Part shown: piece by piece, positions 1 to 64,000 of the stretch
How the letters are laid out: the number at the start of each line of letters is the position of its first letter
Position numbering within the stretch: position 1 is the first letter of the stretch
DNA from: Chloroflexi bacterium CFX6
GTDB lineage: Bacteria; Chloroflexota; Anaerolineae; Anaerolineales; Villigracilaceae
Reading direction: 5' to 3'
Assembly: GCA_030263595.1 (NCBI GenBank)
Contig: SZPG01000007.1
Coordinates: 1 to 64,000, forward strand
Length of the DNA stretch: 64,000 nucleotides
The notes under the pieces: model-generated
Seen by the model: the letters and a program-made list of their open reading frames with translations, nothing else
Databases searched by the model: none
What the model was told of the DNA's origin: nothing
Translations under genes and position numbers: made by a program

Positions 1-11
1 TCGTTTATCAT
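1..11 (-). CDS. Start of an unidentified minus-strand gene, cut by the window edge
   Basis: On the minus strand an AGGAGG Shine-Dalgarno (25..20) sits 8 bases before an ATG (11..9) that opens a frame running off the window edge. Only the first three codons are visible (M-I-N), so no product can be named. The gene would be divergent from the membrane protein that starts at 182; the 170 bases between them should hold both promoters. I see no clear promoter boxes there. Confidence 0.45.
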
Positions 12-181
12 TGGAGCGTCCTCCTGCGTGTTGGGCTTCTTTCAGCAGAAACTCCATTATCACGCTCGAGGACGTTTTGTCAACTAGCATAAGACCCAAA
101 TAGGCATCGGCGTCGTCAGCGCGCTGGCTGGTTCGTGGTGAAACTGACCTTCGAGGCGCCGACGGTAATGAGACGAGATCA

Positions 182-1189
182 ATGACGCTTACCCACGACA
201 GCCAACAGATGAAAGAACGCCTCCGCCGCCGCCTTACGCCGGGTGAGTTGTTCGCGCTCGCTTTGGCGTTCGGCATGGTCGGGATATTCATCCGGCTGCA
301 ACCCAACCTGTCATTTGCGTATCTCGATTTCAGGATCTATCTTGAGGCGGCGCGGGGCAACTTCAGTTATCAGGGACTCTACTATTATTACGGCTATTGG
401 ATGCTGCCGGTTTTCGCCGTTCTATCCAGGCTTCCACTCGATCTGGCGTACGCGCTTTGGAGCATTTTGAACATACTCGGAGTGTTCTTTGCGGTCCGCG
501 TATTCGGCGGAAAGGCGTTCGCGGCGCTCGCCTCTTATCAAATGTTTTACAGCCTCATCTATGGGAACATCGCAGGTTTGATCGTTGGAGGACTTGCCTT
601 GTGCTGGTGGGGATCAGCCAATCGGAAATGGCACGTCGCCGGGCTGGGTATTGCATTGGCGAGCGCAAAATTCCAGACCGGGTTGACCGGCGCCTTGTTC
701 CTGCTGCTCATGGCGGACATAACATGGAAGGACAGGCTGCGCGTGATGACCGTGCCTGTATTGATCTGGCTGGCGTCCCTTGTCGTGTATCCCGGCTGGC
801 TCCTTCAATTGATGAACAACCTCATCACTCATCCGCCCAACGACCTGGCGAGCATCTCACTCTGGCGCTGGCTGGGACCCTGGGCGCTTCTGCTTTGGCT
901 GCCGCCATTGTTACTGCGCCTGGAGCCGGGACGCCGCCTGATTGCATTGGCGGCGGCGATGGGATTGGCGCTGCCTTATTTCCAGCAAACCGACCTGCTA
1001 TTTCTCCTTGCCATGCCGATCGGTTGGATCGGTTTGCTCGGCAATCTCGGCTACTTTATGGGGGTTTACGGCTGGGTCGCTCTTCAAATGCTTGCCATCC
1101 TTCCGTTGACGGTCTACGTTCTGTCGTTATTGCCCGCGTTCGTTCGGTTGTTCAGAGCGAATCCAAGCCAAGCCCGACCCTCCCCATGA
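182..1189 (+). CDS. Polytopic membrane protein, GT87/DUF2029-like glycosyltransferase
   Basis: The 335-residue product is almost wholly hydrophobic with about nine membrane segments after a basic N-terminus (MKERLRRRLTPG). A Tyr-rich first periplasmic loop with an acidic pair (YLDFRIYLEAARG, about residue 48) followed by YYYYGYW resembles GT87/DUF2029 polyprenol-dependent glycosyltransferases, where such an Asp near the first helix is thought catalytic. If that is right it would move a sugar from a lipid carrier on the outer membrane face. It stands alone, convergent with the nucleoside kinase gene whose 3' end is 11 bases away. Family assignment rests on overall look only; an unclassified transporter or O-antigen-ligase-like protein is possible. 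Confidence 0.55.
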   Translation: MTLTHDSQQMKERLRRRLTPGELFALALAFGMVGIFIRLQPNLSFAYLDFRIYLEAARGNFSYQGLYYYYGYWMLPVFAVLSRLPLDLAYALWSILNILGVFFAVRVFGGKAFAALASYQMFYSLIYGNIAGLIVGGLALCWWGSANRKWHVAGLGIALASAKFQTGLTGALFLLLMADITWKDRLRVMTVPVLIWLASLVVYPGWLLQLMNNLITHPPNDLASISLWRWLGPWALLLWLPPLLLRLEPGRRLIALAAAMGLALPYFQQTDLLFLLAMPIGWIGLLGNLGYFMGVYGWVALQMLAILPLTVYVLSLLPAFVRLFRANPSQARPSP

Positions 1190-1200
1190 GGCTGACGCCT

Positions 1201-2904
1201 CTACCTCTCCCTCCACACCGTAAAATCCCTCAGGATCGAACCGCCCAGAAACTCGCGCAGCAAAGAATTATCCGGCACGAGGTCAATATCCAGCGGCAGG
1301 AACCATTCGAGGAACGCCAGCAATCGCTTCGCCTCGATGTATTCGGGCGTGCCGAACGGCACCTGCCGCAATAGCGGTTCGGCAAACGGTTTCAACGCCG
1401 CCATCTCATAAGCCAGCGCGGAGTTGAACATCACGTCCGCGTTTTCCTGAAATGGAAAGATGTGTCGTTTCTCGCCGCGCCGCACCGCCTCCCAATTGGC
1501 GATGGTTTGTTTGGCGGTATAACCGCGCTCGCGTGCGTCGCGCACGATGCGCCGGATGAGTCGGGTGTCGGTGGTGGAGACGCGGTTGTGGCGATCCAGG
1601 TTCAACTGAGTCAGAGCCGAGACGTAGATGCGAAACGCCTCGCCGCTCAAACTTTCGGGGATGAGGCGCGGGTCCATGCCGTGGATGCCCTCCAGGATGA
1701 TCGGCTGCCCGGGCTTCAACTGAATGACATGCCCCGCCTCGCTCATCCCCGACTTGAAGTTGTAGCGCGGCAATTGGACCTCCTCTCCCCTTATCAGGCG
1801 CGGCAATTGATCCCAAAGCAGGGGCAGGTCGAGCGCCTCGATGGACTCGAAATCCGGTTTGCCGTCCACGCCGAGGGGCGTCTTGTCGCGGTCGAGAAAA
1901 TAATTATCGAGTTCGAGCGGGAACGGTGAAATGCCCAGCGCCAGTAATTGCACGGTGAGACGTTTCGAGGTGGTGGTCTTGCCCGAGGAGGACGGACCGG
2001 CGATCAGGATCAAATGACTCCTGTCGAGCCGTTCCGCCACCATGCGCGCGATATCCGAAAGATTCTGTTCGTGAAAGGCTTCGGAGACCAGCACGATCTC
2101 ACCGGCGCGCCCTTCCTCGATGGCGTCGTTCAACGAGCCGACGTTCTCGATGCCCAGGCGCGTCAACCAACCGCCGTACTGGCGGAACGCCGCCAGCAAT
2201 TTGGGATATTCCGGCACGGGCATTAATTCGTCGGGTTTGTGCCGGCGAGGATAACTCAACGTAAAGCCGCCGTCGGTCGCCTTCAGGTCGAACACGCTCA
2301 AATACCCCGTGGAGGGAACCATGTAACCGTGATGGTAGTCCAGGTGGTCGTCGAGACGATACATCGTCAGGTAATTCTTTTTGCGGTGTTTCAACAAACG
2401 AAACTTGTCTTCGGACCTCTTCGAGCGGAAATATTCGATGGCTTCCTGCAGTGGGACTTCCTTCCTCTCGAACGGCAGGTCGGCTTCAGCCAGTTTTTGC
2501 ATGTGGAGTTTCAACGCTTCGATCTCCGGCTCGGATAACGGCTCGCGCCCCGATACCTGGCAAAAATACCCGCCCGACGCGACGGAATGATCCACGTATA
2601 GAATTCCTTCGGGATACAGATCGGAAAATGCCTTTTCGAGCAGGAAGGTCAGAGAACGCCGGTAGATGCGCGCCCCGTCGGGGTCGGCGATCGTCACCGG
2701 CTGGACCTTCGATTCGATCCGGATGGGATAGTTCAATTCGCGCAGTTCACCGTTGATCACCGCCCCCACCAGTTGCGCCTCGTGTTCGACGGTTTCGAGG
2801 AACTCCCCAACCGCCGCCCCGCGCGGACCGGATAACACGCGTCCATCCGGCAGGTGAATTTCGACCTCGGCGCGAGGAGAAATGATCCTTATCTTATCGT
2901 TCAT
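1201..2904 (-). CDS. TGS-domain nucleoside kinase (uridine kinase-like)
   Basis: The 567-residue protein has three parts. Residues about 5-65 look like a TGS domain. About 70-230 resemble the second additional domain of threonyl/alanyl-tRNA synthetases. A C-terminal P-loop kinase has Walker A GPSSSGKTTTSKRL at about 303 and a LELDNYFLDRDKTP segment typical of uridine kinase/phosphoribulokinase folds. This three-part layout is known for bacterial nucleoside kinases of the Udk-like group, which phosphorylate a nucleoside in salvage. The substrate cannot be read from sequence. The start is firm: AGGAGG precedes the ATG at 2904. It appears monocistronic. Confidence 0.85.
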   Translation of the reverse strand: MNDKIRIISPRAEVEIHLPDGRVLSGPRGAAVGEFLETVEHEAQLVGAVINGELRELNYPIRIESKVQPVTIADPDGARIYRRSLTFLLEKAFSDLYPEGILYVDHSVASGGYFCQVSGREPLSEPEIEALKLHMQKLAEADLPFERKEVPLQEAIEYFRSKRSEDKFRLLKHRKKNYLTMYRLDDHLDYHHGYMVPSTGYLSVFDLKATDGGFTLSYPRRHKPDELMPVPEYPKLLAAFRQYGGWLTRLGIENVGSLNDAIEEGRAGEIVLVSEAFHEQNLSDIARMVAERLDRSHLILIAGPSSSGKTTTSKRLTVQLLALGISPFPLELDNYFLDRDKTPLGVDGKPDFESIEALDLPLLWDQLPRLIRGEEVQLPRYNFKSGMSEAGHVIQLKPGQPIILEGIHGMDPRLIPESLSGEAFRIYVSALTQLNLDRHNRVSTTDTRLIRRIVRDARERGYTAKQTIANWEAVRRGEKRHIFPFQENADVMFNSALAYEMAALKPFAEPLLRQVPFGTPEYIEAKRLLAFLEWFLPLDIDLVPDNSLLREFLGGSILRDFTVWRER

Positions 2905-2997
2905 CGTTTAGCCTCCTTCCTGAAAGGGAGGCGTATTGTATCACTCAAATATTCGAGAGCGGGCGAAGATCGTGGTCTCGGGCGGCGCGGATCTCCG

Positions 2998-4599
2998 CTA
3001 TTCTTCGCTCATCACGACCCTGTTTTTCCCAATCCTTTTGGCGATGTAGAGCGCGTCGTCCGCGGTGCGCAGCAGGTCTTCCGTGCTGTCCGCGTGCGCG
3101 GGATACACCGCCACCCCGATCGAGGCGGTCACGTGGAAGGAACCTTTCGGCGAATTGACGACCAGGTCCTCGATGGAGCGCCTCCACTCCTCGGCGCGGC
3201 AGCGGGCGACCTCCACATCCACGCCGGGCATGACGATGACGAACTCCTCCCCGCCGTAGCGACAGACGATGTCGCTGGCGCGGGTGTGGATGGAGAGGTA
3301 CCCGGCGACGTGTTGAAGCGCCAGGTCGCCGGCGCGGTGACCGTAGGTATCGTTGATGGATTTGAAGGCGTCCAGATCCATGATCGCGACGGTCAGCGGT
3401 TTCCTCTCGCGTTGCGCGCGCTTGAATTCGCGTTCCAGGGTTTCGTCGAGGTAGCGGCGATTGTAGGTCCCCGTCAGCGGATCGCGGATGGATTGCTCGC
3501 GTAACTGCGCTTGAAGCAATTCCACCTCCTCGACCCGCCGTTTGAGTTGCTGGTTGGCTTCCTGCAGGGCGAGTTCCACCTGCTTGCGGGCGGTTACGTT
3601 GCGCCAGGTGATCAACCGTCCGAGCAACCTGTCTTTTTTGTCGCGTATCGGTCTGATGTGCAGATCGAAATAGGCTGGGGGATTTCCGTCCAATTCGATC
3701 TCGGTATCCAATTGTTCCACGACGATGTACTTGTCCACCAGGTGGGACCAGCGGGTCATCAGGGCGTCTATCCGTTGACCGACCGTCAATTCGTCGGACT
3801 CTGAAAACACCCTTCGGGCGGCGGCGTTGAAATCCACCACGCGGTTGTCGTTATCCAGCACCAGCAAACCCTCGCTCATGTTTTCGACCAGCAGGTCGCG
3901 CGCGATGGGCAGGATGTCCAGCAGGCGCCGGGTGAGCATGTCGTACAGGATGACGATGGCGGTAAGGGTGAAGACGATGGGCGTCACGTCGAGGTCGGGG
4001 AACGGAGACAACCTCGCAATGCTCAGGACGTTGGCGACCCACGGCAGTAACAGGCTGGCGATGAACGCGCCGATCTGCAATTGATAGAACCGCAGCGAAC
4101 GCAGGGCATACTCGAACAGAATCACCGTCGCGACCAGCAGCAAGCCATAAGAATACAGGACGTGAAGCCAGAATAACGGACCGCCGTCGAGCAGGACGCT
4201 GGCTGTGAGGGCGCGTTTCCCGGCGAAGAACAAGCCGTGCTGCGGGTCGGTCCAGACCAGGATCAGGACCGCGGCGGGTTCGATAACGAACAACGCCAGC
4301 CTCGACGGCGTGATCCACGCGTTCCTGCCCGTGTAGCGGAACGCGAAGACCAGCAGGGAGGCTGGCGCGGTCACCACCCCGAAATACGTCATGTTCAGCC
4401 AGAAATATTTCCAATCCGGTTCAGCCGATATCCAGTGGAAGGAATACGTAAGGGACCAGAACGATAACCCGCCCAAAAGCACGATTAGCGCCGCCGCCGC
4501 ATGAGAGCGCCACCGCGAGATGGCGACGCCGATCGCGACCATGCCGCTGGCGGACGCCAGAACCAGCATGACTGCATAAAGGTTTGGGGTTACGGACAC
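2998..4599 (-). CDS. Membrane-anchored PAS-GGDEF diguanylate cyclase
   Basis: The 533-residue protein begins with seven or eight membrane helices in the style of the 7TM sensor region of histidine kinases (about 1-220). A PAS-like domain follows (about 230-340), then a short coiled coil (LQEANQQLKRRVEEVELLQAQ cut to about 355-380) and a GGDEF domain with the active-site signature YGGEEF at about 450. The D-x-F-K-x-I-N-D motif (DLDAFKSINDTYGHRAGD) for GTP and metal binding is present, so c-di-GMP synthesis from two GTP is expected. No clear RxxD inhibitory site is seen upstream of GGEEF. The start used is GTG at 4599 with a weak ribosome site; a later ATG at Met-11 is an alternative. Ligand unknown. 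Confidence 0.85.
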   Translation of the reverse strand: MSVTPNLYAVMLVLASASGMVAIGVAISRWRSHAAAALIVLLGGLSFWSLTYSFHWISAEPDWKYFWLNMTYFGVVTAPASLLVFAFRYTGRNAWITPSRLALFVIEPAAVLILVWTDPQHGLFFAGKRALTASVLLDGGPLFWLHVLYSYGLLLVATVILFEYALRSLRFYQLQIGAFIASLLLPWVANVLSIARLSPFPDLDVTPIVFTLTAIVILYDMLTRRLLDILPIARDLLVENMSEGLLVLDNDNRVVDFNAAARRVFSESDELTVGQRIDALMTRWSHLVDKYIVVEQLDTEIELDGNPPAYFDLHIRPIRDKKDRLLGRLITWRNVTARKQVELALQEANQQLKRRVEEVELLQAQLREQSIRDPLTGTYNRRYLDETLEREFKRAQRERKPLTVAIMDLDAFKSINDTYGHRAGDLALQHVAGYLSIHTRASDIVCRYGGEEFVIVMPGVDVEVARCRAEEWRRSIEDLVVNSPKGSFHVTASIGVAVYPAHADSTEDLLRTADDALYIAKRIGKNRVVMSEE

Positions 4600-4645
4600 G
4601 TTTACATTCCATCATCGGGCGCGTCCCCGATGCGTCGGCAATGCC

Positions 4646-5731
4646 TTACATTTTTTCGAGCAGTTTTTCTGGCTGGCGCGCGAACTCCTCCAACGGGATT
4701 TCTCCGCGCGTCAGAGCCAGCAACGTTTCGGTCAGAGCCTTGTTCACAGGGGTCGGCACGTTGAATTGTTCGCCGGCGCGCGCGACCGCGCCGTGCAGGT
4801 ATTCCACTTCGCTTTTGCCGCGCCCGGAGCGCAGGTCAATGTGAAAGGAGGGCATCTTCGCGCCGCGTCCCGCGCCCGCTGCGCGGGAAAGAAAGGGTTT
4901 GGATAACCAGAGAGGCAGATTCGCCGCGAACGCCAGCGCGCGCACCGGCGTGCCGGGCAGGTCCACCACTTCGATGCCCTGCGCCTCCATCACCGCGAGA
5001 CATTCCTTTAGCGCGGCGATCTCGAGTTTGTATAATTCCCTGTTCGCGAGGATCTCTGCGGCGGTCATGTCCAATATCGCGGAGGTGGGATTGGCGATGA
5101 GATTGGTCAGCATCTTCGACCATTTCATCGAAGCCGCATCCTCGAAGAGACGCGCGTTGAGGTACGCCTTGTTCAATGCGTCGTTCAGTTTTTCGGAAAG
5201 CGGATGTCCCTTTGCCACGCCGACGCCGCGCAGCCGTTCGAGGACGATATCCCCCGCGCCGCGCCGCCCGATGGCGGAGGTCACCGTGCCGTAGATGACC
5301 TTGTCCTTGCCCAGCGCTTCGGCGATCATCGGTTCGTTCGAGACGCCGTTCGACAGGCACAGGATCGGCGGCATTTTTTCCGCGAAGGGCTTGAGGTCTT
5401 CCAGCGCGGCTTGGGTGTCGAAGGATTTCAGGGCAAACAGGGACAGGTCGAAGGGTCCGTAACGAAGCGCCTCCTCGAGGGAGGAAACGATCACGAAGGA
5501 GGACGGTTCCAGGCGGTGCGCGTCCTTCGTCCTTCGTCTTGCATCCAGCGTCAGGTCGAGCCTCATTCCGCGCTGGCGCAGTTCTTCCACCACCTTTTGG
5601 CGTTCGATGAAAACGACCTGATGCCCCGCCAGCGCCAGGCTTCCGCCGATGTAGGTTCCGATGGCGCCTGCGCCGAACGAAAGGATTTTGAGTTTTCCGT
5701 TGATGGGATTCGAACTATCGGAAAGCGCCAT
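4646..5731 (-). CDS. panE: 2-dehydropantoate 2-reductase (ketopantoate reductase)
   Basis: The 361-residue protein starts with a Rossmann nucleotide site (ILSFGAGAIGTYIGGSLA, about 17-34) and carries the ketopantoate-reductase middle motif CLSNGVSNEPMIAEAL plus the catalytic-Lys region MKWSKMLTNLIANPTSAIL. The family reduces 2-dehydropantoate to pantoate with NADPH in pantothenate/CoA synthesis. It is longer than the usual 300 or so residues; an insertion (RTKDAHRLEPSSF) sits early and the C-terminus is extended. Its ATG is 2 bases after the stop of the phosphatase gene, so both are probably on one transcript. The ApbA/PanE family includes members with other substrates, so the exact substrate is an inference. 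Confidence 0.82.
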   Translation of the reverse strand: MALSDSSNPINGKLKILSFGAGAIGTYIGGSLALAGHQVVFIERQKVVEELRQRGMRLDLTLDARRRTKDAHRLEPSSFVIVSSLEEALRYGPFDLSLFALKSFDTQAALEDLKPFAEKMPPILCLSNGVSNEPMIAEALGKDKVIYGTVTSAIGRRGAGDIVLERLRGVGVAKGHPLSEKLNDALNKAYLNARLFEDAASMKWSKMLTNLIANPTSAILDMTAAEILANRELYKLEIAALKECLAVMEAQGIEVVDLPGTPVRALAFAANLPLWLSKPFLSRAAGAGRGAKMPSFHIDLRSGRGKSEVEYLHGAVARAGEQFNVPTPVNKALTETLLALTRGEIPLEEFARQPEKLLEKM

Positions 5732-5733
5732 GC

Positions 5734-6381
5734 TTACTCTTTGTCCAGGGATCGCAGGTGGGCGCGGTCGTTCACCGCATCAATCGCCCAGCGGTGCTGA
5801 TGCGGATGGTAGATCACGCGCGCGAAGGCGGTGTTCTCGAAGCGAAACCGCACGCCGGAGGGATCGGCGTGAGGCGCGACGCCGATAATGGCGTGCATCA
5901 CCTGATTCAACAAACCGCCGTGCGAAACGATGAGGTAACTGCCGGGGGATCTCCGCAACAGACCGTGAAGCGCCTGACCCGCGCGCAGGTACAGCGCCCA
6001 GTCGCCCTCGCCGTTCCCGCCGATGGAATCGAACGGGTTGGTGTACGGCGGCTTGGGTTTCTGGCGCACCTCCTCCGCGGTCAATCCCTCCATTTCGCCA
6101 ATGGCGCGTTCCAGCCAGATCGGGTCGAGTTCCACGCGGACGTTCAACGCCGAAGCGATGATCTCCGCCGTCTCTTTCGCGCGCCCCAACGGGCTCGAGA
6201 CGACCAGGTCGAACTGCGCGTTTTCAGCCTTCCATCTTTCCGCCAGGGCGCGCGCCTGGGCGCGCCCCTTGTCGGTGAGAGGGTAATCGGATTGTCCCTG
6301 CCAGCGCGATTGCGCGTTGCCAAGCGATTCGCCGTGACGCAGGAAGACGAATTGATAGACGGGTTTTTCGTTCAGCGTCAT
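5734..6381 (-). CDS. Histidine phosphatase family protein
   Basis: The 215-residue protein has the branch-1 histidine phosphatase signature: FLRHGESLGNA with the phospho-accepting His near residue 16, SSPLGRAKETAE carrying the second Arg, a catalytic Glu region (ERAIGEMEG), and the closing SHGGLLNQ His. These enzymes remove phosphate from small molecules (phosphoglycerate mutase-like, alpha-ribazole phosphatase-like) through a phosphohistidine. The substrate is not deducible. Its ATG overlaps the stop of the upstream glycosyltransferase gene (ATGA at 6378-6381), so translation is probably coupled. Confidence 0.85.
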   Translation of the reverse strand: MTLNEKPVYQFVFLRHGESLGNAQSRWQGQSDYPLTDKGRAQARALAERWKAENAQFDLVVSSPLGRAKETAEIIASALNVRVELDPIWLERAIGEMEGLTAEEVRQKPKPPYTNPFDSIGGNGEGDWALYLRAGQALHGLLRRSPGSYLIVSHGGLLNQVMHAIIGVAPHADPSGVRFRFENTAFARVIYHPHQHRWAIDAVNDRAHLRSLDKE

Positions 6382-7325
6382 TCCGCCCTGTCCTTCAAAA
6401 AATAGACGGGTCTGCGCTTGACCTCCTGGAAGATGTAGCCGACGTACACGCCGATGAAGCCAAGCACGATCAGGATGATTCCGCTTGCGATCAATACGAT
6501 GAACATGAGCGAACTCCAGCCCGGCGCGAGCGTGGACGTGTCGCCCTTGAACCAGAAGGAGTACACGTAGAGCATTTCGATGGCGGCGAGGCAGAGAAAG
6601 AAGACCCCCGCGCTCAAACCGACGTACAACGGCACGAGCGAAAACGAAAAGATGGCGTCCATGGCGAGGCGGAACATCCTGCCGAGCGAATACTTCGACC
6701 TGCCCGCGATGCGCTTCGATTCGTGATAGGGCAGGATGACGCTTCTGTAGCCAATCGCCGAGACCATGCCGCGCAGAAAGCGGTGATATTCGGGCATGGC
6801 TTTCAACGCGTCCACAGCCTGGCGGCTCATGCCGCGGAAATCCGCCGCGCCCGGCACCATCTGCGTCCCGCTGATGGCGTTGATCAGGCGGTAGAACGCG
6901 GAAGAGGTCGCCTGCTTGAAGGAAAATCCCCCGCCGTCCGCGATCCGCTGCGCCTGCACGATGTCGTATCCCTGCTCGTACAACCCGACCATTTGCGGGA
7001 TCATTTCCGGCGGGTGTTGTCCGTCGGCGTCCATCGAGATCACAAAGTCGCCCTGCGAAGCGTCGAGCCCGGCGGTCAGCGCGGCTTGGTGACCGAAGTT
7101 GCGCGAGAGTTCCAGCACGGTGACGCGCTTGTCCTTTCGAGCCAGCGCGTTCAGGGATTCGACCGTGGCGTCCTCCGAACCGTCGTCCACGAAATAGATG
7201 TGGAACTTGTGCGGCATGGGATCAATGACCCGGCGGATCTCCGCGTAGGTCTGCTCGACCACCCCAGCCTCGTTGTAAACGGGGATGACGAGATCAATCC
7301 CGGGTTTGGTTTTTCTGGGGGACAT
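6378..7325 (-). CDS. Family 2 glycosyltransferase, GtrB/dolichol-phosphate mannosyltransferase type
   Basis: The 315-residue protein has a GT-A domain (IDLVIPVYNEAG at about 10; FVDDGSEDAT; metal-binding ISMDADGQHPPE) followed by two C-terminal membrane segments (about 230-260 and 265-295). This is the GtrB/DPM1-like layout: transfer of a sugar from a nucleotide donor to polyprenyl phosphate on the cytoplasmic face, to supply later surface glycosylation. It lies 6 bases after glpD and overlaps the phosphatase gene, within the minus-strand run from glpK to panE. The sugar is unknown. Confidence 0.88.
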   Translation of the reverse strand: MSPRKTKPGIDLVIPVYNEAGVVEQTYAEIRRVIDPMPHKFHIYFVDDGSEDATVESLNALARKDKRVTVLELSRNFGHQAALTAGLDASQGDFVISMDADGQHPPEMIPQMVGLYEQGYDIVQAQRIADGGGFSFKQATSSAFYRLINAISGTQMVPGAADFRGMSRQAVDALKAMPEYHRFLRGMVSAIGYRSVILPYHESKRIAGRSKYSLGRMFRLAMDAIFSFSLVPLYVGLSAGVFFLCLAAIEMLYVYSFWFKGDTSTLAPGWSSLMFIVLIASGIILIVLGFIGVYVGYIFQEVKRRPVYFLKDRAE

Positions 7326-7331
7326 AGGGGA

Positions 7332-9092
7332 CTATTCTACCACCCGCTCGCCCCGTCCTTCGTTTTCGTCTGCGTTCACGGCGTCCCGATGTTCGTTCGG
7401 GAGGACGACCCCGTGCCTGTCCGCCAAAATGGACAGCGTGCGCGCCGCCTCAGCCTCCCTCTGCTCCTTCGTCCAGCCGAGGGCGTTGGCGAGCGCCCGC
7501 GCCAGTTCCTCCAGCGACCCGCGCGTGAGACGACCCAGCATCGCCAGCATGGAGCGGCGCAGGACGAAATCGTCGAGGTGGATGATCTTCTCGTGCGCGG
7601 CGAGGAAGATGATCTCGCGCAGGGAATAATCGGGAAGCGTTTGCAGGACGTGATCCGTGCCGCCGTTGATGAAGGTGGCGATCGCCTCGGCGCGCGTGCC
7701 GTAACGCTCGAAGAGGATCTTCAGGCGTTCGCGCGCCACGCCCGTCCAGGCGGAGAGGCTCTCGATCTGGCGGCGCATGTCCTCCGCGTCGGCCGGGTAG
7801 CCGCGCCCGCCGCCGATGGGAAGGTCGCGCGTGTCCTTTTGACGCGTCAAGCCCAGGTGCGCGAGCGCCTTGTCGGTCACCTGTTCGGCGAAGGCGCGGA
7901 ACGAAGTCCACTTGCCGCCGACGAGGGAATAAACCGGAAAGTCGAGATTCGTCCACTCGCCGCTGATGACCTCGATGTTGTGATCGCGCGAGATCTGGGA
8001 GGTTGTCTTCGCGCCCGAATGGGGGAGCGGGCGAACGCCCGAGAAGCGGAAAACGATGTTTCGGCGCGTCAGGCTCAGGTCGGGAAAGACGCGTGCAACC
8101 ATCTCCAGGAAATAATCCACCTCCTCTTCCGTGCATCGCACGTCGTCGGGGTCCTCCACGGGGATGTCCGTGGTGCCAATCAGCGCGCAATCGTACAACG
8201 GGAAGATCAACACGATGCGCCCGTCGTCGTTCTCGAAGAAGAACTCGTGATCGCCAATGGCTTTGCGCAGGGCGTCGTGTTTGACGACGATGTGCGAGCC
8301 TTTCGTGCCGCCGATGAAGCGCGAGGATAAACCGAGTTTGCGGTTGGAGGCGTCTATCCACGCGCCGGAGGCGTTGATGACGAGTTTCGGTTTGACGTCG
8401 TAGTTTTCGTCGGTGAGTTCGTCTCGGAGGATGACGGTGTCCTCCATGCCGCCGACCATGCTCACGTAGTTGAGGGCGCGGGCGTTGGGATTCTCCGCTT
8501 CGGCGTCGAGCAGGACCTCGATGGCGAAACGCTCAGGCTGGAGGATCGCGCCGTCGTAATACGCGGCGGTGTTTACGATGGCGGGGTTGAGATGACGCCA
8601 CTTTTTCAGGGAGGCGGTTCTCGAAAGGAATGTGTGCCGCGGAACGGCGCGCGAGGAGCGCCCGGTGTAGGCGTCGTATAACATCAATCCGATCTTGATG
8701 ACGAGCGAACCGCGTTCGGCGGGTTTGTCGAGTTTGCCGAAGAATTTCAACGGCGCATTGAGCAAGCCCGAGAAGCGTTTGAAGATGGGGATGGCGGTCG
8801 GCAGAGGTTTGACCAGGTGCGGCGCGTTCCTGATCATCAGGTTGCGTTCGCGCACCGCTTCGCGCACCAGGCGGAACTCACCGTTTTCGAGGTAGCGAAT
8901 CCCGCCGTGCGCCATGTGCGAGGAAGCCGCCGACCCGCCCGAACAAAAATCGCCGCGCTCGACGAGCAGCGCGTCCACGCCGTTCAACGCCAGGTCGCGG
9001 AAGACGCCAATGCCGTTGATGCCCCCGCCGACGATCAGCACGGAGACCTCGGGGTTTTCTTTGAGATGGGAGAGGATTTCCTGTCGGTTCAT
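7332..9092 (-). CDS. glpD: FAD-dependent glycerol-3-phosphate dehydrogenase
   Basis: The 586-residue protein opens its FAD-binding fold with VLIVGGGINGIGVFRDLALNG (split around residue 20) and has the GlpD hallmark SHMAHGGIRYLENGEFRLV at about 57-75. The C-terminal domain seen in GlpD/GlpA is present (about 390-540). The enzyme oxidises glycerol-3-phosphate to dihydroxyacetone phosphate and feeds electrons to quinone at the membrane. It follows glpK on the same strand, so the pair forms a glycerol route. However, glpK is damaged, so glpD may now mainly serve lipid-derived glycerol-3-phosphate. Minor gap to glpK (94 bases) holds a nested hairpin. Confidence 0.93.
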   Translation of the reverse strand: MNRQEILSHLKENPEVSVLIVGGGINGIGVFRDLALNGVDALLVERGDFCSGGSAASSHMAHGGIRYLENGEFRLVREAVRERNLMIRNAPHLVKPLPTAIPIFKRFSGLLNAPLKFFGKLDKPAERGSLVIKIGLMLYDAYTGRSSRAVPRHTFLSRTASLKKWRHLNPAIVNTAAYYDGAILQPERFAIEVLLDAEAENPNARALNYVSMVGGMEDTVILRDELTDENYDVKPKLVINASGAWIDASNRKLGLSSRFIGGTKGSHIVVKHDALRKAIGDHEFFFENDDGRIVLIFPLYDCALIGTTDIPVEDPDDVRCTEEEVDYFLEMVARVFPDLSLTRRNIVFRFSGVRPLPHSGAKTTSQISRDHNIEVISGEWTNLDFPVYSLVGGKWTSFRAFAEQVTDKALAHLGLTRQKDTRDLPIGGGRGYPADAEDMRRQIESLSAWTGVARERLKILFERYGTRAEAIATFINGGTDHVLQTLPDYSLREIIFLAAHEKIIHLDDFVLRRSMLAMLGRLTRGSLEELARALANALGWTKEQREAEAARTLSILADRHGVVLPNEHRDAVNADENEGRGERVVE

Positions 9093-9126
9093 AATGATTG
9101 CGCAGGATGCGCGCTCTTGCGCATCC

Positions 9127-9175
9127 GTCGGCGTAACACCTGCCCTGGCGGGCGGCGCCAGGGGAGAACGCCGAC
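9127..9175. repeat. Nested palindrome between glpK and glpD (CGGCGT/ACGCCG hairpin family)
   Basis: The outer arms GTCGGCGT (9127-9134) and ACGCCGAC (9168-9175) are perfect complements. The inner arms CCCTGGCG (9143-9150) and CGCCAGGG (9156-9163) pair as well. The outer arms are the same sequence as the hairpins in the arsenic region (11,131-11,309 and 12,765-12,793), so this belongs to one dispersed family. It may modulate expression between the two genes, but that is inference. Confidence 0.7.
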
Positions 9176-9186
9176 TACATAAAATG

Positions 9187-10521
9187 TTATTCGACCCAAT
9201 CGAAGGCGCGCGTCACAGCCTTCTTCCAACCTGAGTATAACTTCTTTCGCAATTTCGCGTCCATTGCAGGATGCCATTCCCTGTCCTTTTTCCAGTTGGC
9301 GCGCAGTTCGTCGTAATCCTTCCAGAAGCCGACGGCGAGTCCCGCCGCGTACGCCGCGCCAAGGGCGGTCGTCTCCGCGACCTTCGGGCGGATGACCGGT
9401 ACATTCAAAATATCGGATTGGAACTGCATCAAAAGGTCGTTGAACACCATCCCGCCGTCCACTTTGAGCGCGGTGAGTTTCACGCCCGAATCCTTTTCCA
9501 TCGCGTCGAGAACTTCGCGCGTTTGATACGCGGTGGCTTCGAGCGCGGCTCTTGCAATGTGACCCTTGTTGACGTAACGCGTCAAGCCGACGATGACGCC
9601 GCGCGCGTCGGACTTCCAATACGGCGCGAACAATCCAGAAAACGCAGGGACGAAATAGATGCCGCCGTTATCCTCCACCGATTTCGCCAGCGCTTCCACC
9701 TCCGCCGACGACTGGATCAGTCCCAAATTATCCCTCAGCCACTGGATCAACGCGCCCGTGATCGCGATCGAACCCTCGAGCGCGTAGACCGCCTTTTGAT
9801 CTCCGATCTTGTATCCCAGGGTTGTGAGCAATCCCGCCTTGCTTTGCACGGATTTTTCACCCGTGTTCAATAACATGAAACAACCCGTCCCGTATGTGTT
9901 CTTCGCTTCGCCCGCGCTGAAACAGGTCTGCCCGAACAACGCGGCTTGCTGGTCGCCGAGGTTCCCAGCAACAGGAATCCCTTGTAGGGGTGAGGTCATC
10001 TCGCCCCGATCTGGGCGGGGAGACCCCGCCCCTACCTCACCATAGATTTCAGACGACGATTTGATCTGCGGCAGCATCGCGCGAGGAATGCCCAACACGC
10101 CCAGGATTTCCTCATCCCAATCCAGCGTATCGAGATTCATCAGCATCGTGCGCGAGGCGTTGGTCACATCCGTGACGTGAACGCCGCATAGATTCCAGAT
10201 CAGCCACGCATCAATGTTCCCAAACAACAACTCCCCGCGTTCGGCTTTCTCCCGCGCGCCGTCCACGTGATCGAGAATCCACTTGATCTTGGGGCCGGAG
10301 AAATAGGTCGCGAGAGGCAAGCCCGTCTTTTCGCGAAAACGATCCTGACCGCCCTCACGCGCCAGTTCGTTGATGATCGCATCCGTGCGCGTATCCTGCC
10401 AGACGATGGCATTGTAGATCGGCCGGCCGGTATCCTTATCCCACACCACCGTCGTCTCGCGCTGATTCGTAATTCCAATTGCCGCAATCCCACCGAACGC
10501 TGATAACTGTTCACTGCTCAC
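9187..10521 (-). CDS. glpK: Glycerol kinase lacking its N-terminus (main fragment of a split glpK)
   Basis: The 444-residue frame matches glycerol kinase from the [22 protein letters not shown] segment (cut here at about residue 13) to the end, including [13 protein letters not shown] and the C-terminal ATP domain [19 protein letters not shown]. Intact GlpK is about 500 residues; the missing part carries the first phosphate-binding motif, found in another frame just upstream (10,518-10,643). The nominal GTG start at 10,521 lies inside a tandem repeat and overlaps the TGA of that fragment (GTGA). An in-frame palindromic insert (9,984-10,040) encodes [16 protein letters not shown]. Without the phosphate-1 motif on the same chain, kinase activity is doubtful unless both pieces reassociate. 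Sequencing or assembly error is another possibility. Confidence 0.8.
9984..10040. repeat. glpK: In-frame GC-rich palindrome inside glpK
   Basis: GTAGGGGTGAGGTCATCTCG on the left is mirrored by CGGGGAGACCCCGCCCCTAC on the right around CCCCGATCTGGG. It lengthens GlpK by about 16-18 residues without shifting the frame, between GEVGAG and [14 protein letters not shown]. Glycerol kinases of other bacteria run straight from the E(V/I)YG segment to IPIAG. Likely one of the dispersed repeats of this genome. Confidence 0.6.
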
Positions 10522-10540
10522 TGATAACTGTTCACTGCTC
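10501..10540. repeat. Two-copy 21-base tandem repeat that breaks glpK
   Basis: TGATAACTGTTCACTGCTC occurs at 10,501-10,519 and again at 10,522-10,540 (period 21). It replaces the coding stretch that should join residue 34 of GlpK to the rest. It brings a stop codon into the N-terminal frame and a net frame change. Related TGATCACTG-type repeats occur at 30,747-30,782, 32,284-32,350, 42,841-42,868 and 46,752-46,775. Confidence 0.8.
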
Positions 10541-10643
10541 GATGTTCCTTTTGGTCGGCGGCAATTACATTTCCCGCGTGATCGAAGATCATAAAACGAG
10601 TGCTGGTCGTGCCCTGGTCAATTGCGGCGACGTATTTTGGCAT
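10518..10643 (-). pseudogene. glpK: Detached N-terminal 34 codons of glycerol kinase
   Basis: From an ATG at 10,643 the frame reads [20 protein letters not shown] and on to AADQKEH. This is the classical GlpK N-terminus with the phosphate-1 motif DQGTTSTR. After residue 34 it runs into the 21-base repeat (RAVNSYQ) and stops at TGA 10,520-10,518. The rest of the kinase resumes in another frame about 53 bases on. By comparison with normal GlpK about 40 residues are missing. The stop overlaps a GTG that opens the main frame, so stop-restart translation is conceivable, but the lost segment would still be absent. Confidence 0.8.
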
Positions 10644-10711
10644 AACTCACCTCTGGACACAATTGTAAAACATAATGATATTCGGCGGTCAACTCCGTGA
10701 CAAACATTACA

Positions 10712-10758
10712 TTCAAAATCTCGAATATGTCGTTATGATGTATTCAGGTTTATGAATA
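10712..10758 (+). promoter_or_regulatory. Candidate arsR promoter with inverted-repeat operator
   Basis: TTCAAA (10,712-10,717) and TATGAT (10,734-10,739), 16 bases apart, fit a -35/-10 pair (4/6 and 5/6 matches to consensus). Directly downstream an inverted repeat TATTCA-6-TGAATA (10,741-10,758) covers the expected transcription start and the arsR ATG. ArsR/SmtB repressors bind such TTCA/TGAA dyads, so this is a plausible self-regulation site. The divergent glpK fragment begins about 70 bases away. Confidence 0.5.
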
Positions 10759-11126
10759 TGAGGAAACAACCCCTCGTCACGGTTTCCGAGAAAATTGCCG
10801 CGCCCCTGGGAGCTATCGCTTCGCCGCAGCGCGTCGCCATCCTGCTCGCCATCGGAAACGGCGAAGCCTGCGTCTGTCATCTCGAAGCCGCGCTCGGCTG
10901 GCGGCAGGCGTACATCTCACAACATTTGATGGCATTGCGCAAGACGGATATTTTGACCGACCGCCGCGAGGGACGCTACGTCTTCTACCGCTTGAAAGAC
11001 GCCTCTTTGCTCGACCTGATCACTGCCTCCGCCCGCCTGAGCGGACTCCCCGCCGAGACCGTCTCCGCGTTCATCAACACGGACACATACCCTGCCTGTG
11101 AATGTCCGCATTGCGCTCAAACTTGA
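10752..11126 (+). CDS. arsR: ArsR-family metalloregulator
   Basis: The 124-residue winged-helix protein has the ArsR recognition region (SPQRVAILLAI, then WRQAYISQHLMALRKTDIL and the wing DRREGRYVFYRL). The motif EACVCHL at about residue 37 matches the ELCVCDL metal site of ArsR proteins, whose cysteines bind As(III)/Sb(III). A further Cys cluster, CECPHC, ends the protein and may contribute ligands. It heads the arsenic cluster and should repress it from the dyad overlapping its own start. The ATG at 10,752 is used; a second ATG is two codons later. Confidence 0.9.
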   Translation: MNMRKQPLVTVSEKIAAPLGAIASPQRVAILLAIGNGEACVCHLEAALGWRQAYISQHLMALRKTDILTDRREGRYVFYRLKDASLLDLITASARLSGLPAETVSAFINTDTYPACECPHCAQT

Positions 11127-11130
11127 AATC

Positions 11131-11309
11131 GTACGGCAAGATTTCTCCCGCCAAAAGTCGGCGTAAGAGAACGCCGGCTACGCATGAACAATGTACGGCA
11201 AGATTTCTCCCGCCAAAAGTCGGCGTAAGAGAACGCCGGCTACGCATGAACAATGTACGGCAAGATTTCTCCTGCCAGAAGTCGGCGTAAGAGAACGCCG
11301 ACTGCGCTG
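11131..11309. repeat. Nearly three copies of a 62-base hairpin repeat between arsR and the permease
   Basis: Copies begin at 11,131, 11,193 and 11,255 with a period of exactly 62. The first two are identical and the third diverges near its end. Each contains a small hairpin (GTCGGCGT-AAGAGA-ACGCCGRC). Together they fill most of the 204 bases between arsR and the permease start at 11,331. Open frames here are artefacts of the repeat. They may reduce read-through or simply be expansion of a dispersed palindrome. Confidence 0.9.
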
Positions 11310-11330
11310 AAAGCTGAAACCAAAAACAAC

Positions 11331-12713
11331 ATGACTCTCCTCTTCGATCTCCTCTCCGGCGGACTCGGCAACCTTGCCTCGTATCTCGCCGCGCACGTTT
11401 TACTGTGCCTGCTGCCCGCGTTCTATATCGCCGGCGCAATGACCGCGCTGATTCCCAAGGAAACCGTCACGCGCTATCTCGGACGCAGCACGCCCAAATA
11501 CATTTCCTATCCCGCCTCGGCGTTGGCAGGATTTTTGCTGGCAGTCTGCTCATGCACGGTCATTCCGCTTTTCGCAGGCATCTACAAAAAAGGCGCGGGG
11601 CTGGGACCCGCGATCACGTTCCTGTTTGTTGCGCCTGCGATCAATGTGCTGGCATTGGTGTACACGGGCGGCATCATCGGCATGGATTTGGCGATTGCGC
11701 GCTTCGTCCTTTCGCTGGCATTTGGCATCGGCGTCGGAATCATCATGGCGCTTTTATTTCAAAGGGCGGACGCGGAACACGACGCGGCCACCGACGCGCT
11801 GTTCGCAGGTCGAGCCGCGATGCGCCGCGCGGGATTGATCTTTCTGCTCGTGCTGGTTTTCCTGCTCGTGGCTGGCACGTTCCAGTTCGATTTCCTCAAG
11901 CAAACATACTTCGAGATTACTCTGCCCATGCGCGGCATGGATACGTTCCAGAATTATCTCGCCCGTCTCGTCCCATTCGACGCGACCAGAGGCGAGGAAG
12001 GCGTCACCGCACAGGGAGCGATCCTGATCGCCATGTTGCTTCTCATCGGGTTGGCTTCCTGGAAGGGAATCGAAAACATCTTCGACGGTTTCAACGCGTG
12101 GACGTGGATTTCCACCGCGCTGGTCGGCTTGACTCTTTTGATCGCCGCTTTGAGCATGACTCCTCACACGAATGGATTGACCCTCGGCTTTACGGGCAAA
12201 TTCTTTGGCGTATTGATTTCCGTCGTCATTTTGGGTTGGATGCTCAAGACCAAATTGACCGCAGACGAAACGCGCGACTTCCTGTGGGAATCGTGGAAGT
12301 TCGTAAAACAAATATTCCCGCTCCTGGTCGTCGGCGTCTTTGCAGTCGGCGTCATCCGCGAATTAATCAAGCCTGAATGGATCGAAGCGCTCGCGGGTCA
12401 AAACTCTTTGCTTGGAAATTTCGTCGGCGTGGTCTTCGGCGTGTTCATGTACTTCCCCACGCTGGTCGAAGTGCCCATCGCGCAGATGTTCCTCCACCTC
12501 GGCATGCACCGCGGACCGCTGCTCGCCTACCTCATCTCCGATCCCGAACTCAGCCTGCAAAGCATCCTCATCACCGCCGCCATCATCGGTCGCTTCAGGG
12601 CGTGGGTGTACGTGGGCTGGGTCGCGCTCTTCAGCACACTGGCGGGATCCTGGCTTTGCTTTCGGGAGCGTTATGGCTGGTCAACCGCCGCAACGTTCAA
12701 AAGATGGTCATGA
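11331..12713 (+). CDS. ArsP-type permease (DUF318/COG0701), C-terminus probably frameshifted
   Basis: The 460-residue membrane protein has the DUF318 hallmarks: LLAVCSCTVIPLFAGIYKKG (cut at about residue 65), a GxGxGPAITFLFVAPAINV helix, and a second homologous half (VFGVFMYFPTLVEVPIAQ). The family is tied to efflux of trivalent (organo)arsenicals and to ars operons with ArsR. The start is the ATG at 11,331 after the repeats; a longer frame begins inside them and is rejected. The last 25 residues (SWLCFRERYGWSTAATFKRWS) are not membrane-like. The alternative frame reads ILALLSGALWLVNRRNVQK up to 12,721, a proper last helix. A lost G in GGCGGGATCC near 12,648 would explain this. Confidence 0.85.
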   Translation: MTLLFDLLSGGLGNLASYLAAHVLLCLLPAFYIAGAMTALIPKETVTRYLGRSTPKYISYPASALAGFLLAVCSCTVIPLFAGIYKKGAGLGPAITFLFVAPAINVLALVYTGGIIGMDLAIARFVLSLAFGIGVGIIMALLFQRADAEHDAATDALFAGRAAMRRAGLIFLLVLVFLLVAGTFQFDFLKQTYFEITLPMRGMDTFQNYLARLVPFDATRGEEGVTAQGAILIAMLLLIGLASWKGIENIFDGFNAWTWISTALVGLTLLIAALSMTPHTNGLTLGFTGKFFGVLISVVILGWMLKTKLTADETRDFLWESWKFVKQIFPLLVVGVFAVGVIRELIKPEWIEALAGQNSLLGNFVGVVFGVFMYFPTLVEVPIAQMFLHLGMHRGPLLAYLISDPELSLQSILITAAIIGRFRAWVYVGWVALFSTLAGSWLCFRERYGWSTAATFKRWS

Positions 12714-12731
12714 CGCCATAGGCTTTTGGTA

Positions 12732-12793
12732 AGCGGATGTCAGAGAACATCCGCTACGCGCCCTCGGCGTAAGAGACGCTCTCTAGCGTCGGA
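12732..12793. repeat. Two short hairpins after the permease gene
   Basis: AGCGGATGT-CAGAGA-ACATCCGCT (12,732-12,755) is a perfect 9-base-pair hairpin. It is followed by CGGCGT-AAGAG-ACGCT and CTCTAGCGTCGG (12,765-12,793). The CAGAGA/AAGAGA loop and the CGGCGT arm tie both to the 62-base repeat upstream. They sit in the 100-base gap before the first thioredoxin-like gene. Confidence 0.65.
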
Positions 12794-12813
12794 TTGAATG
12801 AAAGGAGACCGAC

Positions 12814-13062
12814 ATGAAAATCCAAGTTCTCGGCACGGGCTGTCACAACTGCCTGGAGTTGGAGAGGCGGCTGGCGGAAGCCGTCACCAAATCGGGACGA
12901 ACGGATGTGAAAGTGGAACGCGTGGATGACGAACACCTCATCCGTCATCACATTCCGCTTGATGCGATTCCCGGCTTGTTGATTGACGGACGGCTTGTAA
13001 GCCAACGCGAAGTCCCAACCATCGAAACCCTTCTGGACTGGCTGAAAGCCATCCCTGCTTGA
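12814..13062 (+). CDS. Small redox protein with CxxC, thioredoxin fold (MTH895/TM0996 type) I
   Basis: The 82-residue protein MKIQVLGTGCHNCLELERRL... has a CHNC active site at residues 10-13 and the cis-Pro turn AIPGLLIDG of the small thioredoxin-fold family also called thioredoxin_3. Such mini-proteins accompany DUF318 permeases in many ars operons and are presumed to pass electrons or thiols to arsenic-handling partners. AAGGAG precedes the ATG at 12,814. A second copy follows at 13,120; the two share the fold but are clearly diverged. Confidence 0.85.
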   Translation: MKIQVLGTGCHNCLELERRLAEAVTKSGRTDVKVERVDDEHLIRHHIPLDAIPGLLIDGRLVSQREVPTIETLLDWLKAIPA

Positions 13063-13069
13063 ATCACTC

Positions 13070-13103
13070 AGACCCTAAAGGTTTTCGAAAACCTTTAGGG
13101 TCT
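13070..13103. repeat. Perfect 34-base palindrome between the two redox genes
   Basis: AGACCCTAAAGGTTTTC is followed with no spacer by its exact reverse complement. There is no T-run, so it is not a standard terminator. The AGACC(C)T...AGG(G)TCT arms recur inside leuS (29,436-29,483) and inside lipB (33,541-33,636), marking a dispersed palindrome family. Confidence 0.85.
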
Positions 13104-13119
13104 CGATCAAGGAGAAAAT

Positions 13120-13371
13120 ATGCTCACCATCAAAGTCCTCGGTTCAGGATGCGCCAATTGCAAGCGCGTCGAACAGATCGCGCGCAAGGTCGTGGAGGAG
13201 ATGGCACTCGAAGCCGAGATCGTCAAAGTGACCGACTACAACGACATCGCGGCGTACAACGTTCTTTCCACCCCGGGGCTGGTCGTCAACGAAAAACTCG
13301 TTTCTTCGGGACGCATTCCCACCCCCGCCGAAGTGACCACCTGGCTGGTCAACGCGCTCGAAACAGCATAA
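13120..13371 (+). CDS. Small redox protein with CxxC, thioredoxin fold (MTH895/TM0996 type) II
   Basis: The 83-residue protein MLTIKVLGSGCANCKRVEQI... has CANC at residues 11-14 and the STPGLVVNEKLVSSGRIP turn. It is a second member of the thioredoxin_3 mini-family, closer to the usual ars/mercury-linked form than the copy at 12,814. Ribosome site AAGGAG lies 8 bases before the ATG. Role as electron or thiol carrier in arsenic detoxification is inferred from context. Confidence 0.87.
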   Translation: MLTIKVLGSGCANCKRVEQIARKVVEEMALEAEIVKVTDYNDIAAYNVLSTPGLVVNEKLVSSGRIPTPAEVTTWLVNALETA

Positions 13372-13382
13372 TTGACGGTCGC

Positions 13383-13916
13383 ATGCTGATTGAAAAACAC
13401 GATCTCGAAGTCTTCACTCCTCCCTGCGAGCCAGGGGCGGAACGGTATGCGGCGCGGGCGCGTCTCACCGTGGATATTTCAGAAGTCCTGCCATATCTTA
13501 ACGCGACCCTGCGCGGCGCGGTTTATCTCAAGGAAGCCAACGCGCTGACATGGAAGAAGGGCGGGCACAACATTGCCTTCCACGCTTACGAGATCGCCGC
13601 CAGCAACGTTGAAGATCGCGACGGCGCAGAAAAGGAACTCCAAGGATTGATCGAACTGGTCAACCGCACCTGGGAGCGCCGCGCTGAAATCACACCTGAT
13701 ACAACAACCCGCCAGCGTCCCACACCGATGGCGATTTACAAACTCCTGCCGAATACCAATTGTAAACAATGCGGCGAACCGACCTGTTATTCTTTTGCTT
13801 TGAAACTGGCGATCTTGCAAAAGAAGATTGCTGACTGTCCGCCGCTCGGCGAAATGCAATACGCCGAGAAACTCGCCGCGCTGGAGGAGATTGTCATCGA
13901 AGCGCCTGCAATGTGA
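13383..13916 (+). CDS. 4Fe-4S domain protein of the arsenic cluster
   Basis: The 177-residue soluble protein ends in an Fe-S (PF04060-like) module LLPNTNCKQCGEPTCYSF followed by a fourth Cys in ADCPPL, at about residues 120-155. This is the Cx2Cx4Cx(n)C pattern seen in acetyl-CoA decarbonylase/synthase gamma subunits and in ars-linked proteins. The N-terminal 110 residues (VDISEVLPYLNATLRGAVY) form an uncharacterised domain. The ATG at 13,383 has only a weak ribosome site; a much longer open frame from 13,059 runs through the neighbouring gene and is not credible. It may be a redox partner for the permease/CxxC pair. That is inference. Confidence 0.8.
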   Translation: MLIEKHDLEVFTPPCEPGAERYAARARLTVDISEVLPYLNATLRGAVYLKEANALTWKKGGHNIAFHAYEIAASNVEDRDGAEKELQGLIELVNRTWERRAEITPDTTTRQRPTPMAIYKLLPNTNCKQCGEPTCYSFALKLAILQKKIADCPPLGEMQYAEKLAALEEIVIEAPAM

Positions 13917-13945
13917 ACTTTAACCAACTGATAACATATCAAATC

Positions 13946-13983
13946 CCTTGATGTGGTAAAAGTGGAACACCACATCAAGGAGA
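13946..13983 (+). promoter_or_regulatory. 12-base-pair hairpin that covers the arsC Shine-Dalgarno
   Basis: CCTTGATGTGGT (13,946-13,957) and ACCACATCAAGG (13,969-13,980) are perfect complements with an 11-base loop. The 3' arm contains the AAGG of the AAGGAG ribosome site at 13,977-13,982 for arsC. An overlapping dyad ATCAA-5-TTGAT (13,938-13,952) could also be a repressor half-site pair. Either a translational switch or an operator is possible. Confidence 0.55.
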
Positions 13984-13990
13984 GATGCTC

Positions 13991-14401
13991 ATGAAAAAAG
14001 TTCTGTTCCTCTGCACGGGAAATTCCTGCCGTTCGCAGATGGCGGAGGCGATCGTCAACGCGCGGATGGGTGGCGAGTGGCAGGCATTCAGCGCGGGGAC
14101 GAAGCCAGCGGGTTACGTCCACCCCAGGGCGTTGGATGCGCTCTCAGAAATCGGGATCAGGCACGAGGGCAGGTCGAAGCGGGCGGACGAATTTCGGGAG
14201 GTGGATTTCGATCTCGTCGTCACCGTCTGCGATTCGGCGGCGGAGGAATGTCCCGTCTGGCTTGGGAAAGGGAAGCGCGCCCATCACGATTTCCCGGATC
14301 CCGCCAAAGCCGAAGGCACGGAGGAAGAGGTTATGAATATCTTTCGCGCCGTGCGCGATAATATTGAAAAAGTGATTCTCGAAATTCTCAAGGAGGCATG
14401 A
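13991..14401 (+). CDS. arsC: Arsenate reductase, low-molecular-weight phosphatase type
   Basis: [20 protein letters not shown] carries the CX5R phosphatase loop at residues 8-14. The second and third redox cysteines are in [14 protein letters not shown] (about 80-88). This three-Cys layout is that of thioredoxin-coupled ArsC, reducing As(V) to As(III). The ATG at 13,991 is preferred because AAGGAG then stands 8 bases upstream; an ATG at 13,985 is too close to it. It overlaps acr3 by 4 bases (ATGA), so the reductase and the As(III) exporter are co-translated. Confidence 0.93.
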
Positions 14402-15519
14402 TGACAAAAGAATCCCGCAAAGGACTTTCCTTCCTCGACCGCTACCTGACTTTATGGATATTTCTCGCAATGGCAATCGGTGTGACAATCGGATACTTCT
14501 TCACCTATCAGGTTGCCAGGTTCAATTACCTGGTCTCGGTGGGAACTACCAACATTCCGATTGCCATCGGCTTGATCCTCATGATGTACCCGCCGCTGGC
14601 GAAGGTGCATTACGATGAACTGGGCGACGTGTTCCGAAACTGGAAGATACTCGGCTTGTCGTTGATCCAGAACTGGGTGATTGGTCCCGTTTTGATGTTC
14701 GCGCTGGCAATCCTCTTTTTGCGCGGCTACCCCGAATACATGACCGGGCTCATCCTGATCGGTCTGGCGCGCTGTATCGCCATGGTCATCGTGTGGAATG
14801 AACTGGCGAAGGGCGATACCGAATACGCGGCGGGACTGGTCGCGTTCAACAGCATCTTTCAGGTTTTGTTCTACAGCGTGTATGCCTACGTGTTCATCAC
14901 GGTCCTGCCGACGTGGTTCGGCTTGACCGGCAACATCGTGGACATCACCATCGGCGAGATCGCGAAGAGTGTGTTCATCTATCTAGGCATCCCGTTTATT
15001 GCAGGGTTTTTGACGCGCTTTTTCCTTGTCCGCGCGAAGGGCAAAGATTGGTATCACAAGGTCTTCGTGCCGAGGATCAGCCCGATAACCTTGATCGCGC
15101 TGCTGTTCACCATCGTGGTCATGTTCTCGCTCAAGGGCGATGTGATCGTGGAACTTCCGTTCGACGTAGTCCGCATTGCCATTCCGCTGTTGATCTACTT
15201 CGTCGTGATGTTTCTGGTTTCCTTCTTCATGGGCAGAGCCATCGGCGCGGACTATTCCAAGACTGCTACACTTTCGTTCACTGCGGCAAGCAACAACTTC
15301 GAACTGGCGATTGCGGTGGCGGTTGCAGTGTTCGGCATCGGTTCCGGCGCGGCGTTCGCGGCGGTCATCGGTCCGCTGATCGAGGTGCCGGTGATGATCG
15401 CGCTGGTCAATGTGGCATTCTTCCTCCAGAAGAGATATTTCAAAGGCGAAATCGGTCCAGTGTCCGAATTGCCCACAGCACGGGAGATTCGTCCGCCGGA
15501 GGAAATCACGGTCAAATAA
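14398..15519 (+). CDS. acr3: Arsenite efflux carrier ACR3
   Basis: The 373-residue protein has ten membrane helices and the ACR3 signatures: [17 protein letters not shown], the essential-Cys helix [20 protein letters not shown] (Cys at about residue 125), and [23 protein letters not shown]3 exports As(III) with proton exchange. ArsC makes its substrate. The start overlaps arsC; two ATG codons are adjacent, and either could be used. Confidence 0.95.
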
Positions 15520-15523
15520 GAAG

Positions 15524-15550
15524 AAGTCCCCGTCATATCGGCGGGGACTT
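15524..15550. terminator. Hairpin between convergent acr3 and aquaporin genes
   Basis: AAGTCCCC (15,524-15,531) pairs with GGGGACTT (15,543-15,550) around an 11-base loop, just after the acr3 stop and before the aquaporin stop. The flanks are A/T-rich on both sides, which suits a two-way terminator. Confidence 0.65.
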
Positions 15551-15560
15551 CATTCAGTTA

Positions 15561-16256
15561 TCAGTGTTTTGCAGATTTCTTCGAGTCCGCATCTCCGCTA
15601 TTCAGGAACTTGAACACCCCAACCGCCAGAGCCGCGCCGAGGAGAGGCCCGGCAAAATAGATCACGTAGGTCATCGGGTTTGCAAGATCGGGGGAGGCAT
15701 ACAGCGCGGGACCGAACGTGCGCGCCGGGTTGAGCGACGCGCCGCTCATCGGTCCGCCGGCCAGAATGGCAAAGGTCAAAGTGAGTCCGATCGCCATCCC
15801 TGCAAAGGCGCCGCCTTTCCCAGCCACCGCAGTATGCAAGATCGTGTTGACGAGGAAGAAGGTCAGGATCAATTCCACCAGCGCCGCGGCAAACGGCGCG
15901 GATTCCGTCAGCACGCCGATCGTCGCGCCGCCGCCGATACCCTCCACGCTCACACCGCCGGCAACGAGGTCGAGCGTGAACGCCGCGACCGCAGCCGCTG
16001 CAAATTGCGCGATCCAATAGAAGACCGCTTCGCCCCACTTCACCGTCCCGTTCAACGCCAGCCCGAACGTCACCGCCGGGTTGACGTGCGTGCCGGAGAT
16101 GTGACCAAAGGCATACACAAAGACCGCCAGAACAAGACCGTGCGCCAGGGCAACGCCCAGCAAACCGCCCAAGCCCGTGACCGCCGCAGCCGCGCCGATG
16201 AATACCAGCGCAAACGTACCGATGAATTCGGCGACGAACACTTTTGAATTGAACAT
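15561..16256 (-). CDS. MIP-family channel (aquaporin/aquaglyceroporin)
   Basis: The 231-residue protein has six membrane helices and both NPA boxes: SGTHVNPAVTFG at about 60-71 and GASLNPARTFGP at about 175-186. The family passes water or small neutral solutes such as glycerol and As(OH)3. It lies tail-to-tail with acr3; in some rhizobia and others an aquaporin (AqpS) takes part in arsenite export, so an arsenic role is plausible but unproved. GGAGG precedes the ATG at 16,256. The second NPA is followed by Arg, as is usual. Confidence 0.9.
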   Translation of the reverse strand: MFNSKVFVAEFIGTFALVFIGAAAAVTGLGGLLGVALAHGLVLAVFVYAFGHISGTHVNPAVTFGLALNGTVKWGEAVFYWIAQFAAAAVAAFTLDLVAGGVSVEGIGGGATIGVLTESAPFAAALVELILTFFLVNTILHTAVAGKGGAFAGMAIGLTLTFAILAGGPMSGASLNPARTFGPALYASPDLANPMTYVIYFAGPLLGAALAVGVFKFLNSGDADSKKSAKH

Positions 16257-16310
16257 GGTTCCTCCGTGAGATTTGATTACAAGTTGGGAAACCCCAAGGG
16301 TTTCGATACG

Positions 16311-17261
16311 TCACGCCCAATTGCGCGCGCCTGCGAGGAAGGCTTTTCCGCTCATGGATTTTTTCCCGGCGGGCTGCACTTCGTCCAGGATGAGAAGCCC
16401 GCCTCCCCCTTCGGGGACGGTGCGCGCGCCGACCGCGGGCTGGTTCTGCACGATCAACCTTTTTCCTGCTTTTACCGCCCTCGACCCCAACCCCTCTCCC
16501 GGCGGGAGATGGGCGGCGTGCGCGCGATGGACTTTGAGTATTGTCCCATCGAAGTCCATGAATGCGCCGGGCCAGGGATTGAACGCACGAATTTGCCTCT
16601 CCAATTCATGCACGTCACGCGTGAAATCAAGTCGTCCCTGCTCTTTTTTCAGCATCGGCGCGTAGGTCGCGCCTTCCTCGGGTTGCGGTTGGGGGATCAG
16701 TTTGCCGGATAGATAATCGGGCAGGGCTTCGAGGAGCAGGTCCGCCCCCAGCGTGGACAAGGCCTGGGTGACCGAACCAGCCGTATCGTCCCGCGTGAGG
16801 CGGATGGAGCGCTGCGCGAGGATCGGTCCCGTATCGAGTCCGGCGTCCATTTGCATGATCGTCACGCCCGTCTCTTCATCCCCATGCAGGATCGCGGCAT
16901 TGATCGGCGCCGCTCCTCTCCATCGCGGAAGCAACGACGCGTGGACGTTGAGGCACCCGAAACGCGGCAAATCCAGAACGTCCTTTTTGAGGATCTGCCC
17001 GAATGCCGCAACGACGATGAGATCGGGATTCCATCTTCGCAACTGCTCCATCGCTTCGGGTTGTTTGAGTTTTTCGGGCTGCATAACAGGGACGCCCAGT
17101 TCGAGCGCGAGGGTTTTGACGGGAGGCGGTTTGAGTTCGCGCCCGCGGCCCGAGGCGCGATCGGGTTGCGTCACAACGCCGACAACATCATAACGTTCTG
17201 CGAGCGCGCGCAGGCTCGGCAGAGCAAATTCAGGCGACCCCATGAAGACGATGTTTGCCAT
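16311..17261 (-). CDS. fmt: Methionyl-tRNA formyltransferase
   Basis: The 316-residue protein has the Fmt catalytic core: FMGSPEFALPSLRAL at the start, AFGQIL, LNVHASLLPRWRGAAPI with the key Asn/His, and the Asp motif EETGVTIMQMDAGLDTGPI. It formylates initiator Met-tRNA with 10-formyl-tetrahydrofolate. The C-terminal domain is present (from about residue 205) and holds a short in-frame palindromic insert (HLPPGEGLGSRAV). Another Gly-rich stretch (PEGGGGLLILDEVQPAGKK) closes the protein. ATG at 17,261. Confidence 0.95.
   Translation of the reverse strand: MANIVFMGSPEFALPSLRALAERYDVVGVVTQPDRASGRGRELKPPPVKTLALELGVPVMQPEKLKQPEAMEQLRRWNPDLIVVAAFGQILKKDVLDLPRFGCLNVHASLLPRWRGAAPINAAILHGDEETGVTIMQMDAGLDTGPILAQRSIRLTRDDTAGSVTQALSTLGADLLLEALPDYLSGKLIPQPQPEEGATYAPMLKKEQGRLDFTRDVHELERQIRAFNPWPGAFMDFDGTILKVHRAHAAHLPPGEGLGSRAVKAGKRLIVQNQPAVGARTVPEGGGGLLILDEVQPAGKKSMSGKAFLAGARNWA
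16484..16515. repeat. fmt: In-frame CCCCTCTCCC/GGGAG palindrome in fmt
   Basis: CCCCAACCCCTCTCCCGGCG meets GGGAGATGGG, giving CTCCCGGCGGGAG at the centre. It encodes PPGEGLGS-like residues on the minus strand, the same peptide flavour (GEGLG) as the copy in the prophage integrase at 40,677-40,733. It lies in the Fmt C-terminal domain, a tolerant place. Confidence 0.6.
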
Positions 17262-17382
17262 GGGACGATTTTACCAGCAGGAAACGGTGTAACTTTCATT
17301 TCGGAAAATTCGGTTGATTTTTGCCCTGATTGGTTGTACAATACTTGAAATCCCAAATCCATTTCGCCCGGAGGAATACATC

Positions 17383-17700
17383 ATGGAAACAACAAGTGAC
17401 GACAAACTGTGGTCTGCATTGAGTTACGTTTTTGCGCCACTGATCGGCATCATCGTATTGCTGATGGAAGAAAAGAAGTCCCGCCCGTTCATCAAATTCC
17501 ACGCCGTGCAGTCCATCGTGGCAAGTATTGCCTTCTGGATCGTCTCCACGATTCTTATTACTGTCACGATTGGTTTCGGCGGGTTTTGCGTGCCTGTTCT
17601 GTGGCTGGTCTTCCTGTATTGGGCGTACAAGGCGTATCAGGGTGAAATGGTCAATATTCCCCTCATCACCAATTTCATAAAGGGTCAGGGCTGGGCATAA
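17383..17700 (+). CDS. Small membrane protein, DUF4870-like
   Basis: The 105-residue protein METTSDDKLWSALSYVFAPL... has three membrane segments (about 10-28, 42-62, 66-85) and the KFHAVQSIV box between the first two, which is the signature of the DUF4870/Tic20-like family. Function is unknown for the family. The start is the ATG at 17,383, with GGAGG 7 bases before it; the longer open frame from 17,314 lacks a ribosome site. Confidence 0.75.
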   Translation: METTSDDKLWSALSYVFAPLIGIIVLLMEEKKSRPFIKFHAVQSIVASIAFWIVSTILITVTIGFGGFCVPVLWLVFLYWAYKAYQGEMVNIPLITNFIKGQGWA

Positions 17701-17714
17701 TCGCGATAAACCAA

Positions 17715-17740
17715 AAGGGCTACGAGTACTCGTAGCCCTT
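17715..17740 (+). terminator. Perfect palindromic terminator after the DUF4870-like gene
   Basis: AAGGGCTACGAG-TA-CTCGTAGCCCTT, 12 perfect base pairs, followed by AATATTTTTC. A standard intrinsic terminator 15 bases after the stop at 17,700. Confidence 0.85.
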
Positions 17741-17767
17741 AATATTTTTCATAAGAGGAGGTTTTTC

Positions 17768-18169
17768 ATGAACGACCAAATTGCGCCCGCGCGGGGAGGG
17801 ACGAACGGGCTTGCCGTCACGAGTCTCGTGGTCGGGATTCTGGCGTGGGTGCTGGCGATCGCGTTAGCCTGCCTGAATTTTGTGATACTGCCCGTGGTTA
17901 CAGTGGCGACAATGGGGGTGGGCGGCATTCTCTATTTCTGCACCCTGGCTGTGGGATGTCTGTCGCCGTTGGGGTGGTTGATCGGCACGATCACCGGTTA
18001 CGTCGCAAAAAATCAGATCAGGCAATCGGGCGGGGAGGGCGCCGGGATGGCAAATGCAGGTTTCATCATGAACGTGATCGGGCTTGGGCTGACCATCCTG
18101 CTGTTTTGCGCAGGCGCAGTCATGGGAATGTTGGGAACGGTGGATTATTCCACCTGGCTAAACTACTAA
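17768..18169 (+). CDS. Small membrane protein, DUF4190-like
   Basis: The 133-residue protein begins with a short polar N-terminus then NGLAVTSLVVGILAWVLAIA. Three or four membrane segments surround a central GTITGYVAKNQIRQSGGEGAG box; the GxxxGxxAxxQIR...GxGxA pattern is that of DUF4190. GAGGAGG stands right before the ATG. Its role is unknown. It follows its own terminator-separated neighbour, so is probably a separate unit with the next gene. Confidence 0.7.
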   Translation: MNDQIAPARGGTNGLAVTSLVVGILAWVLAIALACLNFVILPVVTVATMGVGGILYFCTLAVGCLSPLGWLIGTITGYVAKNQIRQSGGEGAGMANAGFIMNVIGLGLTILLFCAGAVMGMLGTVDYSTWLNY

Positions 18170-18212
18170 ACGGACCCGGGCGAACGGTCTCGTATTTGAT
18201 TTGGAGGAAAAA

Positions 18213-18599
18213 ATGTCAATTCCACAGAACACATCGGAAAAACCGGGCATGTTTACCGCTCTTGCCATCATCACTCTGGTAAGCGGCATCCTGAACATTT
18301 TCTACGGGCTGACCATTACGGCGCTCATCGTCATCGGCACGATCGGCATCGGGTTGCTTTGCGCCCCGATCACCATCCTTCCGACGATTTTGGGAGTGTT
18401 CGAATTGCTTTACGCGGTCAAACTGCTCAACGCCCCGCAACAACCCGTTCGCTTTTCCCAAGCCATCGCCATCATGGAAATTTGCTGCATCCTTGCAGGG
18501 AATGTGCTTTCAGCGGTGGCGGGTATCCTTGCGCTGGTGTTCTACAACGACGCGTCCGTAAAAGCCTACTTCGACAAGATCAACAGCCCGGCCGTGTGA
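18213..18599 (+). CDS. Small four-helix membrane protein, unknown function
   Basis: The 128-residue product MSIPQNTSEKPGMFTALAII... has about four hydrophobic segments and a polar tail (DASVKAYFDKINSPAV). TTGGAGG ends 6 bases before the ATG at 18,213; the TTG at 18,201 belongs to the ribosome site and is not the start. It lies 43 bases after the DUF4190-like gene and resembles it in size and style, so the two are likely co-transcribed. No family recognised with certainty. Confidence 0.65.
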   Translation: MSIPQNTSEKPGMFTALAIITLVSGILNIFYGLTITALIVIGTIGIGLLCAPITILPTILGVFELLYAVKLLNAPQQPVRFSQAIAIMEICCILAGNVLSAVAGILALVFYNDASVKAYFDKINSPAV

Positions 18600-18642
18600 T
18601 CCTGCCGGTGCGGATTTACGCATCCTTCCAGCGCGCGAAACC

Positions 18643-18680
18643 AAAGAGCCGCCTCATTCAATGAATGGACGGCTCTCTTT
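18643..18680. terminator. Terminator between convergent genes
   Basis: AGAGCCG (18,645-18,651) pairs with CGGCTCT (18,670-18,676), and the loop itself contains CATTCAATGAATG, which can extend the stem. An A-rich left and T-rich right flank fit a two-way terminator between the membrane protein gene and the histidine kinase gene. Confidence 0.65.
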
Positions 18681-18703
18681 CATACGCCGGGTCGTCCGGC
18701 GAT

Positions 18704-19978
18704 TCACTCCACGAACGGAGCCGTCGTTTTGGAGGGTTTCTTCGAGGCTTCGATGGGCAGGAGGAAGGTGAACGCGCTTCCCTTGCCCTCTTCGCTTTCC
18801 GCCCATATCCTTCCGCCGTGCAGTTCGATCATGGATTTGGCGACAGCCAGTCCCAGCCCCATGCCGCCATGCTTGCGCGTCAGGTGCGTTTCCACCTGGT
18901 AGAAGCGGTCGAACACCTTCGGCAGTTCCCGCGCCGGGATGCCGATGCCGGTGTCGCTCACGGATACTTTCATGTAACCCGAGTCCTCCATCGCTTCGAT
19001 CCGCACCTTCCCGCCGGGTTCTGTGAACTGGATGGCGTTCTTGACCAGGTTGCTCAGCGCGATATTGATCTTCATGCCGTCGGCTTCGACGAAACAGGGG
19101 GAGTTTCCCGTTTCCCACGTAAGCGTAATGTTCTTCGAGTCCGCCTCGTCCTGAAACGTCAGGACGACGTCCTCCGCGATCTTCGCCAGCGAGACCATGT
19201 GACTGCGGATGCGCGCAACGCCCGCCTGGACGTTGTCCACGTCCGAAAGGCTCTCGACGATCTCTTTGAGCCTCGAGGCGTTCTTGATGATCGTATCCAG
19301 TTGGGGTTCGTGTTCCTTGCCGATGAATTCCCGCAGGAAGGTGGCGTGACCGAGGATCAAGCCGAGGGGAGTCCGCAGTTCGTGCGAGGCGATGGCGATA
19401 AAGTCCGTTTTGAGGCGTTCGAGTTCGGCGAGTTCGATGCGCGCCACCCGCACCTGCCGCTCCAAATGGACGTTCCGTATCGCCTGCGCGGCGATCGCCC
19501 CCAGCGTCATCAGGATGGTCAGGTCTTCTTCGGTATAATGTGCGTCGTCCCGTTTATTGAGCGCCTCGAGGACGCCGATGGTTTCCCCGCGCACGATGAG
19601 AGGCACCGCCGCCAGCGAGCGCGTTTCGTGTTTGGTCAAGCGGTCCACCACCTTGAAGTGACGCCGGTCCGCCTTGACGTCCTGGATGATCAAAGGCAGT
19701 CCCTTGCGAAAGACCTCCCCGGCGACGCTCCCCTCCAGCGGCACGCCCACGGGACGGAGCGCGTCGCGGTCGAACCAGATGGTGGTGAGGAAACGCAGTT
19801 CCTTCGCCTCCGCATCGTATTCGAGGATGGAAGCGAGCTCGCTGTCCGTCATCTCGCTGGCTTCGGTGATGATCGTTTGCAAAAAGGATTCGATGTCCGG
19901 CGCAGTCGTCAATCCCCGAACCACTTCGAGCAATCGCTCCAGATCGTCAATGCGCTCGTTGGTTGTCATCCCTTGCAT
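18704..19978 (-). CDS. GAF-domain sensor histidine kinase (soluble)
   Basis: The 424-residue protein has a GAF domain (about 20-165), a phosphoacceptor box FIAIASHELRTPLGLILGHA at about 200, and an intact ATPase: N box SNLVKNAIQF, G1 VSDTGIGIP, G2 GGMGLGLAVAKSM. No membrane segment is present, so it senses an internal or diffusible signal, or binds a partner. No response regulator gene is adjacent. Start ATG at 19,978. Confidence 0.9.
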   Translation of the reverse strand: MQGMTTNERIDDLERLLEVVRGLTTAPDIESFLQTIITEASEMTDSELASILEYDAEAKELRFLTTIWFDRDALRPVGVPLEGSVAGEVFRKGLPLIIQDVKADRRHFKVVDRLTKHETRSLAAVPLIVRGETIGVLEALNKRDDAHYTEEDLTILMTLGAIAAQAIRNVHLERQVRVARIELAELERLKTDFIAIASHELRTPLGLILGHATFLREFIGKEHEPQLDTIIKNASRLKEIVESLSDVDNVQAGVARIRSHMVSLAKIAEDVVLTFQDEADSKNITLTWETGNSPCFVEADGMKINIALSNLVKNAIQFTEPGGKVRIEAMEDSGYMKVSVSDTGIGIPARELPKVFDRFYQVETHLTRKHGGMGLGLAVAKSMIELHGGRIWAESEEGKGSAFTFLLPIEASKKPSKTTAPFVE

Positions 19979-20061
19979 TATACAACATCGGCGGCTGAAC
20001 GGGCGCAGTCCATCGAACCAACCCGATTTTCAAAGTCAATACTCAAGGAGATAAATCACGC

Positions 20062-21147
20062 ATGGCACACAAAAAAGTTCGCGTCGCGATCATCGGCGTG
20101 GGAAACTGCGCCTCTTCACTCGTTCAGGGAGTCCAGTTCTACAAGAACGCCAAAAAGGACGAGATCATCCCCGGCATCATGCACACCCAACTGGCGGACT
20201 ACCACGTCCGCGACATCGAGTTCACGCTCGGCATTGACGTGAACGCGGCAAAGGTCGGCAGGGATCTCTCCGAAGCCATCTTCGCCGAACCCAACAACAC
20301 CTACAAATTCACGGACGTTCCGAAACTCGACGCGCCGGTCGTGCGCGGCATGACCCACGACGGCCTGGGCAAATACGTGAGCGGCATGATCCGAAAGGCG
20401 CCCGGTCCCACCGCCGACATCGTGCGCCTCCTCCGCGAGACAAAGACCGACGTGGTGATCAACTTCCTCCCCGTCGGTTCCGAAATGGCGACCAAATGGT
20501 ACGTGGAACAGGTCATCGAGGCGGGATGCGCCTTCGTCAACGGCATTCCGGTCTTCATTGCCTCCTCCGAATACTGGGGCAAACGCTTCGCCGACGCGGG
20601 CTTGCCCATCCTCGGCGACGACGTCAAGAGCCAGGTCGGCGCGACCATCCTGCATCGCCAACTCGCCACCCTCTTCGTGGATCGCGGCGTCAAGATCGAA
20701 CGCACCTACCAGCTCAACTTCGGCGGCAACACCGACTTCCTCAACATGCTCGAGCGCGAACGCCTCGAAAGCAAGAAGATCTCCAAGACCAACGCCGTTA
20801 CCAGCATGATCCCCTACGAGATCGAAGCGGATAACGTCCACGTCGGTCCCAGCGACCACGTGCCGTGGCTCACCGACCGCAAGTGGGCGTACATCCGCAT
20901 GGAAGGCACGACGTTCGGGAACGTGCCGCTCAACATCGAAGTCAAACTCGAAGTGTGGGACAGCCCCAACTCCGCCGGTGTGATGATAGACGCCATCCGC
21001 TGCGCCAAACTCGCCCTCGACCGCGAACTCGCCGGTCCCATCATCGGACCCTCCTCCTACTTCTTCAAGACGCCTCCCAAACAATTCCGCGATGAAATCG
21101 CAAAACAAAAGGTGGAGGATTTCATCTCCGGCAAAAGCGAAGAATAG
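20062..21147 (+). CDS. ino1: myo-Inositol-1-phosphate synthase, actinobacterial type
   Basis: The 361-residue NAD enzyme begins [20 protein letters not shown] and has the conserved [26 protein letters not shown] and [11 protein letters not shown] blocks of inositol-3-phosphate synthase. It converts glucose-6-phosphate to inositol-1-phosphate for phosphatidylinositol or related lipids and solutes. AAGGAG is 11 bases before the ATG. It appears to be a single-gene unit in the plus direction. Confidence 0.95.
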
Positions 21148-21156
21148 ACAAAGTTC

Positions 21157-21243
21157 CGTCATCGCGAGGAGCCGTGGGGCGACAAAGCAATCTGCTTGCA
21201 TCACCGGGGATTGCTTCGCTCCCGATGGTCGCTCGCAATGACG
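21157..21243. repeat. Dispersed inverted repeat with GTCATTGCGAG-type ends
   Basis: CCGTCATCGCGAGGAG (21,157-) is mirrored by GCTCGCAATGACGG (-21,243), with AAAGCAATC and GATTGCTTCGCTCCC as inner arms. It is of the GCGAAGCAATCCCC type common as dispersed intergenic repeats. A partial copy (TCGTTGCGAGCGCAGCGAAG and CAATCCCC) lies at 24,800-24,829 before the CAP-domain gene. Confidence 0.75.
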
Positions 21244-21263
21244 GGTGTGTTTAAATTGAAAAT

Positions 21264-22415
21264 ATGACCTCCCGCCTCACCCTTACCCTTATTCTGTTTT
21301 CTGTTTTCCTCGCCTCGTGCGCCCCTTCAGCCGCCTCCCCCACCCTGGACGTGAGCGCGCTCTCCACGCAGGCATTCCAGACCGCCCTCGCCTCCATCCA
21401 ACCCACGGATACCCCCGCGCCGACCAACACCCCCATCCCCGAACCGACCGCGCTCCGCACGCCGCCCGCCTTGCCGGGACCCTTTACAACGAGCAGGCTA
21501 AATCCCCTCGATACGCCGCACACTTACGTGCAGGATACGTGCCGGTATCTTTACGATAAATGGAGTTCGAACAACGCCGAACCCGGCACGGTCGTCATGG
21601 TCGTCATGCTGCATGGCATCAAACAGGACGCGGCGGACGTCACCGCCAACGACATCACGGTCGAAGACTTCAAGCAAATGATGAACGACCTGCACGAGCA
21701 GGGATTCGAAGCCATCAACGCGGCGCAAATGGCGGACTTCGTGGATCACAACGCGAAGATCCCCCAACGCTCCGTCCTCCTCATCCAGGACGACCGCCGC
21801 ACCGGGGAAAACTTCAACGAACACTTCCGACCCTATCACGAGCAATGGGGCTGGACGGTCGTCAACGCATGGATCAGCGCGGAGGACGGTCCGCGCGCGC
21901 TGGCATTGCAGGATAACATCGCCCTCGAAGCCGAAGGCTGGGTGGATCACCAATCGCACGGCTACATCCACAACATCAACATGAACGACGGCTCCACCGA
22001 CGAATTCATCAAGACCGAGTTCGAGAAATCCATCGCCGACCTGCAAACGAATTTCAACAAGACGCCCGTCGCCATCATCTGGCCCGGCGGAGGGTTCGGC
22101 GTCCGACCCGTTCAGATCGCGCGCGAATACGGATACCGCCTCGGCTTCACCGTCAACCCGCGCGGACCCGTCATGTACAACTGGATCCCCCTCGCCGACC
22201 AGCCCGACCCCGCCCGCCCCGCATATCAAGCCGAGGGCTACGTCAACGACCCGCGCATGGTCATCCCGCGTTACTGGCCCTACCAGGTTCGATCCGAACT
22301 CGATAACGTCCGCAACATCGGCAAGGAAGCCGCCGCCTACGCCGAGCAGAACAAAGCCGTCGAACTCGAATACTACGACATTATGTGCGCGCCGATATTG
22401 GGCGCGATGCCGTAG
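21264..22415 (+). CDS. Lipoprotein with polysaccharide-deacetylase-like domain
   Basis: The 383-residue protein has a lipoprotein signal (LTLILFSVFLASCAPS, lipid Cys at about 18), a Thr/Pro-rich spacer (about 45-75), then a NodB-like domain: VVMLHGI, the aspartate motif LLIQDDRRTGE and the metal-binding HQSHGYIHN. These correspond to motifs 1-3 of family 4 carbohydrate esterases, which take acetyl groups from glycans. IQDDRR replaces the usual TFDDG, so the substrate or activity may differ. It would sit on the outer membrane face of the cell. ATG at 21,264. Confidence 0.8.
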   Translation: MTSRLTLTLILFSVFLASCAPSAASPTLDVSALSTQAFQTALASIQPTDTPAPTNTPIPEPTALRTPPALPGPFTTSRLNPLDTPHTYVQDTCRYLYDKWSSNNAEPGTVVMVVMLHGIKQDAADVTANDITVEDFKQMMNDLHEQGFEAINAAQMADFVDHNAKIPQRSVLLIQDDRRTGENFNEHFRPYHEQWGWTVVNAWISAEDGPRALALQDNIALEAEGWVDHQSHGYIHNINMNDGSTDEFIKTEFEKSIADLQTNFNKTPVAIIWPGGGFGVRPVQIAREYGYRLGFTVNPRGPVMYNWIPLADQPDPARPAYQAEGYVNDPRMVIPRYWPYQVRSELDNVRNIGKEAAAYAEQNKAVELEYYDIMCAPILGAMP

Positions 22416-22467
22416 CGCGAGATTTATCTCGCCACCGCCAGGCAGGCGACATAAATGTCGCGTTACG
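22411..22467. repeat. Double small palindrome after the deacetylase gene
   Basis: GCGAGATTTATCTCGC and GCGACATAAATGTCGC lie either side of a CCGCCAGGCAGG spacer, flanked by TAGC and GTTACG. The form (two adjacent 16-base palindromes) suggests a REP-like dispersed element. Confidence 0.65.
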
Positions 22468-22500
22468 GCACACAACAAGGGGATGTATACTTAATCCAAG

Positions 22501-24789
22501 ATGGATCGCCAGCCCTACATCCCAGGGACAAAGCCCGCGGACCCGGGACCGCTCTCACGCTTCACGCCTCCGCTCGAAGAAGGCGTGATCGCGCACTGGC
22601 TCTCGCTTCATGCCCCAGCCGGAAGTTGGCTCCTCGACCCGTTCGGATTCTCCCCGCGGCTGACTCTCGAAGCCGCGCGCGCGGGCTATCGCGTGCTCGT
22701 AACGGTCAACAATCCCGTTACGCGCTTCCTGCTGGAAATGTCCGCGCGCCCTCCATCCGAATCCGACTTCAAAGCCGCGCTGGCGGAACTGGCCGTCGTC
22801 AAAAAAGGGGAGGAACGATTGCAGGCGCATCTCCAGTCCTTGTATCTCACGACCTGCGAAAACTGCGAACGCGAAATAGGAGCCGAAGCCTTTCTCTGGC
22901 GCAGGGGCGAAGACGTTCCGTACGCGCGCATATACAAATGTCCGCATTGCGAGGGCGCGGGCGAACGCGCGGCGACACAGCAGGACATCGAACGCGCCAA
23001 AAAGATCGCCGCAACGGACGGCTTGCATCGCTCACGCGCCTTCGAACGCGTCGCGGCGATCAACGACGAGGACCGCATCTACGCAGAGGAGGCGATCGCG
23101 CATTACCTGCCGCGTCCGTTGTATTTCCTCACCACGGTCATCAACCGGCTGGACGGCTTGAAATTGACCCCCGAAAGAAAACGCGCCCTCACGGCGCTGA
23201 TCCTGGCTGCGTGCGACGCGGGCAACACGCTGTGGGGGCACCCCTCCGAAAGACCGCGCCCCAAACAACTCAACGTCCCGAATCAATTCCGCGAACACAA
23301 CCTGTGGATGGCGCTCGAGCGCGGATTAAGTCCATGGACGGAAACAGGTTCCGGCGTCGCGGTCGAAGCGTGGCCCCGTAAACTGCCGGAGAGCGGCGGC
23401 ATCTGCATCTACGAGGGTCGTCTCAAGGATCTGGCGCGCGAAGTCAAAAAAGAGATTCCCATCGCGGCGGTGATAGGTTCGCTGCCGCGTCCGAACCAGG
23501 CGTTTTGGACGTTGTCCGCGCTGTGGGCGGGGTGGCTGTGGGGGCGGGAGGCGGTGGAACCTTTCAAGGTGGCGCTTCGCCGCAGGCGATACGACTGGGC
23601 GTGGAACGCGACCGCGCTGTACGCGACATTCTCGCATTTGTTCGAATTGCTTCCGCTCGGCACGCCGTTCTTTGGGCTGCTGCCCGAACCCGAACCGTCG
23701 TTCTTGACCTCGGCGCTCACCGCCGCGAGCGCGGCTGGTTTTGATTTGACCTCGTTTGCCCTGCGCACAGAACACGACCCGATCCAGTTGATTTGGAGGC
23801 GCGGAGAAACGTTGAAACGCGAAGTCAATGAACCTGACCTTGAAACCGTGCGCGAAGCCGTGCGCGCACATTTGACGGAACGCGGCGAGCCCGCCAGTTA
23901 TCTTCACCTCCACGCGGCGGGGTTGATCGCGCTGGCGGAGGCGCACGCGTTGAAGAAAAAGGAAATGGAGTTCGACGAGGCGCTGCGAATGACGCAATCG
24001 TTGATTCAAAAGGCATTGTCCGAAGATGAACGTTTCGTCCATTACTCGAGCGGCGAAAGTGTGGATACGGGGATGTGGGGATTTCGCGATGTCTTTCTGA
24101 GCGAGGCGAAGAATCCCCTCGCGCGCGGTGGAGATTCTTCGGTCGCTTCGCTCCCTCGGCACGACCCGGGAGACTCGTTATCCGACCGGATCGAAATCGC
24201 CATTGTCACCTTCCTGCAAAAGAACCCGGACAGCATCTACCTCGAAATCGAGGACGACCTGTATCCGCAATTCCCCGGACTGCTCACGCCATCGAAAGGA
24301 ATGATCTACGCCGTGCTGGATTCGTACGCGCAGCGGGACGGCGCGACGTGGCGTTTGCGCCCGGAAGACGTTGCCGCCGCGCGCCGCAATGAACTGAATA
24401 CGATCACCGCCATGCTCGAGGCGGCGGGCAAGCGGCTGAACTACGTCACGCGCAAGCAGGACAGGAATTATCTTTGGGAGGATGGAACGCACAACGTGAT
24501 CCATGCGTTCCATATCCTCGCCTCCGCGTTGATCGGGCGGGCGATGTCCGAAACGCCGCATCCGCCGGAGAAAACGATCGTCGTCATCCCCGGCGGGCGC
24601 GCGGGTTTGATCCAATACAAGGCGGGGCGCGATCCGTCGCTGGCGGCGCGCATGAAAAACTATCGGCTTGTGAAATATCGTTTACTGCGCGCCCTGTTCG
24701 AGGTCCCGGTGTTGACGCGTGAGACGTTCGAGGAGCAGATCGCCAGCGACCCGCTCGAAAGATCCAAATCGCAGATGATGATGTTCTGA
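22501..24789 (+). CDS. Large methyltransferase-like protein with zinc ribbon, DPPY motif missing
   Basis: The 762-residue protein opens with a Rossmann motif resembling the SAM site of DNA methylases (SWLLDPFGFSPRLTLEAARA at about 40-60). It has a zinc ribbon CENC (about 119-122) to CPHC (about 145-148). The place where N6/N4-methylases have (D/N)PP(Y/W) reads VIGSLPRPNQAFWTLSALWA at about 325, so the catalytic tetrapeptide is absent. A helical C-terminal part includes RSKSQMMMF at the end. An in-frame dispersed repeat lies at about residues 530-555. I infer a methylase-derived protein that may bind nucleic acid without methylating it. No restriction or DISARM partner is adjacent. Start ATG 22,501, ribosome site weak. 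Confidence 0.6.
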   Translation: MDRQPYIPGTKPADPGPLSRFTPPLEEGVIAHWLSLHAPAGSWLLDPFGFSPRLTLEAARAGYRVLVTVNNPVTRFLLEMSARPPSESDFKAALAELAVVKKGEERLQAHLQSLYLTTCENCEREIGAEAFLWRRGEDVPYARIYKCPHCEGAGERAATQQDIERAKKIAATDGLHRSRAFERVAAINDEDRIYAEEAIAHYLPRPLYFLTTVINRLDGLKLTPERKRALTALILAACDAGNTLWGHPSERPRPKQLNVPNQFREHNLWMALERGLSPWTETGSGVAVEAWPRKLPESGGICIYEGRLKDLAREVKKEIPIAAVIGSLPRPNQAFWTLSALWAGWLWGREAVEPFKVALRRRRYDWAWNATALYATFSHLFELLPLGTPFFGLLPEPEPSFLTSALTAASAAGFDLTSFALRTEHDPIQLIWRRGETLKREVNEPDLETVREAVRAHLTERGEPASYLHLHAAGLIALAEAHALKKKEMEFDEALRMTQSLIQKALSEDERFVHYSSGESVDTGMWGFRDVFLSEAKNPLARGGDSSVASLPRHDPGDSLSDRIEIAIVTFLQKNPDSIYLEIEDDLYPQFPGLLTPSKGMIYAVLDSYAQRDGATWRLRPEDVAAARRNELNTITAMLEAAGKRLNYVTRKQDRNYLWEDGTHNVIHAFHILASALIGRAMSETPHPPEKTIVVIPGGRAGLIQYKAGRDPSLAARMKNYRLVKYRLLRALFEVPVLTRETFEEQIASDPLERSKSQMMMF
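24088..24165. repeat. In-frame dispersed repeat inside the methyltransferase-like gene
   Basis: GATGTCTTTCTGAGCGAGGC, GAAGAATCCCCTCG, GGAGATTCTTCGGTCGC and TCCCTCGGCACGACCCGG follow in order and encode FLSEAKNPLARGG and DSSVASLPRHDPG. This peptide pair is the usual translation of a widespread dispersed repeat. The coding frame is kept across it, adding about 26 residues in a linker. Confidence 0.75.
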
Positions 24790-24845
24790 CGAGGACATTG
24801 TCGTTGCGAGCGCAGCGAAGCAATCCCCATCAGATCAGGAAAATC

Positions 24846-25850
24846 ATGTTCAAGAAAATCACCCTGACTCTTCTATTCGTTTTGACGTTGACCTCCTGCG
24901 TGAAAGTTTCCACCGAGGCGAAGGATACGGCTACGCCCGCCCCGCCTCTTTTCGTGACCTCGACCCTGCCGCCGACCAAGCCGGGCTTGACCGTCCCGAC
25001 GCCTCTTCCGCCGACCGCCTCGCCCACGTCCGATCCGCTGACGCCCGGCGCGACCTCCTCCGCCTCGTGCAGGGACGGCGCGCTCTTCGTCGAAGACGTG
25101 ACCTACCCCGATAACACGCGCGTATCGGGCGGGGAGAAATTCACCAAGACGTGGAAACTGCAAAACACCGGGTCCTGCGCGTGGAGCGAATACACGGTTG
25201 CGTTCGTCTCCGGCGAACGGATGGGCGCGCCCGATTCCGTGCCTGTGCCCGAGACCGCGGCGAAGGCGACCGTGGATATTTCCGTCGAACTGACCGCGCC
25301 GACTGCGGACGGCTCCTACACCGGCAATTACGAACTGCGCAACGCGGCGGGGGAGACCGTTCCCATCGGCGTCGAGAAGACGTTCTGGGTGAAGATCATC
25401 GTGGGGCTGGAGAGCGCGGGTTCACCGGTCGACTCGCAGGCCGGCAATTGTTCCTACACGGAGAATCCCGCCTACGTCGAACAGTTGATCGGTCTCATCA
25501 ACGAAGCCCGCGCGGACGTGGGACGCGCCGCGCTCACCGTCAACGGACAATTGATGAATGCCGCGCAGGCGCACAGCCTCGATATGGCTTGCAACGATTT
25601 CCTCCGTCACAGCGGCTCGGACGGTACGTGGGTCGGCGACCGCTTGCTCCGGGCGGGATACCCCAACTCGTATTACCTCGAGATCATCGCCATCGGCCTC
25701 CCGCAGGACGCAATGAATCAATGGCGCAACGAACCCACGCATTGGGAGGCGGTGCTTAACTCGCGCGTCCGCGAGATCGGCGTGGGCTACGTGTATAACA
25801 AGTTCAGTTCGTACGGAGGCTACTGGACGGTGGATATGGGGGGACCGTGA
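24846..25850 (+). CDS. Lipoprotein with NBR1-Ig-like domain and CAP (SCP/PR1) domain
   Basis: The 334-residue protein has a lipoprotein signal (LTLLFVLTLTSCVKV, Cys about 17) and a Pro/Thr spacer. An Ig-like domain of the type first seen beside BRCA1 follows (ALFVEDVTYPDNTRVSGGEK... KTWKLQNTGSCAW, about 80-185), then a CAP domain (LINEARADVGRAAL; HSLDMACNDFLRHSGSDG; WRNEPTHWEAVL; GVGYVYN). Bacterial CAP domains are extracellular, often sterol/lipid-binding or peptidase-like; the Ig part probably gives adhesion. AGGA precedes the ATG at 24,846. Exact function unknown. Confidence 0.85.
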   Translation: MFKKITLTLLFVLTLTSCVKVSTEAKDTATPAPPLFVTSTLPPTKPGLTVPTPLPPTASPTSDPLTPGATSSASCRDGALFVEDVTYPDNTRVSGGEKFTKTWKLQNTGSCAWSEYTVAFVSGERMGAPDSVPVPETAAKATVDISVELTAPTADGSYTGNYELRNAAGETVPIGVEKTFWVKIIVGLESAGSPVDSQAGNCSYTENPAYVEQLIGLINEARADVGRAALTVNGQLMNAAQAHSLDMACNDFLRHSGSDGTWVGDRLLRAGYPNSYYLEIIAIGLPQDAMNQWRNEPTHWEAVLNSRVREIGVGYVYNKFSSYGGYWTVDMGGP

Positions 25851-25892
25851 CTACTTCCCCCACCTCGGCTGCCAATCAGAGATATTCAGTAC
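25851..25892 (-). pseudogene. C-terminal remnant of a second TolB-like propeller gene
   Basis: On the minus strand 13 codons read EVLNISDWQPRWGK and then stop (TAG 25,853-25,851). The end of the intact gene at 26,730-27,779 reads NSPISDWQPRWER, so this is a tail of a paralogue whose body is gone. The MNT-HEPN pair now lies between the remnant and the intact gene, suggesting it arrived or was kept during a rearrangement of duplicated propeller genes. Confidence 0.65.
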
Positions 25893-26000
25893 TTCACGAA
25901 AGCGCGTAATTGGCGCTGCCGCAGGCGTCTAACGCCTGATTTGCGCTAGAGAGCGCACGCTACGCAGTACGCAGAGTTTTCGTGATCTACTGATATTGGA
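25881..26000. repeat. Imperfect inverted-repeat element enclosing small hairpins
   Basis: The left arm GATATTCAGTACTTCACGAAA (25,881-25,901; 21 bases, shown without its last base: GATATTCAGTACTTCACGAA) is near-complementary to the right arm TTTCGTGATCTACTGATATT (25,978-25,997). Between them are hairpins AGGCGT-CTA-ACGCCT and GCGCTAGAGAGCGC. It might be a small MITE-like or REP composite. Confidence 0.45.
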
Positions 26001-26003
26001 AAA

Positions 26004-26384
26004 TTATTCTTCACCTAAATATGCTTTTGCTGCTTTCAGAAATTCTTCAGCCTGTTTGATCATGTGGACAACCACATTGGCTTGAATGTTTGGATCAAAT
26101 CCATAATCCCCAATTTGGCGCTGGTCAAAGGCTGTGATCAACCACCGATGAAATTTTGGGTCAAGTTCGTTCGTTTTTGCAAAATGTTGACCGTAAGCAG
26201 CAATTACGTTGCCGTGCTTCCCAAATTGAAACCCCTTTTCATTCAAAAGGGCTTCCGCAACATAAAACATAGCGTAATATGCGCGACCAGCGGCAAAATC
26301 CGCCTTCTCGTTTGTCAACAAAATATCAGCTGCCTCGATTGCGTCAACAGCGCGTGCAAAAAGTTGCCGGGTCGTTTCCTTCAC
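26004..26384 (-). CDS. HEPN-domain protein of an MNT-HEPN pair
   Basis: The 126-residue helical protein MKETTRQLFARAVDAIEAAD... has the HEPN hallmarks RAYYAMFYVAEALL at about 32-45 and DQRQIGDYGF at about 90-99, as in PF05168. HEPN proteins of this type are presumed RNases or toxins neutralised by an MNT nucleotidyltransferase partner. The start is a GTG at 26,384 overlapping the MNT stop (GTGA), so the true protein is 19 residues shorter than the longest frame. Toxicity is inferred from the family. Confidence 0.85.
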   Translation of the reverse strand: MKETTRQLFARAVDAIEAADILLTNEKADFAAGRAYYAMFYVAEALLNEKGFQFGKHGNVIAAYGQHFAKTNELDPKFHRWLITAFDQRQIGDYGFDPNIQANVVVHMIKQAEEFLKAAKAYLGEE

Positions 26385-26701
26385 GCGGGGACCCCTTCCG
26401 CACGAACATTCTGCAACACAGGCAGATCGCCCTTTTCCCACTGTTCCTCTGTCATGATCGTGCGGCTAACAGTAACGTCGTATTCAAGAGACAAATTGCT
26501 TGCCAATTCCGCCGACCGAACCAGCTCATCCCAATAGCTTGTATATGTATCCAAGACGATCATTACGTCCAGATCGGAGTGCTTGTTGTAATCCCCACGC
26601 GCATATGAACCGAACAAATAGACGGCTTTCAAGCGTTGACCATACAGCTTGGTCAAGCCTTTCTTTAATTCAGCCAGTAATTGTTTGGTATTCACAGTCA
26701 T
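26381..26701 (-). CDS. MNT-type nucleotidyltransferase (antitoxin partner)
   Basis: The 106-residue protein has the minimal nucleotidyltransferase signature LFGSYARGDYNKHSDLDV (about 29-46): GSxxRGx(4)SDxD. Family members transfer AMP to the HEPN partner and thereby block it. It is upstream of and translationally coupled to the HEPN gene (GTGA). The same gene order and the same overlap are seen in the decayed pair at 35,148-35,581. Confidence 0.88.
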   Translation of the reverse strand: MTVNTKQLLAELKKGLTKLYGQRLKAVYLFGSYARGDYNKHSDLDVMIVLDTYTSYWDELVRSAELASNLSLEYDVTVSRTIMTEEQWEKGDLPVLQNVRAEGVPA

Positions 26702-26729
26702 GGGTTTATTATAAACCCAACCACCCTAC

Positions 26730-27779
26730 CTACCTCTCCCACCTCGGCTGCCAATCGGAAATGGGACTGTTCGTTACGCGCGTCAACCCCGTCCCATCGG
26801 GGTGAATGATGTAGATCTCGTTGTTGCCGTCGCGGAAGGATGTGAAGGCGATCCAGTTTCCGTCCGGCGACCAGGAGGGCCCGAGGTTGTCGCCTCCATT
26901 CGTGAGTTGGATCAAGCCCGTCCCATCCACGCTGACGACATAGATGTCCCGATTCCCGAATTCGCCGCGATAGAAGGCGAGTTTCGTTCCATCCGGCGAC
27001 CAGGCGCTGCGCCCGCCCATGTTATCGAGATGTGTGACCTGGCGGATGTTCGTCCCGTCCGCGTTCATCACGAACAGTTGGCGGGCGCCGTTACGCGAGG
27101 AGGCAAAGGCGATCATGGAGCCATCCGGCGACCAGGTCGGGTCAATGTCGTCGCGGTCGGTGAGCGGATGAGGGTTATCGCCATCGGGGCGCATGAGCCA
27201 GAGTCCGTTGCCGTGGTTGGCGAAGACGATCCATTCGCCGTTCGGAGAAAGTTCGGGGGCGTAGAGGCTGCCGATGCCGTCCGTCAGTCGCATCAGGTTC
27301 CCGCCGTTGACGTCCACGGAATAGATATCGAAACCTCCGCTTTGTTTGGAGGAGAAGTAGATCGTGTTCCCGTCCGGTGAAATGGACGGGTAGAAGGCTG
27401 TGGCTTGAAAGTCCGTGAGTTGGACGCGGTTCGTCCCGTCCGCGTTCATCAGGCAGATCTGGTCAATCTCTTTGACGTAACAGGCGAAGGCGATCTTGCC
27501 GGATGGAGGAGCGGTAATCCCGTAGGTCGGAATCGGACTGGGGATCATCGTCGCTTCGAGGGCTGGAGGGATGGACGGCAGGATCGTTTCGGTCGGCGTG
27601 ACGAAGAGAAAAGGCGTGGGTGTGGATTCGGTCCATGAGGACGAATCAACTGTCGGGTCGGGCGGAGCCGAGACGCGCAGGTTTTGTACGACGTAGGCAA
27701 AGTATCCCACCGCGAGGCAGGCAAGCGCCATCCCGCATCCCATTCCGCCGAGGAGGAATTTGTCGTTCGAAGATCGCAT
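26730..27779 (-). CDS. Membrane-anchored TolB-like beta-propeller protein (PD40 repeats)
   Basis: The 349-residue protein has one N-terminal membrane helix (GGMGCGMALACLAVGYFAYV, about 11-30), a Pro/Thr spacer and six WSPDG-type repeats (e.g. PSISPDGNTIYFSS, PTWSPDGSMIAFAS, PSWSPDGNWIAFTS). Each has the INxDGxxxxxLT lead-in. This is the TolB C-terminal/PD40 six-bladed propeller exposed outside the cytoplasm; such proteins bind partners or glycans. The exact role is unknown. ATG at 27,779. A paralogue remnant is at 25,851-25,892. Confidence 0.85.
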   Translation of the reverse strand: MRSSNDKFLLGGMGCGMALACLAVGYFAYVVQNLRVSAPPDPTVDSSSWTESTPTPFLFVTPTETILPSIPPALEATMIPSPIPTYGITAPPSGKIAFACYVKEIDQICLMNADGTNRVQLTDFQATAFYPSISPDGNTIYFSSKQSGGFDIYSVDVNGGNLMRLTDGIGSLYAPELSPNGEWIVFANHGNGLWLMRPDGDNPHPLTDRDDIDPTWSPDGSMIAFASSRNGARQLFVMNADGTNIRQVTHLDNMGGRSAWSPDGTKLAFYRGEFGNRDIYVVSVDGTGLIQLTNGGDNLGPSWSPDGNWIAFTSFRDGNNEIYIIHPDGTGLTRVTNSPISDWQPRWER

Positions 27780-27830
27780 CGAGAAGCATGTCCCATTGCA
27801 ATTGTATTCGATTATTTTGTCGCAAAGGCT

Positions 27831-27839
27831 ATGCTATAC
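27831..27839 (+). promoter_or_regulatory. Candidate extended -10 promoter for the UPF0175-like fusion gene
   Basis: TGCTATACT (extended -10, TGnTATACT) lies 27 bases before the ATG at 27,866. A well-placed -35 is not evident, which is usual for extended -10 sites. Confidence 0.4.
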
Positions 27840-27865
27840 TGTAGCCATAATACAGGTAGAACACG

Positions 27866-28675
27866 ATGAATACGACGGTTCTCGAAATCCCAACCGAATT
27901 ACTGGAAGCGGCAGGGATCACGCCGCAGGAAGCCAAAGCGGAACTGGCGATCCGCCTTTATCAGTTGCAAAGGTTGAACGGCAGGCAGGCGGCGGAACTG
28001 GCGGGCGAGCCGAAGGTGATCGCGTCGCTGGATTGGAGCCGGAATGAGGCGGGTCATTTCGACCTGGACGATTTTCTCTCGTGGGCTTCGCACGACCTGA
28101 AGACGCCGCTCAATTCGATCATCGGATTTTCCAGCGTGATCTTGAAGGGTCTGAGCGGACCGATCAGCGAGACGCAGGAGACCGATCTTTCCACTGTTTT
28201 GAGGGCGGGTCAACGGATGCTGGCGCTGGTCGGTTACCTGGTGGAGATCGCGCGCCTGAACAACGGTCACACCCAACTTTCGCCTGAGGATGCGAACATC
28301 GAGGAGGTCATTACCGAAGCGACAAAACGCTGGACGAGGCAGAACGAAGCGAAGCCGCTGCACATGGAAATGACCCTTGCCGATCCCATTTTCAACGTGG
28401 ATAAGGGACAAATGCGACAGATCGTCTCGCACCTGCTGACCCTCGCCTCGCTTCACGTGACCGAGGGGACTGTTTCGCTTTTTGCAAGCGACTCGGAGGA
28501 CGCCCTGAACGTCCGCGTCCAAAGCCGCGGAACGAAATCCGCGAACAGGTTCGAAATGGATTCGACGATGCTTCGCTTCATCGTCTCTTCGTTGGTCAAA
28601 TTGCACGGCGGGCAAATGGACGATCCGCAGGAGACCGAGGATGGATTGTTGTCGAGGTTTTCGGTTCCGAGATAA
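27866..28675 (+). CDS. UPF0175-like N-terminus fused to a degenerate histidine-kinase core
   Basis: The 269-residue protein starts with a UPF0175-like segment (LEIPTELLEAAGITPQEAKA, then LNGRQAAELAGEP, about 5-55), a DNA-binding/antitoxin-type module. A HisKA helix pair follows with the box FLSWASHDLKTPLNSIIGFS at about 72 (His present). The C-terminal ATPase part is eroded: the N box reads RQIVSHLLTLASLH instead of a NLLxNA pattern, no DxGxG is visible, and only MLRFIVSSLVKLHGGQM recalls the G2 region. It could be phosphorylated by another kinase or act purely as a scaffold. No response regulator is next to it. Start ATG at 27,866. Confidence 0.7.
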   Translation: MNTTVLEIPTELLEAAGITPQEAKAELAIRLYQLQRLNGRQAAELAGEPKVIASLDWSRNEAGHFDLDDFLSWASHDLKTPLNSIIGFSSVILKGLSGPISETQETDLSTVLRAGQRMLALVGYLVEIARLNNGHTQLSPEDANIEEVITEATKRWTRQNEAKPLHMEMTLADPIFNVDKGQMRQIVSHLLTLASLHVTEGTVSLFASDSEDALNVRVQSRGTKSANRFEMDSTMLRFIVSSLVKLHGGQMDDPQETEDGLLSRFSVPR

Positions 28676-28678
28676 ACG

Positions 28679-28717
28679 AAAAAGCCCCCGATGACGGGAA
28701 GTCATCGGGGGCTTTTT
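28679..28717 (+). terminator. Strong intrinsic terminator
   Basis: AAAAAGCCCCCGATGAC pairs perfectly over 17 bases with GTCATCGGGGGCTTTTT around the loop GGGAA, 3 bases after the stop at 28,675. It is symmetrical and so would also stop minus-strand transcripts from leuS. Confidence 0.92.
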
Positions 28718-28740
28718 CATGAAAGATCGGTCCCTTCCCA

Positions 28741-28955
28741 AACGAGTTGTTCAGGTCTGCGGCGGAGGGGGACGAGGCGTTGTAATTCATTCCGATCGTC
28801 ATGGCGTCGAACTGGTCAATGACTCCGTTGTTGTCAATGTCGCCAGCCGGCAGAGGGACGGCGGACATCGTGAGGGTCGTCCCGGCGGTTACGGTGATAG
28901 AGCCCTGGGCGCTGAGGAAACCGTCCGCTGCCTGTCGCTCCGTTTATTTTGCGCT
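28741..28955 (-). pseudogene. Dockerin-domain gene fragment after leuS
   Basis: The minus frame reads QAADGFLSAQGSITVTAG and then PAGDIDNNGVIDQFDAMTI ... SAADLNN. This is one calcium-binding half of a type I dockerin plus the start of the second (ADLNN), as found at the end of secreted modular proteins. There is no start codon before the leuS stop, and the frame runs on into the terminator. I read it as the 3' remnant of a lost gene. Confidence 0.6.
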
Positions 28956-28959
28956 GGTT

Positions 28960-31509
28960 TTACACAACCAGACTCACCAACCGTCCCTTTGCCACGATCA
29001 CCTTCTTCGGCTCTTTGCCGTCAAGATACTTCTGAACGACCTCGCTCGCCAGCGCGGCGGATTTGATCTCCTCCTCGTCCGCATCCGCAGGGACGGTGAT
29101 TCGGTCGCGCACTTTGCCGTTGATCTGCACCGGCAGTTCGATCACCTCCTCCTTCGCGGCTTCCTCATCGAACTTCGGCCATGTCTGTTGGTGGATCGAG
29201 TACGGTTTGCCCAGATGATTCGTCCACAGTTCTTCGGCGATGTGCGGCGCGACGGGAGCCAGCATCTTCAAGTAGATTTCAGTCGCTTCGTCCCATTCGG
29301 GAGTTCCTGCCGCGCCCGCCTCGCGCGCCTTGTACATCTCGTTCAGCAGTTCCATCAACGAAGAGATGATGGTGTTGAATTCGAAGTTCTCGAAGTCGTG
29401 CGTGACTCGTTTCAGGGTTTGGTGAACCTTTCGTCTCAAGACCTTTAGGGTCTCCGGGGACCCTAAGGGTCTGTCCTCAGGACGATCCGTGAACAACGTC
29501 CAGACGCGTCGCATCCAGCGCGCGGTCCCTTCGATGCCCTGCGAGTCCCAGGGCGCGCCCATCTCCCAGCGCGCAAAAAACATGATGTAGGCGCGCACGG
29601 TGTCCGCGCCGTATTTCTCCACCAGCACATCGGGCGCGACCACGTTGCCGCGGCTCTTGGACATTTTGCTGTGATCCTCCGCCAGCACCATGCCCTGGTT
29701 GCGCAGTTGCATCATCGGCTCGTTGCCTTCGGTGATGCCCATGTCGCGCAATGCCTTGTGGAAGAAGCGCGTGTACAGCAGGTGCATGGTGGCGTGTTCG
29801 ATGCCGCCGGTGTACGTGTCAACGGGCATCCAATAGTTGTATTCGGCTTCGTCGAACGGACCCTGGTCGTAATGCGGACTCAGATAACGCAGGTGATACC
29901 ACGACGAACACATGAACGTGTCCATCGTGTCGGTCTCACGCACGGCGGGTTCGCCGCATATCGGGCAGGTCGTGTTCTTCCACGTTGGATGCAGTTTCAA
30001 CGGCGACTCGCCCGTCGGCTTCCATTCCACGTCCTCGGGCAGCATCACGGGCAGTTGATCTTCAGGGACGGGATTCCATCCATGCACATCGCAATGGATC
30101 ATGGGAATCGGCGCGCCCCAATAACGTTGACGGCTGATCAGCCAATCGCGATAACGATAATTGACCGCCTCTTTGCCGATGCCCTTTTCCTCCAGCCAGT
30201 CAATCACCGCGCCGATGCCGGGATTCTTGCGTCCCTTCTCATTGTTGACCTTCGTTCCATTGAACGGACCCGAGTTGACCATGACTCCCGCGCCGACGTA
30301 TGCCTCTTGCAACTCGCCTCTCTCGCCCCCATCCCCTCTCCCAGTGGGAGAGGGGTGCAGGGGTGAGGGTTCGGGCCTGATCACTTCGACGATGGGCAGG
30401 TCATACTTTTTGGCGAACGCGAAGTCGCGCTCGTCGTGCGCAGGGACCGCCATGATCGCGCCGGTGCCGTAGGACATCAACACGTAATCCGCGATCCAGA
30501 TCGGGATGCGCTCGTTGTTGACCGGGTTGATGGCATAACCGCCTGTGAAGACGCCCGTCTTTTCCTTGTCCGCGGCTTCGCGTTCGATGTCCGATTGGCG
30601 CGCGGCTTGCGTCTTGTATGCTTCGACTACCTCTCGTTGTTCCGGCGTTGTAACCCTGTCCACCAGCGGATGCTCAGGCGCGAAGACCATGAACGTCGCG
30701 CCCCACAACGTGTCGGGACGTGTTGTAAAAACGATCACACTCTCGTCAGATACTGATGACTGATCACTGATCACTGGAAACTGGACTTCCGCTCCCTCAG
30801 AGCGTCCGATCCAGTTCGTTTGCAGGGTCTTCACGCGTTCGGGCCAGTCCAGTTCATCGAAGCGCAGCAGTTCGTCGGCGTATTGTGTGGTCTTGAAGAA
30901 CCACTGCTCCAAGTCCTTTTTGACGACAGGCGTGCCGCATCGTTCGCAGACGCGGTTTTCGCCGATGACCTGTTCGCGCGCCAGTGTAGTATTGTCCTTC
31001 GGGCACCAGTCCACGGCGGACATTTTGCGATATGCCAGCCCTGCCTTGTACAACTGGATGAAAAACCACTCGGTCCACTTGTAATATTCGGGGTCGGACG
31101 AAACCGCCTCGCGTTCCCAATCGAACATTGCGCCCATGGACTTCAGCTGCTTCCGCATCCGCTCGACGTTCTCGGCAGTCCGTTTCATCGGATGGACGCC
31201 GTCTTTGATGGCGGCGTTCTCGGCGGGCAGACCGAACGCGTCGAACCCCATGGGGAACAGAACGTTGTATCCCTGCATCCGCTTGAAACGGGCGCGCGCG
31301 TCAGACGGCGTCATCGCGTACCAGTGACCGATGTGCAGGTCGCCGCTGGGATAGGGCAGCATGGTCAGCGCGTAATGCTTGGACTTGTTCTCGTCAATCA
31401 CGGCGCGGTACAACTTGTCCGCTTCCCATTTTGCCTGCCATTTCTTCTCGATGACGTTCGGGTTGTAAGAAATGTCTTTTGTTTCTGTTTGTTGTTTCGT
31501 TTTGGTCAT
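28960..31509 (-). CDS. leuS: Leucyl-tRNA synthetase with in-frame repeat inserts
   Basis: The 849-residue class I synthetase has the HIGH box PYPSGDLHIGHW, the LeuRS KMSKS box HSKMSKSRGNVV, a CP1 editing domain (FTTRPDTLWGATFM), a zinc-type Cys cluster TTCPICGEPAVRETDT and the C-terminal VQINGKVRDRITV. It charges tRNA-Leu. The start is the ATG at 31,509, with GAGG upstream; the longer frame to 31,578 lies in the leader. Three short inserts keep the frame: FPVISDQSSVSDESVI (about 30,745-30,783), PSPLHPSPTGRGDGG (about 30,312-30,375) and RPLGSPETLKVLRR (29,436-29,483). All fall in loops, so function is probably kept. Expression is under the T-box at 31,757-32,130. Confidence 0.96.
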   Translation of the reverse strand: MTKTKQQTETKDISYNPNVIEKKWQAKWEADKLYRAVIDENKSKHYALTMLPYPSGDLHIGHWYAMTPSDARARFKRMQGYNVLFPMGFDAFGLPAENAAIKDGVHPMKRTAENVERMRKQLKSMGAMFDWEREAVSSDPEYYKWTEWFFIQLYKAGLAYRKMSAVDWCPKDNTTLAREQVIGENRVCERCGTPVVKKDLEQWFFKTTQYADELLRFDELDWPERVKTLQTNWIGRSEGAEVQFPVISDQSSVSDESVIVFTTRPDTLWGATFMVFAPEHPLVDRVTTPEQREVVEAYKTQAARQSDIEREAADKEKTGVFTGGYAINPVNNERIPIWIADYVLMSYGTGAIMAVPAHDERDFAFAKKYDLPIVEVIRPEPSPLHPSPTGRGDGGERGELQEAYVGAGVMVNSGPFNGTKVNNEKGRKNPGIGAVIDWLEEKGIGKEAVNYRYRDWLISRQRYWGAPIPMIHCDVHGWNPVPEDQLPVMLPEDVEWKPTGESPLKLHPTWKNTTCPICGEPAVRETDTMDTFMCSSWYHLRYLSPHYDQGPFDEAEYNYWMPVDTYTGGIEHATMHLLYTRFFHKALRDMGITEGNEPMMQLRNQGMVLAEDHSKMSKSRGNVVAPDVLVEKYGADTVRAYIMFFARWEMGAPWDSQGIEGTARWMRRVWTLFTDRPEDRPLGSPETLKVLRRKVHQTLKRVTHDFENFEFNTIISSLMELLNEMYKAREAGAAGTPEWDEATEIYLKMLAPVAPHIAEELWTNHLGKPYSIHQQTWPKFDEEAAKEEVIELPVQINGKVRDRITVPADADEEEIKSAALASEVVQKYLDGKEPKKVIVAKGRLVSLVV
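29436..29483. repeat. leuS: In-frame AGACC...GGTCT palindrome in leuS
   Basis: AAGACCTTTAGGGTCTCC is followed by GGGGACCCTAAGGGTCT, an imperfect palindrome like the perfect one at 13,070-13,103. It adds about 15 residues between the catalytic core and the anticodon-binding domain of LeuRS. Confidence 0.7.
30312..30375. repeat. leuS: In-frame CCCCTCTCCC...GGGAGAGGGG palindrome in leuS
   Basis: CCATCCCCTCTCCCAGTGGG runs into AGAGGGGTGCAGGGGTGAGG. CCCCTCTCCCA-G-TGGGAGAGGGG is a perfect palindrome around one base. The insert encodes PSPLHPSPTGRGDGG within the editing domain, after VEVIRPE and before QEAYVGAGV, where other LeuRS sequences have a short loop. Confidence 0.85.
30745..30783. repeat. 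leuS: In-frame TGATCACTG-type repeat in leuS
   Basis: ACTGATGACTGATCACTG followed by ATCACTGGAAACTGG encodes PVISDQSSVSDE just before the VFTTRPDT strand of the editing domain. It is the same repeat family as at 42,841-42,868 (SHQSSVISDQSE in a prophage gene) and as the glpK-breaking repeat. Confidence 0.75.
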
Positions 31510-31552
31510 TCTTGCCTCGTTGTAAAAAGTGTCAGGTGTCAGGTTCCACGTG

Positions 31553-31660
31553 TCAGGTGGTTGTCTCTTTGCGGACAAGGAGGCGCGAAAGCTCGCTCTG
31601 AGCGCAGTCGCAGAGAAGAGGACCTTCCTTCCAGAAGATGTAATTGATCCGAACGTTCAT
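31553..31660 (-). CDS. 35-codon ORF between T-box and leuS, HicB-like N-terminus
   Basis: An AAAGGAGG ribosome site stands 6 bases before the ATG at 31,660, so it is likely translated. MNVRINYIFWKEGPLLCDCA resembles the first strand of HicB-like antitoxins (xxIxYxFWKEG), but then becomes low-similarity sequence encoded by a palindromic repeat (CTCTGCGACTGCGC... region) and stops. It may be a truncated HicB-like remnant, or serve as a small upstream ORF of leuS. Too short for any function call. Confidence 0.5.
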   Translation of the reverse strand: MNVRINYIFWKEGPLLCDCAQSELSRLLVRKETTT

Positions 31661-31756
31661 TTGTGCCTCCTTTCAAAAACAGGCGGTAGATCGTGAACGA
31701 TTGATCGTTGAGCGTTCTTTTCACGGTCTGTGGTCCATCGTCCGCAGTCCAAAAAC

Positions 31757-32130
31757 AAAAAATCCTTCATCCACTCAGGGACGAAGGATCAGCCTCCGCG
31801 GTACCACCCGGGTTCGTCTTTTAGTCTGATAGTCTTAGAGTCTAATAGTCTTATAGACTAATAGTCTCATAGTCTCGTAGTCTATCAGTCTCATCGCCTC
31901 CTGATTATCAGCCAAATGACTATCAGACTATTAGACTATCAAACTATCAAACCAACCGACGCTCTTTGATCGCTATAACGGGCAGACCCGTGGATGACTA
32001 CTTCACGTTCACCATCCAAGCCTCTCTTTCGAGAAAACAGGCGAGTTCGGTCTTGTATGGCATTCCCGTTCGATGCCGTTGAAGGGCTTCCACCTCGCTC
32101 TCCCTTCTCGCTGACGGGACGACCTACTAC
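31757..32130 (-). promoter_or_regulatory. T-box riboswitch leader of leuS
   Basis: On the minus strand the invariant T-box GGGTGGTACCGCGG occurs at 31,809-31,796. A terminator hairpin ATCCTTC...GAAGGAT with TTTTTTGTTTTT follows at 31,790-31,745. Upstream GGGAGAGCGAGGTGGAAGCC (about 32,106-32,087) fits the stem I distal region. A likely specifier loop GAACTCGCC holds CTC (Leu) at 32,045-32,043. Uncharged tRNA-Leu would pair with it and antiterminate. TTGACG at about 32,158-32,153 may be the -35. An unusual repeat array sits between the stems and the antiterminator. The 670 bases between tRNA-Ala and leuS hold only this leader and the 35-codon ORF. Confidence 0.88.
31818..31957. repeat. Degenerate tandem array of GTCTNATA/TAGACTAT units inside the T-box leader
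   Basis: TCTTTTAGTCTGATAGTCTT is followed by more than ten AGTCT(A/G/C)ATAG-like units of 9-11 bases, first in one direction (31,818-31,890) and then as the complement (TGACTATCAGACTATTAGAC, 31,917-31,957). The two halves can pair into a long stem. A short piece of the same repeat stands before the tape measure gene (44,922-44,965). It probably expanded within the loop between stem III and the antiterminator. Confidence 0.85.
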
Positions 32131-32149
32131 TCCTATCGTGACCTTTGTT

Positions 32150-32175
32150 GTACGTCAAAATCAATTTTGACGTAC
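32150..32175. promoter_or_regulatory. Perfect 12-base-pair palindrome between tRNA-Ala and the T-box
   Basis: GTACGTCAAAAT-CA-ATTTTGACGTAC. It lies just beyond the tRNA-Ala 3' end and overlaps the TTGACG box proposed for the leuS leader. It may end the tRNA transcript or be an operator. Note that each arm carries TTTTGACG, a -35-like sequence. Confidence 0.5.
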
Positions 32176-32184
32176 TGAATTGTG

Positions 32185-32257
32185 TGGACCCAGGGGGATT
32201 CGAACCCCCGACCTTCTCAATGCCATTGAGACGCGCTCCCAACTGCGCTATGGGCCC
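32185..32257 (-). tRNA. tRNA-Ala(GGC)
   Basis: The 73-base cloverleaf has acceptor GGGCCCA/TGGGTCC, discriminator A, D arm GCGC...GCGC, anticodon stem TCTCA/TGAGA with loop ATGGCAT (anticodon GGC), and T arm GGGGG-TTCGAAT-CCCCC. CCA is not encoded. It reads alanine codons GCC/GCU. Confidence 0.97.
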
Positions 32258-32283
32258 GGGCTTTCCAGCGATCGGTATTCATT

Positions 32284-32350
32284 AATCAGTGACCAGTTTG
32301 ATCTGTTCGGCAACTGAGTTACTGATCACTGTTTATTGGTCACTGAACAG
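32284..32350. repeat. TGATCACTG-type repeats between the two tRNA-Ala genes
   Basis: TTAATCAGTGACCAGTTTGA, then TTACTGATCACTG and TTGGTCACTGAACAGTG. These are the same small inverted units as those in leuS, glpK and the prophage, here in a neutral place. Confidence 0.65.
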
Positions 32351-32423
32351 TGGACCTGAGGGGATTCGAACCCCTGACCTCCTCAGTGCGATTGAGGCGC
32401 GCTCCCAACTGCGCTACAGGCCC
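32351..32423 (-). tRNA. tRNA-Ala(CGC)
   Basis: The 73-base cloverleaf has acceptor GGGCCTG/CAGGTCC, discriminator A, anticodon stem CCTCA/TGAGG with loop ATCGCAC (anticodon CGC), and T arm AGGGG-TTCGAAT-CCCCT. It differs from the GGC isoacceptor mostly in stems, so the pair looks like an old duplication. Confidence 0.97.
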
Positions 32424-32519
32424 GTTCGTAAAGCGAGGCGAATTCTACTTTAGGGGTTGGGGGATGTCAAGCAAGGTTTTGGTTGTAAAATAGGCGCATC
32501 CTCTCACAAGGGAAATGAC

Positions 32520-33227
32520 ATGACAGACTTCGACTCCAAATCCATCTACCGCATCCGGGACCTGCACGAATCGGATCGTCCGCGGGAAAGGCTTGCTTCA
32601 CTGGGACCCCAAGCCTTGACCAACGCCGAATTGATCGCGATCCTGCTTCGGGTCGGCGTAAGAGGCGAGAACGCGGTTGCTGTCGGTCAACGATTGCTCA
32701 ACAAATTCAGCGGTCTGACCGGCTTGCACCGCGCGCCCTTCGCCGAACTGAAAAAACAACACGGGGTCGGCGACGCCAAAGCCGCGCAGATCAAAGCCGC
32801 CATCGAACTCGGCAGGCGGCTGACTCTCGAATCTCCCGAAGAGCGCCCGGCGATCAACTCCCCGGCGGACGCCGCCGCGCTGGTCTCGTACGAAATGGCT
32901 GCGCTGGAGCAGGAGCATTTGCGCGTGATCTTATTGGATCGAAGAAACCGCGTATTGGAAACGGTGGAGGTTTACAAAGGCTCGGTCAATTCATCGCAGG
33001 TACGGGTGGGCGAGGTCTTCAAGGAGGCGATCCGCAAGAACGCTTCGGCGGTGGTCGTGATCCACAACCATCCCAGCGGCGACCCGACCCCCAGCCCCGA
33101 CGACGTCGCGGTGACGCGCGCCATCACGCAGGCGGGGAAATTACTGGACGTGGAGGTGCTGGATCATCTGGTCATCGGACAGGGAAAATGGATCTCGATG
33201 AAGGAACGAGGGTTGGGGTTTGCGTGA
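32520..33227 (+). CDS. radC: RadC-family JAMM protein
   Basis: The 235-residue protein has a helix-hairpin-helix-like N-terminus ([38 protein letters not shown]) and a C-terminal JAB/MPN domain with the metal motif [14 protein letters not shown] at about 180 and an upstream Glu (VGEVFKEA). Despite the name, RadC's role in repair is not settled; the family also occurs with mobile elements. The ATG at 32,520 matches the usual N-terminus; an earlier in-frame ATG overlaps no ribosome site. Confidence 0.93.
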
Positions 33228-33255
33228 CGCCTCGAGTCCATGGAACGACGGCAGA

Positions 33256-34050
33256 ATGAATTTTCAAGTTCTCGATCTCGGTTTGATCGAATACGAATCC
33301 GCGTGGAAGTTGCAGGATCAATACGCGGCGGAGATCGCAGCGGGGAAACGCCCGCCGACGCTTCTGCTTCTCGAACATCCTCACGTCTACACGTTCGGTC
33401 GGCGCGGGAAACAGGAGAATTTGCTGTGGGGCGAATCGCAACTAAGGGAAAAAGGGATTGCCATTCACTGGGTGGATCGCGGCGGCGACGTGACGTATCA
33501 CGGGCCCGGTCAATTGGTGGGGTATCCGTTGCTACCCTTAAGACCTGTCAGGTCTTCGGGGAACGTTGAATTTCAGAGTCTCGTGTTCGCGCACTCGCCA
33601 GACTCGACTCGTGACACGATGAGACCTGACAGGTCTAGAATCCCCGACGCTGATTACGTCGGCTACGTTCGCAATCTGGAGAAGACGCTCATCATCGCGC
33701 TGGCGAACCTCGGTTTGGCGGCGGGACAACGACCCGGACTGACCGGCGTGTGGGTTCAAGCAGACGTGCATTCGCGCTGCCCAAGATGCAAGCCGGAGGA
33801 TCGCAGGAAGCCAGCCAAGATCGCGGCGATCGGCGTCAAGGTGGATGCGCGCGGCGTGTCGCGTCACGGGTTTGCGTTGAACGTGAATCCCGACATGGAT
33901 TATTGGGATGGAATCATCGCCTGCGGATTGCAGGATGAGCCCGTCGCCTCTCTCGCGGACCTGATGCCTGATCCGCCTTCGATGGAACGAGTCAAGGCTG
34001 AAGTCGTGAAGGCGTTTGGGGAGGTATTCGGGATGTCCCCGGCTCATTAA
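33256..34050 (+). CDS. lipB: Octanoyltransferase LipB with a repeat-derived insert
   Basis: The 264-residue protein has LLEHPHVYTFGRRG, WVDRGGDVTYHGPGQLVGYP and AAIGVKVDARGVSRHGFALN with the catalytic Lys, and the acyl-carrying Cys in IIACGLQD. It moves octanoyl from acyl carrier protein to lipoyl domains. About 33 residues encoded by paired palindromes (33,541-33,636) interrupt the stretch that should join GYPLL to YVGYVRNLE. A second insert VQADVHSRCPRCKPEDRRKP adds a CxxC before the Lys motif. It may be a lineage feature. Start ATG at 33,256; the longer frame from 33,220 overlaps radC. Confidence 0.92.
   Translation: MNFQVLDLGLIEYESAWKLQDQYAAEIAAGKRPPTLLLLEHPHVYTFGRRGKQENLLWGESQLREKGIAIHWVDRGGDVTYHGPGQLVGYPLLPLRPVRSSGNVEFQSLVFAHSPDSTRDTMRPDRSRIPDADYVGYVRNLEKTLIIALANLGLAAGQRPGLTGVWVQADVHSRCPRCKPEDRRKPAKIAAIGVKVDARGVSRHGFALNVNPDMDYWDGIIACGLQDEPVASLADLMPDPPSMERVKAEVVKAFGEVFGMSPAH
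33538..33640. repeat. lipB: Two AGACCTGTCAGGTCT palindromes flanking a spacer, in frame in lipB
   Basis: AGACCTGTCAGGTCT at 33,541-33,555 and AGACCTGACAGGTCT at 33,622-33,636 frame a 66-base spacer. The frame is open throughout and rejoins normal LipB sequence on both sides. Confidence 0.85.
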
Positions 34051-34097
34051 ACAGAGACAGGCTCCGGCTGGGAAAGAAGCGGAGCCTGTCTCTGTTT
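34049..34097. terminator. 18-base-pair terminator overlapping the lipB stop
   Basis: AAACAGAGACAGGCTCCG pairs perfectly with CGGAGCCTGTCTCTGTTT around a 13-base loop. It overlaps the TAA of lipB and serves both lipB and the convergent FTR1 gene. Confidence 0.92.
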
Positions 34098-34131
34098 AGG
34101 AGGGGTCGGGAAGCAATCTTCCTGTTCCAGA

Positions 34132-34998
34132 TTATGCTGCTTGCGATCCGGCGCTGGCTGTCGCCTTTGCGGGTATCGCGTTCTCGCGTCTCCAAAAAAC
34201 GGATATGACCGCGAGATAGGCGAGGTAGGCGAGCGTTTCGGTCAACGACGGGTTGCCGTTGTAACCGAACAACGTCTTGAGCAGTTGACCCGCCACCGAG
34301 TTTTCGTCGAGGATCATATTCACATCCCAGACGTGTTCGATGACGGCGGGAATCCAGCCGACCTCGTTGAATTCGTGGACGCCGTGCGCGACCAGTCCCG
34401 CCGCGAACAGGATGAGCAAGATGCCGGTAACCTGGAAGAAGCGGCGCAGGTCGAGGCGGACGGTGGTGGCGAAGATGGTGTAGCCGAGCAGGATCGCCGT
34501 GCCGAGCCCGAGAACGGTTCCCGCCAGTGTGCGGATAAGGTTGGTGGACGCTTCGACTTGATTGCCAGCGAAGAAGGCGGCTGTGACGAATATGGCGAGT
34601 TCGATGCCTTCGCGCACGACCGCCATGAACGCCAGCGTGAAGACCGCGCGTGTGCCGGTCGTCGAGTGCGCCGCGGCTTTGTTGACGCCATCCTCCAGTT
34701 CGCGTTTGAGGAAGCGGGCTTGCCTGCCCATCCAGAAGATCATCCACGTGAGAATGCCCGCGGCGGCAAGCAAGGTGATGCCTTCGAAGATCTGTTCCGC
34801 CTCCTCTTCGAGCGACATGCCGAAGGAGGCGAGCGCGACGGCGGTCAATATGCTGACGACGACCGCGCTGAGCGCGCCGAACCATACCGCTGGGGCGAGG
34901 TCCTTGCGTTGAATTTTGTTGATCGCGCCAAGGACGATCCCGATGATGAGCGCGGCTTCGAGTCCTTCGCGCAGAGAGAGTAGAAAGGTGGGTAACAT
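34132..34998 (-). CDS. FTR1-family iron permease
   Basis: The 288-residue membrane protein has seven helices with two REGxE motifs (LREGLEAALIIGIVLG at about 8 and VVREGIELAIF at about 110). Glutamates in these motifs carry ferric iron in FTR1/EfeU permeases. No EfeO/EfeB partner or multicopper oxidase lies next to it, so the oxidation step is unclear. Start ATG at 34,998. It is bounded on the 3' side by the shared terminator. Confidence 0.9.
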   Translation of the reverse strand: MLPTFLLSLREGLEAALIIGIVLGAINKIQRKDLAPAVWFGALSAVVVSILTAVALASFGMSLEEEAEQIFEGITLLAAAGILTWMIFWMGRQARFLKRELEDGVNKAAAHSTTGTRAVFTLAFMAVVREGIELAIFVTAAFFAGNQVEASTNLIRTLAGTVLGLGTAILLGYTIFATTVRLDLRRFFQVTGILLILFAAGLVAHGVHEFNEVGWIPAVIEHVWDVNMILDENSVAGQLLKTLFGYNGNPSLTETLAYLAYLAVISVFWRRENAIPAKATASAGSQAA

Positions 34999-35085
34999 TC
35001 GTTTCTTTTTCTCCTGATGCGATTTTATATATCCGAATTGTTGGGGGTTATAAACGAGGCGGCGGGATATATCCAGATGGGCGTA

Positions 35086-35122
35086 TGAAAACCCCCGTAA
35101 ACCCCGTTGGCGAGGGTTTTCA
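35086..35122. terminator. Hairpin between FTR1 and the truncated HEPN gene
   Basis: TGAAAACCC pairs with GGGTTTTCA around an internal CCGTAAACCCCGTTGGCGA. On the minus strand it follows the truncated HEPN gene by 26 bases. A weak T-run makes it only a possible terminator. Confidence 0.5.
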
Positions 35123-35147
35123 ATCAGGTTGAACCCATTCGTTGGGA

Positions 35148-35294
35148 TTACTCGGCTAATGTGTGTAAATTCCGCAGAACTGCATCCTGGGTCCTGCGAT
35201 CGCTAAAGAAGAATTCTTTCCCTTCCTGTGTATATTCTTCAATTCTGCCAACGGCTTCCTGAATGTGGATCAGGTAAAGACGATCATCTTTCAC
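35148..35294 (-). pseudogene. Truncated HEPN (DUF86) gene, 48 codons
   Basis: From the GTG at 35,294, which overlaps the MNT stop (GTGA), the frame reads MKDDRLYLIHIQEAVGRIEE, then RRTQDAVLRNLHTLAE and a TAA at 35,150-35,148. This is the first 40 percent of a DUF86/HepT-type HEPN toxin; the family's Rx4-6H catalytic motif lies in the missing C-terminal part. The downstream bases do not continue the family in any frame, so this is a deletion rather than a point change. Confidence 0.8.
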
Positions 35295-35581
35295 AGTGAA
35301 CGCGCCTCCTCCAGAATCCTCTCTTTGATAAACCAGTGCAAGCCATCCGTCGTCGCCACGTCAACAGGGACGCCAAGCAGGTCTTCCAGATCTGCAACCA
35401 GCCCGGCCGGGAACCAAGGCGAATGAACGGGACCGACTTCCACGAGAAAATCAATATCGCTCAGTTCGTTCCCTTCGCCGCGCGCAATAGAGCCGAAAAC
35501 GCGCACATTGAATGCGCCATGCTTTCGGGCGATGTCGAGGATTTGTTCGCGTCGGGTTTTCAGGAGTTCTTCGATCTTCAT
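35291..35581 (-). CDS. MNT-type nucleotidyltransferase (partner of a broken HEPN)
   Basis: The 96-residue MKIEELLKTRREQILDIARK... has VFGSIARGEGNELSDIDFLV (about 31-50), the GSxxRGxxxxxSDxD site, and an AGLVADLEDLLGVPVDVAT segment typical of MntA/MNT antitoxins. The ATG at 35,581 is preferred over an earlier in-frame start. With its HEPN partner truncated, the antitoxin may be a leftover or act on other HEPN proteins such as that at 26,004. Confidence 0.83.
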   Translation of the reverse strand: MKIEELLKTRREQILDIARKHGAFNVRVFGSIARGEGNELSDIDFLVEVGPVHSPWFPAGLVADLEDLLGVPVDVATTDGLHWFIKERILEEARSL

Positions 35582-35701
35582 ATCAGCGCTCGAGCGCAAT
35601 TATACAACAAGGATGTGGCGCTGAATTGTCCTATACTTTTGAACTCTTCTTCGCCGCGCTTTTCTTCCCCTTTGCCGCGCGGCGGTAGGGAGGCATGTCA
35701 A

Positions 35702-36988
35702 TCAAGCACACCTGACATTTGCTCGTGTCCAGAATCTTATTCCACAGGCTCGGATAACTATCTGGTGCAGTTTATCCTCCGCCCACACGGAACTGATGCC
35801 GCTTTCCTTCAAGTCGTCGAGCAGTAGAAGCGGCGTTGTGCTGATCTCGTAGAAGCGCCGGTCGAACGTCACGTCCGAGTTGGGGCGGAAGGTGGATTTG
35901 AGATAATCGAGCAGGGTGGAGACCTCGGTGAGGATCGCCTGCCCGCCCCCAAGTTGGCGATAATTCCCTACCGCCGCCGCGAGGTGGGTCTTGCCGCAAT
36001 AGGATTGACCCAAAAACACCAGCCAGCCCTGCGGGTCCTCGGCAAATTTCACCGCCGCGTCCAAAGCCTGGTGCAATTGCCTGACGTGTTGGGAAGTGAC
36101 CTTTTCCCGGATGATCTCCTTGTCCTTGAACGGTTTCCCGTACCGATCCTGTTTTTCCCGGACAATGGTCGTGACGATCTCCTTGCCGACCTCGTTATCC
36201 CGCGTTTCGAAGTTCCTGAAGGTCATTTCCTTGATGTGCGAGAAGGACAACATCGAGATGCCCGGGTTGCTCGTCTCGGTGGGGCGGCGGTAATCGGGCG
36301 CGGTGATACGGACGTATTTCACGAACTCCGCGTCCTGCAATCTCGAACGGATGCGGCTTTCGATCTCGTCGAGGATCAAATTCGTGGTAATGACCGTTGG
36401 AAGTTTATTGATGTAACGATAATTGATGATCTGGAATAGTTTTTCCTGCGCCCACGAGGTGGCGTTCTGCGTGCCGAAGTCGTCCATCACGAGCAGATCG
36501 GCGTTGCGGATTTCCTCGAACCGCGCTTCGAAGGTCGTTTCAGGATCGTTGTACGCGAACCGTAGCGAATCCAACAGATCGGGAACGGTGATGAACAAAG
36601 TGGGTACGCCGCGTTGCACGCACGCATTGGCAATTGCCGCGGCGAGGTGGGTCTTGCCGCAGCCATACGCGCCCTCGAGCAGCAGCCACCCCTTCAACCC
36701 GCTTGCAAATTCCTCCGAGACATCGAGCGCATCGTGCAGGCTGGCGACCTCCTGCGGCGAGATGAACTCCGCTTTGGGGTTGCCCGAACGATTGAAGTTC
36801 TCGAACGTCAGATGACTCAACCGTTCCAGGTTGCTCATCTCATACAACCTCATGCGGGCATTCTCCGCGATCTCATTGGCGCGGCAAACGCAAGGCTCCA
36901 GCCGCCCGAACTTCTCGTGACCCAGCGGCACGTCCACGCGCAAAAAGCCGACGCCTCCGCAATGCGGGCAATCGGGTTTCCCAAGCAT
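35702..36988 (-). CDS. DnaC-like tandem AAA+ ATPase, second domain with altered C-terminus
   Basis: A C4 zinc finger (CPHCGGVGF ... CVC, about 7-36) leads into an AAA+ domain with Walker A GAYGCGKTHLAAAIANA and Walker B DLLVMDDFGTQ. A second, similar domain follows (LGQSYCGKTHLAAAVGN; PLLLLDDLKESG). Helicase loaders of the DnaC/DnaI type have only one. The second copy stops soon after Walker B: EDKLHQIV then an unrelated IRACGIRFWTRANVRCA. Another frame continues YPSLWNKILDTSKCQVCLID and a Lys/Ala tail to about 35,633, so a fusion or frameshift is likely. The start at 36,988 follows the DnaD-like gene; a start at 37,099 would overlap it by 98 bases. Confidence 0.75.
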   Translation of the reverse strand: MLGKPDCPHCGGVGFLRVDVPLGHEKFGRLEPCVCRANEIAENARMRLYEMSNLERLSHLTFENFNRSGNPKAEFISPQEVASLHDALDVSEEFASGLKGWLLLEGAYGCGKTHLAAAIANACVQRGVPTLFITVPDLLDSLRFAYNDPETTFEARFEEIRNADLLVMDDFGTQNATSWAQEKLFQIINYRYINKLPTVITTNLILDEIESRIRSRLQDAEFVKYVRITAPDYRRPTETSNPGISMLSFSHIKEMTFRNFETRDNEVGKEIVTTIVREKQDRYGKPFKDKEIIREKVTSQHVRQLHQALDAAVKFAEDPQGWLVFLGQSYCGKTHLAAAVGNYRQLGGGQAILTEVSTLLDYLKSTFRPNSDVTFDRRFYEISTTPLLLLDDLKESGISSVWAEDKLHQIVIRACGIRFWTRANVRCA

Positions 36989-37001
36989 GGGCGCGGCAGG
37001 A

Positions 37002-37655
37002 CTACTCCCGCTTGAGGTATTCCTCGAATTCGCTTTTTGTGTATCGGTCAGAACCTTTTCGAGAGTCCTGTTGATCTTTTTTTCCATGCCTGCCTTCATC
37101 CTTCCAACGTTTCAACACCGCTTCGCAATATTTCCAGTTGCGTTTGTTGTTCTTCGCCGCCAGTTCGATCGCCTCCGCGACCCATTCGTCCGAATATAAC
37201 TCCTCCGCATCCTTCAACGCGTCGGCGATCAACGGCGTGAGCGGACCGATGTTCTCCTCGTACAACTTGAACACGTTCGGACGTTCCAGCGGCGCGGACG
37301 CGGCGCCCGGACTCCACTTTCCACTTTCCATCGCCTGGACTCCCGCCCGTCCGCGCGGCGAATTCAACAGGAAATAAACCTTCGCTTCTCTCTGGACCTT
37401 GAGCAGGCTCCCGCGTTTGACGGCTTTCTCCAGCCCGCGCGTGATCTCCTCCGCGCTCGACCCCAGCTCCTTCACGTCGAAATCCATTCTGGTCAACGCC
37501 CGAAACGGGCCCTCCGTATGCGCGACGCGCCACAAAAAATACAGCGTCACCTTCAACTCCGCCGCGTCGTCAATCTCCTTCAATAACTGTTGAAAGAACC
37601 TGTCGGGCAGTTGCGTGAAGGTTTCAGAGTCGGTAAAACCGCGGAAAGATGTCAT
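37002..37655 (-). CDS. DnaD-like primosomal protein
   Basis: The 217-residue protein has an N-terminal winged-helix-like region (IDDAAELKVTLYFLWRVAH, about 30-100) and a C-terminal DnaD-type helical motif (VFKLYEENIGPLTPLIADAL ... WVAEAIELAAKNNKRNWKYC, about 125-190), ending in the YCEAVLKRWKDEG helix typical of DnaD proteins. Such proteins help load the replicative helicase. It lies between the dnaB and DnaC-like genes, all on the minus strand, which is the expected primosome set. Confidence 0.83.
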   Translation of the reverse strand: MTSFRGFTDSETFTQLPDRFFQQLLKEIDDAAELKVTLYFLWRVAHTEGPFRALTRMDFDVKELGSSAEEITRGLEKAVKRGSLLKVQREAKVYFLLNSPRGRAGVQAMESGKWSPGAASAPLERPNVFKLYEENIGPLTPLIADALKDAEELYSDEWVAEAIELAAKNNKRNWKYCEAVLKRWKDEGRHGKKDQQDSRKGSDRYTKSEFEEYLKRE

Positions 37656-37669
37656 GGTTTATAAATTTT

Positions 37670-37720
37670 ACGGAACACGTTCCACGCAACACGTAATCTG
37701 AAACGTGCATCGTGTTCCGT
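37670..37720. repeat. ACGGAACACG inverted repeat between dnaB and the DnaD-like gene
   Basis: ACGGAACACG (37,670-37,679) and CGTGTTCCGT (37,711-37,720) are exact complements around a spacer with more ACACG/CGTGC units. It fills most of the 76-base gap and resembles the CACGTG-rich bit upstream of leuS (31,527-31,555). Confidence 0.6.
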
Positions 37721-37731
37721 GATTCGATCAC

Positions 37732-39108
37732 TCATTCATTCGGCTTGAACACCCTCGTCGCCGCGTTCTCGAACTTCGCCAGCGCGCTGCGGAACACCAG
37801 TTCCACGCTTCCGACGGGACCATTACGATGCTTCGCCACAATGATCTCCGCCACGTTTTGCTTGACCGTATCCTTCTCGTATTGGTCGGGACGATAGATG
37901 AACATCACGATGTCGGCGTCCTGTTCCAAGGATCCCGATTCCCTCAGATCCGAAAGCACCGGTCGTTTATCCGAGCGTTGTTCGACGGCGCGCGAGAGCT
38001 GCGCCGCGGCAAGCACCGGCACGTTCAACTCGCGCGCCAGCACTTTGAGGTTGCGTGAAATGTACGAGACCTCCTGCACGCGGTTGTCGGTGCGCGTGTC
38101 GCCTCCCATCAACTGGAGGTAATCCACGATGATGAGGTCGAGACCGAATTCCATGTGCAGGCGGCGGCATTTCGTCCGCAGTTGAAGCGGGGTGATGGCG
38201 GGCGTATCGTCGAGGTGGATGTGCGTATCCCCGAACACTTCGATGGCGTGGGTGAAGAGGGGCCATTCGTTTTCCTGCAATTTGCCGGTTCGCAGGCGCT
38301 GCGAGTCGATCCCCGTCTCCTGCGCGATCAATCTCTGCACCACCTGCTCGTTCGACATTTCCAGCGAAAAGATGGCGACGCGCTTCTTGTGGGTCAAGCC
38401 TGCGTTTTTTGCCACCGAAAGAAGGAAGCCGGTTTTTCCCTGACCGGGACGCCCGGCGATGATGAGCAGGTCGGAGGGCTGCAAACCCGTGAGCATTTTA
38501 TCGAGGTCAATGAATCCGGTTGGCACGCCGACGATGTCATCGGGACGCTTGGCGAGGTCGTCAATGCGGTCGTAGTAATCGCTCAGGACGGAGGAGATCG
38601 GCTGAAGGTCGTGTTTGAGCCGCCGCTCGCTGACGTTGAAGACCGCCTTCTCCGCCTCGTCCATCACGTCGGCAACCGCGGTCTTTTCGTTGTAGGCGAT
38701 CGAAGCGATCTGGTTCGCGGCGGCGATCATCTTGCGGCGGATCGAATATCCCTCCACGATGCGCGCGTAGGATTCCGCGTTCAACGACGACGGCACCTGG
38801 TTGACCAGCGACGTGAGATACGCCGACCCGCCGATCTCGCCCAATTGACCGCGCCGCTCCAATTCGTCGGCGACCGTCAACAGGTCAATGGGGATGCGCC
38901 CCTCGTGCAGGCGATTGAACGCCTCCCAGATCCACTTGTGGCGGTGGATGTAAAAATCGTCGGCGGTCAAAAACTGCGCGATGTCGTAATACACCTCGGG
39001 GTTAATGAAGACCGCCCCTACGACGGCTTCTTCGGCTTCCCGGCTGTGCGGCGCTGCCGTTGATATGGCGGGGGCGGTGGTATCTTCTTGTGGCAGGTAG
39101 TCGGTCAT
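37732..39108 (-). CDS. dnaB: Replicative DNA helicase DnaB
   Basis: The 458-residue hexameric helicase has the N-terminal collar (PHSREAEEAVVGAVFINPEV), a RecA-like core with Walker A IAGRPGQGKTGFLL, FSLEMSNEQVVQRLIA, Walker B LDLIIVDYLQLM and the Gln/Arg-finger regions AAAQLSRAVEQRSDKRPVLS and GSLEQDADIVMFIYR. It unwinds DNA at the fork. It overlaps the upstream nuclease-family gene by 4 bases (ATGA) and precedes the DnaD-like and DnaC-like genes. Confidence 0.96.
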   Translation of the reverse strand: MTDYLPQEDTTAPAISTAAPHSREAEEAVVGAVFINPEVYYDIAQFLTADDFYIHRHKWIWEAFNRLHEGRIPIDLLTVADELERRGQLGEIGGSAYLTSLVNQVPSSLNAESYARIVEGYSIRRKMIAAANQIASIAYNEKTAVADVMDEAEKAVFNVSERRLKHDLQPISSVLSDYYDRIDDLAKRPDDIVGVPTGFIDLDKMLTGLQPSDLLIIAGRPGQGKTGFLLSVAKNAGLTHKKRVAIFSLEMSNEQVVQRLIAQETGIDSQRLRTGKLQENEWPLFTHAIEVFGDTHIHLDDTPAITPLQLRTKCRRLHMEFGLDLIIVDYLQLMGGDTRTDNRVQEVSYISRNLKVLARELNVPVLAAAQLSRAVEQRSDKRPVLSDLRESGSLEQDADIVMFIYRPDQYEKDTVKQNVAEIIVAKHRNGPVGSVELVFRSALAKFENAATRVFKPNE

Positions 39109-39695
39109 TTTTTCTTCGGCTTTTTGGGCTGGTCGGGCGCGTCGTCCGGTTTATCCTTGTCGTCGAGCGTATCGAGATCGAGTTTTCCAAGGAAGTCCTC
39201 GAAAACGGACAACCTTGCGCTTCCCTCGTCGGACAGGGGGGCTGGTTCGCTTCGAGGGGCTTTTTCCCCGCCTTCGGGTATCGCCTGCTCCGGCTGGATG
39301 CCCGCCTCGTTCATCACGCTGGGATGCACGAGGATCGGCACGTGCGCCCGCACCGACAGGGCGATGGCATCCGAGGGACGCGAATCGATGTGTATCTCCT
39401 TCCCGTTCACTTCGGCGACGATGCTCCCGTAAAAGATGTCATTCTGCAATTTGACGATCTCGATCCGTGAGATGCGCGCATTGAACGCGCCAAAGACGTT
39501 CTTGAGCAGGTCGTGTGTGAGCGGACGACTCATCTCCACCTCCTGCAACGCGACCGTGATCGCCTCCGCCTCATACGGACCCACCCAGATGGGCAGGAAG
39601 CGTTCGGAATTCTTTTGTTTCAACACAACGAGACGCTGTGGGGTCATCAAATGCACGCGTACGCTGTCTATTTGAACTTCGATCATCTCAGGCAT
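39105..39695 (-). CDS. Bifunctional nuclease (BFN/DUF151) family protein
   Basis: The 196-residue protein MPEMIEVQIDSVRVHLMTPQ... has the DUF151 core ERFLPIWVGPYEAEAI, TRPLTHDLL-like MSRPLTHDLLKNV and IDSRPSDAIALSVRAHVPI, then an acidic/Pro/Lys-rich tail (DKDKPDDAPDQPKKPKKK). The family was named from a plant protein with RNase and DNase activity; its bacterial role is unclear. The ATG at 39,695 is preceded by GGAG; a longer frame from 39,749 has no such site. Confidence 0.85.
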   Translation of the reverse strand: MPEMIEVQIDSVRVHLMTPQRLVVLKQKNSERFLPIWVGPYEAEAITVALQEVEMSRPLTHDLLKNVFGAFNARISRIEIVKLQNDIFYGSIVAEVNGKEIHIDSRPSDAIALSVRAHVPILVHPSVMNEAGIQPEQAIPEGGEKAPRSEPAPLSDEGSARLSVFEDFLGKLDLDTLDDKDKPDDAPDQPKKPKKK

Positions 39696-39796
39696 GGGAA
39701 CTCCAAATCGGAATGAACGTATTTTAGCATATTCAAGTGAGGATGTCATTGAGTTGCAGGATTATTCAAATGAGACTATAATGTCGTCCTGCCGAT

Positions 39797-39872
<76 letters not shown>

Positions 39873-39919
39873 ACTTTTCCCAACATTCATACTCCACCGT
39901 GCGAATGTTGGGAAAAAGT
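39873..39919. promoter_or_regulatory. Inverted repeat right after tRNA-Pro
   Basis: ACTTTTCCCAACATTC (39,873-39,888) and GAATGTTGGGAAAAAGT (39,903-39,919) pair over 16 bases with one bulged A. It could be the tRNA terminator or an integrase/excisionase arm site inside attL. Confidence 0.5.
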
Positions 39920-40028
39920 ACGACAACCAAATATCATCGAGCTTTAGGAGAAGTGAGATGCGCGAACAGCGACCGAGTGATCGGATCGCTATGGCGTCTC
40001 TCGCTTTTTGGTTCCTGGAGTTCTTGAT

Positions 40029-40478
40029 ATGACACGACAACCGCTTCTCAAACATCAACACATCGTAAAACTGACCCGCCTGCTCGACATGCTTTACAAG
40101 CCGAGCGAGATCGCTGAAGAGATTGGCGTTGCCACCGACACCATTTATCGCTCCTACCTCCCCGCAGGCCTGCCGCACACTCGTGACAGCCAGGGCAGCA
40201 TCTGGATCCACGGACCTGCCTTCATCGCCTGGGCGCGTCAAACCATAGCGAAGAAAAAAACGGACCGCATCGGACTCCCCGACGATCACGCCTGGTGCAT
40301 GAAATGCAATAGGGCAGTGGAGCTGATCGAACCCAAAACTAAACAAGTGAATCGATATCTGGAATTGCTCCAGGCTGTCTGTCCCCACTGTGGCAAAAAA
40401 ATCAACCGCGCCCGCGCCCGCCAACTCCCCTCGCCTTCAGGAGAGGGGCAGGGGGTGAGGTCAGGGAGGGGGGCATGA
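40029..40478 (+). CDS. HTH/zinc-ribbon protein upstream of the integrase (possible excisionase-type factor)
   Basis: The 149-residue protein has a helix-turn-helix (YKPSEIAEEIGVATDTIYRS, about 21-40) resembling excisionase/MerR-like folds, and a zinc ribbon CMKC (about 88-91) to CPHC (about 118-121). The ATG at 40,029 has GGAG 10 bases upstream. The last 20 or so residues (LPSPSGEGQGVRSGRGA) come from a GC-rich palindrome. It overlaps the integrase by 4 bases (ATGA), so is probably its accessory DNA-binding factor; this is inferred. Confidence 0.7.
   Translation: MTRQPLLKHQHIVKLTRLLDMLYKPSEIAEEIGVATDTIYRSYLPAGLPHTRDSQGSIWIHGPAFIAWARQTIAKKKTDRIGLPDDHAWCMKCNRAVELIEPKTKQVNRYLELLQAVCPHCGKKINRARARQLPSPSGEGQGVRSGRGA
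40428..40463. repeat. In-frame GC-rich repeat at the 3' end of the HTH gene
   Basis: CCCCTCGCCTTCAGGAGAGG continues GGCAGGGGGTGAGG. It is an inverted CTCGCC...GGAGAGG form of the CCCCTCTCC/GGGGAGGGG family and encodes PSPSGEGQG. Confidence 0.7.
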
Positions 40479-41503
40479 TCCACCGACAAAACTGGCTCGA
40501 CGTCCGCGCCTACCTCCACCACATCGAGCGCGTTCGCCAGAACGACCCCCAGACCGTCAAACGCGCCCGCGGCCACCTCCGCCACCTCCTTGAATGGGCG
40601 GACGAAACGCCGTTCGCCAAATCTCGCAACATCGACCCAACTTTCCCCGCCTACCTCCTCGCTGTCCGCAAATCCCCCTCCCTATTTTCGACAGAAAATG
40701 GGGAGGGGCTAGGGGTGGGGCAGGGGGTTGGTCTCTCCCCCGCCTCCATCACAAAATGCCTGGCAAATGCCCGTCAATTCTTCGACTTCGCCCGCTCCGA
40801 ATGGACTCTCCGCTATAAACCCATCTCCGCCTCCTGGATCGAACTCCTCCAGCCTCCCCGATCCGTTCGCCAGGACTCCCGACTCCCCGTGCGGCAGTTC
40901 TGGCAATTGGATGATGTTATGAAGGTGTCCGCCGTTGCCACAGAAACGCTCCGCGAAGAGCGCGGTAAAGTGGCGGTCTGCATATTGTTCCTGAGCGGTA
41001 TGCGCGCCGATGCCCTCGCATCCCTGCCCATCTCCTGCGTGGACTTGGCGGATCGCACGATCTATCAACTCCCCGAGCGCGGCGTGCGCACCAAAAACCG
41101 CAAAGCCGCCAAAACCTACCTCCTCCAAATCCCCGATCTTCTCACTGTCGTCAACCGCTGGAATGACCTGCTCTCCGCCTCCCGCCTCCCGCCTTCTGCC
41201 CTCTGGTACTCCACCCTCTCCCGCGACGGCATGACTCTTACCCCCACCGCTCATGCCTTCGAAGGTCGGCACAACATTATTGCTGAAGATGTCCGTTTAA
41301 TCTGCGAAAAGACAGGCATCCCCTACCTCTCCCCCCACAAACTTCGCCACGGACACACCGTCTACGCCCTAAAGCGGGCATCCAACGTCGCCCAGCTCAA
41401 AGCCATCTCCCAGAACATCATGCACGCCTCCCTCGTCACCACCGACCAGATCTACGGCAAACTCATCAATGACGACGTGCAGGAGATCATTTCATCTCTA
41501 TAA
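40475..41503 (+). CDS. Phage integrase, tyrosine recombinase
   Basis: The 342-residue protein has a SAM-like core-binding domain (about 1-130) and a catalytic domain with the first Arg in FLSGMRADALASLP (about 172), the HxLRH box SPHKLRHGHTVYA (about 290) and the nucleophile Tyr in TTDQIYGKLIND (about 328). A repeat-derived insert (FSTENGEGLGVGQGVG, 40,677-40,733) lies inside the core-binding domain without breaking the frame. It would catalyse integration at the adjacent tRNA-Pro. It is convergent with the tail fibre gene, 2 bases apart. Confidence 0.9.
   Translation: MIHRQNWLDVRAYLHHIERVRQNDPQTVKRARGHLRHLLEWADETPFAKSRNIDPTFPAYLLAVRKSPSLFSTENGEGLGVGQGVGLSPASITKCLANARQFFDFARSEWTLRYKPISASWIELLQPPRSVRQDSRLPVRQFWQLDDVMKVSAVATETLREERGKVAVCILFLSGMRADALASLPISCVDLADRTIYQLPERGVRTKNRKAAKTYLLQIPDLLTVVNRWNDLLSASRLPPSALWYSTLSRDGMTLTPTAHAFEGRHNIIAEDVRLICEKTGIPYLSPHKLRHGHTVYALKRASNVAQLKAISQNIMHASLVTTDQIYGKLINDDVQEIISSL
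40677..40733. repeat. In-frame CCTATTTTC...GAAAATGGGGAGGGG repeat in the integrase gene
   Basis: CCCTCCCTATTTTCGACAG is followed by AAAATGGGGAGGGGCTAGG and GGTGGGGCAGGGGG. The palindromic arms CCCTCCCTATTTTC/GAAAATGGGGAGGG surround GACA-like loop bases. Encodes SLFSTENGEGLGVGQG. Confidence 0.85.
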
Positions 41504-41505
41504 CG

Positions 41506-42111
41506 CTAATCGTCTATTTTATTGTATTGCATCAATGTACGTCCGTTTCCGTCAGATGCAATCTGGGACACGGTCCAGGACGGTGTCCCACCACCATTCC
41601 GCGCTGCATATAATTTTATTGTACTGCTCGCCGCAACTGTGACGATCATCGAGACTTCTATGGTTGCTTCTATATAGTTGGTCGTTTTCACGCGTATCAA
41701 CATGCGCTCCGAATTTACTACATCGGCGGCAAGAGTCGAATTATAGAATTTCCCCTGCAAAAACCATTCGGTGCCAGTATTGCCCTGTAATTGCACACGC
41801 ACGCCGCATCTCACTAGCCAATCCCCAGCCCCTGGCAGGATTATGCTCAACCCTGTATCCTGATAGATCCCCGCCGCCCCTGATATGCTAAACGCCGATC
41901 CCAATACCGCGCTTCCATTCGAAAAGGCTTTCCCTTCCAGCCTGTCCAGCCTCGCCTTTACCGACGCGTCGCTCCCCTTCGGGTCCGTCCCCAGCTCCGT
42001 CTCGATCGCCGTAATTTCATCCCCCCTCTCGTTCTGGTGCGCCGCCAGCACACTATCCGCTAGATCCACCAGCGTCGGAAACGTTTTTATCGAACTTGGA
42101 AAGGATGCCAT
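41506..42111 (-). CDS. Phage tail fibre/receptor-binding-like protein I
   Basis: The 201-residue protein starts MASFPSSIKTFPTLVDLADS then a short helical segment VLAAHQNERGDEITAIETEL. This N-terminal pattern is common in tail fibre or tail tip attachment proteins of siphoviruses. The rest is beta-rich with no known catalytic motif. It ends the late operon and is convergent with the integrase. Confidence 0.65.
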   Translation of the reverse strand: MASFPSSIKTFPTLVDLADSVLAAHQNERGDEITAIETELGTDPKGSDASVKARLDRLEGKAFSNGSAVLGSAFSISGAAGIYQDTGLSIILPGAGDWLVRCGVRVQLQGNTGTEWFLQGKFYNSTLAADVVNSERMLIRVKTTNYIEATIEVSMIVTVAASSTIKLYAARNGGGTPSWTVSQIASDGNGRTLMQYNKIDD

Positions 42112-42122
42112 TTGCGTTTCTC

Positions 42123-42224
42123 CTAATAGGGAAATGGACTATGCAGGACAATGTAAATAATCAACACACAACCGCCGCCAAAGACGAGTAATGCAAATAG
42201 AAATAGAAAAATACTCTGTTTCAT
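42123..42224 (-). CDS. 33-residue single-helix membrane peptide
   Basis: MKQSIFLFLFALLVFGGGCV and a short tail form one membrane segment. Its ATG overlaps the stop of the tail fibre gene before it (ATGA at 42,221-42,224), which supports real translation. A possible lipoprotein-type Cys lies at residue 19. It could be a small lysis accessory; that is a guess. Confidence 0.5.
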   Translation of the reverse strand: MKQSIFLFLFALLVFGGGCVLIIYIVLHSPFPY

Positions 42225-42829
42225 TCTGGCACCGCCACGGCGATCCACTCGATCCGCCCGACACCGTAACTTATGCCAGCCCCATATGCCTCCCTCTCCC
42301 GCAACAGGATGGTCTTGACGCCTGCCGTCACGCCAGTTTTTACCGCGAACACCGGCACATCGAACGATATCCCTCCCGAATACCTCTGCGATGCCCCGTT
42401 CCCATCGGTTCCATCCACGCGGATTTTGAAATCGAACCAGCAATTGCCCTCCCCTTCGTATGCCCACACCCGTCCCAACACGATCAATGTGCTCGTAACC
42501 AACACCGTGATTGTATTGCTCGAATTGGGCATGTCCCGTTCGACCGTGGAATTATATGTATGTCCTGCGGCATTATGATGATGTTTCACCACAAATGCAG
42601 CCTGCCCATACTCTGGCGCCGTGCCAGCTGCATTGACACGTAGCAATTTGCGCGCCGCCCCTGTTACTCCCAATCTGCCCAATTGATTCGCTGCCGTGGC
42701 ATAGGCGATATCCCCAGCCGTTGTATAGGGCCATAATGCCTCGACGTTATCTCGCAGGAACGTATTCTGCTGGCTCGCGGACCACGCATCTCCGTTCGCC
42801 ACGGTTGGTACCGTTTGTTTAGTCGCCAT
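42221..42829 (-). CDS. Phage tail fibre-like protein II
   Basis: The 202-residue protein MATKQTVPTVANGDAWSASQ QNTFLRDNVEALWPYTTAGD (shown in two parts) has the N-terminal motif of phage tail proteins of unknown function that precede fibres (WSASQxNTxLRDNxxALWPYTTAGDI). The C-terminal part is beta-rich. It follows a zinc-ribbon gene by overlap of 11 bases. ATG at 42,829. Confidence 0.65.
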   Translation of the reverse strand: MATKQTVPTVANGDAWSASQQNTFLRDNVEALWPYTTAGDIAYATAANQLGRLGVTGAARKLLRVNAAGTAPEYGQAAFVVKHHHNAAGHTYNSTVERDMPNSSNTITVLVTSTLIVLGRVWAYEGEGNCWFDFKIRVDGTDGNGASQRYSGGISFDVPVFAVKTGVTAGVKTILLREREAYGAGISYGVGRIEWIAVAVPE

Positions 42830-43331
42830 CCCACACCTCGGACTGATCACTGATCACTGATGACTGATGACTTTTTACTGCCCCTCTGAGCCTCTGCACC
42901 CTCAATAATTCCACCGTCTCCCCAGGGTTCCAGCTCCTCGACACCCCAGGCGTCAAGCTCTTCGCATTGATCGCCCTGTCAATCGGCTTCAACTTTGGGT
43001 TCACGTACACCTCGCGCTCCAACAGCTCGCGCTCGATATCCAACCTATTCTCCGGGAACACCACCGCCCGCAACTTCCCCCCGCTGGGAGCATTCCCGCA
43101 CGTCGCACAGAAATACACGGGGTCGCTCGGCTCCACGTAGTTCGCACTCCCGCACTCGCAGTCCGCGAGCCACCTGCCGAAATCCACCCGTGCGAACACC
43201 CGCTCCCCCCCCATCTCCGCGCCAGGCACAAAACCGCGCCGCCCCGCCAGCCCCGCCATCATCTCCCTGAAGGTCTTGAACCCCAACTCCCTCGCCTTAT
43301 CCGCACCGCTGTAAATCTTCTCCGTCATCAT
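42819..43331 (-). CDS. Phage protein with zinc ribbon, tail region
   Basis: The 170-residue protein has an N-terminal helical half (KIYSGADKARELGFKTFREM) and a four-Cys zinc ribbon CECG (about 59-62) to CATCG (about 74-78), then a charged segment with NPKLKPIDRAINAKSLTPGV. Its last 20 residues (SHQSSVISDQSEVWDGD) come from the TGATCACTG repeat. It may mediate assembly of tail tip proteins. GGAG stands before the tandem ATGs at 43,331/43,328. Confidence 0.55.
   Translation of the reverse strand: MMTEKIYSGADKARELGFKTFREMMAGLAGRRGFVPGAEMGGERVFARVDFGRWLADCECGSANYVEPSDPVYFCATCGNAPSGGKLRAVVFPENRLDIERELLEREVYVNPKLKPIDRAINAKSLTPGVSRSWNPGETVELLRVQRLRGAVKSHQSSVISDQSEVWDGD
42841..42868. repeat. TGATCACTG-type repeat at the 3' end of the zinc-ribbon gene
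   Basis: GACTGATCACTGATCACTG then ATGACTGATGACT. Encodes VISDQSEV-like residues in frame, as in leuS. Confidence 0.75.
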
Positions 43332-43360
43332 CTGCTCCTTCCAAACTAACAACCATCAAA

Positions 43361-44926
43361 CTAAAAAACCGTCGTCACCCCGAACACCGCAGGGAACACC
43401 CACGTCCCACTCACATTCCCCAGCAGGTTCGGTTCCAAATAGACCTCCGTCTCGAACGTGTAGCACGACTCATCCACCGACGAATGCCTGTAATACCCGA
43501 TCCGATATTCTCCCGTGATGCCCTTCGATGCAAAATCGGTTGACACCAATCCGAATAATCGCATGCCGAACTGCAGGTCGAATTGGTCGTACATTTTGAA
43601 CCGCGGGAACGCCCGCTGGACGGCAAGCCTGCTCCGTAAAATATCCGCCTCGTCCCGCGCTGTGTTGATATCCTGCAGCCAGTCGCTCTTTACTAGGAAC
43701 TCCCGTTCCCCGAATGCCTCTTTGCTGTCGGCATCCTCCCGCTCCACGTAAGTGTACTTGTCTGCCGCGATCGCATTCCCGCGCAGGCGGATCGAAAAAC
43801 TACCCGAAGGCGGAACCATATAAGTGCCGGTCGCTCCATTGTTTCGTATCGTCAACTTGGCTGTCGTCGCAAATTTCGAAAGACCGATTGTGATATTGCT
43901 ACTCAAGTCCGTTCCCGCGCCGTCCTCCTGTGAGTTCGCATCCCAATCTATGTTCTCCACAGGGTCCGTGATGCTCGTCGCCACCGCCTCCTCTCCGTTC
44001 AAGGAAAATTGCGCCCATACCTCCCGTTCCTCCCCCGCGGGAATGAATACCCGATCCTGCGTCTCCCACAGCGTCACTCCCGTCTGTAGGTTTCGTCTGC
44101 GCGCATATACGCGGATCACGTTGAATACCGTCTCCCAGGGCATCGGCGTGCGCACGCCGTAACTCTCCAGGGTATCGGCGTCCGTGAATGTCATCAGGGG
44201 TGTTTCTGCGGAAACGCGGCTCTTATACACTGCCGCGCCGTTCTCCCCGACGCAGAACATCCCCAGTGCCGCGTCGGCGATGGACTGCATTTCTGCGAAC
44301 GCGCTCCGCCCACTCGCCCACCAGTATGCCATTGCCTCGCTCACCGTCGTATCAATCTCCCTGCTGTCCGTCCACCCGAACGCATCCAGGCAGGCTTGCA
44401 CTGCCGCATCGTAGCGAATATTGCTCTGCACCGTCGTGCGGATCGTCCGTTTCAACTCGTCCACCGCATTGATCAGTTCCATCTTCACCGATGGCACCTC
44501 GCTGTAGGTCGGGCGGATGTCCGTCAACCTCCCCGTCATCACATCCTCTACCGTCCCTCCCGGTTCCTTCTGCACCCTCAGTCTGAATTTCCGCCCTGGC
44601 TGAATCATCCCCGCCAGCGGACCGCTCAAATTAAACGGGTCATAACGCCCGTCGAAATCTCTCAACAATAGCGTCCCCCTGCTCGGCGCCACAGGCTCGA
44701 ACCCCTGCCCGCCGCCCTGCATGAAATTCTGCCTGCCCGCCTCTGTAGCAATGGAATACAGGTTCAACCCCTCGTTCTCGCCGTTGAAGATGCCGTCGTT
44801 GTCCCAGTCCACCTCGAACATCCACGTCACAGGGCGGTCCACGCTGGCGGCGCCATACGTCAATCCCGCCGCCCCATACAGCGAACCATCCCCATATCTA
44901 CACGTGGACATTCGTCTCTCCGACAA
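43361..44926 (-). CDS. Phage tail hub/baseplate-like protein
   Basis: The 521-residue protein lies right after the tape measure gene, where distal tail and tail-associated hub proteins lie. It has FEVDWDNDGIFNGENEG (calcium-like DxDxDG) near residue 38, a hub-like MTGRLTDIRPTYSEVPSVKM segment and a long beta-rich C-terminus. No peptidase motif is visible. A tail hub (gp44-like) role is inferred from place and size. Confidence 0.6.
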   Translation of the reverse strand: MSERRMSTCRYGDGSLYGAAGLTYGAASVDRPVTWMFEVDWDNDGIFNGENEGLNLYSIATEAGRQNFMQGGGQGFEPVAPSRGTLLLRDFDGRYDPFNLSGPLAGMIQPGRKFRLRVQKEPGGTVEDVMTGRLTDIRPTYSEVPSVKMELINAVDELKRTIRTTVQSNIRYDAAVQACLDAFGWTDSREIDTTVSEAMAYWWASGRSAFAEMQSIADAALGMFCVGENGAAVYKSRVSAETPLMTFTDADTLESYGVRTPMPWETVFNVIRVYARRRNLQTGVTLWETQDRVFIPAGEEREVWAQFSLNGEEAVATSITDPVENIDWDANSQEDGAGTDLSSNITIGLSKFATTAKLTIRNNGATGTYMVPPSGSFSIRLRGNAIAADKYTYVEREDADSKEAFGEREFLVKSDWLQDINTARDEADILRSRLAVQRAFPRFKMYDQFDLQFGMRLFGLVSTDFASKGITGEYRIGYYRHSSVDESCYTFETEVYLEPNLLGNVSGTWVFPAVFGVTTVF

Positions 44927-44968
44927 GACTAGCGACTATTAGACTAATGACTATCCGACTAGCGACTC
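44920..44968. repeat. Short GACTA repeat array before the tail hub gene
   Basis: GACAAGACTAGCGACTATTA then GACTAATGACTATCC and GACTAGCGACT. It matches the repeat within the leuS T-box leader, so the prophage and the host share this family. Confidence 0.7.
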
Positions 44969-44971
44969 TTT

Positions 44972-46753
44972 TCACGCCAGCCCCCTCTCCCGCAACAGCA
45001 CTCCCACCGCGCCCGCGATCTTTCGCGCCACGTCCCGCTCGTCCGTCACGCCGTCCGATGTCATATTGATATGGATCACCGTCCCGCCGCCCGCCGCGCT
45101 TCCGAACATCCCACCGCCCGTCATCTCCGCGCCGCCCCAGGCTGTCGCGCTTGGCATCGCAAAACCCGCCGCGGTCGCAGGCATCAGGCTCTTTAGACTC
45201 TTCTCGTAGCCCGAGATCTGCCCCGCCCCCATCTCCCAGCCCACCTCGTGCTCGAACACCTTCGAAGGGCTTTCGATCCCCAGAAACCCCTTAGCCGCTT
45301 CCAGTGCCGCATTTGCCGCTCGCTTTGCCGCATCCTTCAGCCATTCGATGCTGTTTATGATGCCGTTACCGATCCCCTCGATGATGTTCCTCCCAACCTG
45401 CCCCCAGTCGGTGTCCCTGAAAAAACTGATCACAGATTCGACTAAATTGCTGAACCCCGTTTTCAGGTTCTCCCACGCGGTCGTGGCGATGGTCGTGATC
45501 AACTTCCACGCCGCATCCCATGCCTCGCGTAACTTCTCGCCGAACGCCCGCCAATCTCCCTCCCGCGCCGCCTGGAACGCCTGCATCAGCGGACCGATGA
45601 TCGTCATCGCCGCCTGGATCGCATTCTGGATGAACTGCCACGCCGTCGCGATTGCGCTCTTGATCCCCTCCCACACTGCCGCTGTCTTCTCGCGGATGCC
45701 TCCCCAGTTGTTTTGCCATGCCGCATACAACAACGCCAGCGCCCCGATGATCACCGCCACCACGATCAGCACCGGCGCGCTCACTGCCCCCACTGCCCCA
45801 GCGATTGCCGTGAAGATCGGGATCAGCGTCCCGATCGCGCTCACGATGGATCCGATGATCACCAGTAGAGGACCCAGCACCGCCACGATCCCCAACACTG
45901 TCAGGATGTTCTGCTTCATGCTCGGGTCCAACGCGTTGAACCACGCGATCCCCTCCCGCACCCATCCCAGCAATTGGATGGCATATGGCATTAGCATTTG
46001 TCCGATGCTCGCCGCCAGATTCGTAAACTCGGCCTTGGCGATCCTCGTCTGGTTCGCCATCCCGTCGGACGTGTTCGCAAAATCGCCTGCTACCTGGTTC
46101 GTCTGCTCGTAGATCAATGCCAACGCCGCTTGTGCCTTTGCCGCGTCGTTCACCTCGCCTGTCGCGTCGGCTAGATTCATCTCGATCGCCTTCGCCTCGA
46201 TCGCCGCCGCGTTCAACTTCACGCCGAACTGCTCCAGCGGGTTGAACTCTCCCTTCAGCCCGCTCTGGATCGCCTGGAGCGCGGACGAAACATCCGTATT
46301 GAATATGCTCGCCATGTCCGCCGCGCGCTCGGTCAGGTTGATCGTCTCCTCCGCTGCCTCCTGCTGGTCGAATCCCAGGTTCTTCAGGAATGCGCCAGTC
46401 ACTGCCCCCATCTGGTTGAACTCCGCTGTCGCCAGTCCCACCGTCGTCGCCGAAGTCTGCCCATATTCATGCAGCACGCCTGCCGCATCCCCGAACACCA
46501 CGTTCACCGCGTTCGCGCTCTCATTCAGGTCGCTGAACGCGTCCACAGCCAAAACCGCCCCGCCCACGATCGGCAGGGTGAAAGCCGCCGTCATCGTCTT
46601 CCCCGTGCCGGAGAGTTGGTCTCCCGCTTTCTTCCAGGCTTTACCCACGCGCTCCGCTGAGCGCACAGCCTTCAACTCCGCCTTCTCCATCTCTGCCGAG
46701 AAGCCGCCGATATCAGCCGCCAGTTTTACGATCAACGTCGCTAATGTCGCCAT
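44972..46753 (-). CDS. Phage tail tape measure protein
   Basis: The 593-residue protein has an N-terminal helical region (KAVRSAERVGKAWKKAGDQL), the phage-tail-tape-measure block AVDAFSDLNESANAVNVVFG with NQMGAVTGAFLKNLG, a long hydrophobic centre (about 270-350) and repeated helix units (WEGIKSAIATAWQFIQNAIQ). It sets tail length; about 600 residues suggests a tail of about 90 nm by the 1.5 angstrom-per-residue rule, which is inference. It follows two chaperone-type genes as usual. Confidence 0.92.
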   Translation of the reverse strand: MATLATLIVKLAADIGGFSAEMEKAELKAVRSAERVGKAWKKAGDQLSGTGKTMTAAFTLPIVGGAVLAVDAFSDLNESANAVNVVFGDAAGVLHEYGQTSATTVGLATAEFNQMGAVTGAFLKNLGFDQQEAAEETINLTERAADMASIFNTDVSSALQAIQSGLKGEFNPLEQFGVKLNAAAIEAKAIEMNLADATGEVNDAAKAQAALALIYEQTNQVAGDFANTSDGMANQTRIAKAEFTNLAASIGQMLMPYAIQLLGWVREGIAWFNALDPSMKQNILTVLGIVAVLGPLLVIIGSIVSAIGTLIPIFTAIAGAVGAVSAPVLIVVAVIIGALALLYAAWQNNWGGIREKTAAVWEGIKSAIATAWQFIQNAIQAAMTIIGPLMQAFQAAREGDWRAFGEKLREAWDAAWKLITTIATTAWENLKTGFSNLVESVISFFRDTDWGQVGRNIIEGIGNGIINSIEWLKDAAKRAANAALEAAKGFLGIESPSKVFEHEVGWEMGAGQISGYEKSLKSLMPATAAGFAMPSATAWGGAEMTGGGMFGSAAGGGTVIHINMTSDGVTDERDVARKIAGAVGVLLRERGLA

Positions 46754-46843
46754 TCACTGCTCACTGCTCACTGTTTTGCGTTTCGCTTTCTCCCCTCTCC
46801 GAATTCGCTTTCTGAATTTGGGGAGGGGTCGGGGGTGGGGCTT
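46752..46843. repeat. Two repeat families in tandem at the 3' end of the chaperone II gene
   Basis: TTCACTGCTCACTGCTCACTG (46,752-46,772; here TTCACTGCTCACTGCTCACT plus G) is next to CCCCTCTCCGAATTCGC and AATTTGGGGAGGGGTCGGG (46,794-46,838), whose arms pair. Both are read in frame into the protein tail. Confidence 0.75.
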
Positions 46844-47165
46844 CCTTACTCGCGCTCACCAGCATCCCGAAGAACGTCTTCACCTTATCGACCACGCTCA
46901 CAGGTTTCGACTCTTCTGCCTCTTCATGCTCGTCCAGCGCTCCCTCGAAATCGAAAAACTTCCTGAAATCCTCGGGACTCCATTGTTTCTTGCGGCTATC
47001 CGTCCATAGGTTTGCGACCACAGCAGCCAGCACCATAAAGCGGTAATCCATCCGCGACTCCCCGAAGGGCTGCAAACGCGCGAACCCCAGCCACTCCGAG
47101 AATTCCAGGCTGCTGACAGACTCCTGGCATGCCCGCACCGATGGATGACCCAGCGCCAGCGTCAA
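46761..47165 (-). CDS. Tail assembly chaperone-like protein II
   Basis: The 134-residue protein carries SLEFSEWLGFARLQPFGESR MDYRFMVLAAVVANLW (two parts), the pattern of the GpT/DUF4035-like segment encoded before tape measure genes. Its ATG overlaps the stop of the upstream gene (ATGA at 47,162-47,165), so it is made by restart rather than by the classical slippage. The last 30 residues (PPPTPPQIQKANSERGESET QNSEQ) are encoded by two repeat families. Confidence 0.75.
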   Translation of the reverse strand: MTLALGHPSVRACQESVSSLEFSEWLGFARLQPFGESRMDYRFMVLAAVVANLWTDSRKKQWSPEDFRKFFDFEGALDEHEEAEESKPVSVVDKVKTFFGMLVSASKEAPPPTPPQIQKANSERGESETQNSEQ

Positions 47166-47560
47166 CTCGAACCAGAATCTTCGCTCTGGTCGCTCACGAA
47201 GTTTTTTGTGAGTTCGTCCACGTCCGCTTCGCTGATGCCGCTCAACTCAGCCGCTGCGTCGTACAGTTTCGCCAATTCTGCGGCGCTGGTTTTTCCAAGC
47301 GCCGCCACGTCGGCTGGCGAAAAGAGTTTGTTGCCATGTTCGTCACGCGCGCACTCAGCCACCAGGCGTGCTCGGAAATTCTCAAGGTTCGCTTGGATGT
47401 TCTTGCCCTTGCCCTTCAGCGTTGCCGCCTCGAACGCGTCTCGTTCCGTGCCGCTCAAACCCCACAACAGCACGACTCCGCCATAGGCAGATACCTCGCG
47501 TTTCGGCAGAAATGTCGCCGCCAGGATCTGGTCGCGATTCAGAAATTTACCAGCCGCCAT
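47162..47560 (-). CDS. Tail assembly chaperone-like protein I
   Basis: The 132-residue protein MAAGKFLNRDQILAATFLPK... lies between tail tube and chaperone II; its RDxxxAFEAATLKGKG-like core (GTERDAFEAATLKGKGKNI) matches phage tail assembly chaperones (gp13/14-like). It should bind the tape measure protein during tail assembly. It overlaps the tail tube stop by one base. Confidence 0.75.
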   Translation of the reverse strand: MAAGKFLNRDQILAATFLPKREVSAYGGVVLLWGLSGTERDAFEAATLKGKGKNIQANLENFRARLVAECARDEHGNKLFSPADVAALGKTSAAELAKLYDAAAELSGISEADVDELTKNFVSDQSEDSGSS

Positions 47561-47988
47561 TATGACACCTCGCTCACGGGTCCCGTGATCTTCAGCGTTA
47601 CGTCGGTTTCCAGAAGACCGTCAACGGGTCCGTCGGGATCGAACTGCGTCACCAGTGCCGCAAACTGATATGTGGTGCTGGTCGTATCGGGCAGGACGAT
47701 CTGAAAGTTTCGCTGTGCGCGGTTGATCAGGTCCGCCGCCAGTCCCGCCCCGAAACTGTGACTCGCGTCGTCGGGCAGGAAATTCAACTTGAACGAACAC
47801 TCGCCCCCCTCGATCAATGTGGATTTGAACGTGCGCCACGCGCCTGGCGAACCGTGGTGCGTCGTCTCCTTCGTTTCGGCTTTCAACTTGAACGGTTTGA
47901 TGTCCTTCACTTCCGCCACGGACGAGAAGGTCTCGGGTGAGCCGCCGTTCCCGCGCTTCAGCAAAACTCCATAAGATGCGTGTGACAT
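47560..47988 (-). CDS. Phage major tail tube protein
   Basis: The 142-residue protein has the siphovirus tail tube pattern: SYGVLLKRGNGGSPETFSSV at the start, ETTHHGSPGAWRTFKST and INGVVTS-like closing LETDVTLKITGPVSEV. The fold polymerises into the tail tube around the tape measure. An ATG at 47,988 with GGAG upstream. Size and place fit. Confidence 0.85.
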   Translation of the reverse strand: MSHASYGVLLKRGNGGSPETFSSVAEVKDIKPFKLKAETKETTHHGSPGAWRTFKSTLIEGGECSFKLNFLPDDASHSFGAGLAADLINRAQRNFQIVLPDTTSTTYQFAALVTQFDPDGPVDGLLETDVTLKITGPVSEVS

Positions 47989-47996
47989 ATCGTCTC

Positions 47997-48075
47997 CTTT
48001 TATTGTTTGTTCCCCTCGCCATCCTGAGCGGAGGTGTATCCGCCGCAGTCGAAGGATGGCGAGGGGCAGGGTCTA
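47997..48075. repeat. GC-rich palindrome between tail tube and neck gene
   Basis: CCCCTCGCCATCCTGAGCGG ... CGAAGGATGGCGAGGGG: the arms CCCCTCGCCATCCT and AGGATGGCGAGGGG are exact complements around a GTGTATCCGCCGCAGTCG-type centre. The same element with slightly different sequence lies at 49,376-49,446 and 50,052-50,121. Confidence 0.85.
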
Positions 48076-48079
48076 CACT

Positions 48080-48445
48080 CTACACCAGCTGGATCACAGC
48101 CCACTTCACAGCCGCGTTGCTGGCTTCGATGTACACGAACCCGTCGCTCTGCATCCAGCCTGGCTTCTTGAAGCGGAACGCCGCGATCTCTCCCGCGCCC
48201 AGCGAGAATGTGGTCACGTCGCCCGTCCGCTTGAACTCGTCCGCCACCGACGTGAACGTGATCGTGTATGCGCTGGCGCCTGTATTGTGGATGATCACCA
48301 GGTCGTCGCCGCTCGGCGCGAATTGGTCCTTGTTCGCCACATCCGCCGCGGTCTCCACCAGGTCGAGCGCATTCGCCGCCACAGGCAATGTCGGATAAGG
48401 CCCATACGGTAACTGCTTTGTGATCGTTTGTCTTGCCATGTTCAT
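48080..48445 (-). CDS. Phage head-tail region protein, beta-sandwich type
   Basis: The 121-residue protein MARQTITKQLPYGPYPTLPV... (start ATG 48,445 or 48,439) is beta-rich with VIIHNTGASAYTITFTSVAD and ends YIEASNAAVKWAVIQLV. Similar small proteins occur beside tail tube genes and may be minor tail or decoration proteins. Function is not recognised. Confidence 0.6.
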   Translation of the reverse strand: MNMARQTITKQLPYGPYPTLPVAANALDLVETAADVANKDQFAPSGDDLVIIHNTGASAYTITFTSVADEFKRTGDVTTFSLGAGEIAAFRFKKPGWMQSDGFVYIEASNAAVKWAVIQLV

Positions 48446-48840
48446 TCTCCTTTTCTATATGTGATCGTGCAATCCTGCGATCGCACGAATAAACCTGTTT
48501 CCCGGTTCCACGTGTCTTCCGGATCCATGAAAAAAATACCATTCAATTGAATAATTCCATTGCCCAATGACCGTTTCCCGCTCAATCCAGAGCGGATTGC
48601 CTCTGCCAGTTCGATGACCGTCTCGTACGTATCGGCGATTGCCGAGAGTTGAAAACGCGCTCTCTGGATTCTCGATTCGCCCTCGTGCGTATACTGCACC
48701 TCCCCAGTCACGCGCCGATACGTAATGAACGGGCTGGCGCTCGTCTGTGGCGCCGCCACCGGATACACCCGGTCGCCGATCAAACCCGCCACTCCGGGGA
48801 GCTCTGTGATCTCACTCGCCAATGCGCTCTCAAGACTCAT
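48442..48840 (-). CDS. Tail completion/terminator-like protein (DUF3168-like)
   Basis: The 132-residue protein has ITELPGVAGLIGDRVYPVAA PQTSASPFITYRRVTGE (in two parts), the pattern of DUF3168/gp11-like tail completion proteins that cap the tail before joining the head. It overlaps the next gene by 4 bases. ATG at 48,840. Confidence 0.8.
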   Translation of the reverse strand: MSLESALASEITELPGVAGLIGDRVYPVAAPQTSASPFITYRRVTGEVQYTHEGESRIQRARFQLSAIADTYETVIELAEAIRSGLSGKRSLGNGIIQLNGIFFMDPEDTWNRETGLFVRSQDCTITYRKGE

Positions 48841-48860
48841 CTCGCCTCACGCAACACGTA

Positions 48861-49364
48861 TCATCCCGTCTTTTCCAATATTGCCCGCCGATACACGTCT
48901 CCAACTGCATCCACGATCTCATCCGTGCGTTGCATCGCCGGTTGCAAAAATGGACGGGCGCTCACCCCGCGCACCCGGCGGGCGAAGATCGGCTGCCCGC
49001 CCTCGTACCATCTCAGCATCGAGACGCGCTTATCGCTCACCGTCGAATTGACCTTCTTCAAATATGACTGGAAGCGTGTCTTCTTGTGCTTCGGACCGTG
49101 TCCCTTCGTCCCAAACTCACGGAAACGATAGAACCACTTCTCCTTCTTCGGTCCGATGGACGCCACCGCCCGCCCTGAACTCTCCACGACCACCTCGACT
49201 CCAATGTGCGGACCGGGCGCATTCGCACTTGCGTGCCTCTGCACCACCTGCGCCCCTGCCTCTGCCGCCTCGCGAAACACCGCCTGCGTCGCCGCGCCGC
49301 AAGCCCGCAGTCGGCTGGTCAGTTCGTCCAGTCCTTCGAATTTCGTTGTAATTGTGTCAGTCAT
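48861..49364 (-). CDS. HK97 gp10-like head-tail/neck protein
   Basis: The 167-residue protein FEGLDELTSRLRACGAATQA with AEAGAQVVQRHASANAPGPH fits the HK97-gp10-like family (helical start, then xxARxxAPxxTG region). Such proteins form part of the neck between connector and tail. A GC-rich repeat lies between this gene and the next. Confidence 0.82.
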   Translation of the reverse strand: MTDTITTKFEGLDELTSRLRACGAATQAVFREAAEAGAQVVQRHASANAPGPHIGVEVVVESSGRAVASIGPKKEKWFYRFREFGTKGHGPKHKKTRFQSYLKKVNSTVSDKRVSMLRWYEGGQPIFARRVRGVSARPFLQPAMQRTDEIVDAVGDVYRRAILEKTG

Positions 49365-49375
49365 CTCTTGCTTTC

Positions 49376-49446
49376 TCCCCTCTCCATCCTGAGCGGAGGC
49401 GTACCCGCTGTAGTCGAAGGATGGGGAGGGGCTGGGGGAGGGGTCA
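49376..49446. repeat. GC-rich palindrome before the gp10-like gene
   Basis: CTCCCCTCTCCATCCTGAGC ... GTAGTCGAAGGATGGGGAGGGG: arms CCCCTCTCCATCCT and AGGATGGGGAGGGG pair almost perfectly around GAGCGGAGGCGTACCCGCTG. Second copy at 50,052-50,121 is near-identical. Confidence 0.88.
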
Positions 49447-49767
49447 AAGTACCTCGTGGCACATCAACCACGTCTCCCTGTGCTCGCCGAACTGATCCAG
49501 CGCTGACTCGATATGGTACGTATGCGTGCCTTCCACCACTCTCATCTCTGGACGGATGTCGTTCCGATATCGGATGCGGATGCGGATCGTCACATCCGCC
49601 TGCACCTGCGTTGCCTCGATGAATTCGCGCCCGCTCATCGGCTCCACCGCCGCCCACACGGTCGCCACCAGCGCGTCGTACGCGGGGATCTCCTCGCCCG
49701 GCCCGTTCCGCGTCACCGTACCCTTATCGTAGATCTTCACGCGGCGCCGCAACTTCCCGATATTCAT
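49444..49767 (-). CDS. Phage head-tail adaptor (gp9/SPP1 gp16-like)
   Basis: The 107-residue protein MNIGKLRRRVKIYDKGTVTR... with AAVEPMSGREFIEATQVQAD and RIRYRNDIRPEMRVVEG is the standard head-tail joining/stopper protein fold (phage_H_T_join). It closes the head after packaging and links to the tail. Consistent in length and place. Confidence 0.9.
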   Translation of the reverse strand: MNIGKLRRRVKIYDKGTVTRNGPGEEIPAYDALVATVWAAVEPMSGREFIEATQVQADVTIRIRIRYRNDIRPEMRVVEGTHTYHIESALDQFGEHRETWLMCHEVL

Positions 49768-50037
49768 TTACTCGTCCTCTTCATCCCCCTCTCCATCAGT
49801 GCTCTCCTGATGGGGAGGGGCAGGGGAGGGGTCTGCCTCCTCGACTGCCTCTTCATTCCCCTCTCCATCAGTGCTCTTCTGATGGGGAGGGGCAGGGGAG
49901 GGGTCTGCCTGCGCCTTGCCGATCGAAACCAGATAACCCGCGGCGTCCATCTCCGCTGGGCTGATCGCCTCGATCACATCCCCAACGCTCGCAGGTCGTC
50001 CCATGAAATTACACGTCGAAAGAACGTGGATCTGCAT
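49768..50037 (-). CDS. Small head-region protein whose C-terminal half is two repeat copies
   Basis: The 89-residue protein has a real-looking N-terminus MQIHVLSTCNFMGRPASVGD VIEAISPAEMDAAGYLVSIG (in two parts) that resembles small phage proteins found between connector and adaptor. The rest is DPSPAPPHQKSTDGEGNEEA and DPSPAPPHQESTDGEGDEE, which are two 72-base copies of the GC-rich repeat (49,785-49,838 and 49,857-49,910). ATG at 50,037. Confidence 0.65.
   Translation of the reverse strand: MQIHVLSTCNFMGRPASVGDVIEAISPAEMDAAGYLVSIGKAQADPSPAPPHQKSTDGEGNEEAVEEADPSPAPPHQESTDGEGDEEDE
49785..49910. repeat. Two in-frame 72-base copies of the CCCCTCTCCATCAG/CTGATGGGGAGGGG palindrome
   Basis: Each copy has CCCCTCTCCATCAG, a GTGCTCT(C/T) loop, CTGATGGGGAGGGG and CAGGGGAGGGGTCTGCCT. 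Spacing of 72 bases keeps the frame and gives a 24-residue peptide repeat. Confidence 0.92.
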
Positions 50038-50051
50038 GATTGCTCCTTATT

Positions 50052-50121
50052 CTCCCCTCTCCATCCTGAATGGAGGCGTACCCCCCGTAGTCGCAGGATG
50101 GGGAGGGGTCGGGGGAGGGGT
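50052..50121. repeat. GC-rich palindrome between connector and small head gene
   Basis: CCCCTCTCCATCCTGAATGG ... GTCGCAGGATGGGGAGGGG, a near copy of the element at 49,376-49,446. It ends right at the stop of the connector gene. Confidence 0.85.
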
Positions 50122-50690
50122 CAAAACCACGTCGCCCTCTCGCCGATGAACGCCTGCTTGGCGCCCATCGGCATCTCGTTGACAATGTTCCCAATGTTGA
50201 CTGTCTCACGATTCTCGTACCAATACGCTGCCAGAGACAGGATTGCTCGGGTCAATCGCTCAGGCACATCGCTCGGCGCGTCCCCGTACCCCGCTATATA
50301 TCGCACGACCACGCCGCCCGACTCTGCCAGGCTCGTCCCCGGCACGCTGTTGAAGTGGATGCGCCCCGGTTCGCTGCGCGCATCCACCGTGTAATCCGTC
50401 CACGTCGCCTCCACGTTGTTCTCGTCGTAATACTTCACCGAAACCACGCTCTGCAGCGGCGGTCGCATCAGCCCCAGCATGAGATTCGGCGGCCAGTCGT
50501 CGAGGATCATCTCCAGCGTTTGCGTGAGAAACGCCCGCCGCGCCAACTCCTCGCCCGTCTCCCGCGCGCCCTTGATCAACGCGCCGATCAGCGCATCGTC
50601 ATCGCTGATATCCACGCGCAAAAAAACCTTCGCTGTTTCCACGGAAACAGGTTCGACTGTCGGCGGGGTGATCACTCGCAAATTACTCAT
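50121..50690 (-). CDS. Head-tail connector protein (gp6-like)
   Basis: The 189-residue protein has VSVETAKVFLRVDISDDDAL IGALIKGARETGEELARRAF (two parts), the hallmark of phage gp6/YqbG-like connectors that form a ring under the portal. Then DDWPPNLMLGLMRPPLQSVVSV-type core (first 20: DDWPPNLMLGLMRPPLQSVV). ATG at 50,690. Confidence 0.88.
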   Translation of the reverse strand: MSNLRVITPPTVEPVSVETAKVFLRVDISDDDALIGALIKGARETGEELARRAFLTQTLEMILDDWPPNLMLGLMRPPLQSVVSVKYYDENNVEATWTDYTVDARSEPGRIHFNSVPGTSLAESGGVVVRYIAGYGDAPSDVPERLTRAILSLAAYWYENRETVNIGNIVNEMPMGAKQAFIGERATWF

Positions 50691-50700
50691 CCATATACTC

Positions 50701-50994
50701 CTACGGGAAGGCGCTCCGCACGTTGAATACCGACTCTTCCACCGCCGTGCAGGTGCCCGTTCCCTCGAACCGAAAATGCCATTGACCGCTCAGCAGCGCA
50801 ACCACATCCAGGTGGAACGCGCCTGCACTGTCTCGCACCAGGGCGGCATCCGTCAGATACACGTACGTCGTCACCGTCCCACTCGGCGATTTCACTTTGG
50901 CAGATACCGTCGTCGGGTCCGTCAGGATGCCGTCTACCCGGAACTCGACGGAGCATCGCACCTTCTGCCCGCGCTTATACAGGCTGATCGTCAT
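50701..50994 (-). CDS. Small Ig-like phage protein
   Basis: The 97-residue protein MTISLYKRGQKVRCSVEFRV... is a single beta-sandwich with FRFEGTGTCTAVEESVFNV at the end, similar to Ig-like domains seen on phage capsids and tails. It overlaps the repeat-protein gene by 4 bases (ATGA at 50,991-50,994), so is translated with it. Confidence 0.6.
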   Translation of the reverse strand: MTISLYKRGQKVRCSVEFRVDGILTDPTTVSAKVKSPSGTVTTYVYLTDAALVRDSAGAFHLDVVALLSGQWHFRFEGTGTCTAVEESVFNVRSAFP

Positions 50995-52478
50995 AATGGA
51001 TCATCCTCCACTGTGGCAGATTCCCGTATCCGTTCCAGCAGGCTCGCCGTCCACAGCATGGACTGACTCAGCGTCGCTATCTCCGCCAATGACGTGGACA
51101 ACGCCGCCCGTCCCAGCGCCGCCGCCGCCAGCTCGCCCAGCGTGATCGTCAATGCCGCATCCGCCTCTGCTGCTTGACCTGTGACCCGCGACTTTCGACT
51201 CGTGAGTGCCTGCGCAAGATCGCTCTCCGCCACCTGCACGACCAATACTTGCTTGCGCGGGAATAATGCCTGCGCAAGATCGCTCTCCGCCACCGGCTGG
51301 ATGACCACGACCTTCACCCGGCTCAACGCCTGAGCGCTTTCCGACTCTGCCGCCTGCCCGACTGCATTCTGTTTTCTGACAACGACCGCCTGCGCCTCAT
51401 CCGTCTCACTCACTTGACCTGTGACCTTCGACTTTCGACTCGTGATTGCCTGCGCCGTATCCAATTCCTCAACCTGGCTGACGATGGTCACAGCGGATGT
51501 GCTGATCGGTTGTGCCAGATCCGCCTCCGAGGCTTGACCTGTGACCTTCGACTTTCGACTCGTGATTGCCTGCGCCGTATCCAGTTCCTCAATCTGGCTG
51601 ACGATGGTCACAGCGGATGTGCTGATCGGTTGTGCCAGATCCGTCTCACTCGCTTGACCTGTGACCTTCGACTTTCGACTCGTGATTGCCTGCGCCGTAT
51701 CCGTCTCGCTCGCCTGCCCTATGACCTTCGACTTTCGACTCGTGATTGCCTGCGCCAGGTCCGTCTCCGACGTTTGACCTGTGACCTTCGACTTTCGACT
51801 CGTGATTGCCTGCGCCAGGTCCGTCTCCGACGTTTGACCTGTGACCTTCGACTTTTGACGTCCGATTGCCTGCGCCAGGTCCGTCTCACTCACCTGGTTG
51901 ACCGTCCCGATGATCGGACTGCCTCCTAAATTCCCGCCCTCCCAATCGTCAATCCGAGTGGTAGACCCGCTGTCGTATCCGCACAACCCAGCCGCGCCGC
52001 TCGACAAACTGGAATCCGTCTGCGCCCCAGGCGTCCCCGTCGTACTCCCATTGATGTAGGGTCTGATCGTCGTCCCCTCCGCCTCGATCCGCACAATGTT
52101 ATTGACCGCGAACTGCCCAGCCGTCGAACCCAGTTGAGTCCAACTCCCGGATACCATCTTGAACAAATAACCGGATGTACCATAGTTCGCCGCGTACCAT
52201 CCATAATAATTCCCCCCCGTCGCCGCGCGCACGCAAACGCCGATAAAATGTCCCGCCTGCGCAGCAATACGCGCCGCAGAGTATTGATCCGCGTTGAAAC
52301 TATCCGCATTCCAGAATGCCCCCATCTCGTTCCCCGCCCGATTGGGATATACGTCGTCCGACGCCGCCAGAACCTGCAACGTGGATGCCGCGCCCTCCGC
52401 CATCGTCCAATTGGACGAGTACGTGGTCAGCGCCGCGTTCGCGCCGGTCGTAAAGGTATCGGTCGCAGGCAATGCCAT
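50991..52478 (-). CDS. Phage surface protein: lectin-like domain plus thirteen 20-residue repeats
   Basis: The 495-residue protein has an N-terminal LamG/concanavalin-like domain (LPATDTFTTGANAALTTYSS, ... IRIEAEGTTIRPYINGSTTG, about 3-185). Then thirteen 20-residue repeats with consensus VTGQxSETDLAQAITSRKSK occupy about 190-455. A short C-terminal helical tail follows. The repeats match DNA units of exactly 60 bases. It lies between the capsid and connector genes, an odd place for a fibre, so it may decorate the head or form a neck/whisker appendage binding glycans. Copy-number change would keep the frame. Confidence 0.75.
   Translation of the reverse strand: MALPATDTFTTGANAALTTYSSNWTMAEGAASTLQVLAASDDVYPNRAGNEMGAFWNADSFNADQYSAARIAAQAGHFIGVCVRAATGGNYYGWYAANYGTSGYLFKMVSGSWTQLGSTAGQFAVNNIVRIEAEGTTIRPYINGSTTGTPGAQTDSSLSSGAAGLCGYDSGSTTRIDDWEGGNLGGSPIIGTVNQVSETDLAQAIGRQKSKVTGQTSETDLAQAITSRKSKVTGQTSETDLAQAITSRKSKVIGQASETDTAQAITSRKSKVTGQASETDLAQPISTSAVTIVSQIEELDTAQAITSRKSKVTGQASEADLAQPISTSAVTIVSQVEELDTAQAITSRKSKVTGQVSETDEAQAVVVRKQNAVGQAAESESAQALSRVKVVVIQPVAESDLAQALFPRKQVLVVQVAESDLAQALTSRKSRVTGQAAEADAALTITLGELAAAALGRAALSTSLAEIATLSQSMLWTASLLERIRESATVEDDPL
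51121..51902. repeat. 13 tandem 60-base units encoding the 20-residue repeats
   Basis: GTGACCTTCGACTTTCGACT opens units at 51,421, 51,541, 51,661, 51,781 and (with one or a few changes) 51,181, 51,721 and 51,841. Units 51,421-51,540 and 51,541-51,660 form a nearly identical 120-base double unit. The units at 51,241-51,400 are older and diverged. The pattern shows recent expansion. Confidence 0.95.
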
Positions 52479-52485
52479 GAGTATC

Positions 52486-53076
52486 CTATAACGTTGCTAT
52501 CCCGAAGTAGAACGGCGTATCTCCCCATTGATTTGCCAGGCTGCGCAATATCGCGCGCACAGGGGTCGCCGCCGAAATCTGGCTGTAATCGTAATGGAAC
52601 GAATCCGCCGTAGCCCGCAGATTGGCGCGCCACGCGTCCGGCAGATCGCCCCACGTTTGATCCAGGTTGATCTCGTCCGGGATGATGTACTGCCCGTGCA
52701 TCGCATGATGCCGCTGCGCGAACTGCGCCAACCCGCAAATTACGCGCAACAACTCTCGGTAACTCGTCGAGCCAGCCTGCACCCAATCCGCCGGGATGCG
52801 CACCGTTTCAAGCGCCGTCCGCACCGTATTCAACGCCGCCGCCGTCACGTTTCCGTCAATGTTCGACGGCACGCCGAATACGTCCGCATTACCGTTCAGA
52901 CCGTTGAACTGCGCCGTCGTCACGTCGCACGCGGCAATACACTGCGGCAACAGACCGAAGTCGAAGATATTCCACGGCACGTCCAATCCGCCGGGGTTGT
53001 CCCTCCACATCAAATATTTGGGACCTCGCCTGTTGCCAACGACACTCAACGGCATCAGCAAATATCGGATCGCCAT
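52486..53076 (-). CDS. Phage head-region protein, unknown function
   Basis: The 196-residue protein MAIRYLLMPLSVVGNRRGPK... is rich in aromatic residues, with TSYRELLRVICGLAQFAQRH and DEINLDQTWGDLPDAWRANL. I recognise no family. It lies between the repeat protein and two other small head genes, with spacings of 2-8 bases. A decoration or minor capsid role is possible. Confidence 0.6.
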   Translation of the reverse strand: MAIRYLLMPLSVVGNRRGPKYLMWRDNPGGLDVPWNIFDFGLLPQCIAACDVTTAQFNGLNGNADVFGVPSNIDGNVTAAALNTVRTALETVRIPADWVQAGSTSYRELLRVICGLAQFAQRHHAMHGQYIIPDEINLDQTWGDLPDAWRANLRATADSFHYDYSQISAATPVRAILRSLANQWGDTPFYFGIATL

Positions 53077-53078
53077 GT

Positions 53079-53558
53079 TTAGGACGCCCTGAAGAACCCA
53101 GCTGCAGCGATCTGCGCGATCACATCGCTGCCATCCGGCGTTACCGCAAAATCGTGCAGAGTCAACGGCACGATGTTGGCATCCGTGCCGCCTGTGGTGT
53201 CGTTGTCATAACAGATCGCCAGGTCGCTGATCGCGCCGGTGCCATCGTTCGCCACACCCGTCCATGTCTGGTCCGGGATGTCCAGGTCCACGCGGTCGTT
53301 CGTGTCATCCGCCGCGAACGCCACAATGTCCGCATCCGTCAATACCTTGCGGGCATAACCGGTGTTCGTCGCCTCGTTGGTCGTCCCCGCAACCAGGTCG
53401 CTGAGCGTGTCCTTATCCCGCAGGGTCGCATCCGCCTCGATGCCCGATGCTGCCAGCAATACCACGATCAGCGCGCTGTTCGCCGGGTCGTTCGAATCCA
53501 CGCGGTTATATAGCTCCGCCACCCTCCCCTTCGCAATGTTGAAAACCAGGTCAGCCAT
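53079..53558 (-). CDS. Phage head-region protein, unknown function
   Basis: The 159-residue protein MADLVFNIAKGRVAELYNRV DSNDPANSALIVVLLAASGI (two parts) resembles proteins found beside HK97-type capsids in actinophages and other siphoviruses, with DIPDQTWTGVANDGTGAISD and CYDNDTTGGTDANIVPL in the middle. Function unknown; a capsid decoration or stabilising protein is likely. The ATG at 53,558 overlaps the upstream gene by 8 bases. Confidence 0.65.
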   Translation of the reverse strand: MADLVFNIAKGRVAELYNRVDSNDPANSALIVVLLAASGIEADATLRDKDTLSDLVAGTTNEATNTGYARKVLTDADIVAFAADDTNDRVDLDIPDQTWTGVANDGTGAISDLAICYDNDTTGGTDANIVPLTLHDFAVTPDGSDVIAQIAAAGFFRAS

Positions 53559-54087
53559 TGTGGTCTCTCTTCTGCCAGCGGTCGTGTTCTGCCGCATCCA
53601 GCGCGCACTCGAAATACGTCAGCCATTTGTAACCGGCCGGGTTGCTCTCATCCGGGCTGGGCGCTCCATTATGTTTCATTGCCATGTGCAGGCGCGCCAT
53701 CTCGCCGTTTACGTCGTCCGGCAGTTTCTCGCCGCAGTGCAGGCACCACCGCCCCGGCTCGCGCACGATCGTGTAATGCAGGTCCGCCTGCGCCGCGTGC
53801 AGGGTCAATCGGTTGCCCGCGATTTCCATGATCCCCAACTTCACGTATTCCGTCACCAGCGACGTGGAAAAATGCTGTTCGGCATCCACGCCTGTATGCT
53901 CGATCTCCACGCCCGCCAGTTTCGGCGGCGCGATCACCGTATCCACCTGCTGCTTCACCATCGCATCGAGCAGGTCCTCTGACACGCCCGCAGCGCGCAG
54001 GGTCTCGTACCATTTGGCGGTCAATGCCTTACGCTCCGCCTCATAGCGTGTCAGATCGGTCTCGTCGTATACTCGTTTGAGTAGCAT
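53551..54087 (-). CDS. Phage protein with C2H2-type zinc site
   Basis: The 178-residue protein is helical at first (LTRYEAERKALTAKWYETLR) and has a likely zinc site CLHCGEKLPDDVNGEMARLH (about 117-136) with a further His in MAMKHNG. It sits between head genes. I do not recognise the family. ATG at 54,087. Confidence 0.55.
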   Translation of the reverse strand: MLLKRVYDETDLTRYEAERKALTAKWYETLRAAGVSEDLLDAMVKQQVDTVIAPPKLAGVEIEHTGVDAEQHFSTSLVTEYVKLGIMEIAGNRLTLHAAQADLHYTIVREPGRWCLHCGEKLPDDVNGEMARLHMAMKHNGAPSPDESNPAGYKWLTYFECALDAAEHDRWQKRDHNG

Positions 54088-54166
54088 ATCGTGCTCCTGA
54101 AGAGGCTGCCCGCCCGGGAAGGAAGGTAAACAGGCGGGCAGCCCTAGAGAAGACGGGGAGTCCCGT

Positions 54167-54415
54167 CTATCCTCTCTTGGTCGTACGCCGCGGTTTCGGC
54201 GCTTCGATCACAGCCGTTTCAATGGGTTCAGCAGGCGCGTCGGCGGTCTTCATCTGCTCTGCGCCGAATGCCTTCTCGGCGATCTCTTCCGCATATCCGC
54301 CGTCCACGAACGCGCGCGCCTGCTCCTCGCTCAGGTCGTGCGGGCTGGCGTAGACATGCCCCGCCAGATAGTTCCCAGCGGGACCGCTCGCCAGCGCCTT
54401 CATCCTGATCTTCAT
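54167..54415 (-). CDS. Small phage protein after the capsid genes
   Basis: The 82-residue protein MKIRMKALASGPAGNYLAGH VYASPHDLSEEQARAFVDGG (two parts) matches the small head proteins that follow capsid genes in many siphoviruses (AGPxGxxxxGxVxxLxxxxAxxFVxxGYAE). A Lys/Arg-rich tail PKPRRTTKRG ends it. Function unknown; ATG at 54,415. Confidence 0.65.
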   Translation of the reverse strand: MKIRMKALASGPAGNYLAGHVYASPHDLSEEQARAFVDGGYAEEIAEKAFGAEQMKTADAPAEPIETAVIEAPKPRRTTKRG

Positions 54416-54416
54416 G

Positions 54417-54827
54417 CTACGACACCGGCGACTTGCGCGCGCCGGCCTGCACCCAGGCAGCCGCGAGCAGGGCAGCGCTGGCATTGTTCACAGGCGTAAT
54501 GGTCGCGCGGATGTAACGCTTCGAGCCGATGTACCCGATCTTGCGGGTCTCGTTATCGTCGTCGAACTGGAATCCAGCCTCCGCCTCCGTACCCAGCAGG
54601 TCGGTGTCTGCCACAGCCGCCGCGTCGCTCAAATTCGATTGATCGCCCTCCTCCATCAATACCGTGAACGTGGCGTCTGCATCTGCGATCGAACCGGTCA
54701 GGATTGCCAATTCGTTTGCGGCGTAGTTTGCAGTGTCCAAAATCTGACTGACCTGCGGGGTGGTATCAGCTACCGAAGCCGGACTGATCGCGCGGGAAAT
54801 TTTGACGCTGTTATGTAAGTCTTTCAT
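54417..54827 (-). CDS. Phage head decoration-like protein
   Basis: The 136-residue protein MKDLHNSVKISRAISPASVA... has NYAANELAILTGSIADADAT and RKIGYIGSKRYIRATITPVN, a jelly-roll/beta pattern found just downstream of major capsid genes. It may trim or decorate the capsid. The ATG at 54,827 is 14 bases after the capsid gene stop, with GGAG upstream. Confidence 0.65.
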   Translation of the reverse strand: MKDLHNSVKISRAISPASVADTTPQVSQILDTANYAANELAILTGSIADADATFTVLMEEGDQSNLSDAAAVADTDLLGTEAEAGFQFDDDNETRKIGYIGSKRYIRATITPVNNASAALLAAAWVQAGARKSPVS

Positions 54828-54841
54828 CGTAGTCTCCTTCT

Positions 54842-56044
54842 TTATGAAGCCGCGAGTTTGACGCGCACGAACGCCTCTTCCAGCACCGGCATGCCGTCGC
54901 TTTCGAGGCGTCCGATGAAGCCGGTCTGATTCGTAGCGGCATATAACTCGTTCAACCGCTGGATCGAGAAATCCAGCGCATCTGCGGTCCAGTAGAACGA
55001 GAAGTCGCCCAGGATGCCCACGTACTGGCTGGCAGTGAATGTGTTCGGAGAGTACTCGCTCGTGAACAGCGGGATGCCCTCCAGCATGTCGGGCTGTCCG
55101 ATCTGGATCGAGTTCTGCCACAGATAACGGTTCTCGGCGTCCTTCAATTTTGCGAGCATCTTCACGCCGTCACGATGGAAGACCCACTTCGCGCGCGGCC
55201 AATAAGCCGCTTTCAGCGCGTACTTGGCGTTCTTGATGCCGTCCGTCGTGAAGGCGGTCGTGGTGTTATCGGTGCTTACGTCCCGCCCGGTACTGATCCC
55301 GTCCGCAGAGGCGGTAAACACGCCCAGCGGTTGGTTCGCGCCCGAGCCGGTCATGCCCGCCTTCTCGTACGCGACGGCGAACTTGTATGCCAGGCGCTGG
55401 ATCACCAACGCTTCCACGTCCGGGGATAACCGCAACAACTTGTTGCTCACTTTGATGCGCTTCGCCAGTGGGTAGGGATGCAATTCGCGCTTACCGAAGG
55501 ACATCGCCGTATCCTCGTTCCCGGTTCCGAGTTCGCTCGTCCAGTCCGCATCCGCGGGATCGGCAGCCAGGGTCGGCACGCCCAGCGATTGCGCCTGCGT
55601 GACTGTGTTCGGCGTCGCCCACTGGCGGATGAACACCTGGTCGTCCACAGACTGGATCAGGCGGTTGACGAATTGCTGGGGCGAGGTGTAGAACCCGCCC
55701 GAGGCATCCGAATCCGCTTGCAGGGCGCGCAGTTCGGGGGTGATCGCCCCGCGCCGCAGGAAGGCTTCAAAGGCACGCGTGACGGCTTCCTCCTGTGGAG
55801 TCGCGCCGCCGCGTTCGCTGCCGGGGCGCTCGGGTTCCGCATTGGGGACGGCATCGTCTGCCGTCCCCAATCGGCGCAGGTTTTCGATCTTCCGGTCGAT
55901 CTTCGCCACGTCGTCGAAGATCGCGTCGTAGTTGGTCTGCTCCTCGGCGGTGAAGTCGCGGTGTTCCGCATCCGCCGCCTCGAACATGGCGCGCGCCTGG
56001 GTGATCAATTGCGCCCGCCGCGCTAAAAGTTCTCGTTCGTTCAT
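54842..56044 (-). CDS. HK97-type major capsid protein
   Basis: The 400-residue protein has the N-terminal delta/scaffold coiled coil (about 1-100, LLARRAQLITQARAMFEAAD; RKIENLRRL). The HK97 capsid domain then starts near residue 110 (GGFYTSPQQFVNRLIQSVDD; WVFHRDGVKMLAKLKDAENR). The delta part is likely removed by the protease encoded just upstream; the visible junction near EEAVTRAFEAFLRRGAI is the probable cleavage zone. It builds the icosahedral shell. Confidence 0.95.
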   Translation of the reverse strand: MNERELLARRAQLITQARAMFEAADAEHRDFTAEEQTNYDAIFDDVAKIDRKIENLRRLGTADDAVPNAEPERPGSERGGATPQEEAVTRAFEAFLRRGAITPELRALQADSDASGGFYTSPQQFVNRLIQSVDDQVFIRQWATPNTVTQAQSLGVPTLAADPADADWTSELGTGNEDTAMSFGKRELHPYPLAKRIKVSNKLLRLSPDVEALVIQRLAYKFAVAYEKAGMTGSGANQPLGVFTASADGISTGRDVSTDNTTTAFTTDGIKNAKYALKAAYWPRAKWVFHRDGVKMLAKLKDAENRYLWQNSIQIGQPDMLEGIPLFTSEYSPNTFTASQYVGILGDFSFYWTADALDFSIQRLNELYAATNQTGFIGRLESDGMPVLEEAFVRVKLAAS

Positions 56045-56047
56045 GGG

Positions 56048-56722
56048 TTACTTCTCCTTGTTCTGATAGAGGGAACGTTCCGCCAGCATCGCCCGCCTGC
56101 GGCGCATCGCCTGACGCGCCTGCCACTCTCCCGCACCGCCTGGTGCGGTCTGAGGGGCGGAGCGTTGCTGTAGAAACGACTCCGATTTGGATCGGGCTTG
56201 CGCGCTCGCCTCGGGGTATTGCCCGAACGGCACGGGTCCCACGTCGTACAATTTGCCGATTTCCACGATCTCGCGCAGGGCGAGTTGCACTCCGTCGTCG
56301 TCGGCTTCGGTCCATTCCTCCTTGCGCACCGTAAACGCAAAAGAGGATTGACTCACGTCCCCGCGCTTCACCTTCTCCCACACGCTCATCGCCTGCGAAT
56401 CCGCAGGGTTGACATCGATGCTATAACGCAGGGCAGTATCGGTCTGCTCCAGTCGCAGGGTCTCCGCGGTTGTACGCCCCAGCACGTACGTCCAGTCGTG
56501 GTTGAAGGCGGCGATCACGTCGGGCTTCTCGGATAACACGCGCGTAAACGCTCCCGCGCGGATCTTCTCGCGGAACCAGCGTCCCACCACACTCTCGACT
56601 CCGAACACCGCCGCATCGCCCTCGATGACCGGCTTCTCTTCGTCGCCCGCCGCGCGCAGACTCAACGCCACATACCGGCGCTCCAGGTCGGGGATGGGGG
56701 AATCAGAATCATGCTTGTCCAT
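56048..56722 (-). CDS. HK97-family prohead protease
   Basis: The 224-residue serine protease has the family's VIEGDAAVFGVESVVGRWFR start, the catalytic His in IAAFNHDWTYVLGRT and the catalytic Ser in RGDVSQSSFAFTV. It cleaves the capsid delta domain during maturation. It overlaps the portal gene by 14 bases, as is usual in this family, and the capsid gene follows 3 bases later. ATG at 56,722. Confidence 0.93.
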   Translation of the reverse strand: MDKHDSDSPIPDLERRYVALSLRAAGDEEKPVIEGDAAVFGVESVVGRWFREKIRAGAFTRVLSEKPDVIAAFNHDWTYVLGRTTAETLRLEQTDTALRYSIDVNPADSQAMSVWEKVKRGDVSQSSFAFTVRKEEWTEADDDGVQLALREIVEIGKLYDVGPVPFGQYPEASAQARSKSESFLQQRSAPQTAPGGAGEWQARQAMRRRRAMLAERSLYQNKEK

Positions 56723-58289
56723 AGATACTCTCCTTGCTCAAAATGACGTCGGTCAACAGTTCTGGCAGGGTTTCCTGCCAGTCCGTTGTCAGGTCGGTAA
56801 AATCGTCGCCGTCCGCAAAGGCGCGCAAGGCTTTCGCGCCCTGCTCGTCCAGGTAGGCTATGAAGATCGTATCGAGCGTTTCCGCATTGAACCCGAAGGG
56901 CGCCAAAATGCGGCGGATGAACTCCAGGTGGTCGCGTTTGTAGAACTGTTCGAGCCAGGCGTTGAACTTCTCGGGCTTTTCCTTCTCCAGCCAGCGTTTC
57001 GAGGCGTCCACCAACTCCTTGGTCTCGCGTCGCACGATGCGTTCGAGCGCATCCATCAGCACCGGGCGCACGTCGAAGGCTCGTTTGGTTGGAGCAGGCT
57101 TCGGCTCGGCGTCGACCGTGGTCATATTGAGCGGTATCAACATGCGGTCGAGACCCTCCATCGGATTCAAGTTCTCCCGTTCTCGCGCCTCGTTGCGGGT
57201 CATAATGCCGTTGGTGATCGCCTGCACGTAGGCGTTCATGCGCGCGCCGATGTCCGTCCGCAGGAAGTCCTCGACCAGGTGTTCGATCACCGTATCCCTG
57301 CGTTCAGATTCCAGCAGCAGGTCCTTCCACGCCGCCTGCTCCACGCGCTTCAGCCACGGTCGCAGGGTATGTGAGAGATATCCAAGTTCCTGCTGCTCGA
57401 TCCCCGTACCCCAACTCGTCGAGCGCTCCACGTCGCCCAGCATGTGCGGCGGCACACGGAACATCCTGCCGATCTCGCCCAACTGGAATCGCCGCGTCTC
57501 GATGAATTGCGCGTCGTCTGGCGGAATGCCCAACTTCTCGATGCTCATGCCCTCCTCCAGGATGATCGGCTTGTGCGCATTCTCCGCGCCTGCCCGCTCC
57601 TCCAGCGATTTATTCAGATGATCGTACGCTTTATCGGACAATTCACCGGGATGTTTGTACATGATCCCCGGCGTTGCGCCGTTGTTGAAAAATTTACTGC
57701 CGAATTTTTCTGCCGCGATGGACAGCCCGATGGCATGGCGCGCCAGCGTAATGCGGCTGTACCCGATCAACCCGTCGAACCCAAACGCCGGGATGTGCCA
57801 GATCTCCTCCTGTCGAAATGTGCGCGGCTTGCCATCCGCCTGGATGTAGTTATAGACTCGCTGACCGTTTTTGCGAATCACCCTCATCCGGTCCGGTCGC
57901 AGGGGCCACAACTCCCGCAGGACTCCTCGCCTATCCCAGATCTTCTGGCTATAATGGTTGCCCCATCCCAAAAGGTGCCCCATGATGTACTCACGATACA
58001 CGATGCTGGTGTGCTCGGGGTTCGGCATGTCGTGTAAAAGCACATAATACGGGCTGTTCGTGTCGCGTTCCTTGCCGCGTTTCAGCCTGTGATACGTGAT
58101 CAGCGGCAGGCTGGCGGTATCCTCCATCAGAATCGTGAACGCCGAAAGGACGCTCGCCACACTCAATGCCCCTTCCACGGTCACGTTTTCGCCCGCGTAT
58201 GACTCCTCGCCATATCCGCGCACCACCCAGCCGGGCGGTTCTTGGCTCACGTGAAATGTGGAACGTACGTCGGAAGGTCGCGGCAACAT
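56709..58289 (-). CDS. Phage portal protein (HK97 family)
   Basis: The 526-residue protein has the HK97 portal core: LPLITYHRLKRGKERDTNSP, LRPDRMRVIRKNG, WHIPAFGFDGLIGYSRITLA, GIPPDDAQFIETRRFQLGEI and FRVPPHMLGDVERSTSWGTG. The long C-terminal part (about 400-526) is extra helical. It forms the dodecameric DNA gate. The ATG at 58,289 overlaps the stop of the small membrane gene by one base (TAATG); a longer frame is rejected. Confidence 0.93.
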   Translation of the reverse strand: MLPRPSDVRSTFHVSQEPPGWVVRGYGEESYAGENVTVEGALSVASVLSAFTILMEDTASLPLITYHRLKRGKERDTNSPYYVLLHDMPNPEHTSIVYREYIMGHLLGWGNHYSQKIWDRRGVLRELWPLRPDRMRVIRKNGQRVYNYIQADGKPRTFRQEEIWHIPAFGFDGLIGYSRITLARHAIGLSIAAEKFGSKFFNNGATPGIMYKHPGELSDKAYDHLNKSLEERAGAENAHKPIILEEGMSIEKLGIPPDDAQFIETRRFQLGEIGRMFRVPPHMLGDVERSTSWGTGIEQQELGYLSHTLRPWLKRVEQAAWKDLLLESERRDTVIEHLVEDFLRTDIGARMNAYVQAITNGIMTRNEARERENLNPMEGLDRMLIPLNMTTVDAEPKPAPTKRAFDVRPVLMDALERIVRRETKELVDASKRWLEKEKPEKFNAWLEQFYKRDHLEFIRRILAPFGFNAETLDTIFIAYLDEQGAKALRAFADGDDFTDLTTDWQETLPELLTDVILSKESIYGQA

Positions 58290-58492
58290 TATTTGGATGC
58301 AACTTTCGTCGAAAGCCACGTCACGAAAAAGGACGTGGCGACGCTGACCGATGTCAATACACTGCCGATGATGATGAGCGCAACCGCCCACCCATATTGA
58401 AGGTACAAACCATAGAACAAAATTGCAAGACCGAACAAATATGCAAGCAAATTCTTGTCCAGCGCGCGGACCGCACCAAGCGCGTTTTTCAC
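58289..58492 (-). CDS. Two-helix membrane protein (holin-like)
   Basis: The 67-residue protein MKNALGAVRALDKNLLAYLF... has two membrane helices (about 16-32 and 36-58) and ends SFFVTWLSTKVASK. Size and layout fit class II holins, but it lies between a head gene and an unknown one. It overlaps the next gene by 4 bases. Confidence 0.55.
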   Translation of the reverse strand: MKNALGAVRALDKNLLAYLFGLAILFYGLYLQYGWAVALIIIGSVLTSVSVATSFFVTWLSTKVASK

Positions 58493-59205
58493 TGCAAAAA
58501 TTCCTTCGCCACGTAATTGCGACCGTCGCCATAATTACTCGGCCAGTCGATATCGCTCCAGACCGGGTGATAATGCACCACCCCGCGCGGCCGGTCCGTA
58601 CTCGCACCGCCCTCGATGGCGGTGCATTGTTGGATCAGCCAGGGGTGAGTCTGATGCGTTACCTGTCCCATTTGCCAGCGCCGCATCCCGATCACGCGGT
58701 AGAACGTGATCATCTCCTGGTTGGCGCGCGCTGGGTATTGCCCGCGTCTCACGTATTCCACCGGCTGTCCGTTCCCATCGGTCTCCACCTGGCAGAGTTG
58801 ATTTCCGAACAGGATCGTCCCAAATTGCAATTCCATTTTTCCCGCTCGCTCCACCATCCAATACGGGCGCGTCGGCGCGCCCGAGAGCGTATGATTGACC
58901 AGCCAGTTCATTTTGCGCTCGATCGTCCCGTAATATCCGGGCTCCTCGAATTGCAGCGATCTCAGGAACGCGTAGTCGGGGGTCTGGAATTTTGCGATGT
59001 CGTTGAAAAACGGGATCCCGTTGCGATCGAACGACGCCAGTTTGACCACCTCGAAATTGGAGGTCGTCACGCCGCCCTGCAAATCCATCATCACGGGATC
59101 AATGTACGAGCGCGTGCGATAGACTCCTGCGGGATAGGGCGACGGAGGCGGCTGCCCGGCTCCCACCCTGACCTGGATATCGGCGCGCAAATGGACGGCT
59201 GGCAT
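58489..59205 (-). CDS. Phage protein of unknown function next to the endolysin
   Basis: The 238-residue protein MPAVHLRADIQVRVGAGQPP... starts with an ATG overlapping the endolysin stop (TAATG at 59,207-59,203). It has FAFLRSLQFEEPGYYGTIER and RPYWMVERAGKMELQFGTIL and a C-terminal HPVWSDIDWPSNYGDGRN segment. I recognise no family; the frame upstream of 59,205 is a shadow of the endolysin. Confidence 0.55.
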   Translation of the reverse strand: MPAVHLRADIQVRVGAGQPPPSPYPAGVYRTRSYIDPVMMDLQGGVTTSNFEVVKLASFDRNGIPFFNDIAKFQTPDYAFLRSLQFEEPGYYGTIERKMNWLVNHTLSGAPTRPYWMVERAGKMELQFGTILFGNQLCQVETDGNGQPVEYVRRGQYPARANQEMITFYRVIGMRRWQMGQVTHQTHPWLIQQCTAIEGGASTDRPRGVVHYHPVWSDIDWPSNYGDGRNYVAKEFLQ

Positions 59206-60215
59206 TACGCCGGTCCTCTCTCCAGCGGCACGTCGCTGATGTGCCACACGTCCTGGCTCCCATCCTCGAAATCGAACACAACCTCGCCGCTGAAACGCAC
59301 GCCAGTAATATTGCTGGACGAAGATGGAGGCGGCTCGACGATCTGATAATTCACCCATTGCGCCGAGATGTAAGCGTCAACGCCGTTATATTTGATCTTG
59401 ATCCAGCCGCTATCGAGCCATCCTTCGACAACCGTTCCCAGCGGCAGCGATCCCAAAACAGCCGCGTTCAAACTCGGCTCGCTCCTGACCCTCAATCCTC
59501 CCGCGCTGTTTGCCGCGGTGGTGGTCCCTTTCACGTATTGCATTTCGTCTCCATTTCCCGGCGGTATCGAACCGCCGAACAACGCGTAAAAATCGTCGCT
59601 CGTATAATTGAGATCGATCCCCGCGCTCTCCACACCATATTTTTCACCGTCTCCCCTGTCGGTGAATTGCCAGAGCGCCGCTTTGATCCAGCCCCGCGGC
59701 AGTATCACGTTGGCAGGATTGCTCGTGTATTGCGCCACCCAAAGTGGATATGTACCCCAATATTCGTACTCGCGGATGATCTGTCCCGACCACCACCAGT
59801 TTGCCGTATAGATTCCAACAATGCCCTTGAAATTCGAGCGTACACGATCGCAGAATTTACGCCAGTTCGTCTCGCCCTGGTATAACCCTCCATAGGCTAA
59901 CGGGTATTCGAGATCGCTCCATAGTCCGAATTCCGGCGGATCCGCTACGAATAGATTCGTGAAACGATTTGCCTGTTCGATAGGTTCATTTCGCGGGTCG
60001 TAAAACCAGTAGGCTCCCCGCCGCAATCCAGCCTCCCGCGCTGCGCGCCAATTCCTCGTGAAATCTCGATCTAGCCACGTATTCTGTCCGGCGCGAATAA
60101 TGATTCCCTCGACGCCTGCCAGTTTCATTTTTTCGAAATCGACGCTCTGGGGAGTATCAGGATCGTCTTGATAAAACGAAACATCTGGGATGATGCCGCG
60201 TGGAATGAAATTCAT
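59205..60215 (-). CDS. Endolysin: GH25 muramidase with SH3b domain
   Basis: The 336-residue protein has a GH25 lysozyme domain (about 1-205): IPDVSFYQDDPDTPQSVDFE, RAGQNTWLDRDFTRNWRAAR, YWFYDPRNEPIEQ, LWSDLEYPLA with the Asp/Glu pair, and LWQFTDRGDGEKYGVESAGID-type end (first 20: LWQFTDRGDGEKYGVESAGI). An SH3b cell-wall domain follows (GGLRVRSEPSLNAAVLGSLP ... WIKIKYNG). It cuts peptidoglycan for release. No signal peptide is seen, so a holin is needed. The C-terminal 40 residues are unassigned. Confidence 0.9.
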   Translation of the reverse strand: MNFIPRGIIPDVSFYQDDPDTPQSVDFEKMKLAGVEGIIIRAGQNTWLDRDFTRNWRAAREAGLRRGAYWFYDPRNEPIEQANRFTNLFVADPPEFGLWSDLEYPLAYGGLYQGETNWRKFCDRVRSNFKGIVGIYTANWWWSGQIIREYEYWGTYPLWVAQYTSNPANVILPRGWIKAALWQFTDRGDGEKYGVESAGIDLNYTSDDFYALFGGSIPPGNGDEMQYVKGTTTAANSAGGLRVRSEPSLNAAVLGSLPLGTVVEGWLDSGWIKIKYNGVDAYISAQWVNYQIVEPPPSSSSNITGVRFSGEVVFDFEDGSQDVWHISDVPLERGPA

Positions 60216-60520
60216 ACGTCCCCTCTATTCAATTCGCCGGTATCCGGTGGCGATGTTGGAACGATGCCGTTTTCGATCAATTGCTTCACGAGTTTGGCGC
60301 TCCAGTTTCTGTATTTCCGTAGATCCTTCTCGAGCTCCTTTACGCGCTCTTCGAGTTCATTTACGTGTTTGCTCAATTCCTCGAGCAATCGCGCGTACGC
60401 CTCGCCGATCTTTTGGTGAGCGTCTACTTTCTGCGCTCTTGACGAATTGCTCCATTGCAGCAATCCCAGGACGAGAACAGTGAATGCGGACAATAGACTG
60501 ATGGATAACTCAACTGACAT
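60212..60520 (-). CDS. Membrane-anchored coiled-coil protein (holin/spanin-like)
   Basis: The 102-residue protein has one N-terminal helix (LSISLLSAFTVLVLGLLQW) and a long coiled coil (YARLLEELSKHVNELEERVK, ELEKDLRKYRNWSAKLVKQL). This is the layout of the haemolysin XhlA-like holin partners and of some i-spanins. It overlaps the endolysin gene by 4 bases, which supports a lysis role. Confidence 0.65.
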   Translation of the reverse strand: MSVELSISLLSAFTVLVLGLLQWSNSSRAQKVDAHQKIGEAYARLLEELSKHVNELEERVKELEKDLRKYRNWSAKLVKQLIENGIVPTSPPDTGELNRGDV

Positions 60521-60794
60521 CCCTAAGCCTCATGTACCAGCGCTGAAAATGTTCTTGAATTACAAAAAACAGATCGATACCCAGGAACAACGCCAGCGAC
60601 CAGCGTACCAGGCTCGCCCTGTCATTCACATTCATTGTTCCAAAAGAAAAATAAAAATAGATGATGGATAACAATATCCTGCCGAACGCCTTGCCGATGT
60701 AGATGTATCGGCGTTCCCGGACCTTCCAGGCTCTCCAACTGTATTCGATGGCATATAGGAAGGCTAAAATTGCAATGATCCAGGCGGGTATCAA
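60510..60794 (-). CDS. Small membrane protein of the lysis region
   Basis: The 94-residue protein IPAWIIAILAFLYAIEYSWR... has three membrane segments and ends QEHFQRWYMRLRDVS. It starts at TTG 60,794 with AAGGA upstream and overlaps the coiled-coil gene by 11 bases. It may be the holin proper. No family recognised. Confidence 0.55.
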   Translation of the reverse strand: MIPAWIIAILAFLYAIEYSWRAWKVRERRYIYIGKAFGRILLSIIYFYFSFGTMNVNDRASLVRWSLALFLGIDLFFVIQEHFQRWYMRLRDVS

Positions 60795-60819
60795 AATGGT
60801 TTCCTTCTGACAAACAAAA

Positions 60820-60851
60820 GCGCCCGACGACTCACTAGAGTCGTCGGGCGC
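60820..60851 (-). terminator. Perfect 14-base-pair terminator in the middle of the late operon
   Basis: GCGCCCGACGACTC-ACTA-GAGTCGTCGGGCGC, followed on the minus strand by TTTTGTTTG. It lies between the small Cys-rich gene and the lysis genes. A second hairpin GGGCGGCTTG/CAAGTCGCCC stands at 60,911-60,940. The 200-base gap 60,795-60,994 should also contain a promoter for the downstream block, but none is obvious. Confidence 0.85.
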
Positions 60852-60994
60852 AATACTCCGACAGATCGTCTCAGATCGTTCCTAAGACTGCGTTGATGTT
60901 CAAATGTGGCGGGCGGCTTGAGGGGGGCAAGTCGCCCGAACCACATCATTATTCTAGCATAAATAAATCGAATTTACAATTGCATTTTCCGCAT

Positions 60995-61267
60995 TCATCG
61001 CTTCCTCGTTATTCGGTTCGCCCAACCCGCGCCTTTGACCTTCCAGCGCATCAGTAGGGGCGCTTTCTTCCCCCGCTTCGCAAACTGCTGGCACCCATCC
61101 TGCGCAACGACTCTCGTCCGAAATCTCGATGACTTCGAATTCGAACACCAGTTCCCTTCGCCGGGGATTCCCGCATCCATAACCCCCTGATCTCGGAAGT
61201 ATTGACAGCGCGCGCAAATTGTCTTCATGTTCGTATGATACCATTTTGTTTCCATAGCAACAATCAC
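60995..61267 (-). CDS. Small Cys-rich phage protein
   Basis: The 90-residue frame contains MKTICARCQYFRDQGVMDAG then WCSNSKSS and CQQFAKRG: four cysteines in a Cx2C...C...C zinc layout typical of small phage proteins near terminases. A GTG at 61,267 overlaps the terminase stop (GTGA); ATGs at 61,255 and 61,228 (giving MKTICARC) are other starts. Function unknown. Confidence 0.6.
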   Translation of the reverse strand: MIVAMETKWYHTNMKTICARCQYFRDQGVMDAGIPGEGNWCSNSKSSRFRTRVVAQDGCQQFAKRGKKAPLLMRWKVKGAGWANRITRKR

Positions 61268-62967
61268 CCCAACATCCTGATCCCCCGCTTCTCATACACG
61301 CTCTTCGCCTCGGGATGCCGTAGCGCCAGATCAATAGCCATGATCAACGCCACCACCCCGTCGATCTTTTCTCTCGATCGCTCCTTATCAGGTTTGATAT
61401 TCCCGGCCGGGTCCATCCGCGCCACCAGGTTGTCCGCCATCCACGTCAACACTGGATTGTTTCCATGTCGAATCTTCTTCGCCCCGATCAACCGTTCGAG
61501 CTCCTTCATGGGCGGCGACATTGACGCATACCCCTGACCGAACTGCACCATTGTCATGCCCTGCTTCTCCAGCACCTGCACCACGCGCGCCGCGCCCCAG
61601 CGATCGAACGCCGTCTGATCGATATCGAACGTATCTGCATCCTCCTCCAACTGCTCGAAGATCCAATCGTAATCAACGACGTTGCCGGGCGTCGCCTCGA
61701 TATACCCATCCCGCACCCACTCCGCATAATGTGTCCCCTCCTGACTGCGCTGCATTACCGCATCTTCTGGCACCCAAAACCGACACACTACATCGAGATT
61801 ATCCTTGTCATCCGGGAACACCATCACGAATGCCGTCACGTCCGATGTGCTGGACAGGTCCAGCCCCCCGTATCCTGTCCGCCCCTTGAGCCGCTCTGGC
61901 AGGTCTAACGCCTGTATCTTCCCCTCGCATTCCCGCCACGACTCCATGTCCATCCATTTCGTCTCTCCCTGCACCCATATGTTCAACTCGCGCCGTTTGA
62001 AGTTGTTCTGCGCCGCGGGCATCTTCGCCGCGCGCAGTGCTTTCATCCGCATGTCGTCCCATTTTTTCGACACGCCCAAATTCGGGTTTGCCTTGATCCA
62101 GCACGCCTCGTCCCGCCAATCGTCCTCGTCGTCGATCGTGTAAATGATCCCGAACCACGAATCGTCCACGAACGACCCATCTTCCCACCCCTCCAATACC
62201 TTGCGCGTATACTCGTGTTTCTCGTAGCACACGCTCAGGCGGTCCATCCCAGCCGTCGTAATGGCAACGATCATCGGCTGCCGCCGCGAACCGGTGGCGG
62301 TCTCCAGCACATCCCACATCTCGCGGCTTCGCCAGGCGTGCACCTCGTCCGCCAAAATCCCGTGCACGTTCAATCCATCAGTGCTGTCCGTATCCGCGCC
62401 GAGAGGTTCATACTTGCTCGCGCTCGCTTCCATGTGCAGATTATCTTTATAGACCCTGATGTGTTTCCGCAAGATGCTATTTTTCTTCACCATGCGGATC
62501 GCCTCGCTGTGGACGATGCGCGCCTGGTCCCTCTTGGTCGCCGCCGAGTACACCTCCGCTCCGGGCTCCAGGTCCGCAAACGCCAGTTTCAAACCGAATC
62601 CAGCCCCCACTGTCGACTTTCCGTTCTTGCGCGCCACCTCCTCCCAGATCGTCCGAAAGCGCCGCGTGCCATCCTCGCGCATCCAGCCGAACGCATTCCA
62701 CACGATGAATTGTTGCCACGGCTCCAACTTGATGTACTGTCCAGCCCATTCCCCCTTCGAATGTTTCAGCAGGTGAAAGAAGTGGATCGCAGCGACCGCG
62801 GTCTCACGGTCGAACCATAGCCCCCGTTCATCGCCATGCTTCAGGTCGTGGAAGTATCGCTCGCATGCCAAACTCGTCCACTTGCACGCGACGATCGTTC
62901 CATCTACGACATCCCGGGCATACTGCTCGGCGGGATGCAGCGACAATATCTTCTTGGCGCGTCCCAT
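61264..62967 (-). CDS. Terminase large subunit
   Basis: The 567-residue packaging motor has Walker A VARKNGKSTVGAGFGLKLAF, Walker B VHGILADEVHAW and coupling motif IVAITTAGMDRLS in the ATPase, and a nuclease domain with GYGGLDLSSTSDVTAFVMVF (first acidic residue) and later DGVVALIMAIDLALRHP. This is the P27/HK97-type terminase_1 family. It cuts and drives DNA into the portal. It starts 1 base after the small subunit gene. Confidence 0.95.
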   Translation of the reverse strand: MGRAKKILSLHPAEQYARDVVDGTIVACKWTSLACERYFHDLKHGDERGLWFDRETAVAAIHFFHLLKHSKGEWAGQYIKLEPWQQFIVWNAFGWMREDGTRRFRTIWEEVARKNGKSTVGAGFGLKLAFADLEPGAEVYSAATKRDQARIVHSEAIRMVKKNSILRKHIRVYKDNLHMEASASKYEPLGADTDSTDGLNVHGILADEVHAWRSREMWDVLETATGSRRQPMIVAITTAGMDRLSVCYEKHEYTRKVLEGWEDGSFVDDSWFGIIYTIDDEDDWRDEACWIKANPNLGVSKKWDDMRMKALRAAKMPAAQNNFKRRELNIWVQGETKWMDMESWRECEGKIQALDLPERLKGRTGYGGLDLSSTSDVTAFVMVFPDDKDNLDVVCRFWVPEDAVMQRSQEGTHYAEWVRDGYIEATPGNVVDYDWIFEQLEEDADTFDIDQTAFDRWGAARVVQVLEKQGMTMVQFGQGYASMSPPMKELERLIGAKKIRHGNNPVLTWMADNLVARMDPAGNIKPDKERSREKIDGVVALIMAIDLALRHPEAKSVYEKRGIRMLG

Positions 62968-62968
62968 C

Positions 62969-63445
62969 TCACCCTTTCACCTTCACCGCCGCGCCGAACA
63001 ACATCTTCTCAAGCTCCTCTTCCGGGTCAGCCTGCTCCACCTTCACCCGCGACCGGCTGCTCGGCGTCATCCCAAACTCCGCCGCAAACTTCACCATCTG
63101 ATCCATCGATCGTTTGGCAATCTGCATATAGGGATTCTGAACCAGGTTGCCTTTATCGGTAAGGATGACCGCATCTTCCTTGGCGAGATGTTTTTCCGCA
63201 TCTACCCAATGACCATAAGCTCCACAGTAACTGGCAAGTGCTGCGCGGTCCATTTGCACCAAGATGCCAAGTGCATATAACTCCTTCACAATTCGGTTCC
63301 ACTCTTGCCGCGCTTCCCCTTTGAGATGTGCGGGGCACGACGGAATGGATACCGTCGGCTTGGGCTCCTTCATATTGAGTTTGCGCTTGCCGGGATTCCC
63401 CTCCAATTTCTTAAGTTTCGTGGGCTTCGGTTTCCTGCCTCTCAT
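62969..63445 (-). CDS. Terminase small subunit, P27 family
   Basis: The 158-residue protein MRGRKPKPTKLKKLEGNPGK with SIPSCPAHLKGEARQEWNRI and NLVQNPYMQIAKRSMDQMVK is the P27-type small terminase. It recognises the packaging site. GGAGG stands 8 bases before the ATG at 63,445; the longer frame to 63,493 overlaps the methyltransferase gene. Confidence 0.93.
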   Translation of the reverse strand: MRGRKPKPTKLKKLEGNPGKRKLNMKEPKPTVSIPSCPAHLKGEARQEWNRIVKELYALGILVQMDRAALASYCGAYGHWVDAEKHLAKEDAVILTDKGNLVQNPYMQIAKRSMDQMVKFAAEFGMTPSSRSRVKVEQADPEEELEKMLFGAAVKVKG

Positions 63446-63987
63446 CTTGCCTCCGGTTGCATCCCGGTCAATTGCGACCAGCGTTCCAGGCACACCGCTA
63501 CATACTTCGGGTCATTGTCCATCGTTCGGCAGCTCTTCCCAGTCCGCTCACACGCCACCAGCGTTGTCCCGGAGCCTGCAAAAAGGTCCAGTACGATATC
63601 GCCTGCCTTGCTGGAATTGCACAACGATCGCTCCACCAGTTCTACCGGCTTCATCGTCGGGTGTTCTTCGCTCCTCTTTGGGCGGTCGATCTGCCATACG
63701 TCAGACTGTTTGCGATCCTCCACTTTCATCAGTCGCGGTGCTCGATTATCCCAGCCGTACCACATCGGCTCATACTGCGTGTGATGATCCTTGCGCGACA
63801 GCACAAGTTGGTCTTTCACCCAGATGATGGTGCTCGACCAATGGAATCCGATCTTCCTCAATGCCGCATCGATGACCGGCCATTCCTGCCCGCCCATCAC
63901 CAGGTAGATCGGCGCGCCTGGTTGGCAGAAACTACCGTTTGACCTCGGTTGGCTTCGGTTGGCTTCGGTTTTCGACCACGCATTCAT
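63442..63987 (-). CDS. DNA methyltransferase (N4/N6 type), C-terminal part only
   Basis: The 181-residue frame has the SAM motif VLDLFAGSGTTLVACERTGK (about 133-152) and the preceding EEHPTMKPVELVERS, with VDRPKRS-like WQIDRPKRSEEHP. This is the C-terminal half of a DNA (cytosine-N4/adenine-N6) methylase. The N-terminal DPPY half is not in frame: an in-frame TAG precedes the ATG at 63,987 by 6 bases, and a 10-base tandem repeat occupies codons 7-16. Either a frameshift at the repeat or a truncated gene. Such phage methylases protect DNA from host restriction. Confidence 0.75.
   Translation of the reverse strand: MNAWSKTEANRSQPRSNGSFCQPGAPIYLVMGGQEWPVIDAALRKIGFHWSSTIIWVKDQLVLSRKDHHTQYEPMWYGWDNRAPRLMKVEDRKQSDVWQIDRPKRSEEHPTMKPVELVERSLCNSSKAGDIVLDLFAGSGTTLVACERTGKSCRTMDNDPKYVAVCLERWSQLTGMQPEAR
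63943..63972. repeat. 10-base tandem repeat inside the methyltransferase gene
   Basis: TCGGTTGGCT occurs nearly three times in a row (TCGGTTGGCT TCGGTTGGCT TCGGTT, period 10). Because 10 is not a multiple of 3, a change by one unit would shift the frame, making this a possible phase-variation site or the cause of the missing N-terminal half. Confidence 0.8.
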
Positions 63988-64000
63988 ATCTCTCTACACC

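What the first reader, a model, noticed from the sequence alone, without database searches (positions are those of the whole stretch)
9984..50121. GC-rich palindromes inserted in frame into unrelated host and prophage genes
Elements with arms like CCCCTCTCC and GGGGAGGGG sit in frame in leuS (30,312-30,375), fmt (16,484-16,515), the integrase (40,677-40,733), its HTH partner (40,428-40,463), a tail chaperone (46,794-46,843) and twice in a small head gene (49,785-49,910); a related form is in glpK (9,984-10,040). Non-coding copies lie at 47,997, 49,376 and 50,052. All coding copies keep the frame and give similar peptides (PSPxGEGxG). Host and phage share them, so they spread after or across integration. 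In-gene palindromic elements of this kind are known in Rickettsia (RPE); the sequence here is different.
Basis: partly seen in the sequence, partly recalled or inferred. Interest (0 to 1): 0.78.

Follow-up and report, generated by a model that had tools for sequence, protein, structure and literature searches.

The report
Gene-invading palindromes with a nuclease partner
Short mirror-image DNA elements sit in frame inside dozens of unrelated genes of this Chloroflexota bacterium and its prophage, and the same kind of elements often brackets a little-studied DNA-cutting enzyme gene that may be what moves them.

Summary
The element (F1: CCCTCACCCC-CCCCTCTCCC-GGGAGAGGGG-GGGGTGAGGG) is dispersed over the genome: 76 pattern hits against 10 for the reversed pattern, in 60 clusters, 33 of them inside open frames with coding signal on both sides. 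Relatives show short sites, or other inserts in the same protein loops (LeuRS, GlpK, Fmt, AlaRS); 40 of 42 length differences are multiples of three. F1 occurs in 110 of 400 Chloroflexota genomes. The prophage carries its own subfamily, confined to it within this genome, so 'shared with the host' is only partly right. New lead: genes for the DUF559 (Vsr-like) endonuclease have palindromes at both ends in 14 of 29 Chloroflexota loci and 6 of 20 plasmid loci, against 0 of 50 leuS genes; the two ends match within a locus. Here such a cassette lies in frame in methionine synthase, and likewise in nine other genomes. I propose that DUF559 cassettes are the autonomous form and solitary palindromes their offspring. 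That step is inferred; 29 of 110 F1-bearing genomes show no DUF559.

The parts
30312..30375 (+). F1 element in leuS (codes PSPLHPSPTGRGDGGERG on the minus strand) in the loop before EAYVGAGVMVNSGPFNG
   Evidence: G001 (93% LeuRS identity over residues 14-639), G005, G007, G014 are short here
28960..31578 (-). leuS
   Evidence: PDB 1h3n match E 6.9e-256
16484..16515 (-). truncated F1-like copy in fmt, variable loop near the C-terminus
9984..10040 (-). GTAG-tagged palindrome in glpK (codes [18 protein letters not shown])
   Evidence: query 977-1036 also hits G001:C117, G007:C13 and G024:C82 away from glpK
40428..40463 (+). F1 element (host-type subfamily) as C-terminal extension of the HTH gene
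40677..40733 (+). phage-variant palindrome in frame in the integrase
   Evidence: absent in four related phage integrases
46794..46843 (+). phage-variant palindrome near the C-terminus of a minus-strand tail gene
49785..49838 (+). phage-variant palindrome in a minus-strand small ORF, first unit of a 72-nt tandem duplication
49857..49910 (+). second unit of the same tandem duplication
48008..48083 (+). intergenic composite palindrome (CCCCTCGCC arms, inner CATCCTGAGCG.. palindrome)
49373..49448 (+). intergenic composite palindrome, phage variant
50050..50125 (+). intergenic composite palindrome, phage variant

Best explanation
SHOWN: these are inserts of a broad palindromic family (F1 and relatives). 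They lie in genes and between genes; the intragenic copies that we see keep the reading frame and sit in variable loops and linkers, where other palindromes have landed in sister species. SHOWN AS ASSOCIATION: palindromes, often of the same CT/GA-rich kinds, bracket about half of the DUF559 genes examined (PD-(D/E)XK, Vsr-like endonuclease) at both ends, in Chloroflexota, Alphaproteobacteria and Cyanobacteriota; the two ends match within a locus; such cassettes lie in frame in host proteins (MetH, several DNA methyltransferases), and in two inteins DUF559 sits where a homing endonuclease would be. INFERRED: the palindrome-DUF559-palindrome cassette is the autonomous element. The nuclease cuts at target sites (possibly guided by the extruded hairpin), and repair copies the palindromic ends into the break. 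Solitary palindromes are non-autonomous products moved in trans, as REPs are thought to be by RAYTs. Frame keeping is selection after insertion, not part of the mechanism. The prophage carries a subfamily that multiplied in the phage lineage.
For: Dispersal: 76 hits v 10 control; 110 of 400 Chloroflexota genomes, up to 947 hits in one. In frame: 33 of 60 clusters in ORFs coding on both sides, 40 of 42 own-minus-relative length differences divisible by 3; inserts fall within or beside domains of AlaRS, CinA, ThyX, MutS, aconitase, amidohydrolases. Short or otherwise-filled sites. DUF559 link: palindromes within 150 nt upstream 20, downstream 16, both 14 of 29 loci; 0.195 of near bases in palindromes v 0.024 elsewhere in the same loci; 6 of 20 plasmid loci both sides, 0.134 v 0.012; leuS gene ends both 0 of 50; end-to-end match 19.8 v 7.3, 0 of 20,000 permutations, and CT-type arms 34 of 71 v 3 of 166. 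MetH cassette. Intein C-terminal model after DUF559 in L505 and L508. Co-occurrence over 400 genomes: 81 both, odds ratio 4.8.
Against: 29 of 110 F1-bearing genomes have no DUF559 match, among them G073, G082 and G223 with 319, 389 and 191 hits. No two-sided bracket in 15 of 29 Chloroflexota and 14 of 20 plasmid DUF559 loci; 7 of 29 (L459, L462-L465, L476, L488) have no palindrome within 150 nt on either side, and the three Deinococcus loci have none. The co-occurrence test is not corrected for phylogeny. The end-to-end match could partly reflect one favourite palindrome family per genome. Incongruence of the MetH DUF559 with its host is not significant (AU p 0.13). No target-site duplication or exact empty site at strain level was seen. 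The classifier puts in-frame copies at 21 of 60 against 41.8% for random places, so genes are not preferred targets. One F1 copy lies 1.5 kb from a Y1_Tnp gene (C98). No intein N-terminal model was hit. No biochemical evidence.
Confidence: 0.45

Rival explanations
1. Ordinary REP-like elements moved in trans by Y1 (RAYT/IS200-type) transposases; DUF559 is only a frequent neighbour or cargo.
For: In-frame intragenic REPs and RAYT partners are documented (PMC3733652, section 15 and passages). Five Y1_Tnp matches exist in this genome. The glpK element is GTAG-tagged as in that super-family. One F1 copy (C98:22,582) lies 1.5 kb from a Y1_Tnp match at C98:24,135.
Against: No F1 motif in the 4.0-8.6 kb stretches fetched round the five Y1_Tnp matches and no CT-type palindromes there; the C98 copy lies just outside its stretch. 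F1 has no GTAG tag. Several DUF559 genes carry F1-type motifs at both ends.
Confidence: 0.25
2. Palindromes and DUF559 genes are independent passengers that collect in the same tolerant places (linkers, gene ends); the bracket is a by-product of hot spots.
For: Loops such as those of LeuRS, GlpK and AlaRS take several unrelated inserts. DUF559 often lies between genes or in methylase loci.
Against: leuS gene ends show palindromes on both sides in 0 of 50. The two ends match each other within a locus far beyond other loci; loci are mostly one per genome, so a genome-wide favourite family could explain part of that.
Confidence: 0.2
3. DUF559 is a plain homing endonuclease (as in inteins) that sometimes picked up palindromes; solitary F1 elements spread by an unknown, unrelated route.
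For: MetH linker filled in f1, f7, f12 and f36 genomes with patchy presence; DUF559 in inteins; a Vsr-type homing endonuclease family is cited in PMC12350094 (passages).
Against: Does not explain why bracketed DUF559 genes outside host proteins also carry the palindromes.
Confidence: 0.2
4. Native low-complexity or chance GC-rich sequence, or assembly artefact.
For: GC-rich host; 10 control hits.
Against: Present in other, named assemblies (L136, L145), in 110 of 400 genomes, and absent from orthologues.
Confidence: 0.02

Closest known systems
Rickettsia palindromic elements (RPE)
   Same: Palindromic DNA kept in frame inside unrelated protein genes
   Different: Other phylum; here associated with a nuclease cassette and present as a prophage subfamily. 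RPE sequences themselves were not compared here
Intragenic GTAG and CGTC REPs (Di Nocera 2013, PMC3733652)
   Same: Small palindromes, many copies, some inside genes; about the same recB site used by different REPs in two Xanthomonas species
   Different: F1 has no GTAG tag, is often intragenic, and no F1 was found in the stretches fetched round Y1 genes; the glpK element does fit the GTAG look
REP-RAYT (REPtron / REPIN) systems
   Same: Proposed layout: nuclease-type gene flanked by the palindromes that it moves
   Different: Partner gene is DUF559 (PD-(D/E)XK, Vsr-like), not a Y1 tyrosine transposase
EDxHD/Vsr homing endonucleases, inteins
   Same: Vsr-type nuclease inserted in frame in host proteins, patchy at one site; DUF559 found in two inteins
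   Different: No splicing model was hit in the MetH cassette of L497 (Pfam); palindromes flank it

Membership tests
RPE | palindromic insert kept in frame in unrelated genes | tested here: met
RPE | Rickettsiales host | tested here: not met
   host is Chloroflexota, Anaerolineales
RPE | sequence relation to the described RPE families | not tested
   no RPE sequence was fetched
GTAG REP | GTAG tag at one end of the palindrome | tested here: not met
   F1 copies printed; the glpK family does carry it
REP-RAYT | REPs flank a Y1 transposase gene | tested here: not met
   five Y1_Tnp loci, no F1 motif, no CT-type palindromes in the fetched stretches; one F1 copy 1.5 kb away on C98; this genome only
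REP | mostly extragenic | tested here: not met
   33 of 60 clusters intragenic; 21 of 60 by the stricter test
MITE | target-site duplication | tested here: inconclusive
   relatives too diverged, loops differ in length
MITE | autonomous element with the same ends | tested here: inconclusive
   palindrome-DUF559-palindrome cassette with F1 ends in MetH; mobility not shown
homing endonuclease element (DUF559 in MetH) | same site filled in some and empty in other relatives | tested here: met
homing endonuclease element (DUF559 in MetH) | phylogeny of insert differs from host | tested here: inconclusive
   G288-G302 90% v host 80%, G302-G085 73% v 92%; clade G288+G302+G058 97/95 in the DUF559 tree but AU p 0.13
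homing endonuclease element (DUF559 in MetH) | cleavage of the empty allele | not testable with these tools
   needs protein

The most novel reading that the evidence does not exclude
DUF559 endonucleases are a previously unrecognised class of mobilising enzyme: with flanking palindromes they form autonomous elements able to enter genes in frame, and they spread solitary palindromes through hundreds of places across several bacterial phyla, a second REP-type system independent of RAYT transposases.
Probability: 0.35. Interest if true: 0.88.

Novelty: new variant of a known kind. Interest (0 to 1): 0.72.

Why it matters
In-frame palindromes inside genes are known from Rickettsia and other bacteria, but how they move is open. 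If DUF559 is the partner, that becomes a bench question, a family of 'unknown function' gets a function, and one sees how proteins gain new loop segments: here the same loops of LeuRS, GlpK, AlaRS and aconitase have been filled by different elements in different species. It also warns annotators that peptides such as LTPTPLPxGEGxGVR are mobile DNA and not protein family signal.

Tried and rejected
Rejected: native sequence (absent in orthologues); single-assembly artefact (other named assemblies). Weakened but not excluded: RAYT partner in this genome (one F1 copy 1.5 kb from a Y1_Tnp match). Inconclusive: target-site duplications; DUF559-host incongruence; DUF559 in viral contigs (six pattern matches, none confirmed). 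Against enrichment in genes: (21 of 60 in frame v 41.8% of random places).

What was left out of counts. The 60 clusters include likely chance hits (L049, L063) and two composites with a second palindrome family (L019, L064); I did not remove them. One search failed (file name), one search matched nothing (wrong motif) and read one strand only (13 of 30 loci); its numbers are replaced. One search leaves out L479 (no motif found). The leuS control uses 50 of 80 loci, those with full flanks, with the gene start set 90 nt before the match. Of 42 plasmid records with DUF559 I fetched 20, leaving out near-duplicates and records of human pathogens. Of 60 clusters, 26 were chosen for comparison with relatives and 25 queried (L051 left out because its piece held a second element); one search compared 21 and 19 gave results. 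The 18 large DUF559 frames are those of 600 codons or more among the rows listed, which was cut; L507 gave no ORF. Pfam was run on 8 of the 17 readable ones. The 30 DUF559 loci are best-scoring matches, mostly one per genome, not a random draw. The frame sorting (24, 4 and 5 of 33) is crude.
Full report
What was checked. The window is contig C70 of a 4.07-Mb assembly in 141 contigs; the nearest named LeuRS relatives are Anaerolineales, Chloroflexota. PHROGs support 'integrase' and 'tail', give nothing for the small head ORF or the HTH gene beyond weak matches, and name the neighbour at 50,121-50,690 a head-tail adaptor.

Dispersal. The right half of the element, GAGGGGN{1,5}GGGGNGRGG, has 76 matches in this genome and 10 for the pattern read backwards. 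Laid out, the full form is CCCTCACCCC-nn-CCCCTCTCCC-nnn-GGGAGAGGGG-nnn-GGGGTGAGGG (F1); many copies carry only one outer arm. The stricter GGGAGAGGGGN{1,5}GGGGTGAGG occurs in 110 of 400 Chloroflexota genomes, 49 times here and 947 times in G328, with two control hits among the rows shown.

In genes and in frame. Of 60 clusters, 33 lie inside an open frame with codon signal on both sides (at least 40 codons and score 5 or more per side). A stricter two-sided test finds 21 of 60 in frame, against 41.8% for random places in the same DNA: genes are hit about as often as chance or somewhat less. Pfam was run on 30 host ORFs: 28 had a match and two (L005, L040) none. Inserts fall within or beside the matches to AlaRS, CinA, ThyX, MutS, MetH, aconitase, the isomerase part of a transaldolase-isomerase fusion, gamma-glutamyltranspeptidase and several amidohydrolases. 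Own-minus-relative lengths between anchors are multiples of three in 40 of 42 comparisons; the two misses are L024 and L041 against G001. By its sequence F1 is open in two of three frames, giving LTPTPLPxGEGxGVR or PSPxGRGxxGEG.

Short sites and hot loops. In LeuRS, 110 loci gave 98 readable loops before EAYxGxGVMVNS (some genomes appear twice). This genome, G006, G021 and G011 carry F1 there. G013 and record JACRBI010000009.1 carry an unrelated palindrome (CCCCCCAAATTC..GAATTTGGGGGG, F2). G009, G010 and the records QZIJ01000124.1 and JAUQXA010000070.1 carry palindromes that begin GTAG (QZIJ: GTAC). G001 (93% identity over residues 14-639), G005, G007 and G014 are short. In GlpK, G001 and G006 are short, while G004, G007 and G014 hold an inverted repeat of another kind (GGTCGAGTAG..CTACTCGACC). 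In Fmt, G001 is short and G007 and G021 hold F1. In AlaRS this genome has F1 and G005, G007 and G014 have F2-type palindromes. Some insertions are older: F1 is shared at L046 (first site) with G005, at L041 and, degenerate, L053 with G001, and at L048 with G014. The LeuRS loop corresponds to ERPGEPLPEP of T. thermophilus LeuRS (1h3n). In LeuRS the insert stands in place of about 15 nt of the loop of G001, and no target duplication could be read.

Prophage. The integrase insert is absent in four related phage integrases (43-65% identity), and none of those four loci shows the F1 nonamers searched. The HTH gene runs on through its element, whereas its four relatives stop 4-12 residues after the matched part. 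The phage variant TGGGGAGGGGN{2,3}GGGGNGGGG has six exact copies in this genome, all at 40.7-50.1 kb of C70 and on one strand; the reversed control counts four. Of 25 genomes searched, G001 has two, G011 one and G025 nine (control there seven). So the variant is confined to the prophage within this genome, which fits a subfamily of the phage lineage.

DUF559. While naming hosts, MetH (G000:C110) turned out to hold, in frame, F1-type palindromes, a DUF559 domain, and more F1-type palindromes. DUF559 has a solved relative, 3hrl, named Endonuclease-Like Protein (E 8.4e-20), and is described as a domain often found in Vsr-like PD-(D/E)XK nucleases (PMC12907096, passages). In 400 Chloroflexota genomes, 187 have a DUF559 match. 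Of 30 loci fetched there 29 could be read: palindromes with perfect arms of at least 10 bp lie within 150 nt upstream in 20, downstream in 16, on both sides in 14, and on neither side in 7; the fraction of bases in palindromes is 0.195 near, 0 within the domain and 0.024 elsewhere in the same loci. Twenty of 42 plasmid records (Azospirillum, Sphingomonads, Sinorhizobium, Methylobacterium, Photobacterium, Deinococcus, cyanobacteria) give 12, 7 and 6, and 0.134 against 0.012; the three Deinococcus loci have none. leuS gene ends give 0 upstream, 29 downstream (terminator-like) and 0 both of 50. Over the 20 two-sided loci, the ends match within a locus (mean score 19.8) more than between loci (7.3), 0 of 20,000 permutations; 34 of 71 near palindromes start with nine pyrimidines, against 3 of 166 palindromes in LeuRS loci. 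The palindrome families differ between loci (CCCTCTCCC.., CTCCCCCAAATT.., CCCCTTCCCT.., CCTCCCC..); the first two kinds are F1 and F2, also found alone in genes.

Cassettes in hosts. Of the matches listed, 18 lie in frames of 600 codons or more; all were fetched, and 17 could be read. Eight are MetH. By Pfam (8 of the 17 scanned), others are three DUF1156 proteins, an MmeI-type and a type ISP methyltransferase (L500 also calls as type IIG in PADLOC) and two N6_N4 methyltransferases; L511 and L512 were not scanned and resemble L506. In the two N6_N4 proteins an intein C-terminal model, above its cut-off, follows DUF559; no N-terminal model was hit, and the intein reading of the N-terminal side rests on recalled motifs. 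With G482 and G030, ten genomes of four families carry the MetH cassette; the linker after VEADIDEII or its equivalent was read in nine of them and follows for G482 only from the continuous alignment. Within the genera g1, g5 and g24 some species have it and others do not. DUF559 identities run against host identities for some pairs (G288-G302 90% v 80%; G302-G085 73% v 92%) and the DUF559 tree groups G288 with G302 and G058 at 97/95, but the AU test does not reject the host grouping (p 0.13). Homing is therefore possible, not shown.

Limits. F1 and DUF559 co-occur (81 both, 29 F1 only, 106 DUF559 only, 184 neither; odds ratio 4.8) without phylogenetic correction. Very F1-rich genomes without a DUF559 match exist (G073, G082, G223). 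About half of the Chloroflexota DUF559 loci lack a two-sided bracket. The stretches fetched round five Y1_Tnp matches of this genome show no F1 or CT-type palindromes, but one F1 copy lies 1.5 kb from the Y1_Tnp match of C98, just outside its stretch, and this covers one genome.

Literature. Intragenic REPs, including GTAG repeats and RPEs, are known (PMC3733652: passages and section 15). Searches for palindromes in genes and in Chloroflexi and for DUF559, PF04480 or ycjD with palindromes or RAYT listed, as far as the rows shown, titles and starts of abstracts tell, no paper on this element or on the DUF559-palindrome bracket; only open-licence papers were searched. A Vsr-type homing endonuclease family is cited in PMC12350094 (passages); its source could not be read. 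That DUF559 database proteins often start with such peptides is my recollection, not a test.

Verdict. The palindromes are real inserts of a known kind, in a family that I did not find described. The DUF559 cassette is the new and testable part.

Noticed in passing
L510 / G000:C110:36500-43500: Methionine synthase carries an in-frame palindrome-DUF559-palindrome cassette of about 216 residues between the pterin-binding and B12-binding domains
   Followed up: yes
L505:1158-4913 (-), L508:1987-6057 (-): DUF559 sits where the homing endonuclease of an intein would be, in N6_N4 DNA methyltransferases; intein C-terminal model found after it
   Followed up: partly
G000:C133:55276-59242 (L490-L494): Several partial DUF559 matches within 4 kb of this genome, apparently decayed; one of the loci (L490) was looked at and has no F1 palindromes
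   Followed up: partly
L551, L557: DUF559 genes between hpa-region genes in two Deinococcus plasmids, at different places and against the direction of the neighbouring genes
   Followed up: no
window 11131-11316: 62-nt tandem repeat, three copies
   Followed up: no
window 51144-51923: 60-nt repeat array inside the ORF 50991-52478 (minus)
   Followed up: no
window 10489-10544, 30756-30783, 32320-32345, 42841-42880, 46753-46775: Short tandem 7-mers (ACTGATC / ACTGATA / ACTGTTC) dispersed in the window
   Followed up: no
window 9098-9179: Another dispersed repeat: parts of this stretch give dozens of short hits on contigs of G001, G007, G019, G024 and others
   Followed up: no
window 31815-31961: Array of GTCTAATAGTCTTATAG-type units in inverted arrangement between leuS and the tRNA-Ala genes
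   Followed up: no
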